A DNA stretch of 64,000 nucleotides, taken from contig JABWDB010000034.1 in NCBI GenBank assembly GCA_019614645.1, positions 2,108,001 through 2,172,000 on the forward strand, written 5' to 3'. The position numbers and the translations under genes were made by a program. Positions 1 to 64,000 of this stretch are shown piece after piece (position 1 is the first letter of the stretch; the number at the start of each line of letters is the position of its first letter). Source of the DNA: Stratiolaelaps scimitus. Its lineage: Eukaryota; Arthropoda; Arachnida; Mesostigmata; Laelapidae. The notes beneath the pieces are model-generated. The model did no database searches and was not told the origin of the DNA. It worked only from the letters and a program-made list of their open reading frames with translations.

Positions 1-855
1 TTCTCCCTATTTTACGTACACTCCTTACCGTTCCTGCCGTTCGGGCTCCCCCGCAACCAAGTGTGCAGCCGACGTACCTTCAACGAATGGCGGCCGGCCG
101 AGAGTAGCCAGTCGAGCGATGGTTACTTCCTTTATGGGTATCGCGCTCATAGGTTTGAAAGGAACGACATGCCCCTCGGGTGTTGTGATGAGACTCCGAC
201 TCGGCTCGGCACTGCCAGACCACTGATGAAGGGTTGGTTGCCTGAATCGTCCGTTGGCCGGACGGCCTGCCGGCTGGCTGGCCGTAGCTCGCGCGTGACG
301 AAATCACCCATGATTGATTCGCTGACCCCTCGAATGGTCGTTACGGCCCGACGATACATTGCGGTCTACTAGGGGCAATATCGTAGTAATCTATCGAGCC
401 AGCTATGCGCCGCCGCCCTACGAGTGCCACTGTGTCGTCACACGGTGCCACCACCACGGCATGCGACTACCCAGATGGCAATGGGCTGTAGGCGGCCACA
501 GGAACGACCGTCTCATCGTCATCTCAAACGGGACCATGGCCACGAGCGAGTAGTCGGCTGGCGTCCATCCTCTGGAAATAGGAGAAACGGCAAAGACATA
601 GCGTAGGTAGTATGCCCTTCTAGATAGTACGCTCTGATAGGCTCTTTGGTGCCCACGCCGTGTCCGCTGTGCGTTAAGCCGTACGTTGGAGGCTGCACTG
701 CTGCCGTGTTGAGCTCGATGACCGCATACTGCTGGCAGCTCGCCACAGTCAACCAAACATATCTGGCCAGCAGTGGCGAGCAGTGCTTGAAGAGAGTGAA
801 GCCATTTGATCGGAAACATATTTCGGGCGAACACGAAGCGCTGCTGCTGCGGCAA

Positions 856-873
856 CAGCAGCAGCAGCAGCAG
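856..873. repeat. (CAG)6 microsatellite
   Basis: Six pure CAG units, preceded by CTG units at about 840-850. Confidence 0.95.
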
Positions 874-941
874 TCTCGAAAGGCAACGCAAGCCCAACGA
901 CTGGCGGAGCCTCTGTGATGTGGCTTGCCCTGCCCATCACT

Positions 942-978
942 GGGGGGTACCCAGGGGGCGAGACGGGGGGGGCGGGGG
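942..978 (+). other. G-quadruplex motif
   Basis: G6, G5, G8 and G5 tracts on the plus strand with loops of 6, 6 and 1 nt meet the standard four-tract rule. Confidence 0.7.
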
Positions 979-1290
979 CGTACTCACGACATGTCAGATG
1001 TCGGCCTGTGTGTACGTGCCGCGTAGCAGAAGAGCGAGCAGCAATATGAGGAGGCGTTCCGACTGGGCTACTCACACAGACACACGTCTGTTCCGCGACG
1101 ATTTGGCATAGTAAGTAAGTGACCGAGGCTGTTTCATCGCACCGCGGATCGAAGGGAACAGGCAAAGATGATAAAAAGTTCTTCGTCGCCGGCGACACTT
1201 ATCTACTGCCTATTTCGGCAGTATCCGCAGGTGAATGGCTTCGACGATAGTGCGACGATCTGATGATCCTCATTCCGACCGGGTCCGAGA

Positions 1291-1333
1291 TACTCACCTG
1301 GAAAAGCGAAAATAACGAAAGAGAGGGGGTCAG
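1291..1333 (-). other. Candidate recursive splice site (3' splice site fused to 5' splice site)
   Basis: Read on the minus strand, this has a branch-point-like CTGAC (branch A at 1330), then a pyrimidine tract (17 of the 20 bases before CAG are C or T), then CAG at 1300-1298, followed at once by GTGAGTA at 1297-1291. A 3' splice site joined directly to a near-consensus 5' splice site is the known form of a ratchet point or zero-length exon in long Drosophila introns; related sites occur in vertebrates. The branch-to-AG distance of about 32 nt is normal. No reading frame is needed for it to work. It would be the last of three such sites in the direction of transcription. It could instead be a chance match, or the start of an ordinary exon that happens to begin GTGAGT. 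Confidence 0.6.
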
Positions 1334-2086
1334 CTTCGCTATCATATCAGCTTCACTCGATACGTGCATATACATGCATTCGTCTATGACCGCAAATGAA
1401 TGTCCTGCTGGAACAGCTCGAGAAAGTCTGCGTGTGTGAGCCGATGTGTACCGATGTTACCGTCGTTGAAAGTGTTAGCGTACCTGCTGGGTGCTCGCCG
1501 AACTCATAACTGCGATTGGGCACATTCGACTGAGCAACAAGCGTCGCGTCAACTGTCACCCTATGTATGACATAATAGCTAGAGTTGCAGCAGAACCAGC
1601 TGCAGCAGCAGCAACTAAAGTTCGTGGTTTTTATACCGCTCACCGACGCCACTGGCTGAAGAGCGATGAAGAGTGTTCTACGCAAGGCTGAGCAGGGACC
1701 CTCAGCTAAATGGGTTGGTATCGCTTCGCACGGTACGGCGCGCAACGGATTGCGTCTCCACCTGTGATAAATGGTTTCGAAAAGCGGCCGGCTCGTGGAA
1801 ACGCATCATAGTAACGCGGGCACTGTGGCTAGTTCTGCGGATAGGTAAGCGGCAAGTAGACAGTGAGGCCGGACGGCCACCAGGCGTAAGAGCTCGTTCA
1901 AGGCTGAGCGTGGTTTTGCCTGGCTTCGTCTGAGGGTCGAAATGACTTCGCCCTATGATGCTCTCGCGTGCCTTGCGCCTCCTGGACTCCGCACTCCATC
2001 TCTCTACGTATCTGCTCTATTGATATTAACCGAAGTGCGAAGTCCATTAAGTTGAGATTGCTACCGCTCTCCCAAACGCCCAAACG

Positions 2087-2114
2087 CCCAACCCCCCCAC
2101 CCCCCCAGCCCCCC
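2087..2114 (-). other. Strong G-quadruplex motif (minus strand)
   Basis: The minus strand carries G6, G7, G7 and G3 tracts separated by loops of 2, 1 and 2 nt. Such short loops give very stable quadruplexes in vitro. If the region is transcribed from the minus strand the motif would be in the RNA. No gene feature is anchored to it. Confidence 0.8.
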
Positions 2115-2417
2115 AGCCGCGTTCTCTAACGCTGTTTTCGACGAGGCACTTTCGCCTCCGCTTCCCGCGGCCGCGCGCCTGAACGCCCGCGAGCCCGCCC
2201 CGGCTGAGCGGCTTCGCCGCCACCGCATTTCCCTCTCTGTCTACTCGCCGTCCCCCTGAATGTAGTGGCAGCAACAGCAGCCTCTGCAGAATTGCCCAGC
2301 ATGCAATACAGTGCTAGTAGCTACTACCGCATCACGCGCACTGCCTAGCCTGGCCCCCACGCATCCCCATCATCGGCAGTGCAGTCATTCGCTGATCCCG
2401 ATATTTCTTTCCGATCG

Positions 2418-3107
2418 CTACGACGTCCTAGCTCGCGGCCGCACGTTCGCCTCGCCCCCGGGGGCTGCGAGTCGAGACGGGACGCGCAAGGCAGCGCCAT
2501 CCGCTGCCATTGCGGACCGCGAGGGAATCATGACAAATAGAAATAGTGACTTAGTTGCTCCCTGCGGCCTTCGCACGGGGATGGAGGCCCGGCTCCAACT
2601 CCAGCCGCTTTTCCCGCTACCAAGCGAAGGTCCCTCGCTCCCAGTTCGCGCCTCGGCATCAACGATGCGTTCACAAGAGGCGGAGCGCTGAGTTGGGCCT
2701 AGTGTGTCCTGGTGTTCGCTAACGTACACTTGCGGCCAGCCGAGCATAGTTCTCCGGCGGCGGCGGTTATGGCGGAACGGGAACTCCGCACCGCCGGTCC
2801 CATGCATCGGTGGGAAGTCTAGGTTGGAGGCAGGCAGCTCTGAGTAGTAGGACGTCGGGCTAGGCCGAGGCCGTGGCCTGATGGGTAGTCCTCCTGCGTC
2901 GCTCGCCACTGCAGCTGAATTGCTGCCTTCCATCCGCAACTCGCTAACGCTGCTTCGTGCTGGCGACGCCGCAAGGTTCTGGCCATAGGATTGCCACCGC
3001 TGGCATTTCAGCCGTCCTGCTGTGCGAACCGCAGCATCGAGGAGGTTGCTGGCCGCGCCACGTTTTTTTGCTAGCGACTGGCAACATTGCAGTGCTGGAA
3101 TTGCCAA
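2418..3107 (-). other. Open frame of 229 codons, unrecognised
   Basis: The frame has a fairly balanced composition, with an internal Arg-rich patch (RRRRR, at about residues 115-120) and many Ser and Pro, such as a disordered region might have. No domain, signal peptide or membrane span is evident, and I see no supporting splice sites. It could be an exon of a minus-strand gene, or chance. Confidence 0.12.
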
Positions 3108-3165
3108 GTAATCAGAGCAACAACGGCGGTGGCGGCGACGGCGACAGCAGTTGGGAGATTGTTAC

Positions 3166-4005
3166 TCACGCACCGCAACTCACGGACAAGAGGAGGCAGA
3201 GAGGGTGATGTGGTGCAGCAGCAGCAGCAGCGGCGGCGGTGGCTCGAGATGGAATCAAGATACAGACGTATGGTCTCGCAAAACAAAGCTGCGCGAACGA
3301 GACCACAGTGAGAAGTGGTATCTCGCGCTGCCTCGCGGTGGGGACACCGCAGCACATGGCGTTGTTGGCGCGATTGTGCGCGACAGACGTTCCGCCTGTC
3401 GTTCGTCTCATCTCCATATTTATGTCGCACGTTCGGCAAAACGGGTGGAGACCTCCTCTGTGCCACGTCGGCGTCCCAACACGCCAATCGTTCACACACT
3501 GATGCGTCCGGCGAGTGCGTCCGCATCCAGCCAATCGCCCACAGCCGACAGCGGGTGACTCGCCGACGCCGATGGCAAGCATCGGTGGCCGACGTCCGGG
3601 ATCCCGATTCGCTGGACGACAGAGCTTGATCGCTGGCCGGAGCCACAGCGGCCTAAGGGATGAGCAAGGGACGGGGTCAGGAGAGACAAGACAGCCGGCA
3701 GTGTCTACGAGGGGAGGCGACGACGTGGGTTTGGCCAAGCAGACACCGGAGAAACGTACACAGTCCAGCGGGGGCGGCCTTCTCGTGCAAACACGCTGAG
3801 AGACAGCGGAATGGACCAGCGTTGGCTCGTGGTCCGAGGTCCACGAGCGGACAAACATGAGCGAGTCGGTTCGTAACATTCTCAGATGGCCATAGCGACT
3901 CATACTCGTTGACACCCGTGCGTCGGAACGAGACTTTGGGTAAAGAGTTGCTTTGGATAAAACGGAATGGAAGAATGGGCTGAGCACCGCCAAAAAGGGG
4001 ACCAA
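3166..4005 (-). other. Longest open frame in the window; unrecognised, probably not a gene
   Basis: An open frame of 279 codons that I match to no family. The amino-acid mix is rich in Arg, Cys, Ser and Pro and ends in an Ala run encoded by the (GCA)n tract at 3215. At this GC content a frame of about 200-280 codons is expected by chance once in a window of this size. Two GTGAGT motifs near its 3' end on the minus strand could be 5' splice sites, but no good 3' splice site marks a start. It overlaps other frames of similar length. Confidence 0.1.
3215..3239. repeat. (GCA)n(CGG)n compound microsatellite
   Basis: About five GCA units run directly into three CGG units. Confidence 0.93.
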
Positions 4006-4453
4006 ACCTGGCCGTCGTCGTGAGCTCCATTTGGCGTCGCGGCTTCGCTTTTGCCGACGCCTGGTTGTCTTCTCCGCCGATGAGCGTCTATGTTAGCACC
4101 GGGCCGACCACCCCAACTACTCCGTCTCATGGCCTCCCCGTTATTTGCCTTCTCTGTCGGGAATCGTCTGTCTTTTCCCGGGCCCTCCATGGGATCGTGC
4201 AGTGTCCTCATTGGGTCGAGACCAGAACGGCGGACGGTGCTCCCTCCGCGGACGGCATTGTGCGTTTGTGTGCACAACTCGACGTGTGTCTGTGTATGTG
4301 AGCAGATGAGCGACAAGCATCATCGGAGAGGGTTGAGCCCAACTAGTGAACAGCCATCGAGATAACGCGCTTCTCGTGCCAGTGTTTGATTTATGCGCCT
4401 CGCTGATTTGGAACAGAAGATGAAACAGCAGCGGAAGAAGACAACGATGATGT

Positions 4454-4476
4454 CGCCGCCGCCGCCGCCGCCGCCG
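4454..4476. repeat. (CGC)n microsatellite
   Basis: Seven to eight CCG-type units in a row. Confidence 0.93.
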
Positions 4477-5543
4477 TCGCGCTCGAATCTCGTCGCCTCA
4501 ACGGAGAGCCCCTTTAAGATTACATCTGTTGTCCTAAACAGGACACAGAGACGAAGATCTCTGGTGTGGGCAACAGATGTGCAGAGGCCCTTCATACAGG
4601 CCCCACGAGCGGAGTAGGCCAGCCTCCAGTCCTGCCGAGCTATCGCAGTTAGGCTCAACCTCACTGCTGTGCCGTCCGCCCACGGGCCGCTCCGCCGACC
4701 GGTGGAGCGGCGAGACCATCGCCTCGCGAACGTCGGCAACACAATATAAGTGAAGCATACGTATAGCTAGAACTAGAGTTGTATTAAATACAATACAATG
4801 GCTACACGGTGAAGTATAGTCGCATTCACCGATTCATTCGTTCGAAGCGAATGTGGTACACTGCTGTACACGATACAGCATAGATAGAAATGATTTCCTT
4901 GGCTGCCTTGTGTGTACATACACACATCGCGAACCGCATATGCTTACCAGGCGAATTGAACACGGTGGGAAGCTTGACGATAGAGAAATTTCTCAGCCAC
5001 AAGCCTGGCCGGCCTCCTTAATGGGAACTGCCGCCCCACTTGGCTGGTTCAGCCGACAAGATTTGTGCAGTCGTCTCAAGACAAGAAGCGATCGTCCAAA
5101 ATCGCTGCTACACGCTGACGCTCTCACTGTGTGCAGTCGCTTTTGCTTAGTCTCGCGTTCGCTCTCACGCTCCTAGTTATAATAAAATCCCTACCTGCTC
5201 GCTGGTGCTAGCCTGCCCGTGCCGCTGTCCCGGCCCGACCACTAGCGCTCTCATCACCGAAGAGTACCTTCTCGTTTTAGTGAAATATCGGCATTAATTA
5301 TTCGAGCAAACTTCCTTACACAGTCCTTGAGGGCTCGCTCACTCAGGCAGCGCTCGGCCCCCGAGCCGGCTGTCTGCGCCTGGCCCATTTTAGCTCTGGC
5401 GGGCCGGCCGGGTCTTCTCGGAGGTTTTGGGGCGCCGGGAAGGTGCGGGGGGCAGGCAAGCTCCTCGGTGGGTTGGTAAGAGTCGGGGCGAGCGTGGTTG
5501 GCGTGACCACCAGCTCGTCTGTTTAGCCGGTAATTGCAGTAAA

Positions 5544-5562
5544 GCAGCAGCAGCAGCAGCAG
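5544..5562. repeat. (GCA)6 microsatellite
   Basis: Six pure GCA/CAG units. Confidence 0.95.
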
Positions 5563-7182
5563 CTTTGAACAAGTCAGCCAACGAGTGAGGCGAGGGCGCG
5601 TGTCAGTGATAACGTAATAGGAACCCGGACTCTGCGCAGAAAACGAGAAGGCGCACGAATCTAGTATCTTCGCCCAGGCCATAATACTATCGCATGGACG
5701 ACGACATCGTCGGCGGAGACGGCGACGACGTGCGCCAGTTCGTCTTTATTGAAAAAAGGAGAAATAGCTGCTTTACGTTCTAGTTCCGCTGCATACGCAT
5801 AGCTTCGTGCACGAGCCGGCACGACCTGCCCATGGGCTCACGATACGTTGTCACACGTACGTGCAACCGATGCTGCCTGAACAGGAAGCGCCCTGGTGAA
5901 ACCGTCACCGGTCCGCTCTTCTTGGCCACTACGAAGAGTGGTCTAGATCGACGCTAACACAAACTGGCTCCAGCAACCAGCTTCGTTCACTGTTCGAGCA
6001 GTGCGTCGTTTGTATAGTTTGTGCTTATATGCGTACCGCGCATGTAAAAACTTCCCTCTGTATTCTAACATCGAGAGAGGAGAGACTTACTGGGTGGGCA
6101 TGAGTCAACTCCCGATGCTGATACTCGACTACCATCTTCGAAACTACCATGTCTTCTTATATTGTATATAGATATATCCATATATCCGCCTCCATATCTA
6201 TTCTTCTATCTATCAGCGGGGGGTGTCTGTGTGTGTGTATGTGTGTTTTATTTCAATTTTCGTGCTACCATTCCTTAAATCAATGGCTATGTAGAAAGGA
6301 GAGTCGTCGTGGCTGCCTGAGGCTGCCGATAGATAAATCAAGAATTTCCATAAAGGTATAGGGCCAGGCTGGGTTTGTTCTCATCGAGGATAAGAGTTTC
6401 CGCAGAGGGAGCCGAGCCACGCGGGGGGAGTAGCTCCATGACCTTGTGAGTCTTACTGAGGGGGAGGTTATCGCTTCTAGAGTGACGAGCCGGAGGGTAT
6501 ATGGGGTCTGTCTGGGGTAGTACGCGAAAATGTCGAGGAGTGAGAGGATACGGCCCAAACTCCTCTTACTGCCTATCTTGTGTAGCCTGTAATCTGTCCG
6601 TCGGCGGGTTCTTCCAGCCTGAACGCTCCAGGCCAGGGCTGGCACTGTCCGCTAGCCCGATTTGCGCTACTGCCTCCTCCTGCGCCGCCACGTCGTCTCG
6701 ATCCGAACAACCTACGCTTGCTTGGTCGGCCGTCGGGTAGCTGGCCGAGTCCGAGGTTTCAGCTCGTGTAGGCTGGCAGGCCCAGGCAGGACGACGCAAG
6801 TGTTCTCTATTCTGTTCGGCCCATTGCGCTGCAGGCGAGCCAGCGCGCCGAGGAGGCGCGGAGGTAGAGGACAGCATCAGCGTGAAACGAAGAACCCTTC
6901 ATCTCCCACGACTACTATTACTGCTATGACTGCTCCTAGCACGACTACTGCCAGTCGGGTACCATGCGTACGGCGTAATAGTGCTGTATTGCCACTACGA
7001 TATCATAGGAGGAGGACAAGGACGACGACGACGACGGCGGCCATTCTCCTCTGCCCTAGTCAACCAGCGAAAGCGATAGCTTGCGTGCTGTGGAAGAAGG
7101 CCTGGAACGAACGGGATCGCCGAAAGGACACGAAGAAGGAAACGAACTTTGTCGCCGTTACGCTACCACCGTTCGCGTCTCA

Positions 7183-7203
7183 GCCGCCGCCGCCGCCGCC
7201 GGC
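7183..7203. repeat. (CCG)n microsatellite
   Basis: About seven CCG units, 30 bp upstream of an alternating CG tract. Confidence 0.93.
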
Positions 7204-7231
7204 GCTGGCCCACCGTCGGTGGGTTGGAACT

Positions 7232-7247
7232 CGCGCGCGCGCGCGCG
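7232..7247. repeat. (CG)8 alternating purine-pyrimidine tract
   Basis: Sixteen bases of pure CG alternation, the sequence type most prone to left-handed Z-DNA. Similar tracts occur at 21089-21101 and 45140-45153. Confidence 0.95.
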
Positions 7248-8045
7248 AGGCGAAGGACGGCCGCGTCTTCAGCCAAACAGCGACTTCGGACTGTGCAGCG
7301 ACTGTTCCCTCGGCTCGGAAACCCGTCGTCACGATAGAGCTAGCACACCAGCCGACTTCAAATGACATATGAGCGCGGAGCAGATGTAGGCGAGCCGGGG
7401 AATGTCACTGAGGAGAGGCCACGAGCGAACGATGAAATGGCGTTCTGGAGTTTCCTAACGTTCGCTCCCATCTTCTGCACAACCTTGACAAGGTTGGCCC
7501 CGTTCGTAGGCCAGCGACGAGCTGAGCCAATGCGAGCAGGTTACCAGCAGCAGGGCAGGTGGGCCAGAGGTCGCCCTTATTCTAAACATTGAGAAATTTA
7601 TTTACACTCAGAGAGAGAGAGAGGCTCAGCGTGCCAGCGATTTGCCGTGCCCTTCCTTGAGGTTGACTTGCACCACGAATGAACTAGACAGCGGCGAGTA
7701 GATCCAATATGAAACAGCTTGCAACAGACGCATTGCTGCCAGCTACCAGCGAGGTTACGGGATCTGGATGACGAGAAAACCCTCGCGAGCCCGGTGCGCA
7801 ATTCCGGAGGCAATGTTTCGTGGGGCTTCGTGGAGCAATGCAGCAGTCACGGCGTGTGCGCCGAATTGTCGACGAATGCAGACGAATTGAGGAGAGACCC
7901 AGGAAGAGATCGAATTCGTTTTGCGAAATGGGGGGTGCAGTGCGACAATGGTTTAGCAATACGGATTAGCTATGCGTCATGTGCACATGCTAATATGATC
8001 CGTGAATATGGCAATAATATGGCAATGTCTGTTCGCTCCCCGTGT

Positions 8046-8079
8046 TAATATATATATATATATATATATAAATATATAT
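8046..8079. repeat. (TA)n microsatellite
   Basis: A TA array with one AA interruption near 8071. Confidence 0.95.
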
Positions 8080-8511
8080 CATACTTATATGTGGAGACTT
8101 TGGGACTTCTTATGGAACCTGTATAGCAGCTTGGTAGTGGATCGAAAAAATCAGGTTCAGACTTTCTCCATTCATGGCGTATACATCGTTAACACCACCG
8201 ACGAGTGGTTTACACTTGTGTTTCAAGTGTATTCTTCTTATCCCATTCTAAGTGCTCCGCCGTAACATTCGAACACAAATCGTCCCTCTGACCTTTTAAG
8301 GGAAAGAAACTACTGGAAGGCCGTCATGCATGAGTGCACGAAGCTGAACACTGCCATTTCGCCTTGCCACTCATGGATTTCAGGAGCCTGCACCCCTAGC
8401 ACATATGCCCACGGTGTAGGGGTTAGGCTCTCGCTCTCGCACTGGCGGTGTAAAAATATCACAGCATCAGCGAGCACAACACTTACTTGCAAGCACCGTG
8501 AATCAGCTGTA

Positions 8512-8528
8512 GCAGCAGCAGCAGCAGC
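8512..8528. repeat. (GCA)5-6 microsatellite
   Basis: A pure GCA tract. It lies about 25 bp upstream, on the minus strand, of a CAA/GTAAGT splice-donor-like site at 8481-8489; the minus frame through both is open for about 60 codons and reads as an Ala run. Confidence 0.93.
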
Positions 8529-9605
8529 CGTCGCAGGAGCCAACCACCAGAGCGGACGACCAGTCTCCAAAGATGGGAACCCGGCACTCAGCCAAGGAGC
8601 GGGCGACAGCGGCGGTAACGCTTGCGGTAATGCAAAAACTATTTGTGTTTGCGCCTCTTGTCCTCGAGGTCCGGAACGTCAGGAGCCAACAGAGAGACGG
8701 CATGGTTTCCACACTGTCAGAGAGAGGGGTTTGCCAGCTTAGGCTGCTGTACCCGGCCAATATGGCTAGTGGCGTGGCGCCCGCAGAGAAACACCACCCC
8801 CCGCCCCCCCGCACCCCGTCGATCCAAGGGGAAGATGCGGACGGAGAGGGGTCGAGTCATGCCACAGACGCACTATTTCACGCTGCCCGCTGTAATGTAT
8901 GGCATAGTATGTCGCAATGCACACCGATGCCTTCCAGTGTTCGCTGGACGGAGCGGTGAGCGCTCGTTGTCAGCGAGCAAGCCTCACCCCCGACGATGCT
9001 CTGCCGGTCTATCTAGCGATTGAGGCGGATACGGGGAAGCGAGCTACGCCACAGTCGCTGCTTGGTGTATTTCAGCTTTCTGTTCGGCATTCGTTGCTGT
9101 TGTCACACCCGTCTTAAATGATATATTCAACGCGGAGCTGCCGAACGAGCGTTTTTGCCTGGTACGCTGTGTGCTTGCGTTTGTTCCAGCAAGGGAGCGT
9201 AGCGGCGTGGGCCAGGCGAATGCCTTCTACAACTGCAGGGGTCTGGCCGCGACTCGCGCCTCGCTTATAGTTGCTTAGCCCTATCATCGTCGACGTTCGG
9301 CTCTCAGGTCAGCCAGCAGCCTTTGTTTGTCTGCTATTAGCAAGTAGCAACTCGCGTCAATTGCCACCGCCGGCATTCCTACTGGCGGCTGAGAGCGGGG
9401 GTGGCATCGGCCCGCGAGATCGAGCCGTCTAGGAGCCAGCCCTGCCTGGATGACCATAGCTGAATGCGTCTGACTTCTCCCCGCCTTATACCGCCAGTGG
9501 CTGTATCCCCCGTGCGACGGATGCCCCATTTCGCTTGCCCGTCTTGCAACACGCATTGGCTGCATTCCCGTTCTGTTTCATAGAGTTGTTGTCCACACGA
9601 ACATA

Positions 9606-9629
9606 AACACACACACACACACACACACA
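9606..9629. repeat. (AC)12 microsatellite
   Basis: Pure CA/TG dinucleotide array. Confidence 0.95.
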
Positions 9630-9996
9630 TTTGTAATTTGGGGAAAATGGGCTCGCCGGGGTTGGCGCGCCCCATTCTGTCTGACTGGCTGGCTGGCGCC
9701 GAGCTCTGGCCAGGGGAGCCCACCAGGCGAAATGGAGAACAAGGGCACAATCGTTGGTGGTGGCAACAACTCGGGGACGAGACTCATGGGAGGAGATGAA
9801 GCAACATGAGCAGGAGGCTGTTGCAACCGAACTGTCACTACCAACCGGCTGAGAGGGGCAGCTGCCTAGCAAAGAGCGCTGGTGGTGGCAGTGGTGCTAA
9901 GCTCTCGGCTGGGCAGTCGGCATTAGCAGGGGAAGGCCAGGGACGGCGCCGCAACAGGGTTAGTGCGTGGAGGGGAAGGCGGCACAAGGAACAAGG

Positions 9997-10017
9997 AATA
10001 ATAATAATAATAATAAT
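9997..10017. repeat. (AAT)7 microsatellite
   Basis: Seven AAT units. Confidence 0.95.
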
Positions 10018-10666
10018 TCCCTAATGGCAAAGAATGGCATATTTTTGCTAAAGGACAACAACGAGGACGAAAGCAGCAAGAGTCGCAAGTTGAGGGTCGG
10101 CGACTGTCGGCAGCAAGCGGACGCTGCTGGAGGACCTCAACGGTCAGTGGGCTTGCCGAAGAAGCCAGCCGACCGGCTCACAGTGAGAGAGCAAGGGATC
10201 GTGTGGGGCGCTGTCCAGCTTGAGGAGCGTACAGTAATCGACACGGCAGGCGCGTTGGCCGAATAACATGCGGAATCAGTGCTACACATGACGACGGCTA
10301 CGACGACGACTGCTACTGCTTGGAGTGGAAATAAGCGGCATCGTTGTGCTGGATACTGCCGACATTGTTCCGTGCTGTTCTCACGGGCGCCTCTCTGCCC
10401 GCCCTATGCAGAGCTCTCCGTCCCATACAGACCCCAGAAGATTCTCTCGTGTTAGACCAGTAGAGTATCCATGCCGGGACGTACCACGCATGGAGTTGCC
10501 TCTTAGTTGTGCCTAGGCCCCTTCCCACCACCACCGGCATCTGAAAGCGGCTCCGACATTCGCAACAGTCTGCCCCGACTTACGGATCCTACCCAGATCC
10601 CCATTTTGCCTTCGAGAGCTGCCACCTCCCGCCAGCAGTCCCAGCAGATAGCAGCGGCTGGGGGGG

Positions 10667-10668
<2 letters not shown>

Positions 10669-10713
<45 letters not shown>
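10669..10713. repeat. (CGG)15 microsatellite
   Basis: Fifteen uninterrupted CGG units directly follow a run of nine G (10660-10668). This is the longest pure CGG tract in the window. On the minus strand, CGCAA followed by GTAAGC at the right edge gives a possible 5' splice site reading into the CCG repeat. Read as protein it would give poly-Arg, poly-Gly or poly-Ala, so the frames across it mean little. Confidence 0.97.
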
Positions 10714-11871
10714 GCTTACTTGCGACGGAGCGCAATTAAATAAATTACATTGTAATGAAATTCAACTGCAGTGATGGCTGCGTCTGCCTGTCTACGCCGT
10801 TTCGTGTGAGAGGGCCCCGTGTGTGTATATGGGCGCTTTCGCTTGCTCAGCCGTCGTAGTCACCGTCGGCCGCTGCCACCTAAATCGACCCCGACCATCC
10901 GACATCACCACATCGGTGCTCGGACCGACCGGCCGGCTGACTGGCTGGCTGACCGACACCCATTGGCACACACAGGCAGGCGGCTGCCACCGGCAGCTGC
11001 TCAGCAGTGAGAGATCGTAATGGAATTAGACGAGATCCCGGGCACGCGGCCCATCAAGCTAAAGCCGGCAGGCAGCCCAGCGGAAACGGCGGCCACAGGC
11101 GGTACAGGATGACGGCAACGACGACGATGAGGCGGGCCGGGGGCTTGGGTGGTGAGGGTCGAAAAGGGGGGACATGCGAATCCGCTTTTACTTACTTAAC
11201 GATTACGGTTCCTCGGGTTGACGTGTCCTGTTGACGCGACGGTGTGTGTATATAGCCTCATTTAGCGCATGACGATCAAGGGGAGAACCACGCTGGCACA
11301 AGGGGAGAATTTGCTCGCTCCCATAAATAGTACACATCATGGCGGACACAGCCTGAGACTGTCCATGTCGTTCTTGCGTTTGTGTCGACGATCGTTCCTC
11401 GGACGCGAACAGAGGCGTAGCGAGCAATCCGGAAGAACAATGAGGATAGAAAAACACTGATTTTACAGGGACACAAGCCAACTCTCTCTCAGACAGTGGC
11501 TGTATAAAACCCTTCAATGTGGCGGAGTCTACGTGCAGCAGCAGGTACGCTTTGTACTGAATCAAATAACATTCTATTGTATAACTAACGATCAAGCGGC
11601 TGATTGTATTTTGTACCTCGAGCCTTTTGTCCTGCTGTACGCTGTCAGCGCCTTCGGACGCTGGAGAGAGTATAAGATCGGAATGCGCCATATCATACGT
11701 CGCCGAGCCCATATGGCTCCGCGGGCGTCTACGATATGAGCATTCGCAGTGATATTTGTATAGGAAAAGTTGGTCAGCCCACAAGGAACACGACGGGAAG
11801 GTAGAGGTAAAGCTTTATTTTGGTTTATTGAAGGAACCGCAATTTCACAGCTGCTTAAGCTCTCTCGTGCG

Positions 11872-11957
11872 TGTGTCACGCAGCGGGGCTCGAACCCGCC
11901 GCCTCTGGTTTTCCAGACAGCCAGAGACCACTTAGCCGTCCAAGCCACCGCGCTGAC
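11872..11957 (-). ncRNA. tRNA-like element, degenerate (tRNA pseudogene or tRNA-derived SINE head)
   Basis: On the minus strand GCGGG-TTCGAGC-CCCGC forms a perfect T arm and contains an RNA polymerase III B box (GGTTCGAGCCC). A box-A-like TGGCTTGGACGG lies at the right distance upstream. An anticodon-arm-like stem CTCTGG/CCAGAG is present, but its loop is too large (12 nt). In the acceptor stem only the four outer pairs (GTCA/TGAC) match. A functional tRNA should fold better, so this is more likely a tRNA pseudogene or the 5' head of a SINE. On the 3' side, minus-strand AATAAA-containing A-rich sequence at about 11808-11832 could be a SINE tail. Confidence 0.45.
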
Positions 11958-12526
11958 GGAAGGCAACGGTCGTCCGGGCGGCTGCGACCCGTCACTCGCC
12001 ATTCCTCTCTCGCTTGACTTGAACTCGAATCACCCCTGGCAGTGGCGACGCCTTCTGACGATACGCGATGATCTCGTCACTTGTTTCGTTCTACTCGCGA
12101 CTTTGTCGTCGTCCGAAACTGAGGGCAAAATTTCGACCTGTTCCTTTACTCATCCTTTTTGAACGACCCCGAACGGACGCCAGCCGCTCGAACTCTCCGC
12201 TCACGTCACAGCCAACTCGGCTGGCGTTCGTCCACGCCTGCTTAGTTACTGGTTAGCTTTAAGTGAGAACAGAGCACACGACAGAGCCCGAAAACTCTCG
12301 CTGGAACTAGAGTGGTGTCAGGTCTTTAGGTGGGCATTACATACCTGGCTCGTATCACTGCCTCGCCAGTATCAGTGTATTATAATTATAATAATAATAG
12401 TGTAATGAGGTAAACTTGGTGGTTGAACATTTTCACTGGGTCTGGGTGGGGTGGGCGTGCGCGCTTGGCAATTGCAATGCAGTGAAACACGTGAGATACA
12501 CCGTGCTCAGCGACGGTATTAGCCAA

Positions 12527-12540
12527 CCCCCCCCCCCCCC
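12527..12540. repeat. Poly-C tract (14 C)
   Basis: Homopolymer of 14 C. G or C runs of 10-15 recur at 12635-12644, 22292-22306, 26498-26510, 31269-31280, 49106-49118 and 61792-61806. Confidence 0.95.
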
Positions 12541-14464
12541 GTAGTCGCTACTGTCCTGTGCCGCGTTCCCGGATCAGCAGGCGAGTTTCTTCTTCCGGTG
12601 AGAGCTAGCGCCATCTGACGCTCGACGAACACGAGGGGGGGGGGCATGGGCGTTCTGTTCATCGCTCGCGGTCTCTTCCCGCCCCCCTCCTCTCACACTC
12701 AAACGATAGACTGTGTGTTCGGGCCCTCGACTACGTTCAGAATGGCCGGGCTTTAGAGACTACGTAAAGGCTCCTCAGCTCTCGTGCCGTTCTCGTCATC
12801 CGTCTCATACGAGCGGGGGGCGGCGGGGGGGGGCTTTTTTTCGCCCCTCCGGCAGCGCCGGGGGTGACTACTGCTACTACTGCTGCTGCTGCGGAGGCGG
12901 TAGCGGGTAGCGGGACTGAACGACGAAAGCTGCCGTCTCTACTCCGGCAGCATACAGACTCTCCTCATAGGGGCTCCTAATCATAATAATCCCATTCATC
13001 CGCGCGGGGGTCCGTGTGGTCCGTCCTGGCGCCGGCACGTCTTTGGTTGGCTGGTTCGTTCATTCATTTATTCCTCTCTCGTCGTAGCTCCTCTTTACAG
13101 CGTTTCTCTGCTGAAGATCCCCAGGCACCGTTTCCACACCGCCTCCATCGTCCTCGCTAGCGTTCGCCCACGCCGACGGGGCCCACCATTGTGCACTGCC
13201 ACTACACTGTCACACCGCATGTGGGTAGGTAGGTATAGTCCGCGTCGCTAGCTCCTCATGTGATACGCTCAGGAGAGGACTCAAGAGGCTTGAAGTTCGA
13301 AGGGAAGCAAGGCTAGCTCATTTCCTTCGTTTGTGACAGCACCACCGGACGATGACGTTGGCCGTATGCACGGCACCGTTAAGGCAACTGTACCGTTGGT
13401 AACGGCTTTGTCGACGACGTCCGTCATCGACACTTTCTCTAGCCGATGCTCGATGACGAAGATATCACCTGTGTTTGTCATGTTGTTTCACCAGGATAGC
13501 GCTGGGCGACGCAGGACATCGAGCCATCCCAAGGTGGCTCAGTGTCTCCGGCGGCTTTGCGGGCGCTGTGAGACTCTGCCCTCTTTTGTGTCCAGGATAG
13601 CCATCGACGGTATCAAGAAGCACTGCTCGTGATGAGTCCACCCAAGGATTGGATGCATTTTGACGGGCCTGCCAGCCACTATTATACCTATCCTCCACTT
13701 CAACTGAAGATGACAGCAGGGTGCTGCCGGCTGCAGGCAGCGTTCATCTCTACATCTCGAGGCAGCTAGCTCATCTCAGCTTGCGGGAGGGATCTGACTG
13801 CTGCGGCGATGGGGCGCCAACGACGGCGGCGGCGGCGGCCGCGGCGTTTTTAAGGAGCATAAAAAGCAGGCAAGTTTGTGCCGCCAGGCGCCAAGAAAGA
13901 AAACTAAAAAACTAAACAAAAAAGAGTAGCGGCCACAGCGGAGCTGGCGGCGGCGGCGGCCCGCACTCGCTCGTCCGTCGGCCGCCGACAGCAGTGCACG
14001 GGGGCTGCCTTCTCCTCTGCGCGAAGGTTTTTCTGTGCTCGGCTAGCTCGGCTGGTGCAGGCGGATCGGCAGCCGGCTCATCCCGCTTATCCTCTTCCGT
14101 CCGCTGTGCGTCCAGCGTTCCGAGGACACCCCAGACGTGTATAGCTGTGTGGCCACGTTGGACCGAGCTCGACAACAGCAGAGGCACTTCGTCTCCTAAC
14201 CACCCCTCAACCCACCAGCCCCCACTGCCGCCACCGTACCCCTCCATCTTTTGAGTTTCTCTTAGCAACACCTCGATCCGGGGGGCCGATCCGGGGCACC
14301 AGCAGCAGCCCGAGCTGGCAGTCAGTCCAACGACTTCATCCGGTGTCCAGCGGCTCAGATAGATTGCCGAGGCATTTGTTAGATCCCTAAAGGAGGGGAG
14401 CTCTTTTCGCCTGAAGATTTACCCGCACCCATCTGTAGGCGTGTACGCAAGTAAAGAGAATCTA

Positions 14465-14486
14465 TACATATATATATATATATATG
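14465..14486. repeat. (AT)n microsatellite
   Basis: Pure AT array at the left edge of the AT-rich LINE island. Confidence 0.95.
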
Positions 14487-14959
14487 AGAGAGTAGAATAA
14501 TACAGTGTACGAAGTACAGTTGGCATCAGTGTTGTTCGTATATTTAAACGCCCGCCTATATAGCGTTTCCGACGCTTAGATATTTCAAATATACACCATA
14601 TCGTTTCTAAGAATACGAACAAACAAAAGTTCTCCTTTTAGCCCTTCGTTGAGCATTTACAAGTATAAAGAAACAAACGCTTATAAGGCGATGCATGAAG
14701 TAAATTTGAAGGTTTACATTCCTGTTCGACCGTTAACAATCACAGCAAACTGTATCGGAATAAAGGCAGATGGGACAAAAAAATGTCGCAGTACGCCTTT
14801 TGCTCGCAGCTAGATATGATGGTCTAGCAAGAGGAGAACGCCGATGGCATGTCACTAATAAAGTGCTAGTGAGGAAGGGACCCACATCCTCCTCCATATC
14901 CCGTCTGAGGTTCGACGGCTCAGTAATCTCTGATACCTCTTCTCGTCCTGTGCCGATAT

Positions 14960-16480
14960 TGATCCGCATCGTGAGACTTCATATACGATCCCCTCCACCC
15001 TCCCACGTACACCACTATCCCGTTTCACCTTTACATATTGCCATCCCGAGAGGGTTGAAGACATCCGTTCGAATTCTCGAACACAACATCCTCACCCCAA
15101 AACCAGTTCGGCTTCCGCAAGCATTGAAACACCACTCTCCGTATAGTACGACTCGCTGAATCTATATGCAGAACAAAGGGGTGTCATCACTCGGCTGCTG
15201 CCGTAGTCGACTTTCGTAAGGCTTTCAACTTTGTCTGCGCTATTATTTTCTTCAAGAAACTCCATGGCCTACGATCTCTTCAATAAGATGCTGCGAACCT
15301 TCTCCAGTCTTTCATGTCAAATCGTAGTCAGTGCATCGACATATCAAGCGCGCTCGCTTCGAGTAAACAAATTAGCTTAGGTGTCCCCCAGGAAAGCATT
15401 CTAGGCCCCACACTCTTCTCTATGTATTCATCGACGACATAGTCAGTGTCTGTAAACATTGCAACGTCCATCCCAACGTGGACGATACCTCCCTGTTCAT
15501 AAGAGGAAATTATCCCAAGAAATTGATTCGTAAAGTCAACGAGGCTCATCTTGCCCTTTCTGCCCGGCTTGAACTACACGGCGTCGCCCTCAATGTGTCC
15601 AAGTACATATTCTTACACGTTCGTCCCACACTGAGTCCTTCTGGTATTATAGAGGATACAATAAGTATTAGATGCACACTAACTGCACGGAAGCCCCCTC
15701 CCTCGGAATTATTCTCGACGATCAACTCACAAGAGCAGCGCATCTCTCTAGTCGCAGACCCAAATTGTCAAGTGGCATAAATCGGGTGCGAAAGTTTCTG
15801 GAACCTTGCTACCGCCTACTCTTGTATCATGCCTTCCTTGGACATTTCAGTTTCAACTATGACAACAATGACCACATCACGCCTATTCTCGCTCTCAAAA
15901 AATGCACTCTCAGAGCATCGTCCGCTTATCTCTGCTCGATTCCTCCACAGCAATTTTCATTGCCAACAACATTTTGCCTTGCTCTAGTCATATTACTTGT
16001 ATGTACAGCTGCAGCCTTATCTTCCGAACTATCCATGGGTTCACGCAGAACGGAAAGGGGGCTGGCAAATCTCGAATAACACTCGAGGCAGTGCCACTAA
16101 CGTATTAATAGGCCCCTTATAAACAAAACACTGGTCGCAATACTTTTGCCGTGCGCGGCTCTTCCATTTGGAACTCACTCCCTGTTAGTGTCCGTTCGTT
16201 AAACACATCCGTGTCCTAATTGAAATTTGCCTTCAAAAGTATCTTTTTGAAGAGCTCATTGACGACGCTTAACTCAGGGTATTACGTCGTGCTCTCATTC
16301 ACAATCCAATTCCAAAGGTCCCCACTACCCTCGCAAATGTTATTACTTTAATTTCAATATTAGGAAAATAATTCCTCATTATTATATGTTTGAATAACAC
16401 TCTCAGTTGTCTATCATATTTAATCAATACATTATATTGTATCCTTGTAAAAATTCTGTATACAATTAATTCGTTAATTA
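14960..16480 (+). mobile_element. Degenerate non-LTR retrotransposon (LINE), 3' part
   Basis: A reverse-transcriptase relic of about 1.3 kb is followed by an AT-rich tail ending near 16480. Only the 3' part is recognisable, the usual state of a 5'-truncated LINE copy. Left and right borders are approximate: no target-site duplication or poly(A) tail was found. The motif style (GVPQxSILGP, xVDDTSLF and a C-terminal FAVRGSSIWNSLP) fits the CR1/Jockey group of arthropod LINEs, but the clade cannot be settled by eye. The segment is clearly AT-richer than its neighbours. Confidence 0.85.
14990..16290 (+). pseudogene. LINE reverse transcriptase pseudogene
   Basis: RT blocks appear in order. ILEHNILTP ends at about 15102 and NQFGFRKH lies at about 15101-15124. 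VVDFRKAFN at about 15203-15229 is the block usually read DFxKAFD, with its last Asp here Asn. GVPQESILGPTLF lies at 15380-15418 (canonical GVPQGSILGP, Gly to Glu). FIDDI starts at 15427 and VDDTSLF, the DD catalytic pair, is at 15478-15498. ALNVSK lies near 15587. SLGIILDDQLT at about 15701-15733 is followed by KLSSGINRVRKFL at about 15764-15802. The C-terminal WNSLPVSVRSLNTS is at about 16168-16212. Changes of frame around 15100, 15125 and 15425 and several in-frame stops (for example near 15281) show decay. No endonuclease domain was seen upstream. Confidence 0.9.
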
Positions 16481-16544
16481 CTCTCTCATGACGGGTTATT
16501 TTCGTTCTACACCTGCTAAACTACTTTCATAGTTGCGGCTATGG

Positions 16545-16580
16545 CTGGCGTCTCATGGGACTGGTCCCGTAGGGCGCCAG
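16545..16580. repeat. Interrupted inverted repeat just 3' of the LINE relic
   Basis: CTGGCG at 16545-16550 pairs with CGCCAG at 16575-16580, and GGGAC at 16557-16561 faces GTCCC at 16564-16568 inside it. The structure is a small nested palindrome in AT-richer DNA about 65 bp past the presumed LINE tail. It may belong to the retrotransposon 3' untranslated region or to another small element; no function is known. Confidence 0.6.
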
Positions 16581-17944
16581 TCTGATGGCATTATCTAACA
16601 ATGTATCTTTCTGAACCCAGAATATTTTGCGGAGTGCTCTTTACCATTAGGCCGCCCGGGGTACACACGTGGGGTTTACCCGGTCAAGTCCTCTATATTG
16701 GTCATCTATTAGAAAACGAGGATCGAATTAAGTTATCGCTCCCCTACCGCCCATTGTTCGAATCGTTCCCTTAGTCAACCACCGTTGCATTGATACCACC
16801 CTCGTCGACGAGCCGTCCTATAATTGTTAATGCTGTCAGACACTCTTGGGTCCATTAAGAAGTTGAGCCCCTCCGTCTCTGTCCACGTCGTAACTGTCCG
16901 ACAGCAACTCTATAATGCGATCAAGAATCAGTTAATGTAAGGTGTGTGTGTGCTCATTGCGGGCGGCCACATTTAATTACGCAGATAGACGCAGCGCGGA
17001 GCGTGCAAGTGCCGGGACTAGCGTCTCCGCGGGGGCCAACTTGGAACCCGGAGTCACGAGTAGAACTAGTGCCCAGGCCGCGGTCTGGAACCCTAGCCGC
17101 AGCGACAGGGGGAGAAAGATGTGAGCGCATGTGTTTCTGCAATCAACTGTGGGTCCAGCATCTCCGCAACGCCACTGTAGCGTCCGTCCGTCCCTCCGTC
17201 GGTCCGCTATGGATGTTCGAGAGCCACTGGTGCCTAAATAGCTCAGGGCTTTTCGCAAGCCTCGTAGCCTGCGTATAACGCAGGTCAACGCGGCAAGGCT
17301 GATGCAAGCCGACGCAGGCTGAAGCAGAGACGCGCTCCCCGGTCCACACTGCAGCGGGCCCCGCTCCGTCAGCAGTTTTTCGGCAATAGTTCCAATTACA
17401 ACTGGGACGATGTAACACGAACGCTGCCGACAGTCGACCAGCGAACGAACAAATAATGCAAGCGCATGTAAAGACGACGTGTGGAGAGAAGCAGCGGTAC
17501 CTCTGCTGCTGGCAATGGTCCTGCCCGGCTAGCACTGATACTGAGCACTCGGTGACACGTTGTCGGTCACAGCGCGCGTTGGTGGCGCAGCGCCAGCCGA
17601 TTCCGGGGCTCGCTCCCTTCTACTTTGCTTGCAACGGGTGCATTGGCTGGGGAGGCCCGGGACGTCCTGCGCTGCCCGCCTGCGTCATTCCTTAGGGAAG
17701 CCACCGACATTCGGGTGGGGCCAGGGGGTGGCTCTGGACCTCACCGCGGGGGTTATTTGCTTCAAGAGAGTGCACTCCATTTGATACCGACAGTTGTGCC
17801 AAGTGGCAAACGCGGCAGACCACCGGGTCGGCAGAACAGCACGGCAGTGTGTGCGCTCTGAGGGTCGGATCCGGGGGGAGCAGGCAGGGGACGAAAGGGG
17901 TGAGGGATGAGAGGGGGTACTAAACCAGACGCAGAGCACCGTTG

Positions 17945-17947
<3 letters not shown>

Positions 17948-17979
<32 letters not shown>
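17948..17979. repeat. (AG)16 microsatellite
   Basis: Thirty-two bases of pure AG. Confidence 0.96.
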
Positions 17980-17984
<5 letters not shown>

Positions 17985-18440
17985 TAAGTTCTGAGATAAT
18001 GTGACGCCTACGCCTTTCTTCTCAGCTGTCTTCTGCTGGGACCCCGTACGGACTTCACCCCGCGCGATTCATCCCCGGCCATGCACATCACTGTCCAAAT
18101 GAAATAACGATTGTGATCTCTCTTCAAACAGCGTAGCAGCAACAGCAGCAATAACACAGTGCTGGCAACGGTGGCAGCAACTGCCTCAGTAGCTGGAACT
18201 ACTGCGAAATTAACGAGCGTGAAGTAAGTGAGAAACCCGCAGCAGCAATGCTTCAATTCATGCATAACAACGGGGGCTCCACTTATGGTGCGAGCCCGCA
18301 GCAGACGCCCATATCTGTTGAACGTAGTGAACCAGTCGAGGCAATATTGTGTCTGTGTGTGTGACTGTGCGAGTGGGTCCTCAACTGTGGGGCTAAGACG
18401 ATGGTATACCACCCATCGAGGCAAAACGACTGGTAGGCTC

Positions 18441-18442
18441 GT

Positions 18443-18512
<70 letters not shown>

Positions 18513-18525
18513 CTATATATATATA
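18441..18525. repeat. Long imperfect (TA)n array
   Basis: About 85 bp of TA with CA, TG and TC interruptions, the longest AT array in the window. Confidence 0.96.
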
Positions 18526-19594
18526 AGGGGTACAATTACACGACTTACTTCGGTAAATGTATACGATAGTTCTCACCCTAATACGATTGTTGCAATACCA
18601 CTACCCATTTTAAAATAAATACAGGCAAATTTTGCCTGACTTGAGATAGCCTCAATGTCATAATATATGTCAGAACCTTGCGGTGAGTGGCTCTCGTCCG
18701 CCGGTCATCGAGTTGAGCTCAACACTAGAAGCATCAGAAAATTCGTACGATCCGGTTCGTTGTTCGCGTTCGCCCTGTGCCAGCGGGCCTGAACTCATAT
18801 CGTCTGTCTCGCGAACATCATCCCTATCTGCCACTAGGACCGCCAGGCCAAATGCTGAGCTCCGAGTCCCGCGCCCCCACCAAACTCGCGCTTGCGCGGT
18901 TCCCCCGCTGTCCTTTATGCCTCACCTCGTGTCGTGTTGTGCAATGTGCAACGCGATACTCGGCAGTGGCTAAGCTTCAGCGGTCGGTCGGTCGGTCGAT
19001 CGGCAGGCCCGGCCAGGCCCAGCCCGAAAGGCCCGGCCTGTACCCCGGCTCGGGGGTCTCTCCTCGCAGTCGTTCCACCGGCGAATGATGCGCTGGTGCG
19101 TGGAATTCAAACGAGTACATCTCATGCTGCCGCTGCAAGCTCTCATACGGCAGGCGTTGTTCCACCTCTACTGCGGCGGCCGCCGCCATCCCTCACGCTC
19201 GTCTTGCAAGTGCTGCCGTGACGCACGTCGCCTCCACTCGAGCAGCACTCGCTGGCATAACGAGACCTCTAGCGGGGATCACCCGCCTCGCATTCGGTAA
19301 CCTGTCGGGCTAATGATGACAAGCAGATAGTCCCGCCTCGTACCCTCGGGCACTCCTCGTGCCCACCTCATCTTCATCCTCGCTTCTATCTTGTAGTCTA
19401 TGCACGTAGACCTCGTACTCGATCGTATTGTACTCCCCCTGTCACGCTGTCTAGTTAGCGTTCATATCATTATTATGCTTTACTGATCCGAGCCTGAACA
19501 AGCCTCGGTCGCTGCTCCGTGTCTCTTGGCTGTATAGCAGAACGACCCAGACGACACAAGACTAAAAAATAGGTGTTAACACCTTCTTTTTTTT

Positions 19595-19766
19595 CTAACC
19601 CCAATAGTGGAAGCACGATTCGATTTCCTTGAATTCGCCGCTTCGTAATTCGTTCGTCATTAGGTCGGCGCTCCCACTGGGCTGCCCTGCGCGCAGTCCC
19701 TCAATTGCTATCTGTCTCTCTGCATCGCCTAAAACTCCATTTTCCATTCGCTTAAATACCTGTGGC
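19595..19766 (-). other. Possible terminal exon, unrecognised
   Basis: After a CCACAG that could be a 3' splice site (about 19767-19772), the minus strand stays open for about 56 codons to a TAG at 19595-19597. Composition is balanced (Glu, Asp, Lys, Leu, Ile). No AATAAA was seen downstream and no family is recognised. Chance remains likely. Confidence 0.13.
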
Positions 19767-19928
19767 ACGCACGGGGAACTTTGAGCAACGAACGGAACGA
19801 ACATCGATGGACGACATTGGAACGCCGATGGGATATGAAAGGTTTCGCATCGGAAGGTGTTCCTATATATAGCACTATGGCAATACAGACAAAGGGTGCT
19901 GCCGTCGGAGAAAGAAGCGCCATTCTTC

Positions 19929-19957
19929 GCGGCGGCGGCGGCGGCGGCGGCGGCGGT
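19929..19957. repeat. (CGG)9 microsatellite
   Basis: Nine GGC/CGG units. Confidence 0.95.
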
Positions 19958-20331
19958 AGAGGGACGCCGTTCTCGACGCCGCCCGGCCGGCGTCGGCTCC
20001 TGTTCTCGTTGCGTTCCACCTTCAGCGGTGGAGGGCCAGGACAGATTCTGTAAACATGATGGATGGGCGATAATTCGTGTCTTTGGCTCGCTCTCCCTTG
20101 GGAACGCCGCGCGATGGCGGGGACTGGCCTCCTCCTCCCTGGCTGTCTTGGCTGCTGTGCAGGTTACCTACACCTCTTCGCCCCCGCCCCCCTTCTCCGA
20201 ACTGCATCGGCAAGGGCCAGACCCTGCTAGGCCTTGGCATGCTTCACTCCTGGAACTGATCCTGTCTCCGTCATGGGGCGTTCATCGCCGTCCTGCCTAC
20301 CTACCAACTGCATCCTGACACCGGCAATGCC

Positions 20332-20349
20332 TGCAGCAGCAGCAGCAGC
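20332..20349. repeat. (GCA)6 microsatellite
   Basis: Six GCA units, followed about 125 bp later by CTG units at 20474-20500. Confidence 0.94.
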
Positions 20350-22291
20350 CACCGAGAGGAGACAACGAAACGACCCCTATTTAGCCAAGCGAACCCTGGG
20401 GATTTGCCGCGGCGACCTCTTTCCTCGCGCCCGAGACGTCACCCTTTCCGGACCATCAGTTTAGTATGGTGAAGAGCTGCTGCTGCTGCTACTGCTGCTG
20501 TTCCTGCTGGAGTAACGCGAAACTACAAGGCCTAGAAATCGCCTAGACGAAATCAGCCATCTGCGCGGTCGGCGACCTTCTGATTGAATAAAGGGGCTGG
20601 TAGGTCGAGTTAGCTATTGCAGACACAACCGGTTTTCTTTACAGAGGGATGTGTGTCTGCGATAGGTGGGTGTGTTTTCTCCGGATAGCAAAGGCCATTC
20701 TGGCAGCGTCATCAATGCCGTGAAATTTGTTGATGCCCAAGTGTAGAACGACTCGTAACTTATACTGAAGTTGGGGTTGCACGCACGCTTGTAGCGGTGC
20801 TCTGCATAGTTATTTCTGCATATAGCAGATTAATCAGACATGGCCTGTTGTTTGTTCTATGTAGTCCCATACGTATAAGACTCCAACGGCGATATGGACG
20901 AAAGAATGGGAAGTCGAGTGCAGTCGGATCTTCCTATAGTGATCGTTGACATTAATTATCGCGTCTCCATACATGTTTGATGTCTCGTTCATTAATAATA
21001 TATAGCTCTCCGTACATTATATCCCAAGCTTTATACGAATATCTGCATACATAATACATACAGATCGACCAAAGACAAATATTTACCAGCGCGCGCGCGC
21101 GGCATCCCACGAATCGGAGTTGTAACGGAGCAAAACCCTATTTCATTGATGTTCCCGAAGTCGGCTCATGTCGCAGCTCACTCTGTTTGTATATACATAC
21201 ATACATATAAACTGCACGTATGATATGAGATTGACAAGTGGGCCCCTGCTCCGTCCGTATGCAAACTCCGAGTGGCTGGCTGCGCTTGCTCAGCGCCCCG
21301 AGGCATCAAAGCACCGCGGATGGCATCAAACGACGTCGGTGGTGGCAGCGGCGACGACCTCATTCGAAACGAATACGCGCGACTTACCGAGACCAAAAAT
21401 GCAGTGGGCAGAACAGCGAGCAATGACCGTTGAAGAGGCCCAGCCCGCGATAGCATCTCGCGGGCTTGGCCCATCGCTCCACCAGCGCCACGACGAGGCG
21501 AATGTGGAGGTCACGCAACAGACAAAGGAAGGGCAGGATCATCCATGGAACTATAATACATTGCCTGGCCACCCAACGAGGGGGTTTGGGGGTTGCCATG
21601 TTCCCCCAAACCTCCTCGTGGGGGGGCGGCCCTCTCATGCGAGTGAACAGTAGAACCGGCAGCGACGGCTGTATCAAGTATTACGAATTCGTCTCCTACC
21701 ACCAGTGGCTGTATGATAGTTATGACAGTAGTGCACCTCCGGAACCTCAATGTGCGCAAGCTGTCTCCACTGAGATGCTGCTGGTTGGGGGTAGGAGCGT
21801 TCCCATGATGTGAAGCAAGCCACGGTGTTGCTTCTGTGGGACCAACAGCTGAATCTTCCGCCGACGACCACTGACTGACAGACAGACACAATCGACTAGT
21901 TCGTCCGCGTGTGTTCTGCTCGCTGCCCCACAGACAGTAATAGGGCCATCGGCCGGCCTTGAAACACGTCTGCCGTCTCGGTGGGCCAGACCGTCAGCTC
22001 CGGAGCCCGGGAGCCCCTGGGGCTCCAACCACCCTCCACGCCCGCTCACTTGGTCGGCTATCTGTCGACGCAGTGCGTTGCTGCTCCCGAAACTCGAGCC
22101 CGCGAAAGCAGCACTTCCGTATAGAGTGGTATAGTATCGCGGAACGCGGGAGGGGGGGGCAGACAGTCAGGCAGGCAGAGGGATGGGGGGCGCGGGAAAA
22201 CAGCCGGCCGGCCAATGGAGGTCGTATCGTCCGTCACGGTTCCCCCAGAAACAAACTGAACTGCCCCACGTTGCCTGCTGACGGCGAAACT

Positions 22292-22306
22292 CCCCCCCCC
22301 CCCCCC
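22292..22306. repeat. Poly-C tract (15 C)
   Basis: Homopolymer of 15 C in GC-rich DNA. Confidence 0.94.
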
Positions 22307-23707
22307 GCGGGCGTCCCCAGAATCCTCAAAACGGCGCTTCCGAGCTGGGACGCGAGGGAGTCACAGCTAGAGATAGAGTCGGCGAACGTTGGAACACAAC
22401 GGCGACTCGGGGACGAAGGCAACTGGGCCGGCAGCGTCGTTGTTGTTGCTGTCGCCACCGCCGCCATCGCCGCTGGGAGTCGGAATTCCTAACGAATGCT
22501 CAAGGGATTCTGTAATGGGATGCTCCCGGGGCAGGCCCAAAGGCGCCCAACGAACTGCACTGTGCTGCTTTGCACTGCACCGCCATCGTCCAAGGGTATC
22601 CGATCCTACACTTGGAGCGCCATCGACGGGTGTTCGCAAGAGAGCAATGTTTCGCTATCCTCTTCGTCCTCTGCACAAGGCACTCTCTATCTATCTCTTC
22701 ACTCGCTCTCTCTCGCTCGCTCTCTCTCTCGCGATCTCTTTGGTTTCCATTCTGTCTGCGGCATCGGCTCAGCCACTACCCCTACTTCTCTACCAGTAGT
22801 ACTGGCTTCCCTGAACGACGTCGGCGGTAGCGGACTCCCGCTCGGGATCACCGAGCAGTCACCGATGCAGCGGCCGCGGCCGACTACTGCTGCTGCTGAT
22901 GCTGCCAGCGTTTCCCCATGCCAGCCGTGGGCGTCGGCGGGGGGCCGGCAGCCTTAGCCTGACGTTACCTTCGGCTGAGCACTCCATTAGTTTTAATAAA
23001 AGTTAAACACGGCATTGCTCTCTCGCTCGCTCTCTTGTGCTCTCTTGTTCGACGCGGGCGAAGTGCAGACCCCCCCCGGTGGCCCCATGCACTGGTCCGG
23101 CACTCGGCCACCGAGTACCAGGGTGGATTGAGCAGGGCCCTCGGTGACTCGGGGTCGAGACGACGCGGGCTGGGCTCACCCGGGACGCCTTGCCGTCGGC
23201 GAGCGGCCGTGGAACCGGGCTGCCGGGTAGAACGTCAGATTCGACCAGTCACTTGCGTTCGCATGAGAGCAAGAGCTGCGCCAGAGGTGGCTACAGAAGC
23301 AAAATCAGCCGCCGTGGCTTTTAGCAATCGCAAAATCTCGTAGTGAAGCAGCAGACCAGGCTGCAGCCCTGTCTGCAGCGGTAGCGACTGTGACGGCTGT
23401 ATGCGCAGTTGTAATCGATGTACGTAGTCGAGTAGAAAAATAGTACCAGCCCAGAGTTTGCTGTGTTGCTGCATTAGATGGTACAGCGTTCGACATGGCA
23501 CGTAAACGAGTATGATGTGCATGTAGCCGTCTGAGACAACCTATCCATAGAGCAGCTGGATCGTGCCGAAGATGTGTGCCTTTGAGTTCAATGTACTCAC
23601 GCTACCGAAGGTAGAACTGTCACATACTCGTATAATATATTTTCTCGTGGCAGGCTAAACATATTTCTCGCTATACATATATATATATGCAGTGACCCGT
23701 TAGAACA

Positions 23708-23709
<2 letters not shown>

Positions 23710-23750
<41 letters not shown>
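23710..23750. repeat. (AT)20 microsatellite
   Basis: Forty-one bases of pure AT, with a shorter AT tract about 35 bp upstream. Confidence 0.96.
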
Positions 23751-23752
<2 letters not shown>

Positions 23753-24745
23753 TATAGACCGAGGGGTATAGAAGCAGTTTCGCGTCGAATTAGCCTTGCC
23801 GTGTAGCGGTTTAATAGTATATAGCACATAAGCGACCGGCCCACAAGCGAATCCCTGCGGCTGGCACTAACTAACTGTGTCAGAGAACCTCGGCACTTTG
23901 GCTTGACACGTCTTTGGCACGTCATATCCACCGTTCGCGCTGCAATCATACGCGACCGTTTGCGTCAGGACAGCTATTCGGCAGCAGTTCTCAGAGAAGC
24001 TCCGAAACCGGAGCAGGGTCTGTCATGGCGCCGTTATCTCAGCCACCTCTGAGACTGTTGTTGCATAGCAAATGAAAGGAGCGTAAAGAGAAGGGTGCAT
24101 CTAGCCAATTGTAGCATCAAGTACTAGAAGTAACACTGGATGCTCTGTAGGCCGGCACAGAGCAGAGGGGATGGGCGGTGCCACTTATCTGCTGCTGCTG
24201 CTGCTAGCGGGCTATGGATATGAGCTTGTGAGCTTCTATTATGCCAGGAGAGTCTGCTATTTAGTGACGGCATAGGTCGGCGAAGTAGCACTCGAAGTTC
24301 GCCTTGGTCAAACGGATAAGCTAATAATAATAATAAGGGTTGTACGCGCGTTTGCGCCCACCACTGCGTCGAAGGTGACACTGACAGCAAGATATCGGCG
24401 GGACACGGCGGCGCATTGACTTTCGACAATAGAATCAAATAAATAGAGGATGTTGCTTTGTAGTGAGAGACGAACGCTGTCACAGCCGAGTATGCGATAC
24501 TGTGGCAATGGTGATAATAAATGACAGTCTACTAGCAATGTTACAACAGCTGCATTGACTAACGCGAGAAATGCAAAGTTTAACTTTGATGTCCTTGTAA
24601 ATTTCGTAAAAACATGTATCGCTTTGCATGCGTTTATCCCATCGGGAGAAAATCGCTCGAAATTATACAACATTAGTATGAAGATCCTGATGACAGCTAC
24701 TTATCGGATTCTGTTTAAGGATAACCGCGTTCGTTAATTGTTCAC

Positions 24746-25066
24746 TTAGCTGTGTCGAATCCCCATGCTATTGGGCACCCACCCTCGTACATCTTCTAAG
24801 AGAATGTTCTCGTGGTGCGTCGACGAACGACGCCAGCAGTGTCTTACGGCGGTGACTAGTCCCGTGCGGCTTTTAAGAAGCCCAATGAGAACTCCCGGGT
24901 GTCCGCTCCGCCCGCAAGAACGTAACAAATGTATCTCACGATCTGCGTACAGCTTAAGATAAAACGAGACCAAGCTAGATATGCTTCGCCTTAGGGCGTT
25001 ACAGCGTTCAACAAAAGCAGCAGTCACAAGCTGCTTTTCTTCTTCGAAACGAGGGGTTGCGAACAC
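24746..25066 (-). other. Open frame of 107 codons, unrecognised
   Basis: The composition is natural-looking (FEEEKQLVTAAFVERC near the N-terminus, charged and aliphatic residues mixed), and the same frame stays open for about 24 codons further upstream to a TGA. No family is recognised. A minus-strand exon is possible but unproven. Confidence 0.13.
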
Positions 25067-25141
25067 TGCGGCAACTTGCAGTCGACATCCATCGGAGGCC
25101 GACCGAGCAGCATACGAGTGTATTCATAGATATGCACGCAC

Positions 25142-25166
25142 ATATATATATATATATATATATATA
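25142..25166. repeat. (AT)12 microsatellite
   Basis: Pure AT array. Confidence 0.95.
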
Positions 25167-25437
25167 GAGCTGTACAACAAAACGGGGTCCTGAGCTTCCT
25201 ACACCTGCTTCCTCCAACAGCTTTGCCACCAGTGAGACGAGTTGTTTGGCGCCACGCAGTCGCCCCCATTCTGTTTCAACTGTCGCTTCGACGATGCCCG
25301 TGCCCGGCACCGCGTGAGCCGTACAGTGGCAGCACTCATAGAAAACAACGCTCACCGGTGCGGTCGGCCAATGCTCTGTGCCACTGCATAGTTGAAGCAG
25401 CGCGACTCCGTTATCAAACAAAGGAGCAAAAAAACAC

Positions 25438-25456
25438 GCACACACACACACACACA
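25438..25456. repeat. (CA)n microsatellite
   Basis: About nine CA units. Confidence 0.94.
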
Positions 25457-25619
25457 GTCCACGTTTGTCGGCCGTGCAGAGCGTCTGGGTCTGGCACTGG
25501 GTGGCTGTTGGCGCCTTTGAAGCCGTCCCCACAGGGCCAACCGACCCAACCCAATACATGCTTCTTCTCGCAGCAGTACCACGACAGGGCCCGCGTAACA
25601 GGGCGCTGTCGACGGTAAC

Positions 25620-25673
25620 GGTGGCGGCGGCGGTGGTGGTGGTGGTGGTAGCAGCCGCCGCCGCCGCCGCACC
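25620..25673. repeat. Compound (GGC)n(GGT)n(GCC)n tract
   Basis: GGC units pass into GGT units and then into GCC units. The GGC and GCC ends can pair with each other. Confidence 0.88.
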
Positions 25674-25795
25674 ACCCGTGCCGCAACGCTATCCAGACTG
25701 ATCGAGGGCAGGCAAACGAGCACTCACTTGCTCTCACTCAAATGCAAAAGCAAAGAGAGAAAGTTCTCCATATTTGCGAGGCAAAGCAATGCTAC

Positions 25796-25813
25796 TGCTG
25801 CTGCTGCTGCTGC
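25796..25813. repeat. (CTG)6 microsatellite
   Basis: Six CTG units. Confidence 0.94.
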
Positions 25814-26113
25814 CGCTGCCGCCACTCGTTGGTTTCATGCTGGTTGTCTGCTTCTTGCTGCATGTTGCTTGGTTGGCTCGCTGAATCCGGCTTGCTTGGT
25901 TGCTCCGTGGCACATAGCCCATCCGTGCGCGCACATCCGCACTACGACTCAGCGGGCAAGGAGTCTGGACTGACTAGAGCCGGCGAGTGGAGCTCCATCC
26001 GCCCGGGGGGAGCCAGGGGCGGCGAGACAGCTATGGGGGCAGTAGCAGCAGCCCAGCGAGATAGAACCATAGCCGGCTGGCTGGCTGGCCGGCTAGCGAG
26101 CGTATGAACGGCA

Positions 26114-26133
26114 CCAGCAGCAGCAGCAGCAGC
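26114..26133. repeat. (CAG)6 microsatellite
   Basis: Six CAG units. Confidence 0.94.
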
Positions 26134-26726
26134 ATCGATGGCAACGAGAAAGGCTTACTGGCTCACTGAATTCTTCTTGCTGGGTGGTGGCAGCGCTACT
26201 TGGAAGTAACCGATGGGATTTTGCTTACCCATGCAAGAACCCGTAGTACTCGGGCCTGCCGGCAGGCACGCGGTGGGCCTTCCACAGAAGGCACGGCGAT
26301 GAAGAAGTGAAATATGAGATGCGCCGAGAGCCGAAATATGAGGGGGTCGCGCCGTAGCAGCTACTCCTGCTGCGGCTGCTGCCACCAAGAGAGGTCTGCT
26401 GAAGGCGCAGTAGAGTGTGGTGAGAGTGTGGGGGGCATAGAAGCTACAGACAGACTTGTAGCGGGGACTTAGGGAGAGCAGAGACGATAGGGCGCGCGGG
26501 GGGGGGGGGGTAATGCAAAATATCGGAATGCTGAAGGCGGCCGTGATGACGACAGGAGCCGCGAAGCCAACCCCCTCTATTCGATTGTCGACTCTCTCTT
26601 GCCTCACCCCGACCGTCTGAGCCGAATGCTTCTAGCGAGCCTTACGCTCAGCTGGTGGGGTGGCTTGCCCTGGCCCGGCCCTCCCGCATCCCGAAGTCCT
26701 GACGCAGCCCCCGTCCGTGAAGCTCT

Positions 26727-26811
26727 AACTTTCTCTTTTCCACCTCTACCTCTCCTTTTTTCTTCAAATCTCTCCTTCTTTCTTCAACTCTCTCCCTTTC
26801 GTTCTTCCCAG
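26727..26811 (+). repeat. Long polypyrimidine tract ending in TTCCCAG
   Basis: About 80 bases on the plus strand are nearly all C and T, ending in CCCTTTCGTTCTTCCCAG. Such a tract can act as a 3' splice site on the plus strand or form triplex (H-DNA). No branch-point-like CTAAC and no convincing downstream exon were seen, so splicing use is uncertain. Confidence 0.8.
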
Positions 26812-27562
26812 CATTCGCGCAAGGCAACAGGGGAAAAAGCATCATGCCTTTTTGCTCACTTCGGTAGATCTACCCTGACTCCGGAGTGCGCACACGATAC
26901 GTCCTTCGTACATTGGCACCGTGATGCTGCTCGTAACATGAACATTCGTAGCGGCGCTGTGGTGCACACAGCGTGGTACATGGTAGTATGACGGGATGCG
27001 GTATTTGCACGCTTTGAGCAATAACCTTTCGTGGGAAGGGTATCGGAGGCAAATGCTGACCTAACGAATCCCGCGACCTCGCAGATCGTATTCGACATCG
27101 AACGATAATGTCATACAGACTTCGAGGTGTGATTCTTCTGGTTACCGAGGCTGCCAGGCTAACCGGCGCCGTGCCACACATCTAGTCTTGGAGATGTGGC
27201 GTACCTTCAATAGATCAGTGCGCAAAAACATCCAACCTATTTTTGTGCGATATGTACATGGAGGCGGGCGTGGCCCAACCCAGTTGGACTACCACGATCA
27301 TTCGCTATATATTCACTATAATATACACTTGAGGAGTCCGATATGATGATGATGGTGATTATTATTATTACTAATATTAATACAAGTATTATGGCTCACT
27401 TCTTCGTCGCAGATGACGGCTGGTCAGATTCTAGCCTTGCAGCAGCTGAGAAGCAGGGAAGCCCGTTCGAAGCTAATTCGGTTATTGACCACCTCACGGA
27501 GAAGCCACATAATCTTAATCCATGATGATCTGCGCCTCTCGATAGATCATAACTCATAGTAT

Positions 27563-27617
27563 TTCTATATATATATATATATATATAAATATATATACAT
27601 ATATATCTATATATATG
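27563..27617. repeat. Imperfect (TA)n array
   Basis: About 55 bp of TA with scattered C and extra A. Confidence 0.94.
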
Positions 27618-28888
27618 CATATTCGTTCCGCTCCGCGACTCGTGTGGTGGGGTGGGGATTGGTCTGGGGCGGCCCCTATCTCGCCCGACGATAACGTCAA
27701 ATAGCAGCTGGTAGATCATTGAGTATCGTATTATCCCGTACACCACCCTCCCCGAACGCCGACAGAATATGAAATAGCCAATTCGATTCAAGCATTAACT
27801 TCACCAGAGACAGTGGTCGGGGTGCAGACATCGAGATGATGTCTCGTCCGTCCGAGACCTCGTTGCCTGCCAGCTCGTGGCGCGAGCTGTTGCAGCTCCT
27901 GGGATGCGTCAGTTCCCAAGCCTTAAGGGGTTCCAGTGGCTCCGCGTTTGCCCCCGGGAGGGGGGTGTAGCAGTAGTGATAGTAGCTGTGGTTGTTGTCG
28001 TCGTCGCGGGGCAAGGCGGTCGCCTGCACACCCGTTTGTGGGAACAAGTTAATTAAATTGCGCCTCAACCTCCTCCTCCACCATCTCAGTTTCTATCTGA
28101 TCGTCCTCCTCTTCTTTACCACTTCGTACTCCTGCTCGGTGTCGTTCCATACGGCGTAATTACGTGTGGCTGGCTCGTTGGGTGCGGCGTTGTTTGCAGC
28201 CGACGACTCAATCATAAAGAGAAGCCGCCGCCGCCGCCGTTGCCGCACTGTCGGCTTGTGCGCTCGCGACGAACGTCCATGTACTGTGTGGAGGGTGTGT
28301 GCTCCTGATGCCTCGAGGGAAACCGGTGCTCTGGCCCCGGCGCGAGTCCGCTGGGTCCGACCCCCGCCGGGCGGAGCTCCATTCCTCACCGCGGACCGCT
28401 GCTGCTGCCGGTAGCGAGTCTCGGGCTGGAGCCCTTTTCTGCCACAGGAGCGCGTTCGTTCCTTGGTTCGCATCACTCACTTGCGTTTCGCTGGCAGCCT
28501 TCTCCTGCTCGCATAGTTAGTGTGGTAATGTACAGAAGTCCCTCCCCTTCGGCGCGATTCTCAGCGCTGTACGATTAGCACTACCACCAGTTGTGCGCCC
28601 GCCGTGTACCACGGTGTAAGCCGACCGACGCGTCACCCCGGCCTCAGACGGGATGAGAGACCGGGAGGTGGATGTGAGTGCGCCAGCGGTTGTAGGAGAG
28701 AGTGAGCCCGCTACCTACTGCCGAATAGCAGCTAATCTGTAATGCATTGCGAGTAGCAATATAGCGGTCTGCGGTGCTCTTTACGGACGCCAATGGCGCA
28801 GTGCCGCCCAACTGATGGGATAATTGGTCGGGTTTTAAGCAGCACGAACTGTAAGTATTGCTGTACTAGAACGGAAACATCAGTCGTG

Positions 28889-28919
<31 letters not shown>
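28889..28919. repeat. (AT)15 microsatellite abutting the mariner left end
   Basis: Pure AT array that runs directly into the transposon inverted repeat. It supplied the TA target dinucleotide or expanded after insertion. Confidence 0.95.
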
Positions 28920-28923
<4 letters not shown>

Positions 28924-28948
28924 GTTGACCCAAAAAACCGCACACCTA
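28920..28948 (+). repeat. Mariner left terminal inverted repeat
   Basis: TTAGGTTGACCC, six A, then CCGCACAC. It matches the reverse complement of the right end except for the length of the A run. In an active mariner this is the transposase binding and cleavage site. Confidence 0.95.
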
Positions 28949-29045
28949 TCATCTTGCGCCGAATTCTTATTCTTGGCCGCGAAAAGTCGCTAGCATCCGG
29001 CAGCCGGCGAAGCAGGTCCCTCAGACTTGTATTCTCAGAGGGAAA

Positions 29046-30018
29046 GTGGCAGGTTTACGTTTCAAGGGAAGGAATGCCCAGCTGAAATCCATCGAGAGTT
29101 GGTTAGTGAAGCACGGCCATAATGCCCTGAGTCGCGACGGGTCTACCATTGCTGTGCGCAGTTTAGACAAGGCGACTGGGACATTAATGAACATCAAGTC
29201 GCCCACTCCTTCACGAATCTCGATTCGACGAACGGATCTAAATGATCGAGAACGCTTTTAAGCAAAACTAGGAAACTTCGTCATTGAGGACTTGTCGGCT
29301 AAAATGGGCGTGCCTCGTGAAACATGTCGCCAATTATTAAAAATAATGGACTCGGTTCTGGCCAACTGAAAATTCGTGAGGAGCGTTTGCGAAACAATTT
29401 GAAGACATATAGACAGCAAAAGAGTCGCTTAGAGCATACCGTTGCAGTGAACGAGACATGGGTCAGCCTGAAAAGGGGACCGGAAAAAGATCAAGTGAAA
29501 CAGTGGCTACGACCAGGTGAACAGGCAACGGTGGTACCAGTACCAAATAGATTCGAGCCAAAACTAATGGTAGAACCTGCCATGGATTTTGACGGAATTT
29601 CCTACTACGAGAGGAAACTACTCTTTTGGGCCCAAAGGAAAAAATGGACTCGGCTCGATATCTCGAATTCTTGAAGGGACTCATGAATAATTGGCATGCA
29701 GATGGGAAGCACCGAGCGTGGCTGCTCGATGACAATGCTTGGGCACATCGTAGCAATGAAATTACGTCCTGGCTTAAGGCCAACAAGATTGAGCGATGGC
29801 ATCAACCCTCTATTCTCCCGATTTAAGCCCGTGTGACTATGGTTGCTTCCATCGATTAAAGAGGGCTATAGGTGGCAAAAGGTATACAAACATCGATTTG
29901 CTCAGAGAGGCCTTAAATAACGAAGTTATAAATGGTAATAGAAATGGTGCATACCTAGCCGATAGAATGCTGCCAGAACTCTGGGACCAGTATATAAATA
30001 AAAGAGGTGCATACATAT
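29046..30018 (+). pseudogene. Mariner-family transposase pseudogene (DD34D)
   Basis: Pieces of one transposase occur in order across shifting frames. At about 29060-29200 are N-terminal helix-turn-helix remnants (PAEIHRELV and QFRQGDWDIN motifs). At about 29282-29350 there is a second DNA-binding-like stretch (IEDLSAKMGVPRETCRQLLK). At about 29445 is VNETWV, where active mariners have (D)ETW. At about 29725-29755 is LLDDNAWAH, matching the HDNAPAH block with the second catalytic Asp. At about 29809-29842 is YSPDLSPCDY with the third Asp. Allowing for the frameshift near 29812, I count 34 residues between the second and third Asp, the mariner DD34D signature. The first catalytic Asp is read as Asn (AAC). 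A C-terminal LPELWDQYI motif near 29970-29996 fits the family. At least three frame changes and internal stops mean no functional protein. Confidence 0.92.
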
Positions 30019-30047
30019 GTGTGCGGTTTTTTTTTGGGTCAACCTAA
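30016..30047 (-). repeat. Mariner right terminal inverted repeat
   Basis: Reads GTGTGCGG, nine T, GGGTCAACCTAA on the plus strand, the inverted partner of the left end. The homopolymer is three bases longer than on the left, the kind of change expected from replication slippage after insertion. Confidence 0.95.
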
Positions 30048-30289
30048 TATGCCACCAGCATCAGCCAGATAAACACGTTCGTTCACTGTAATATATATAT
30101 ACATATATATCTCTGCCGTGGTGTCGGACCACGGTCGCTTCTTATTGTCCAGCTGACCGTTTCTTTTTCTGGAATTAGTCTGTTCCCGGGCCATAGCCGA
30201 GGTCCACGAACGACGTCTGAGTAGCGGGAGAAGACGAGCCAGCGATAAAAGCGGGCGAATCGAAGCGCTTATAGCAGAGCCGGGGCTAG

Positions 30290-30781
30290 ATGGCGCTATC
30301 CTCGCAGCTACCACGGCCACCACTGCCTTCACTTACACAGGCAGCGCGCGCTGTCGTGCAATGCGACACGCATGCTGGACGAGAAGTTCTGGCAGAATCG
30401 ACCTTTCGGAGCTCGGTTCCAGAGGAAATAAACCTCAACCAAGGCACCGTACCCTTCACCCACGCGCTGGCACCGCCAGTGCGTCCGTTCGCCAACCTTC
30501 TCCCATATGTGGAAGATTGGTGCAGGTTGAAGGGTTGTTTGGCTGATGGAGCATTCGCAAGCTCCTGCTGTCGGGTTTTTCAGCCGCCTATCAGCTGGAA
30601 CAGGACCCCATCATCGGCCCCGTACATTAGAGCACTGGACGACATCTCGCTACTGCTTCTGCAAAGGGACCATCTCGAGATTCAAACGGTATTCGACTTT
30701 TCCGACAGCCCTGCTGCTGCGTCCGCCAGCTACCCACTCTCTGCTCGACCTCATATGAAAGATACCATGGTGGGTTCGTAG
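30290..30781 (+). other. Open frame of 163 codons, unrecognised
   Basis: The composition is balanced, with acidic and hydrophobic residues mixed and few Arg runs, which is better than most frames here. It lies 240 bp past the mariner element. No domain is recognised and no splice sites define it. It may be a stand-alone exon or chance. Confidence 0.15.
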
Positions 30782-32048
30782 CTCCACAGTACAGTTCAGG
30801 GACCAGCCAAACGTAGTCGCACCGGTAGCAAAGGAGTGTGTAGCACCCGGCCAGCGGCATCGACGTACGATTGCGCATCGGCTTCACACTGAGGGTGACG
30901 TCGGATACAACACGAAGGCATGTTTAGGGGGTGAATGTACCAGCGAACGCCAGGCCGATGGTAGGAAGGCCGAGCGAATGGCCCGCATCAGCACATGGCG
31001 TAAGCGGTAGACGCCTCCGAGTCAACTCCTGCCGGCTGCTGCCGTTAGCACTGCTGCTGAAGCTGCAGGACCCCCTGTTATTGTTCGAATGGTAGCTCTG
31101 TTTTTCGTGTTCCGTTCCCTTGCGTGCTGCCTCTTCCCTATGGGCTCCCTGGTTGTCCTTTGGCCGGTGGTATTGCAAGTTGCCACTGCCGACGCTGCTG
31201 CCGCTACTGTTTCCTGCACCCATGCTCACTCTTAGCCCGCCTGCGTCTCCACCTCACGTGGGATTCCACCCCCCCCCCCCTGTTCGCCGGGCGTGCATGC
31301 AATATGCAAAAAATGAAGGATTGTTTTTGGCTCTTTTGACGCATGCTCTCCGCATGCTCTCCGAACGGGCGCGCTCAGGAAATCGCGACAGCGGGGGGGG
31401 CGGCCACGCCGCCGCCACGATGGATATATGGTGCGTGCGTCCGATCGGATGGCGAATGCTGCGCTGCCAACGCAGGAAGATGGTCGAGGTAGAAAGAAGG
31501 AGAGAATGAGTAGCGGGACGGGCGGCGGCGGCGTCGGCAGCGTCGGCAGCAGCAAACTGTAGCGCTATGTATGTGCATCACGATCGGAGAAAGAGGGCAG
31601 GGCGGCGTCACGAGCAGGAAAACTCCTCAGAGGCACATGGCAGCAGGCAAAAGCGAAGAAGCCTTTGCCTGCTTGGAAGACAACGGCGACGTTGACGACG
31701 AAGATCAAAGACAGCAGCCTCCGTCGGACGGTGAGGGAGTTCCTCGAGTCTTCATCTTCCGCAAACGATCGATGGCTGAATGGCGGGATGGCGGGATGGG
31801 GTGTAGCGGGGGGGAACGGGCTTGGAGGGCGCCAGTGGTAGAAGATGGGGGCGGACGGGGGCGGCGTAAGCAGACGATGGAAGGCTGCTGGCGCTCAAGT
31901 GAATGAGAGCGGCGAGAAGGGCTATCGGTCGGCAAAATGACAAACTTACTTGCCTTCCTTGCAAGATGCTTCTGGTGATCATTGCTATTTTTCGCTGCAT
32001 GATGCTGCCGCCGCCGCCGACGCCGGTGCGACAGCGATGGGTCTTGCG

Positions 32049-32072
32049 ACGGCGGCGGCGGCGGCGGCGGCG
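32049..32072. repeat. (CGG)8 microsatellite
   Basis: Eight CGG units. GCC units about 40 bp upstream (about 32008-32020) form a partly complementary array. Confidence 0.94.
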
Positions 32073-33344
32073 AGAAGGCTTTGTAAGGGAATGGAGCAAG
32101 CAGCCATCGCACGGCCACCCGCGACCCTGGATGGGTGGCCCGGGGCCGTTCGCACACTCGCTCACTTCCATCCTCTTTCTATTTGTACTTCGTAGGCAGA
32201 ATTGTGTACGGTATCATATGGTAGCATTCCTACGCTACGTGGCTGATGCTGCTGTACCAACCCTATACCACTCGGTGGTATACTGGTGCCTGCCAATCCT
32301 CTGATGGTTACTTCATTTTATCGTTCCTCTCCCGTGCTACGCCGTTTCTCTCCCCTTCGATCCTTTTTCTGGACGCATCTCTCACCCCCGCGCTACCCCC
32401 TGGGCTCACTCCGTCTGGATGTCCTTCGTACATCTGCGCAGAGTTGAAGGGAAGAACGGTGGCAAGGCGACGCCCGTCATCACTATGGAACGCGCGGCCG
32501 GTCGACATAGAGTTAGTTCATTTTTGCTAATGATTATATGACAGAAAAAAATTGTGGTAAGTGACGGTTTGTGTTGCTCAGTTACTACTCGATGAGCGGT
32601 GCCACCTTCACAATAATAAAAACAAATACACTACTTGGGTCACGAATCGCTTAGCTTCGCTTCGCCACCTCGTTCCATTCACGCCACACCACAGCACTGC
32701 CATTGTACGATCAGGACAGGAGTTTGTCTTGCGGTGTCAGGCCCGGCCACCAGTGGGCAGGCAAGCCAGGATATCAGGACGTGGACGGCCGTCATCTTGT
32801 CCGCTGCGGCCTTTACGACTCACATGGTGTAGCTGCGCGTGGGTGTAGCTGCGTGTGGAACGCCGACCCGGGCTGGCGTTCGGTCGCCCAGTGGCGAGTC
32901 AGGGAACTAACTGCCCGGTGGGGACGGCGCCTCCGGGACTGCGGCCACACTGTCGATATGTGCTTGTATGAACGTGACCTTTAGGCGTATTGTGGCGTTG
33001 GCGGCGGCTACGTCAGAGGGCTCTTTCGCGAGCGGCAAAGATCCCCCGGCCGGGTCGGCGGGACGACGAGTAGTCTGCCTTCTCTTGTATCCCCCACCCC
33101 CCGCCGCAGCAACGGCCCAAAGACCGCTACGCTAGAAGGAGGCCGAAGACTCCTCTCCGCGCAGCCAGGACCGCGAAGGAGAATGCCTTTAGCAACACCT
33201 TGAATTAAATTCTTCAAATTCCTCTACCCTATCCATTGCGTTCAACGGCCAAATACAGCGTCTTCCCTTCGCGCTAATCGAGGCGGCCCATTGACCGATG
33301 AGAGAGCAGGAAAACGAGAGAGTTGGTAAGAGCCTGGTGATCGC

Positions 33345-33424
33345 AGACGACGACAACGACAACGGAGGACGACGACGACAACGACGATGATGATGATGCC
33401 GCTGCTGTCGACGACGACAACAAC
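33345..33424. repeat. Impure (GAC/GAT/AAC)n tract
   Basis: About 80 bp of trinucleotide-periodic GAC, GAT and AAC with a short GCTGCTGTC insert. Confidence 0.88.
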
Positions 33425-34924
33425 ACAGACGACACCCTAACCGGCCCTGGCACCGGTGGTCCACGCAGTCTTACCTACATATCCGGAGTATTAGGGAAAC
33501 GCTGGTACTTGCTACCTGCTTCGGTTATACGCCGTCAGGCTGGCCGGCTATGTGCCGGTATGCCTAACCGCTCCTAGCGAGCCCGAGTAAAAGGAGCTTT
33601 GGGAGGGAACGAAGAACGGAAGGCCGGCATAGGCCCGCTCGAGGGATGCCTATGGCGTCAACCGGGAAGTGCCGCCGGGAAGCGGGAAGCGAGCCATCTT
33701 TCGTTGAGAGGCCAGCCGTGCACGGTCGTGGCAGCAGGCGAACGCCGGTCAAATTCCTCAGCACTGGTCTACGGTCGCTGTCGGCGTTAATTACATCCCT
33801 CATTTTAGAACAACTGCACTTATCGGTACTCAGACTACCTTCGTTAACGACCTATTCTGGTGGTGGTAGTAGTAGTAGTAGTGGTAGTAGGCAAGCTGGT
33901 AGGCAGATAGGTAAGCACGTAGGTAGATCAACGTTATCATCCGATGGGTAGGCGACGCCGAGGCCGCTAATGACTGCGAACGAGAGACAGAAGGAGGGAG
34001 GAAGGGGACTAGCGTGATCCCGAATCGCCGGCGGATCCCGGACGCGAGAAGTCGAACTAAAGGGAGGGCTGCTTCCAGCTTCCCAGCTGTGTCTGTAGTC
34101 ACCCAGCAGGCCACGCGACAATGCAGTGTAACCGAGTGACCATGCAAGGGACTGGCTAGGACAAGCAGTCAGATGGCGCAAGGGAACAAGGAACTCGGCC
34201 AGGTGACCGATGCGATCCCAACCGACGGATCGAGCGTGCCGGGGTTGGCCTTGCGGCCTGCTCGAAGTTATTTCCTTGAGAATGTCCCCGACGTTCGGCT
34301 GGTCTGGCTGGTCGGCTCCCCGGGTCGCTAGCCGGTCCCGTCTCCGCAGCCGCATACCACCACAAGGATCATTCGGCTGGCTGGCTGGCTAGGTTGCTGG
34401 GTGAACTGCAACTCGGTGGAGCGTAGGACAATGCCGTGCGAACCGTGAGTTTCGCACGATGTCATGAGCCTCACCTCAACTCAAAGACCGTAGATGACCG
34501 AAGTGAGGGTGGACAGGGGTGATTGACGGATGGGTTCGTTGGCATTTTACTTGGGTGTCCTTTTAGTCGGGGGGGCCCACTCCAATAATTTTGTGCTACA
34601 TATGCACCCTAACCGCTTAGTTAGCAATGCATCCGGGCAATAGATAGTAATCGAACGCAGTAATCGATCGGCATTTGCATGAGCTGTGGAGAATACGTCG
34701 ACAATCAGACCCCGTAAAAACATGTCGAGAAAAAATGTGATCTCAGTGTGACTCGTGGCGTATGGTGTGCCAATGAGATAAGCTGCAACCACTTGTGATC
34801 TTGAAAGTAATGCCGTAACCCATCTCCATTCCCGGTAGGTTCGTTTGCCACCACAGTGTGATCTGTTTCAAATTGCTATCGTCGTGAAACTGACCTTTAA
34901 ATTGGCTCGACGCAAACGATACAA

Positions 34925-34955
34925 ACGTTATATACGAAATCGGCGTATATAACGT
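34925..34955. repeat. Perfect inverted repeat, 12-bp arms, 7-nt spacer
   Basis: ACGTTATATACG at 34925-34936 and CGTATATAACGT at 34944-34955 are exact reverse complements around AAATCGG. The arms are AT-rich while the region is otherwise balanced. No transposase or direct target repeat was found beside it. It may be a hairpin, a binding site for a dimeric protein, or the core of a small foldback element. Confidence 0.85.
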
Positions 34956-37900
34956 CGATTTGAAAAGTCACAACGTAAATCAAACACAAGAAAGAACTAA
35001 TCCAAGATTCAACCTGGAAGCCTCGTACCGTTTTATGCACTCTTGCCCTAAATGGATGCAATCTCTCGAGAGGCGTCGTATGCAGCTCAGGTGCAGCCAG
35101 ATGCGGGTCTTGTCCAGTGCTGCGTGGTGGGATTTAAATAGGTGGCGTGTGTTGTCGTCCGGGTCCAGGTCGACCAGTTGAACCGGTCGGTTCGTTAAAG
35201 GCGATTAAGGACTGCAACACCCCAACGACGTCGAGGGCAAGGCCAGATGAGCGCACACGGCGAAGGGATGCAATTTGAGTTTCATCTTATTTCACAAATT
35301 ATGATAAACGAGCCACCGGTGGGGCTACTTTGCCTCTACCGGCGACTTCTACTTGCACCATCTGATAGCGTCTGCATCAGCGGCCAGCACGGACTGCCCT
35401 CACCCTAACGATGTGACCTCACCCAACCAGTAGCCAGTGTGGCCTCGCGCGAGGCGACGCGGGTCAGCTAAGCGACATATTTACAGGCACCTGCTATTCA
35501 TGTTTTCATATGTTGATTCCAGGGCGCTCGGCGGACGTGGGCGGGGGAGTCAAGGGGTACCGGGGTGCAGCGGCATCTGTAGAGTTGGACGGATCGGGTA
35601 GGCTTACGAATCCCTCTCTGGTGTCTGGCGCTTGCCTTGGTCCAAGTTTGCCATCTCATGCATATGGCACGCCTCTTGTGATTGCCGTGAACTTCGTGGT
35701 GCGTCAAGCCTCTAAAGTCATTGAACGTTTACGTTTGTTCCATTAGTCTTATTGCACTAATGGCAATGATTGCATCTAGCTAGGTAGTAGTACCATTCTT
35801 GCCGTGGAACACAGAAGAGGTCCGAACCTGAGGCTGAAAGATGGCCGAGTCCAGCGAAGGTATCAGGCAGGTATAAGGTCGGTAGGCGATAGATTATCAC
35901 ACACGTGCTTTATCTCTGGCTCTGGCGTCGCTAGTAAGGTTTGGTGTCACATGTGCTTACCTACCGTCCGTCAGCCTACGGCTGCTCATTCGTAGAGCAG
36001 CAAAGGGGTTAGGAGGGCCAACAACGGTTAGGGCTTTTGTTAAGCAGACACCGTTAGATTGGCAACAACGAGCCACCACAGAGGATTTGCTTCCCAAAGG
36101 TTGTGTTATGTCAGGTTACCTGCCGGACGCCTGCATGTCTGCCTGCTTGCAGAGGGAAAGTAGACCACCGCAATCTCACTAAGGTAGGCCACCCGTCCTG
36201 CAGCAGCAGCAGCAACCACCCTCAGCACAAGCAATGGCAGAAGCTTGAAAGGATCGGAGCGTTAGCCTATCCGAGAACGTTCGTTTCCTACCGGCAGTCC
36301 TGTCGCTTCACTCGGTGGTCGGCGGTGTTACCGGCGGGGGAGGCTCGGCGGGGCACTCGGGGGGGGGTGTCGTCGTGGTGAACTAAATAACTACTAACTC
36401 GGCTTCTCGGGGCTGCCGAGAGCTGTTGTTGCCGACCTGTCACTGCTGTGCCAGTGAAGATCGGCGACAGCCAGCCAGCCTACCAACGAGCCCGCCAGCG
36501 AGAGCCAACAAAGGAGAGTCAACATGGCGAGTCCGACGTCTTATCGGAGCCAGCCAATGCCAACGTTCCCTTGGTCGGTCGGTCGCTCGTTGGTTCTCGC
36601 GCCTTGCTGCTCATAGCTGCGTTGCCTCTCTGCCTGCCGCCGTCGCTAGTGTTGGGCTTGGTCTGCGAGCCTGTGTTTGCTTGAGTGCCTGAACCCGTTC
36701 CTGCTTTGGCCGGCCTCCTTCATTCCCTCGTAGGTCGGCACGAAACCGAACGAGCAGCCTAGCGGCCTGCTGGCCAACTGCCTGGACAAGTTACCATCAG
36801 AGTCGGAGGGTCCACCTCTTCCGACTTCTTTTTCTTGTCCTCCTCCGAGTCGTCCGACTCGTGCGGCACTCGGCGGTCTTCTTTCTCCTCTCAGTGGCGT
36901 TATCAACGAGCGTCTTTGACTTGCTCGGCCGGCAGCGTCCGGCCGTAGTCCAAGAACGGTAGAGTGTGGCTCGGCAGGGTCGTCGACGCTCTCGGTTCGT
37001 CTCTCTGCGCCTCCCAGCTCGACTGGCTGGAGTCGCCGCCTAACCGGCCGGTTCGACGGCCGGTGATGGCGGCCGGTTGTAGCGTCCGTCCGCCTGCAAC
37101 CGAAACGCCGCTCGGCCAAATGACGGCGGTGCTTGGCAGCCGTTCGCTCAACCCCCCGCGCGGAAAAGGGGTCTGTGGGTGGCCTTTCTTACAGCAAGCA
37201 ATCCAGACCGCCAGCCCAGGAAGCCATCGTCCGGCCATCGGTTGCTGACTTGGTCGGCAGCTCGGCCGCTCGATCGCCTCGGTCAGGCCGACAGACGAAC
37301 CGGTCGGCGTCCTCGTCGGCTGATTGGCCAATTACACCCAAAGGATTTCCTCCTGCGACGGCAGACCCGGCCGCGCCGCCGACCGTAATCTCGATCAAGA
37401 TATTGTCCACTAGCTCGTTCCTCTCTTGCTGGACCCCGCCGCCGGGCCTGCCTTGTGGACGGAGCCGGCGGCGGTGAGTAGGCCTTGAGCCGGCAGCGAC
37501 TGACGTCATAACGAGACCGAGGACCAACAAGAGGAACAGAGAGAAGGGCGGAGAAGAACCGCCACCGACAACAAGGAGAACACTCCGTCTCTTCAATCTG
37601 ACCGAATCAGAGAAGGCTGAGGAGTCGGAACTGAAACACTTCGAGGATGAGGGCTTCGAAAGGCACCAGGAGGTCGGGCATGGGAAGGCGGTGGCCACTC
37701 GTCGAGTGTAGGCGAAACTCATTGCACACACGCGCACATGCTATGGCCGCAGTAGCCATAAAGCGCCGACGGTTTAGAAGGTCAGAACAGTCAAGAGCGT
37801 TTCCGCTAAACGCTGTCCTAGCAGCAGGCAGCTCTAGCGGAAACGTGTACGAGTGTGTGTGTGTGAGTGTTGCTCAAAAAAGGGCTTAAATCAAACAGTT

Positions 37901-38000
37901 TCCCCACCTTAGTAAAATACCATTTACGCATCTCATTGAGTGGAGTTCAGTGGTGAGAGAATGCGAACTGAACCTATTCGAGTTGGAACCGGCAGCGCCC

Positions 38001-39450
38001 GATGTGAGACAGAGAATATAACGGTATTCGCGTACACAAGCGCTCTCCATTATCCCGATTGAGATGGAGAATCCCTCTGCTGAAATTCTCAGCGGCCTGT
38101 GATCAGACACATGTAACTACACAGTCGACGTTAGAGACGGCAAAAAAGACGGCTAGGTGAGCAGGCGATCCGTGTACAACGAAGCGGTGGCTTCGGAGCA
38201 AATTACCCGATGAGTGCTGGGAGTTATTGAAATCACCAGACGCCAGCAGGTCAGACCGTGTAGATTTTGCATCTGAATACGGAACCATACCAAGGAACAG
38301 GATGAACATTGAGCCAATGTTAGGCGCATTGGTGTTACTAGCAATCCTACTAGCGATTGCTAGTGATCTCCCGTGATTGCAGTAGAAAAAGCTTTTCTGG
38401 ACTTCCTGGACAGGATGCCAACTATGTAGTGAGAGATCAGAGAGGCGCAGGGACGACCAGGAAACCGATTCGCACAGAGCAATGCCAGAGGAGCCAACAG
38501 CCCGGCAGGAGAGAAGCTATTCGTTGTGCTATAACTACTAGATACGGTGGGCGATAGAGACGAAGCCAAGAGAACGACGGGGGAAGCTCCAGTCAAACTA
38601 TGTAAGTAGAGGGCCCCCGTACTTATACGAAAGTGGCGCCGTTGGAATGGGAAGCGGACAGCGACAGACGCCGGCTGGTCGGAGGCGTCAGTGGGCCCAC
38701 GGTGGGCGCTGGATCTCACATTCGAGCTCGTCCAGGCGAAACTCTTTAATGACGCGGCCAACTTGGCTGCGCCGCCTGCTGCTCTGGGGCGAGCGCTCAC
38801 TTTCGGGCGAGAGGCCGCTTGTGCTCTCGCCCCTCACTAGCCATAGCTTCCTGGCTTATGTTGCCTATTTAAAGACTTTCGAACTCCGAATGGGCGAAAA
38901 GTCGCCTCGGAACAAATCGAAAGTCCGGGAAAATAGCTCAAAGTGTGCGTGCGTGTGGGTGTGTGTGTGCAAAGAGCGGAAGTGGCTACAACATGTCAAG
39001 GTAGAAGGTCGCCTCACAGTAATCTACGGAAGGTGTGGTTTGGTCCAATTTGAAATTGCCGAGGGAAGCTCATCGAAGGTACTTACCTGCAAAAGAGACA
39101 AAATAAAATATGCGTGAGTTAATCGTTGATTGTTATCAAGCTTGCTGTATTTACACGTCATCTAATTTCTTAACGATTTATGTTATAGAGGTGGATCACG
39201 TTTGATATCAGTGTTACCAGAAGTCCTATTTTTTTTTTATTATTGTGACTTATTTCGATTTTCGACGGATACTATAGCAGGTCCGCCTTATAGAGAAGCG
39301 AGGCTTCGAAGTGGTTTTCCCGTATCCCAACTAGGTGGTTTCTATTATACTTTGTGGACTGCCTGGGGGCAACAGCAGACAAACTATGCACACTATACAT
39401 AAATAGATTTGGAGGCTAGAAGCTATCAAGTGGACGATACGATGTGCCGC
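38001..39450. other. AT-richer segment without genes
   Basis: Contains the recursive-type splice site at 39087 and no convincing coding sequence. Confidence 0.6.
39081..39122 (-). other. Candidate recursive splice site (3' splice site fused to 5' splice site)
   Basis: On the minus strand a branch-point-like TTAAC (branch A at 39119) is followed by a T-rich tract (16 of the 20 bases before CAG are pyrimidines), CAG at 39089-39087, and directly GTAAGTACC from 39086 downward. The donor half matches the consensus GTAAGT exactly. The site lies in an AT-richer island within GC-rich DNA, as expected for a preserved intronic splice element. It is 15.0 kb downstream, in transcription order, of the site at 54095, a typical recursive segment length in Drosophila. 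The function is inferred from architecture only. Confidence 0.65.
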
Positions 39451-40067
39451 GTTACCGGCCACGCCGAAGGACTAGCCACTGTCCGGCATGGCCTACTCTG
39501 GCATGGCTCGACCTAGAGAACTACTCATCCGACGTTGGGGCTCGGTGACGTTGACGCCTGGACGGCGTCTCCTGCTACCGAGAGACCAGGCTCCATCGGC
39601 CCTCAGCCCGGTACCCGTCTAAGGGCATTCAGCGACCTCCAGTGCGCTAGGTGGGATGGCTGGTTGCGTTACGCGCGCGCCAATGCGGACGCTCGCCGCG
39701 CTCGTGAGACGACAGTGCTAGGCTTTCTTTCTAATGTGATCGGTCGTTAGCATGAGAGGTGATCCTTCAACTTGGCTTTACATGGGAACACCCGTTTCTC
39801 TGTGGTGGCGGTAGCCACCGGCGCCGCACCCCATTGAACAACGGTATGAGTGGCTGGGTGGGAAACCTCTTCTTGATAGGGGTGCAAGGAAATAAGGGCC
39901 AAGGAGACGAGGAGTGCTAGTTGGCAAAGGGGTGTGTTCAGGGGTAGTTGAGGCTGTTGTGCTGATGGGGGGGCCGACTTTAAATAGGTGATGGATGGAT
40001 GAACGGTTGAAGCTTCATTTGGTTGAGCGCTTCTTAGACCTCTGAATATCACACATCCACTGGCAAA

Positions 40068-40091
40068 CAGAGAGAGAGAGAGGAGAGAGAG
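40068..40091. repeat. (AG)n microsatellite
   Basis: AG array with a GG interruption. Confidence 0.93.
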
Positions 40092-43013
40092 GAACAGAGG
40101 GCTGCTTCGACTGTGGTTTACAGTAGATCTCCACGGCCGGGCTCTGTCTACCGAGGCCTCTCTAGCGCTCAAGCGCTACCCTCACTCCCTCTCGGACACT
40201 CGAGTCCTTTTCTACGCTCGACTGCGACACCCACTACTTTCTTTTGCGCCGTCTCCACGTGTGTCTGAAGCTCCTCCGCCTTTCATCCAAGGCACAGCTC
40301 TTCTACGGTGACGATGGGCCAACGACACATACACAGCGTGGATGAAAGGCAGACACGACGTCACTCCCTCCGACCACCGAGCCCGTTCCCATCGTTCGAG
40401 CCAACTACCGCCATATCCAGCAGGTTTCACGTTGACCAGTAGTCGTTGTAGTGGCAGTCGTAGCACGGCGACACTGCCTCCACCATAAAGAGATATGTTG
40501 AGGTGCCTTGCCACCAGCGGACAACAGTGGACGAGTCGACGACTTGGTTTGGCCGTGGGCTCGTCTGGGCTCTCGCCCCTTTAATACATTACACCAGGGG
40601 AACGGCGGTGAGGGGTGGTCGGCCTTTGGGCCAGGAACCTTCTCCTTTCACCTACTTGGTTGGGGGTTCGTTTGCTCGTTGGCTAGGAAGAAGCTCAGCG
40701 AAAGGCTTGCCGTCCGTTGGGCGAATGATGCGTTCGTGGGCGAACGGACGTCTGTGAGGCCGAGTTAACGTACAGTGGAGAGCGATGTGTTGGGGGTGTG
40801 AGGCCGCCACTGAAATGGTCAGCCCAGCCAGCTGACATGACACGATGGTCGGGAGCTGTGAGGTTTTTTCCTTCCTCCTTGACTCCAAATACTACACGGA
40901 TAGGAGGATGCCGAAGGGCTCCGGCCGACCGGACACCCGAGGTCAGCTTGGCGCTGGCCGCCAGTGACGATATAGCGGCAATACAGCTGCACCGACGTCG
41001 GGCGACGTCAGCCGGCGGTTGGGGCCCTGCTTGGGCCGTCTCCAAAAATGTGGCCGACGAGGGGGCGGCCAAACGCCCCGACCTAGACCGACGTCCTTGG
41101 ATGCATTACACAGAGAAGAGGCAGAGTCCGTGCATCGCAGACATTGTACAGCGTGGTATCGGGCAGTGCCTGGATTGAATAGGAAAGGCGTGGATGAACA
41201 CCTTAGCGCTAGAAGGCCCGACGATGAGTCCCGGAGCGCGTACGCGCATTCCTCTCAACCTCTCCTCCCTTGTTCACACGGGTCTACGTGAAGCTGTGTG
41301 TTAAGCGTGTCCTCGAATTAGTTGGGATGTCTGACCCGTGACGATTATTCGTCGTTGCCCTGCAGCGTCTTGGATCGTCTGGTGAATTCGAGAAACGTCC
41401 ACAAACAATCTCGACAGATTTACGTGAGAAACCACTCAGAAGATGGAATCGAATATTGAAATGCTTTCACACGCCTTTGGTAGTTGTATGAGCCAAGATT
41501 TCCTCGAGGTGAGGTTTTGTTTGTTTCAGACCGAACAACATCTCCGTCCTGTTTGTCCAGCTTGCCCAAGTGGGTAAGGGTGAAAATCCCTGAAATGTTG
41601 TCACCTTCTCGTTAATATATCACACACGACCACAATCCCCGAGAGCCTCAGCAAGACCCCGCATGTCGCCCCATCTCGGTACCTATTGATCCACCTAGGT
41701 CGAGTTGGCTGTGGAGCGGTGCCCGGTGCATTCACTATTCGTCCGCTTTGTTCAATACCAACACTGGTATACGCACACGTATCCATCTATGTACGTTTGC
41801 TTCAGTCATTTCCAAAGCCAGTATTGCCGTATTGCTGGTCCGTTTCCCTGGATCGATCATATGCGTATGCTATTCGCAGCAGCAACAGGGCACGCTCTAC
41901 GTACAGCTGGCCAGCCCTATAGCTGCGCGAGTTGTACGCACGTGGAAAGTTGACATAGTGCAGTGGACTTCATCTCGAAGTTAGGACTGACTGGCTCGCC
42001 TGGCCGCTCGCTGTTCGCTACTCGGCTGTCTCGCGGTTGTTCTCGTCCTCTTCGTCCGATCCTGATCAGGGCCCAGCCCCTGTTCGTCCCGTTTCTCATC
42101 TCTTCGCTTTCGCCGTACAGTGGAGACGTTTTCGGCCGCGTTGCTGGTTTTCGCGAGAGGGACTCTCGGCCGACCAGATCGCCGGGTCCGATGGTGGGCC
42201 CGCCTGCCTCTCCCGAACTGAGACAGGCCCCCGCTCTTTCTCTACACGCATAGTGCGTCTGTATGCTCGGGCCTCGAACGTTGGCATAAACGGCGGCAGG
42301 ATGTGTGGGGCAGGGCAGGGGGTAGGAGAGGAGGCACGGCCGTCCGCGGCTGCCTATCCCGGGACGCCAGAGGGGCTCGGACACCGAGAACCGTCCAGCG
42401 CGGCGGTTGTGCAGGACTGCAGCAGGCGCGAGTCCACTCCACCATCGTCGCCGCGGCCACGGCCGCAGCCAGCTGCCAGTTGCTGTGCTGCCCTGCCACC
42501 CCTAACGCCCGCTATCCACTTTCTCACTGTACGTATGGCGGCGCATGGGCCAGTCGGTTCGTTTCTGCTGTCGAGCTGTCGGGGCCGACCGGTCGCCTAC
42601 CGTTTGTGCCCGCAGCATCGGGGACAAGTCTGCTTTGTGTATTATGTACGTGAAACTTTGTTCGCCGGCGGGTCAGCCAGCTAGCTAGCTAGCCCAATAG
42701 CGGCGCGCGTGTAGAGGAACAGTGCTGGCTGGTGGCGTGGTCGGTGACGGGAGAAGGCCGAAGGAGTCCGGCCATCGTGGAAGCATCGGCTTCGCCATCA
42801 ACATCGGCATCGCGACAGTAGCGGCACAACCAGAGAGCTGCCATGCGGCTCTCCCCTCACACTCTTGCGGGATCGCAGTGAGCTCATCGGTATGTCGTGG
42901 CGGCGATATGTAGTGGGCTATTCTATATAGTGGTTGACGTCGTCGCAATAGTGCTAGTGGCACTAGACCCAGCAGGCAGTTGTGACCAGGGCCAAGATGC
43001 GGAGTCGACCAGC

Positions 43014-43101
43014 AGCCGCCGCCGACGCCGCCGCCGACGCCGCCGGCGACGCCGCCGCCGACGCCGCCGCCTGCTGCAGCAGCAGCAGCAGCAGCAGCAC
43101 C
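43014..43101. repeat. Compound (GCCGCCGAC)n minisatellite and (CAG)n tract
   Basis: About 60 bp of a 9-bp-periodic GCC/GAC array (43014-43073) runs into CAG repeats (about 43076-43101). In one plus frame it reads as Ala-Ala-Ala-Asp units and in others as poly-Arg; such long open frames on both strands come from the repeat and do not show a gene. Confidence 0.93.
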
Positions 43102-43604
43102 GGCAAGCGAGGGATGGGACAGCGGCCAGCTCCTCGAAGTTTCTCATCGAACGCCATCGGCTGCCGGGTGACGGCTGCCGCCAGCCCCCCCTACCGCGCG
43201 TACAGTGGACCCCGACTTGCGGTCGCTATGAAGAGTCGAGCTTTGTAGCCCCTCCAGGAGCTCGTGCGGGCTCCTTCAAGTTGACACATGTTTGTTCGTT
43301 ATTCATGCGCAGTCGAGTCGGAGCCACGAGAGGTTGTCTGTGGTAGCTGCTATTGCGGCTGATTCTGCTGCTGCTGCTGCTGTTCCTTCTGCGCCAGGGC
43401 GCACGAGAGTAATAATTACAGCCGGCGCTGCAGCTTCGATGGTGTCGGCCGCACGGTCTGCACGGACACGTCATTATAATAATAACGAGATTGAGACTAC
43501 GAGACTACTACAGTGAAAGCCCGGGCGAGAGTAAGCGCAAGAAGGAGCGCATAAGGGATTCCGGGGGGCGGATACATAACATTATAGTTCAATGACTTGA
43601 GGGT

Positions 43605-43624
43605 GATGCTGCTGCTGCTGCTGC
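43605..43624. repeat. (CTG)6 microsatellite
   Basis: Six CTG units. A second CTG tract of similar length lies at 43366-43384. Confidence 0.94.
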
Positions 43625-45568
43625 TATGGTCGACTTTCTCTCTCTCTCGTTCCCTCGCACTGCGGCGGCTTTACGTGTCGGCCGACAGACCTACTACGGC
43701 ACCTCACGACACGGCCTCGACAAGGCCTGACATCATTCCCAGGAGAGGGCTCTCGGCAAGCAGGCGCAGCGTCAGATCCAGCAGCCTTGGCCGTACTTGC
43801 CTCATGCCGCTTGAAATGTCCTATACAGCCGTTCTGCCGCGTGTGCTAAGCACTCACCAGCTACAATGGCCGCGGCGCGATATCAAGCGGTGTTTGAAAC
43901 GCCTACCCGCAATGATCTCCCCGGTAGTTGCCACTACGTCGGAATCCCCCTACACACGTACTCAGCTGAGTGGTTTCAGTTCACGTTCGCTCACTCGCCT
44001 TCGGCGGTCCTCACTCAAAGGGACGACATCGTCATCGACGCACAACGGCGCGCCTACATCGCGTACACCTCGCGAAGCTCGAGGCGCGCTGGGGCTACTG
44101 CGGCTCGCCCCATCTACCTGTGCACCAGACGGAAACTGTACTTTGTAAGAGTCTCGCTGCGGCAGATCCTCGACGTAACGCTGCTGCTAGACTAGACTCA
44201 GCTCGCCTCGCGCGTTGCTAGCACTCGATGAAGGAGGATCCCCTCCGAGGAGAATCCCTCCTGTCATTGCTTCCTTGGCCGTAGTACTGCTGAGGTAGAA
44301 CTTGCTCCCAGCACCCTTGTTCTATATTCGTGTACGTTATGTACGTTACAACATACTTCGCCCACTCTCGGTGCGACTCGGGGGGTAGCAGCGCGAAGGT
44401 TCGTATAGCCGATGCGCGTATTCGCGGTTTTCTGAACGAGGGCTCGGCTTCCTCGAGATCTTCGGGGCCTGCTAGGGGGCCTGCTGCCGAAGCCCGCGTC
44501 GGCGGCGGCGGCGGGTAGTCGTACGGACGACCGCCGAGGAAGCCCCCATCGGTCGCGAGCGCAGCCGACGCGTTATCAGGGCGTTCAGCGGTGCGGCGTG
44601 GCTCGGTTCGGCCCGCATGGCGAGCGAGCGGTCGATATTTCGCGCGACCTTCCATTTTTCATCTACGCTACCGCCCGTCATCTCCCCCGAGTCGTCGATG
44701 CATCACTCCCCCAATCACAGGGAAGCAAGCAAGCAAGCCAGCCTCTAGGTCCCAGCCCCGATCCGGAGCCCCTAACGACACCCCTGACGGCCGTGGCTGC
44801 TTCGATCTGCCTCGCCTTCACGTTGTTCTCTATCTACCTCTCGTTGTTTCTCTCGTCGTCTTCTCGTTCGACGTTACACTATTGGAGCCAACCAACCAAC
44901 CAGCCCTGCTCGACGCGCTACCACGGCTCCCGCGCTAGTCCAGCCCTTGTGAGCCTCAGAGGCTCGCTGGCTGGCTGGCTGGCTCGACCGACCGCCCGCC
45001 CGCCTGCCCTTGCTTCGCGCTGCGCCCGCCGCACGTCGTCGCTCGCTCAACGCGCGCTTGTTATTAATGGATTGATTTGCCATGTTAAATACGCACACAT
45101 ACACGTTTCTCTCTCCATCGTTCATCGTATCGAGCAGGACGCGCGCGCGCGCGGCGGCGTCGGCGGCGGCGGCGGCCTCAGCAGCCGTAGAAGCGACGGC
45201 CACATCAAAATTTAATCAGTCGACATATTCCATCAAATCCTGTGAGGCTGGCAGAAGATAGGGAAGTGGCGCGGAATAACGGAACAATGTGTTTATCTAT
45301 TTCGTCGAGTCGCGTTCCGGTGAAGCACAGGGATACACCGACCCGATAATAGAACTGTACCGTATGACTCCGCGGGGGAGGGAGAGTCGCGCCTTTGTTT
45401 GCAAGGAGCGAGCTACGTCAGCGGAAATGTCTATATATGTGCAGCATGCTTCATGGCGGACTTGCCGTATCGCGTCTTCTCGTGGGCATCCTGCGTTTTG
45501 TTCTCTCATTCGAGTCGGATTCGATGGTCTGAATTCTCATTCGAACTGTAGACCAGCCAGGTAGAGAA

Positions 45569-46327
45569 TTGCTGACTGCTTGCATATCGTTGCTACAGCT
45601 TATTAACCGAAGAGACCACAACGCTTTTGCTCAACTGTGGAAACAGGCGAACTCCGTCAAGGACAAGTCTCAAGTCGGCCTGAGGCCTGTTCGTCCTAAA
45701 GATATCATCGTTTGCCTTGTCCGCGGTAAATTGCAGAAAGGGAGGCCAAGCAAGAGGCAGATTTTCACAGTTCCCTACCGTTTCCCTGTGCAACTTACGA
45801 GGACGGGCGGTCGGTCGGCTGTTTTTCTCCATCTTTCCATCGCGGAGAAGTCCCTGCCCTTACCCGCCTCACATGTTCCTCTTCGAGGAGAACGAACACC
45901 GTTGTTCCGGGGCTGTTCCCGTACCTGGCAGGCCACGTCTGCAGCCTCCTGCCGACGCCCCTGCAGGGGTTCTTCGGCTGTCGGCACCGGGCGGCAAGGA
46001 CGACCCCGGAGCAAGCAACCAGCCAACGAGACAGCCATACAGTCAACCAACCGACACGAACTCAGCGAACAAAAACGAACAAAAAGAGAGCCAGAAAAAA
46101 GAGCACCAGAGCGAGAGCGAGAGAGAGACCGAGTACCGTCCGAACGACGAGTGCACGGCCACGCGCTACCGAGCTATCCGACCTGTGCTGCTTCCCCCGG
46201 CTCGGCCCTGGCGCTGCTGTGCGGCCTGTTCAGCGGAGGCCCAGCGACGGTTCCGACCGCACCTGCACCGGTGGAAGCGGGCGGGGACCATCTTTTGAGC
46301 TTTGACTGGCAAGAAAAAAATAGCTAG
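45569..46327 (+). other. Open frame of 252 codons, unrecognised
   Basis: The first 75 codons have a balanced, protein-like mix. The centre and end become Arg, Glu, Ser and Pro rich from purine-rich DNA (an alternating Arg-Glu patch at about residues 185-195). No known domain is visible. The length is near chance expectation. Confidence 0.12.
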
Positions 46328-46420
46328 GAGTTGCGAACGATGGAACGAAACTATGAGGAATAGAGAGCAACGCCGCGCAGCCAGTGCAGCGTTGAGGACT
46401 GCCGTGCCCGCTCTCGTTAG

Positions 46421-46490
46421 AGAGAGAGAGACACAGAGAACGCGAGCGAGCTAGCTAGAGAGAGACACAGAGAACGCGAGCGAGCTAGCG
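46421..46490. repeat. Tandem duplication of a 34-bp unit
   Basis: The unit contains ACACAGAGAACGCGAGCGAG and CTAGC and is repeated twice at exactly 34-bp spacing (the ACACAG motif starts at 46431 and 46465). It is flanked by (AG)n on both sides. The identity of the copies suggests a recent event. Confidence 0.9.
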
Positions 46491-48176
46491 AGAGAGAGAG
46501 ATACAGCAAGAGCATATGGCGAGCCCCACACACAACGAGTGTGGTCCCGTAGCCGGTAGCTGTTACACGCCATGTCGCCACGCCACCATGAGCCGGCGAA
46601 CGAAAACTCGAGGAAAAAGACAGACGCAGCCACGCGCGGTGGAAGACGGACCCCTTCCCTGCTCTCTTCTGCTTGCGGCGACTACGCCGCCGCGGTTCTG
46701 CTACCGCCGCAATGCGAATATAGCAGGTGGTGGTGGTGCTGCTGCTGGTCCTGGCACCGACCAGAAAGCCGACGAAGGCCGCAATATGAACGCAAGCTGG
46801 GTTCCAACGTAGATACTCTACGGACAGGCGCGTAGGGAGAAACACGCAGAAGCAAGGTTTCATACATCATGGCTTGTTCTTCTGCTGCTGCTGCTGTCGT
46901 CGTTGGTGCCGCCATTATCCAGTTGTCTTCTGCCGTAGAGGGACTTTGTGAAATGCAATGAATGGTATGACGATTGCTTGTGGTCGATTACGCTGCGCTC
47001 GTCGCACGCCCGGGCCACCATGCTGGACAACATGTCGTACGTGGCATTGGCGGCTACGGCGGCGCTGGGTACACCTCGTAGCGCTGTGAGCAAATGGACG
47101 GACTCAAGATCAGCGGGGAAGATGAGAGGCAGAAAGTGTATGAGTCACGGGTTGTTGTGTGAAGAGGTTCTGCGTTTGCTTGTGCCGCCATTTGTGCCGC
47201 CGCCCCAATCGTCCCATGGTCCTCGAGCCACTGCAGTGGTGGCTGCTGCTGCTGTTCGTTCCTAAACTGGTTTATTCTCTTACTCGGATAGCGACGACGA
47301 CGACGACGGGCGTTCGCATCGAAACAGAGTCAGCAGGAAGCGAACGGAAAACGAACAACAATTAGAAGCTGAATATCGTGACAGCCAGCCAGCTCCGTGC
47401 CTCTGTTTGAAGAACGCGATATGCCAGGGCGTTTGAGGGACCCCAGATCGCCCAGTGAGGCTGGGACGCTATCGTAGCACTTCGGTAACGCAAGCTAGCC
47501 GAATCTTCATAAGTTTGTTTACCCCGTTATGCGGTCAGAGCGAGGAGCACAGCTCCACCAACTAATTACACTCCAGCGATATTTAGTGGCCAGTAGCCGT
47601 TGTATCGACAGCGTCCATTTCACCGTGTGATTTGCTGCAGGCATATGCGCACGATCATTTCATTTGAGAGGTAGGATCTACCCTCGTCCATCGTCGACCA
47701 CAAAACGTATTCCGCGCATAGGAGTATTCCTGTACTTTTTTTTTGTACGAGCGCACAGCGACGACGCAGCAACAAAACACGTGTCACATCCGTTCGAGCA
47801 GACGTATTCGGTAGACGGCTGCACGCATACGTAAACTCTGAGACTAGCCGAAATGCGGCCGAATCCCGGTGTTACTCGCCATGCAATGTTGAAGCTTAGC
47901 GCGAAACGAGTCGGCCGGCGGTACATCGCAAACATTGACCGGTAGCATGGCACAAGGTGCAATGTGTCGATGCTAGCGAACGGTGTTGTGCGTTCTCACG
48001 AACGCGCAGGACGCGGAACAGGAGCATGAGGATTGCCGCCGGCGCCACCGGCACCGGCCGTAGCCGTCGCCGCAAAGTACAAATTCGCGGTAGAGGCTGC
48101 ATCGCAAGGGAAATGCGCGTATCCGGTCGAATTTGGAAACGGTCAGAGAGGATGGGGGGATCGTTTGCAGGACAGG

Positions 48177-48197
48177 CAGAGAGAGAGAGAGAGAGAT
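48177..48197. repeat. (AG)10 microsatellite
   Basis: Pure AG array. Confidence 0.94.
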
Positions 48198-48281
48198 AGG
48201 TAAGTAGAGAAACATGGAAGTGGTAGTGACTGTCCCACTAGTATAACGGTAGATCAGCCGATAGGCGGATGTGGCGCAGCT

Positions 48282-48818
48282 TTGGCGGTTAGCTCAAGTG
48301 GAGATGGCGGCAGCAGCAGCAGCGGCTGCCGCAGCAGCAGAAGAAGTAGTCGTTGTAGTAGCATCATGCAATGGTATACGACTGCCTACGTGCGCGTGAG
48401 CAGTGCGCTAGACTACAGGAGTGGTTTCCCCTCAAGCGCAACGAGCCTTTATCAGCCGGGGTACGAGCCGGTGCCGGGCGGACGGCGACCGACAGCCAAC
48501 GGCCACGCTCCCTGCAGGCGACACCGCCTACATGCACCGCCCACGCCCATGCTGCAAGGCACGAGAGAGAGGAAGCTGGTTGGAAATCACCACAGCGACC
48601 TGGTCCGTGAGGTGGTTGCCTCTGTATCGCCCTTCGAGGCTGTTTCGTTGGTTGACGATTCGCCGGTTCGACGTGGAGAGGCAAAGCGCACCGCGCGGAG
48701 TGCGCGACAAAGCGAACGCAGGACGGCGATGCTGCTGAGGGAGGCGCGGGCGACTCGAACGGAGAGCGTCTGTTTGAAACCCGGAGATAGATTGAGAATA
48801 GGGGAAGGCCGGGCTTGA
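48282..48818 (+). other. Open frame of 178 codons, unrecognised
   Basis: It begins in a Ser run encoded by an AGC-rich tract, has a balanced middle part and ends in an Arg-rich tail. The opposite strand is equally open and there contains a hydrophobic stretch at about 48870-48980, so the strand cannot be chosen by eye. Confidence 0.1.
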
Positions 48819-49875
48819 GCGAGCGTAGCACTCAGCGGATAAACTCGCGCTGAAGTCGAGGTGAAGCCTTGCGCTGCCGCCAGCGGCAGCAGCAGCAGCA
48901 ATGACGACGACAACGGCAACAGCAAGCGCAGTGGCAGCAGACGAGGCAATAGCGCAGACTAAGAATGGGACTTCGACTCCGCCGATAGTGCCGAGCCGCC
49001 TACCAGGCCTGCTGCAATCAGGACTCATGCCGAGCTGGGCGAAGGCCAAAGCTCATTTGAAATCCTCAGGGAGCTGCTGTGCGGGATCCGCAGATCGCAG
49101 CCAGAGGGGGGGGGGGGGTGTCTGTCCCGGGCCAGTGTAAGGGCAGCTGGACGGACGCCCGCAGGACGCCGGCAGCTGGCTCTTGTGCTAGTGTCTAGTT
49201 CCGCAGTGTCCGGTGATGCGTAAGGATAGCGGCCATTTCGACCAGGATCGGCGGCGCTAGCAGAAAAGGAGCTCGATGAGAGGAAAAAAAGAAAAACGAA
49301 GGAGTGACCGAAAGTAAGTGCATTGTCCGTTCGTTCGTCCGACCGTTCGTCTGTCTGTGAAAGTGTGTCCCACGACCACTGCTCAATCCGTCTACGCGTA
49401 CGTTGAGGCGGTGAGACGAAGTGAAAGTACAACGAGCAGGAGCACTAGCAGTAACAGCAGCAGCAGCACGAAGAAGGCCAAGAACAACGGCGCAATTTAT
49501 TACCTGTTAGCACCCATCCGGGTCGGCCTGGGCCTCCCAGCGTTGCCGCCATCGCCGCGCGACTGCCCCCCAGCCCCCATTGGCGTTGTTCAGCACAGAG
49601 GAGCGCTGGCGGAGATTGGCAAACGGTGGACGCGCGGGAGGCGGCAGAGAAAACGAGAACACGATGAACGAAAAGAAGAAAAGCGGCCGTGGAAGGAACC
49701 AAGCGGTCCAAGGCAGCCAAAGACACCAGGAGCACGAGCAGCGTTAAGGTGACGTCGAGACAGCGCTGTCGGTGGGAAAAGGGATCCGGGCGTTGGTGGT
49801 AGTGAGCAGGGCGCTGCGACGTCTCGCAGGGCTAACCCCCGCAGAAAAGGAGCGGGGTTTCTTAGCAGGGTGAAA

Positions 49876-49918
49876 TGGGGGGAGGAGGTGGTGGGGGGTT
49901 GGGGGCAATGAACGGGGC
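49876..49918 (+). other. G-quadruplex motif
   Basis: G6, then GGAGGTGGT, then G6, G5 and G4 tracts on the plus strand in about 43 bp, in a purine-rich stretch with (AG) character. Confidence 0.6.
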
Positions 49919-50145
49919 GGCGACAGTGCTGAATCGGGCCACCGAACAGCAGTGAGGACTTGGAAAAAAAAACCCTACGAAGAGGGCGCCGTAGGGGGCT
50001 CACCGTAGCGGCAGACAAACGTACACAACGGACAGACGCAGAGAAAGAGGCAAACGCAGGTCCACACCGGGAGCAGCAGGTACACAGTAACACGGCGGTG
50101 GCAGCGCCTCCAACAAACAGGACAACACTGTGTGCGCACGCCGGC

Positions 50146-50160
50146 GGGCGGGCGGGCGGG
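50146..50160 (+). other. Compact G-quadruplex motif (GGGC repeat)
   Basis: Four GGG tracts separated by single C bases, the most compact form of quadruplex motif. It sits in a run of GGGC repeats. Confidence 0.75.
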
Positions 50161-50610
50161 CCGTCGGGCGCTTCGTCGGGCGTTCAGGCCGAAAGGCACA
50201 CAGACAGCCCGCGCCGGCGTGGCCTGACGGCCCGACCCAGACGCCGGCTCGTTTCTGTACGCGCAATCTCTTCAACGATAGTGATAACGGCCTTAACAGC
50301 AGCAGCAGCAAGAGCAAGCAGCAAAGGGAGTCGACGCTGCTGAGAATCTGGCTCGAGCAAGAACAACGAGAGACAGCCGAAGTCCTCGGCCGGCGTTGCC
50401 AGCAGCAGAAGCAACCGTGGCGGCGGCGGCGGCGACGGCGGTGGCGGCTGAAAAAAGCACAATGTGCGATGCGCCCCTGCAACAGGGACTCGCTCCGACT
50501 CAACGTAGAAGCAGGAAGAGCTCGCCGTGCCGGTAATGTGGTGGTAGCGCCTCGCGAGTGGAAACAATAAGAAAAAAAAACAAAGACATATCACCTTCGT
50601 GCTGCCTCTA

Positions 50611-50652
50611 CTGCTGCTGCTGCTGCGGCTGCCGCCGCCGCCGCCGCCGCCG
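50611..50652. repeat. (CTG)5 followed by (CCG)7
   Basis: CTG units to about 50626, then CCG units at 50631-50652. Confidence 0.94.
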
Positions 50653-52468
50653 AGTCAATGCCGCGCAACGCTTGTCGCACGGCCCAAGGGCAGCGGGATG
50701 ACGGCGGGGCCGAGCCGGTTGTGCCTCAAGCGAATGGTAGCGGTGGCGGACGATTTTCAAGGGAACGGCCAGACGAATGAAAGAGGAGTCGGAGTCGGAT
50801 CCAAAGGACGCAGGAGTAGATCCGGGGAGAGAGGAGTACGCAGCGCGTCCCCATTGAAGCGGTGCGCGTCCCTTCAAGCGCTTTCTTGCTTGCTCGTTTA
50901 GATGCTGATGTCTGCGCTGTCGTTTCTGCCGTCGGCTACGATGGCCATGGATCGGGCCACGACGCGGTATCAGCCGAGGACCCTCCTGCCCCGCATCACT
51001 AGCGCGCTCTGTTCCGCGCCGACCCTTCGTGCAGGGCTGTAATAACTGTAATTTATTTTTTGTTGGAAAACAACAATCTTACAATGGCTGCTATAGCAGT
51101 ACATGTCGACGGAGGCAGGAACAACTTTGAGCACCGGCAACAGCAAGCCGGCTATGAGAAGTTTTCGTAATACCTCAGTACACTGGGAGCAATTTAGCTC
51201 ATCTTTCGAAACCGTTCGAACTGCACCGTCGAGGAAAACCGAACCGGCTGCTGGAAGGTTTCAACGAAGCGTCGAAACGAGGGTAAAGTGTGAAGGCATC
51301 ATCGAGGAGAAGTCCTTCTCCTCTACCTGTCAGGGACGCAAACCCAAAATGTGGCCACCACAAGTTCTGCGCCCATTACGAAGTTTACTGCCATAACGTG
51401 CACTCCTACAGCGAGGCACGTTCTAGCCTGCTGCTGCTTCGGCTGCCGCCGCCCTTGCGCCAGCCCCGCCCGAACCGCATGACGACCACCATGACGCTAG
51501 CAGCGCCCTAGTCCGCCCTCAAACCACCTGCCCGGGGCAGTAGCACACTCTTCCGTCGCCGTAATCGGCGTCAGCACTTTCCTTTGCTTTGCATAGAATA
51601 ACGAATCGGGTCGGATCGGGTCGGTCGTCCTCGCCAGGCCAGGTCAGACCGCTGTGTGTGTGTGTGCCTCTGTCGAACGTTCACTGCACAGCAGCAAGCT
51701 CTGCTGGCAGCAAGCACTAGCCGCTGCACCGTCATCTATCCAGGTGTGCGTGTGACCGTGTACGAGAGGCTCGTCGGCCATCTCTATCTACCCTTGCTAT
51801 TGCTGTGCAGTGGCACTGGTGCATCTGCCGTATCCGCTCTCCGCCTCGTTCCACCTCCGACGTACCCGAGCGAAGCGCTGGCCGCTCAGACGCAGTCAAC
51901 TGGACTCTGCTGGCTATCGCCTGCACGCTCCAGGCTCTCGTCGAGTTGAAGTAAATTGAACACCAGCAACGAAGAAGTAGCCTGCCGCTGCGGCAAGACG
52001 CCGTCGCTGGCGTATTTGCTTTTACTAGACTCGGCCTACGAAGCGAAGCGCTCGATTGGGATCCAGGCTCGTGTCCAGGCCCCCGACATCCTCGTTGCCC
52101 CCACGCATTTCTCTGTGTGTGTCGCTATATGCTTCCCTCTTCGATATATAGCCGTATTGGCGGAACATAGTAGCAGTCAGTAGCTGCTCTGTGTCCCTGT
52201 TACACAGACCGTCGACGGGCAAAATGCCCGTAGGGACCAGTGGATCCGGAAGCTGCCAACCTATTCTAGCATCCTACTAACATCGACCAAATAGAGCGCA
52301 TGAGAAAACCATGAGGATGAGAGACTTAGAGAGAGAGTTCGAGGGAGAGAGAGAGAGAGAGGCCTGGCGGAAGAGCTAACGAGAACTAAAGAGAGTTGCC
52401 AGTGGGGGCCAGTGACGCACAGGACGAGAACAGCCATGCCCGCAATGAGACGGACGAGGTCGCAAGCG

Positions 52469-52490
52469 CTGCTGCTGCTGCTGCTGCTGG
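52469..52490. repeat. (CTG)7 microsatellite
   Basis: Seven CTG units followed by GGT units. Confidence 0.95.
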
Positions 52491-52663
52491 TGGTGGTTCT
52501 CCCTGACGTTAGTTCTCTTCGAGGCAGACGTATCGGTGGGATCCGTCAGAGACTGCAGCTGCAGCAGCAGCAGCGGTAGTAGCAACGAGCGCGGGCAATT
52601 TATATACAACAGCTGATAAATATTGCATTAGATATAGGAGCGGATGGCCGAGCTAGGGGACGC

Positions 52664-53464
52664 TTGTGGGTGGTGTGGCAGTCAGTCGAACGAACGAACG
52701 AACGCACAGTTGGCCTGCATCGGCAGGCTCCCGGCAGGCCTGAAATTGAGGTGAACGCTGCGCCGGCGGCAGGCAGCGGCAGGCAGCGGCCGTCGTGGAA
52801 GGCCGACGCTGAAACGATGCAGATGCGAGAGAGACGCAAGGCTCGGACCAGTCGCCCCCGTCGGATCAGGCCGGACGGCGAAGCAGGCCAAGGCAAGGAA
52901 AAAGGAGAAACAATCTATCTCTCGTTCTCTCTCTCTCGCACTTTCCACTCGTTCTCTGGCTCCCCACTCAATATTTTACCTCTCTCAGAGAGTCAAGATC
53001 ATTGTACGTTGAAGATGAACGCGGACGAGAGAGAAGAGTTCGAGGGGGGGTTCAGGAGTGGAGAAGCCGAGGGAAACGAGGAATGGGCACTGAGGCGACG
53101 ACCCGCTCGATGTCGGGGGACCAAACAACCCGAGGCAATGGCAGTGGCTGGTAGCAAGTGCGCCTTTTCCTGGCATCTATCGTCGCCTTCAGTCCGCTCG
53201 CTTGCCTCGGCACGGCGGAGGAGGAGAAGCAGCAGCATACGGCTCATATGGAATTTTAATATCAACAGTCTACCGAGCGCCACATGCTGCGCTGCTCGGT
53301 GCGGCGCGCCCGGCGTTGCCCCAGCCGACGCAGGCATGGTTGTTCGTCTAGACGATGGCGGAGGCGGCGGAGGCGGCGGCGGTGGTTTACAGGGCAGAGC
53401 AAGGCGGTTTGGACTGAGGCAAAGAGGTAAAGCCGACCATAGTATCAGGTTTGCCGGTATCTGA
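52664..53464 (+). other. Open frame of 266 codons, unrecognised
   Basis: The frame contains an acidic patch (ADEREEFEGGFRSGEAEGNEE) at about residues 120-140, an Arg run and a Gly run encoded by GGC repeats near 53358-53390. Composition varies sharply along its length, more like joined repeats than one domain. The length is within chance expectation. No splice or promoter evidence supports it. Confidence 0.13.
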
Positions 53465-54088
53465 AAATAGGGGGGCCGAGAAAAAGGCTAGAAACGCTAT
53501 CCCCAGCAGCTCCGAGCTCGTTGCCCCCTTCGAAGAGGTCCCCGATGTCTGCCCCTTTAGCCAGTTTCGTAGCGCCCCTCGTTGTCTCTCAGAATGAAAC
53601 TGCCTTTCTCTCGGCGATTCCTTTCATCCCTGCATCATCGTAAGCGGCAGCTCCCCCCTATACCATCATTCGCCCTCATTCTTTCTGTTCTCTCGGTTCG
53701 GCAGAAGATCAATCCACTCAATACTAACGTGTTCATGGTCTTTGAGATCGTGTACAAGTCTCGGTAGCAGGAGGCAACGGAGCAAACGAGCACCGCGCGT
53801 GCCATCGCTCGCATCCTCCGAAGGGATCTCAGGGTCGACTTGCCTCGCGTCGACCCCCTGCCGGCAGTCCACCGTCCTCTTACACGTTAAATGATTCCAT
53901 TACATTGGATTCAATCAGGAGCGAGGCAGGAACATGAGTGCTAAGCATGAATACGATGTGCTGCTACTCGACAACTAGCGATAACTCGACTCTCACACGC
54001 ATATTTCAGTTGGAAACCTCTGGAACAGGGGGCGGTGAACGGACACCCTAGCGCTACAAACCGGGAGACGTAATGCTGGCTGAGAGAT

Positions 54089-54122
54089 ACTCACCTGAAA
54101 CAGAACAGCATAAGCAGGTTAG
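54089..54122 (-). other. Candidate recursive splice site (3' splice site fused to 5' splice site)
   Basis: On the minus strand an ideal branch-point pentamer CTAAC (branch A at 54119) lies 24 nt before CAG at 54097-54095, with 15 of the 20 bases before CAG being pyrimidines. GTGAGTATC follows with no intervening base. This is the textbook form of a zero-length exon used in stepwise removal of long introns. It has the best branch point of the three sites in the window and is the first met by a polymerase transcribing the minus strand. Its surroundings are AT-richer and have no convincing coding sequence. Confidence 0.65.
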
Positions 54123-56870
54123 AACAATTGCAGTGCAGCATGGGACATTTCGAGATGCGCATGCGTTATCCTTCCCGCCAGTGATATGCGTCTAGCAAAT
54201 CCTTTAATGTCCTTTTATGTGGACACCTATATTTTTCGGTAACAAATACACGTGTACGCCAAATAATATAATGCCTCGAGCGCGCGTTGCTCCAGAACAA
54301 ACGAAACATAATGATTCTGTAAAAGGGAAACATTTTACAAAACTTCAACCTATCCAAAAGACGAATAGGAGAAGAGGAAGACCTCTCACCAACCGTCGGG
54401 AGCTAACCGGTGCACGGCAAGAACAATGAAGCTTTACATGGAAAGGGCTATATGGTGAAGAGGTGCGGTTTGCCTGTACGCTTCAAAGCTTTCTTTTTCC
54501 ACAAATGAAAAGAAAATGAACATTGCTGCATTTCTGACAGCGAACGGTCGGAGGGTTCCACAATCATAGCGCTCGTGTTTGCGTCTGCGCGCTTGAAGGC
54601 CACCTATTCAGGTAACAGCGAAACACACATTTGGGACGGTTAAGTGTGATTTATATGGGCAACAGCAGATGTTTTCGCTGTTTTTGTTATTGTAAATCTG
54701 TGCGCAACACCCATTCATTTATAGTACATTTGCACACGCACTTATGGCTAATTCTCCTCGCAGACAATGAGTCTGCAGGGGCCACCTCGCGTGTCCCCGG
54801 GAAATACGCGTTTGACACTGGAATCACCGGGACTCGTTGTGGTACGTTGCTTGAGGATGCTGGACTTGCGTTAAAATTTGTTTCGAAATACCGATATTTA
54901 TAACTAACCCCTAATCAGACATCGTGCGCAGTAGCGGAGATAAGGCAGGGTACAGTATCGGTCATTATACGAGTCGTTCGATGACCATTATCTACCAGAG
55001 TAACTGGGTCTCTCTTTCATTTCGCGCACGGCTAATGATACTAATATATGTTCAATATAGGTTAGGGACGATCGTCCTCTAATAACTTCAACCTGCAAAG
55101 CTTTCACCCATTAGGTATGTCACGTTGACGCGTCGCTTTGAAATCCCCTTCTGCTGATCGTTGCTATCAAATGTCCACGCTGTTATTATTACTATGATAG
55201 TCCTCGCATGCGTAATGGAGTGCCACGAATAGCGGCCCCGATAGCTGTCAATTATTGCGCGAGGCACGATCCCGCACGTTATAGAACGCATTATAGAGAG
55301 ACGCACACGTTGCCACTGCCGGTAAATGCTTCCCACACCCTGTCTCTGAAGGCCTGTCTGTCGACAGGCTAACACGAAGCTATAGTATTTACCAGGCTGC
55401 TGCGTCCCTGCGATTCCCTCTAAAATGTCACGTCGTCTAGGCCGCGCACGGAGTCAAGGACCTTCAGGTATGCCCCATTGGCGGTACTGGCCAGACGCTA
55501 AGCCTACCAGGGTGACGGCAGCGGCGAGGTCGTCGACGACTGCTGCCAATGCTATGGCCGCATGGCGGGATCATGCGGGAGCACATGAATTATATATATG
55601 TCGGCCTCCTGAGCGACCGTTGTCCGTCACCAACGGCCTCTATCAGCAGCGGCGCGCCAAGCATCGTTTGACAGCGTAGCTTGGCTCATCGCTGGGCTGA
55701 GTAAGTGAGTGGTCGAATTTGCGCCTCAGGCGACAGATAGAATCTATTGATCATTTATTGAGCACTAAATTGGTGGGCGTCCCGGGTGGCCCCAGGCGAT
55801 CCCTAATTGCTCGTCCACGGTCGTTGTCTGTCCACCCAGGCCCTCTCATCTGCTCGTACACTGGAGCTAGTCCGCCTCGACGGCCCCCGTGCCCCACTCG
55901 ATTGCGTATAGCGGCCTACGCGTCGGAACAGGAGAAACGGCGGCGTGTCCAGGAAACAGCTAAGGCCCCGCACCGATCACCGAGGCCGACGCCGGACCCA
56001 GGCCAAACTGTTTCTGCGGCGCCAGTGACCGACCCTACTGACTGACCGCTAGTTGAGACCGAGGTCGTCATGATTACCGGACAACGGCTACACGCTGCTG
56101 GTCGAGTGACTGCCGAACATGTCTATCAGCGATCTGGCGCACAACGGTGTGAGGTTAACTCTATTACTGTTGCGGTCCAGAGCTCAGCGGAAACTGCAGT
56201 AGTGAACAGATGGGAAGATCGGACAAGGACAGAGGTCTAAGAAAATATGGTAAAAAATCTTCAAGGTAATTGCCATGCTTGCGAGAGGTTTGGAACGAGA
56301 AAATGGCTTCTATTTAGATGAGATTGTGCCTGTATAAATCAACATAAATCTACATTTAGGTGGCATGGCACTTACTAACTTCATCATGATTCTGAAATTG
56401 TAACGCGCTGGGTGTGGAGGCCTTTAAACCCCATACTGTGTCCCACTGTAACTGCTTATTGCAAGACATGTTAGACAGCTGGTTTCTAGTCTACTTACAA
56501 CGATTGCAACTCGGAATGGTCTACTGGTATCAAGACTAAACATGGCTACCGGGTAACATGACTAAAACCACGCACATCTCCGTTATCCATCGTGTAACGT
56601 CGCATGAGGCAGGCTGAAGTGATTTCATCGCATGGACTCATTGCAAAAGACGTAATTTCGTGTCGGTGAAGGCGGCAGCTGGAGCGTTCGCACGTCTCTA
56701 GGTTACCGTCCTCCAATCCATCGTAGTCATCATTATATGTGGCCCAAAGGCTCCAAACCCACAAGCTGCACTATAATTGCTCTTACGTCGGCACAGGTAT
56801 CTTACTACGGGGGTAGTGACGGTGCCGTCTTTGGTAGTCATAGAGAAGGCACCCCTTGGCCTCATAATAT

Positions 56871-56913
56871 ATAACAGCCTCAACAGCCTATACAAGCTAT
56901 AACAGCCTCAACA
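56871..56913. repeat. Short tandem duplication (28-bp period)
   Basis: ATAACAGCCTCAACA occurs at 56871-56885 and again at 56899-56913. Confidence 0.8.
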
Positions 56914-58681
56914 TTCAGCTTTACCCCAAGGAGGTGCTCTCGCCTTTGCTAAAGATTTTCTCCACCAAACCTCGTTGCAAATTTCTTCTACGGGAACATG
57001 CTCCGCCAGGAGGGCAATCTGAGACGACATCGTAGTTCGTCCTCGATGAAACACCTAATTAACCCCTATCTCGGCGGTTCGCTTCAGAACAACGACAAAT
57101 AGAGGAGGGGACAGCAAAAGTAGGTAGATTGTAATAATTCTAACTTATTGCAACATGGTCATCTAACCCAGACACGCACCTGCATACCCACATTCAGAGG
57201 GTTTCCCCCTACAGGGGGACGTATGTTGAACACATATTCATAATTGAGATAGTATTAGTGGAGTGCCAGTGAAATGGCGTTAGTGGGGTTAGAGAAGGCT
57301 GCCGAGCTCGCGGACCAGAGAACAGCTTCATACCGGCATCTTCTGGGGCCAACATCACTGGCGTATGTCAACGGGCCGCCGGCGAGGCCACGGCGGTGTC
57401 CGCAGTAGCGAGAGCTAGCTGAGCGCTAAAGTCGCAGGCAGGCTGTGCAAGTGGGCAGGGTCCGAAAAACGTCAAGGCTTGAACTACGCAAACAGCTAGA
57501 GCGAATGAGAGGGCGCCTCCAGCACTCGGTAGCCGCTAGGTCAAGGGTTTTTTCTCGGGACCCTTGCGGCTAAGCTTATCTAGCCGCACTAGCGGGAGTT
57601 AGCTGGCAGGCGGTCGGCTCGCTTCGTTGGGGTGTCGAGCCCTTAGAATTTACATAGACTTGTAGTCTCCGTTGATGTGCTCTCCGTGCTCTCGTCGGTG
57701 CTGCTCGTCCTGTGTGCTCCGCGTAGCAGGCCTCGTTTCCTCTCACCCTCCAGGCGCTTACCCTACTGGGGCTGGTTTATGCCCAAAGCCTCCTCTGGAG
57801 AAGCAATGGTTTAACCTTAATTATCTTTGGATTATGAGTGGGTCCTGCCCCTGCCCTCCCCCTCCACTAGCCGTCCCACTTAAGATAATAAAAATCCTCC
57901 TTTAGACCTAACTTCCTCCTCTGCGTTGCCCTGCATCCTCGGCCTTCGTTTCGATCCTGTCCTCTCACCGTTTCTCTCGTGGTATATACATCTACGGAGC
58001 TATGAGCGGCGACCACCGGCAGCCACACGTCTGTGACGGCGGCGGTGCACTGCCGCCGGCTTGTCATTGTCTTCCACTCGATGAACATGAATACCGGGTT
58101 CTCACTTTCTTCGACTCTGTTCCGTCCTACTTTCTCTCGCCTCACCATTATACCCAAGGACATGGCCAACCAGCATTGGCTCCCCATTTCCCTTGCCGAA
58201 CAGCACAACCAGAAGCAGTGACTATAGCTGTAGCCGCTGCTGTACGACTCTTGGACGGGGCCGGCTTCTGTGGAGGCTACGGCCGTAGTGGGGCTTTGGT
58301 TCGCAATCGCTCGCTCGGTTTTTCGAAAAACCGCTCGTACCGCGCACTGGAGAATGCTGCTCTCCTGCGTTCGGCTGCGTTCCTATTCATTCAGCTGTTA
58401 GAGCGAGTGTATCGGACTGCCGAGGCGTGTAGAGCTGCACACGAATGCGGCCTAGAGGCATGACCACGCACGACAAGCCGCACTTAACGTGATCCCGGCC
58501 TGGGGCTCTGCTTGGTCCAAATAAATAAACTACTACCCGTTCCATCCTCTCGTTTCTCGAGCAGAGAGCAGGAGGACGAATATGGAAGGCCGCGTTGCCC
58601 TGGTGGCTATGACCCCGTAGGACCGAGTTCGCGTGTTTGAACGGCTCTTGAGCGTAATAGTGAGATGGTATACCCTTCTAT

Positions 58682-58708
58682 CTATCTCTCTATCTCTCTC
58701 TCTCTCTC
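58682..58708. repeat. (CT)n microsatellite
   Basis: CT array with ATCT units at its left edge. Confidence 0.93.
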
Positions 58709-61700
58709 TGCGCGTACATGTATCCATGCCTACCAGTGCGCCCGTTAGAATTTCTATGCGAGGTCACCGAGACGGGCAGGCGCTTGAGGGGCGATCGCGG
58801 AGTTTGTGCGGGAGCAGGGATCTCCAAGTTGGCAAAACGAGCTGGGGTTGTAGCTCGTTCCTTGGAGTCGGCAGAGAGCCATCACGAGAAGGCGGCTGTA
58901 TGATATATGACGAACGCAGATGGTGCAGAGCAGGCCAGCCCAACGTCGAGCAGAACGCTGGCTAGCCGGCTCCCGCGACCAATGGCAGGTTAAGTGGGGC
59001 GCCATTTTACCGCAAACGTCTTGCAGCTGTATTAGCTTCACCGAAATCGCCAGCCCTTAGCTATATAGGGCGTGCCTTGTGCGAACACCAGCGACTGCCT
59101 CACCTGCCGCGCGACCCTGCGTCTTGAGCGGTCACCCACCTTACCCCGTCGTTGTCCCGTCTCCTCTTATTCTCCACAACGTTCAGTGCAGCAGCAGCAG
59201 CAGCACCACTCCCGCACGTCGCTTCCTCCTTCTAGTTTAATGAGGCTCATTAAAACTGTGCAAAGCTTGCCGAGGCCTGGGCAAGGCCTGCCAGCCAAAA
59301 GGTTGGCTGACGCCGAGGCAGGCCGCTCTGGGGGCAGCGAGGTAACGGCGTGGGCAGAGCGCCCGAAGAAGTAACGGAACGCGTTAGAGACGCATCGGCC
59401 GCGTGGCCGTCCTTGCCTCCCTGTATGTCTCTGACTACTCTGGGTTAGAGGGTGGCTGACCAGTGCAAAGCTTTGCAAAGCAGCGATAGGGCCCGAAGAA
59501 CGAGAAACGAGGCACCTAGGACTGAGAGACGATCCTAGACGTCCACCTAATCTGAACGATCCGCCGTCGCCTGGACAACATGAGCTCGCCGCGAGACCTC
59601 GAAAGGTTCTTCTAGGAGGATAGCTGATGCTGGCACCTGCTTAGCAACATCAGCATGGTGTCGACTACGGCCGCGACCACACAAAACAGCCATGCATTTG
59701 TTTCATACCCCCATGAACGTGCCTGGATAGTGTCTCCTCGAGCGCACTGTTGGCTGCTGAAATTATTAAGAAAAACGGACGACGGCTGAAGACTAGGGGG
59801 CCAGTGCACGCGTTCAGCCAACTCCGTAGTTAGCCAAGAACGTTGACCACACTTGTGCAATCAGTCAACGGCAGAGTTTGCGCGAATATCGGCAGCTATG
59901 GCAAGTACACGCATCACACCTAACCATATGACCCGCAGCATCGACAATGTGAAACGTCGTTCATGGAACATGGTGTGTGCTCGCTGTACGAAGAGAGACC
60001 AAGACGTTCCTGCCTTCTCTATAGTTCCAAGTCCTCAGGCTTCTGAGATCCGTTCTCTACCTAGTGGCCCGGTATCAAGCGGGCTCCTTGGTCCCCAGTT
60101 TGCAGATCCGGGACAGCAGAGGTTTCGGCCGAGTTATTTGGCTAATGACACCAAATCTCCCTTGCCTAAGATGTGTGACGGCAGTGCTTCCCACGTAGTC
60201 GAAGGTGTCGTGGGTGTCACCTGAGAAGCGCTAGATATCGAACGACATTGAAAACGCAACATAGACGAGCAAGAAGGGGAAAGTCGCGAACGTCGAGCAT
60301 AGAGAACCGTTTTGGGGAGGTTATCATCGAATCCCTTCTTCTCTAGCTGCTTGAAGAAGTGTGCGCGCATGCTTAGCCTGCAAGAAGCCTGCGCAGACGT
60401 ATGCCACCTCATTAGATATCTCCTTTCTGACAGCCACGAGGGACTTGGGTCGCCCAGAGAATCCCTTGCGTATACGGTTCGAGGGCCCTGTAGATTTGCG
60501 TCTAGATTTGCCGCTGGTACCGCCGCCGATCTATTGCTTGCAGTCACAGTAGATCGTGGTGGTAGACAGTTTGAAAAACGCCACGCGTTGTCGTCATCCT
60601 CCGACGAGCGACAGGCAATAAGGTATGTATGTTGATACGGGTACGAGACAAGAAGTTACAAGCAGCAGCTGCACCCCGCCAGCTAGGTCTACCATCTATG
60701 CCTTTTGGCTACAACCAACCTACTCTATACGCGGATTACACAGCGGTTGTCTGCCTCCTACGAATAACGAGCGAACGCGGAGCTATACCAATATATACTC
60801 ATTGCACAGGGTCAGACATACACACGAACACTCTGAGAAGATCCAGCTGCATTCACATCACCGTAAGATCAGCTGTTCCGGTACCAGCAGCTGTCGGGAA
60901 GAAACACCCATTAAGACATAGGCCGCCTCGCCCCACCAGATCTTTCCCAGTGGGCAGCCATTAAATATAGTAATAGTCGAATGAAAGGGTACCCAGCGCC
61001 TCAGACCGGTCCAGGGCTCATCATCTCAGTGGGTCAAACTCAGTCTGATCATTATAACGGTGTTATTGTCAACGGCGCGCACTTTCAGCAGTACAGTGCA
61101 CATGCAAGTTCGCATATATTGCTAACATCCTGCACTTCACGAGTGATTCAAAGGGGGCGAATTCAACCGGTAGACTCTGCGGTGGGTACTACATGCACGG
61201 GACATTGTAGAATAAAATCGAACGAACGCTTCCCACGATCACGGTGTGTGTTATTTCACTTAACGATTGCCATGGACACCTCGGCCTATAGAAATCCGGT
61301 GATGAATAACTAGTCCATTTAATATGAGACCAGTATGTTTAATTCAGCCCTCACGCGACGTACGGGCAATTCGTAGTCAAGCTCGGCAGCGGTAATCACG
61401 GCGTACCTGCGGCCGGCGCCAATTTTCCCTCGCTGGGCCTGTCGCAATATATCAAAGTCGCTGCCAAGTCCCACTTGACGGCGGCGGTGGCTGAGCAGAG
61501 CGCCCGACCCGGCCACCGGTGGCCGGCGAGCTTCGAGCCGTGGCCGAGTTCGAGGATCGTAAGCTCAGCCTTACGCTCTTCATCGTTGTTGGCGTTTTTC
61601 TTTGCCGTCACCGAGCGTCCCCGGCGACTAACTCTGCCCTCTGTCCATGGGGCGAATTGCGTATGTAATGAAATTAAATATGCCCAATACTGCGCTCGTT

Positions 61701-61791
61701 ACAGCGATATACGACGACTCTCCAGCCGGGCCCAGCTCACTCTTTGCAACGCTCCGTCATTCTGAAATTTTTCCCCCATTACGTTATCTAG

Positions 61792-61806
61792 CCCCCCCCC
61801 CCCCCC
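61792..61806. repeat. Poly-C tract (15 C)
   Basis: Homopolymer of 15 C. Confidence 0.95.
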
Positions 61807-62286
61807 TGATCACCACCCGCTATCTCCCCTCTGCGCGGGGTGACTATCGCCGCCGCCAGCGTGGGGTTCACTGGTGCTGCCTGCCCCTGGTAAGGATACG
61901 TCCAACAGGGCCGCTTCTCGGTGACACGAAAGCAGAAACAAGCGAAACAAGGAAGCGAAATTCGGTCGGCTAAGGGATGAGCCCTTCGAGACCCGATCGG
62001 AGGCGAGGCTAGTCACCGTCACTCTACGGACTCCCGCAGTTAAGACATTAGCGAATCCGGTCACTGCAGCGATCGCGTGGTAACCGGCTGAGGTATTGGG
62101 GATACGGGCTTCAAAACAGCAGGTAATTTCCTTAGACAACGGGACGTTCGCGTTAGAAATCACCGCAAGACCAGTTTCCAATGGGGCAATAGCATTTCAT
62201 TGATGTATAAACGTACATTGAAACGGCTAAGGACGACAAAAAGCGTGTTGGATTTCCTAAATGCTTTAATAATGAATAGTTCTTAC

Positions 62287-62322
62287 TTCTTTAATATATA
62301 TATATATATATATATTAAAGAA
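62287..62322. repeat. Perfect 36-bp palindrome within an AT array
   Basis: The (TA)n core is bordered by TTCTTTAA on the left and TTAAAGAA on the right, so the palindrome extends beyond the simple repeat. It could extrude as a cruciform. A second AT array follows at 62323-62358. Confidence 0.9.
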
Positions 62323-62358
62323 TATATATACATATATATATATATATATACATATATA
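62323..62358. repeat. (AT)n array following the palindrome
   Basis: AT array with two CA interruptions, ending in CATATATAAG. Confidence 0.93.
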
Positions 62359-62984
62359 AGCGGCTCTAGTAATTTTCTTACGGAAGTTTCGGCCTTATCA
62401 TCTTTCAGCAGCAAGCAAAAACCTCCACCTCCACTGGATAAGCCGTATATCAGCTATTTCGGAGCGCGGCAATTTGTGAACTCCATGAACAATGATAACA
62501 AAGTCAGCAGCGTAAAGAAGGCGAACGTAGCTCCGAACTAGGGGTCTGACCTCGAGGCCCGGACCGCTAAGTTTCCACCCCAAGTTCACACCCGGCTGCT
62601 GCTGACCCGAAAACAATTCCGTGGACCTGAAATGTTGGCGGCGAGTTGGCCCGGAAAATTTACTTCACTGCTGGATCAGAAGCTAGGAAGCAGGACGACG
62701 GCGGCCAGCCCGACACCGCTGGTCCGGGCGGTCAGCCGGCAATGCGAGTGTCCAACAATTAGTCGAGAGTGCCAACCGGTCAGGCGTCCTAGCACTGGGC
62801 ACCTCCAGGGCAACAACTTTGCTTAACCCCACCTTCTGTTGCTACTAGGAGTGCCTGTTCTTATTGGCGCACAGTAAGTGGAGGATGCTCCCTGAACAGC
62901 GACCACAACCACAAGACAGACACATCTGACTGCGTCTCATCTGCTGTACACGCATCCCTTTTCGAGTTTCGGATCACGACTGTT

Positions 62985-63007
62985 GCCGCCGCCGCCGCCG
63001 CCGCCGC
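62985..63007. repeat. (CCG)7 microsatellite
   Basis: Seven CCG units followed by CTG units. Confidence 0.94.
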
Positions 63008-63626
63008 TGCTGCTAACTCAGGGCATCTACAGCGGCCACTGCCCTTGCCGCGGTGGCGGCGGGTGGCGTTGGGCGTTCCGCTCTTCTCGTGTCTTTGTTC
63101 ATGGAAAGCACGAACATGGAGAGCGAGCACTTCACTTCGGTAGTCGTTGCCAATTTCCTACCGCCGAGCGCACACAGTGCGCAGTGTTACTTGTGCTCGC
63201 AGCCGGCGGCCAAAGCTGCCTTGTACCGCTCGCTTGTCCCTGTCTCCCTCCCTCCCTCACCAAGCCAGCTCGTTACCATTTCGAAGTAACGACTAAGTGT
63301 GTAAGCATCAGCAGAAGCGGCAGCACCGGCCGGCTCTCTCGGGGAGTCGACTCGTCAGCTCCTGGCCCTGTTGTGGCAGTGGTGGCGGCGGCTGCGGCTG
63401 CGGCCACTTGTGCTTATTAAAAACTTGATATCGTGTCTTCATTGCTCGTCTTCATTACCGAGTCTTATTGCTGGCCGGGTTCTGGCTGCTGGCCGCTGCC
63501 ACTCCGCGCTGCCCACGAACGTCCCGAGCTCGTAAAGTGCCCACCGCCGCCGACGCCCCTGCTGCTACTGCTGCTGCCGCGCACTCTCACAGCCTCCATC
63601 GTTTTGAACAAGACGACGATGGACGT

Positions 63627-63652
63627 CGTCGTCGTCGCCGTCGACGACGACG
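63627..63652. repeat. Inverted trinucleotide repeat, 11-bp arms, 4-nt loop
   Basis: CGTCGTCGTCG at 63627-63637 faces CGACGACGACG at 63642-63652 around CCGT. It resembles two opposed (GAC)n tracts and would form a stable hairpin on either strand. Confidence 0.8.
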
Positions 63653-63717
63653 AACATGACGGCCTCCTAGCCTGGGACTCCCGGCAGGGCAGACAGCAGG
63701 CCCAAAACAGCAACGGC

Positions 63718-63744
63718 AGAGAGAGAGAGAGAGAGAGAGAGAGA
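63718..63744. repeat. (AG)13 microsatellite
   Basis: Pure AG array. Confidence 0.95.
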
Positions 63745-64000
63745 TACAGGCAGCCAAGAGATGAAGAGAGTCATGGAACGAGAGACAGCGAGTCGCACAA
63801 GCGGAGAAGAAGGCCACGAGGGGACCTGCCACCGGCCCTCGCCGCGGCCACGGCAGCAGCAGCCGCAGCCGCAGTAGCGGCGGCGTATGCTCGTATATGC
63901 GCGAATAATTTAATATTACACATGTATGTTGGCCCAGTCCCTACCGTTCGGTGGCTTCTTGTTATTCCCTCCGCGGTGCTGGCCGCCCTTGGCTTTGCCA

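Follow-up and report, generated by a model that had tools for sequence, protein, structure and literature searches.

The window (the whole stretch of DNA analysed here, 64,000 nt) raised the question of whether three junction-like motifs, all lying on its minus strand, are recursive splice sites and, if so, whether they could belong to a single giant intron that would be removed in steps. The question was approached through the motifs themselves, the content of the DNA between them and what is known of similar sites in other animals.

Joint acceptor and donor motifs on the minus strand

All three copies of CAGGTRAGT in the window (1292-1300, 39081-39089 and 54089-54097) belonged to the minus strand, with the first G of their GT at 1297, 39086 and 54094, respectively (positions that also serve below to name the sites). 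This recount agreed with the first-pass annotation, which had reported three such nonamers on the minus strand and none on the plus strand. The sites were rightly located there; only the positions given for them (1298, 39087 and 54095) correspond to the last base before the GT. In the direction of supposed transcription, the putative ratchet point 1, which would be the earliest transcribed (54085-54140, minus strand), displayed CTAAC (A at 54119), a pyrimidine tract and CAG|GTGAGTATCT, with its GT at 54094. Putative ratchet point 2 (39077-39125, minus strand) was composed of TTAAC (A at 39119), a T-rich tract and CAG|GTAAGTACCT (GT at 39086), and putative ratchet point 3 (1287-1335, minus strand) of CTGAC (A at 1330), a C/T tract and CAG|GTGAGTATCTC (GT at 1297). 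Donor halves were GTGAGT at 54094 and 1297 and GTAAGT at 39086, and the ratchet-point core (Y)nNCAG|GTRAGT was present in all three. On the minus strand, 54084-54097 and 1287-1300 had CAGGTGAGTATCTC in common, a run of 14 identical bases reaching past the core, with no wider similarity. Apart from these three, the window had a single AGGTRAGT, on the plus strand at 48200, where TAG|GTAAGT, the top-scoring donor of that strand, closes an AG repeat and is not preceded by a pyrimidine tract.

Taken without its acceptor half, the nonamer was weak and unremarkable evidence. Its expectation in 60 dinucleotide shuffles was 0.30 on the plus and 0.48 on the minus strand, in keeping with the value of about 0.5 per strand put forward at first pass. 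The acceptor half that had been claimed upstream of every site was indeed observed, with pyrimidine fractions of 0.85 (1297), 0.80 (39086) and 0.75 (54094) in the 20 nt before CAG and with the branch-like pentamers named above, whose adenosines lie where they had been placed. For site 1297, a second pentamer (CTGAT, A at 1347) scored as high as CTGAC, but AG dinucleotides separate it from the site, which makes it less likely as a branch point. AG-free stretches of 74, 52 and 34 nt preceded the three sites, against a median of 7 nt for AG|GT places, of which only 0.6%, 3.4% and 9.7%, respectively, reached such lengths. CTAAC, TTAAC and CTGAC were all contained in their respective AG-free stretches.

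Joint strength was assessed by scoring every AG|GT in the window as both acceptor and donor (n = 322, 160 on the plus and 162 on the minus strand, outermost bases excluded). The weight tables were generic animal consensus tables that may not fit this organism, so exact bits carry little weight, and ranks and the wide gap to the other places count more. Site 39086 reached 25.6 bits, 1297 reached 21.4 and 54094 reached 19.1, whereas the next best of the 322 obtained 11.9 (minus strand, 33474) and the top plus-strand site 11.6. The place scoring 11.9 bits, a weak fourth candidate (TAG|GTAAGA within 33430-33480, minus strand), is probably background. Among the 3697 GT of the minus strand, the donors of 39086, 1297 and 54094 ranked 1, 2 and 3, and their acceptors ranked 1, 4 and 19 among 4076 AG. 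Coincidences between the top 100 donors and the top 100 acceptors numbered four on the minus strand and none on the plus strand. With the top 200 there were five on the plus and four on the minus strand, and the strand difference is therefore confined to the strongest sites. Among the 162 minus-strand AG|GT, the trio of strong acceptors was also the trio of strong donors (Fisher test, 1.4e-6, with cut-offs picked after the sites had been seen; 5.8e-6 to 1.1e-4 at five other cut-off pairs). The 160 plus-strand places displayed no overlap of strong acceptors with strong donors at any cut-off tried.

Could the three sites be mere coincidences of acceptor-like and donor-like sequence in untranscribed DNA? 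The nonamer alone lends this explanation something, since at least three copies, both strands together, turned up in 7 of 100 dinucleotide shuffles. Once the acceptor half was included, however, the expectation dropped to 0.008 per strand for CAG|GTRAGT with a pyrimidine fraction of at least 0.75 (60 shuffles, both strands), against three observed on the minus strand and none on the plus strand. Likewise, sites of at least 19 bits averaged 0.01, 0.00 and 0.02 per simulated strand under Markov models of order 1, 3 and 4 (100 strands each). The simulated maximum, 22.9 bits, exceeded two of the three observed scores, so that a lone strong site may well be due to chance, while three on one strand are unexpected. 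With shuffles, simulations and the donor and acceptor ranks all against it, chance was rejected as the source of the joint motif and is extremely unlikely as an account of the locus: the joint acceptor-donor architecture is far above chance, and on the minus strand only.

The supposed intron and its rivals

The three motifs are thus best read as recursive splice sites, or ratchet points, and very probably belong to a gene transcribed from the minus strand. All three may lie inside one intron on this strand, 52.8 kb or more in length. The first-pass view of the window as largely intron of a large minus-strand gene held in that the sites and their strand fit it and that no minus-strand exon was recognised; a single intron, and actual use of the sites, are what we infer from this.

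Two other origins of the sites were considered and rejected. Were all three carried by one repeat, their surroundings should be related; local alignments among them spanned 20-30 nt and scored 23-30, for a 95% level of 29 between random pairs. The three regions are alike only in splice motif and flank, and therefore are not copies of one repeat. Long coding exons bordering the sites were likewise ruled out by short open frames: those abutting the sites measured at most 159 nt upstream and 99 nt downstream, so the sites are not the ends of long coding exons. An exon of at most 159 nt ending at 1297 is possible in one frame.

More weight was given to the possibility that the recursive sites belong to the same minus-strand gene but are spread over two or more introns, with unrecognised exons between them. 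Exons that are untranslated, that encode no Pfam domain or that have weak splice sites would be missed by the searches made here, and the period-3 signal of the window exceeded that of shuffled sequence (95% level of 2.65 versus 1.66), both of which speak for such exons. Against them, none of the 15 pieces spanning the three minus-strand frames matched Pfam up to E = 1 (the search reported few matches above E of about 0.1), and 27 strong acceptors and 22 strong donors of the minus strand yielded not a single pair that would delimit an internal exon of 25-500 nt with two strong splice sites and an open frame. The same type of search returned one candidate on the plus strand. Moreover, three stretches that were inspected (48.1-49.2, 52.3-53.6 and 42.9-43.7 kb), with six of the 15 highest period-3 peaks listed, carried trinucleotide runs; they were judged to be trinucleotide repeats whose translations are not coding-like. 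Several introns therefore appear unlikely, though less so than the other rivals. With neither exon nor domain found on the minus strand, nothing that was found breaks the supposed intron, as far as these methods reach; as exons with weak splice sites or devoid of a Pfam domain would escape, a single intron is still something that we infer.

A related possibility is that the sites open cassette exons beginning with GTRAGT, expressed or cryptic (RS-exons capable of entering the mRNA, like the Ubx microexons), and that they also serve alternative splicing. In its favour, donor-like T|GTGAGR motifs occurred 98 nt past 54094 and 69 nt past 39086, and in flies a short cryptic exon is described as beginning at the ratchet point, with a donor following the dual site farther on (PMC8605326). 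Yet these T|GTGAGR donors were of only ordinary strength for the window. The best donors 15-150 nt downstream of the three sites scored 5.0, 4.5 and 0.8 bits, the last at 1297, and were equalled by 34%, 42% and 86% of random places (n = 3000), a comparison in which donors of the fly type may be weak or lie farther away. Cassette exons seem quite improbable at these sites. Equally doubtful is the opposite proposal, namely that these are true zero-nucleotide ratchet points whose recognition requires no cryptic exon downstream, the dual site alone then defining steps as long as 37.8 kb; if true, this would be a departure from the RS-exon model of flies. In that model the cryptic RS-exon is about 50 nt long, with variation, and a donor farther downstream is required; that the donors near the present sites were no better than random counts against the recursive-site reading itself. 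The readings with several introns and with cassette exons are both variants within the recursive-site reading and do not exclude it.

Proposed stepwise removal and known ratchet points

Under the preferred reading, that of recursive sites in one minus-strand intron, the flanking exons would lie outside the window, the upstream one beyond position 64000. This upstream exon would be spliced to the AG at 54095, rebuilding a donor (GTGAGT), which at 54094 would in turn be spliced to 39087 and rebuild GTAAGT. The latter, at 39086, would then be joined to 1298, again restoring GTGAGT, and the donor at 1297 would finally be spliced to another ratchet point or to the following exon, located below position 1. 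No trace of the ratchet points would remain in the mature mRNA. Both the use of the sites and this order are proposals. The distances between sites delimit two putative recursive segments on the minus strand, 39087-54094 (15,008 nt) and 1298-39086 (37,789 nt), which matches the lengths of 15.0 and 37.8 kb first announced. The remainder of the supposed intron in the window would amount to no less than 9.9 kb ahead of the first site and 1.3 kb beyond the last.

Drosophila ratchet points (in Ubx, kuz, Bx and several hundred other cases) display the same core, for which PMC2773006 gives the consensus (Y)nNCAG|GTAAGT. They, too, are found in introns of great length, a single one of which can contain several; in kuz, two are described for an intron of roughly 50 kb (PMC8605326). 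Differences were nevertheless observed. Two of the three cores of the window are GTGAGT, and the donors downstream of these putative sites are no better than random. In addition, one segment reaches 37.8 kb, in contrast to the 9-15 kb reported as typical of fly recursive segments (PMC6110457). A step of this length is long by fly standards; either longer steps would be tolerated here or a weaker site would also be used. The place at 33474 is an example of such a site and, if used, would cut the 37.8-kb segment into pieces of 5.6 and 32.2 kb.

Comparable sites were computed in 2009 for large introns of five invertebrates, fly, mosquito, beetle, bee and sea urchin, where Table 2 of PMC2773006 lists 0.5-2.2 RP-sites per 100 kb, versus 0.00-0.12 on the complementary strand. 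The values for intron and complementary strand given in that table are 0.48 and 0.12 in bee, 0.81 and 0.10 in beetle, 1.03 and 0.00 in mosquito, and 0.54 and 0.07 in sea urchin. The motif in the window matched that of the RP-sites of these last four and, as in them, the complementary strand was poorer (three on the minus strand versus none on the plus strand, the sense strand itself being deduced from the sites). Its sites are denser, three in 64 kb or about 4.7 per 100 kb, under scorings that are not identical. Vertebrate recursive sites are described in PMC8605326 as mostly tied to expressed RS-exons, with only nine fully suppressed ones definitively noted there. They share with the present sites an AG|GT junction that rebuilds a donor, whereas a downstream donor is not evident here. 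The sites of the window are a dense but ordinary case of the known ratchet-point kind.

Their interest is twofold. A giant intron and its direction could be proposed from raw sequence in a GC-rich genome, with neither annotation nor RNA at hand. Furthermore, given RNA data from the species, the three sites, one of them with an unusually long step, would make suitable test cases for whether recursive splicing always needs a downstream cryptic exon.

Other features of the window

GC content of the window was 55% and CpG occurred as composition predicts. Polyadenylation-like hexamers gave an inconsistent strand signal (AATAAA, 17 on the plus and 11 on the minus strand; ATTAAA, 11 and 16; AATATA, 24 and 13). 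Searches for tRNA genes and Rfam families in the window returned none at gathering score. Seven matches up to E = 1 were far under the gathering scores, and four of them fell on TA microsatellites.

On the plus strand, two of the 13 pieces compared with Pfam (out of 15, all except two frames of 1-14998) displayed one weak match each, both below the curated cut-offs. One of them was to RVT_1 (reverse transcriptase; about 15092-15427, plus strand, E = 0.0021, below its curated cut-off), in a region that, from its motifs, we presume to be a degraded LINE-like element. The relic contains stops and may reach about 16300; GC over 14001-16000 was 0.48. We take it to be oriented against the supposed minus-strand gene. 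The other, to DUF1990 (21336-21584, plus strand, E = 0.016, below cut-off), lies inside a 167-aa stop-to-stop frame and is probably due to chance.

Short repeats (TA, AG and trinucleotide) were numerous. Judging by the splice signals, the LINE-like relic and the style of the repeats, the DNA may come from an arthropod, perhaps an insect. A tandem repeat with a unit of 34 nt occurred at 46418-46499 (2.4 copies, 93% matches). At 48001-52000, GC content stood at 0.60 and AT skew at 0.18, the maximum among the sixteen 4-kb stretches. This stretch, perhaps a regulatory one, also contained period-3 peaks and runs that were either rich in AG or made of trinucleotides.
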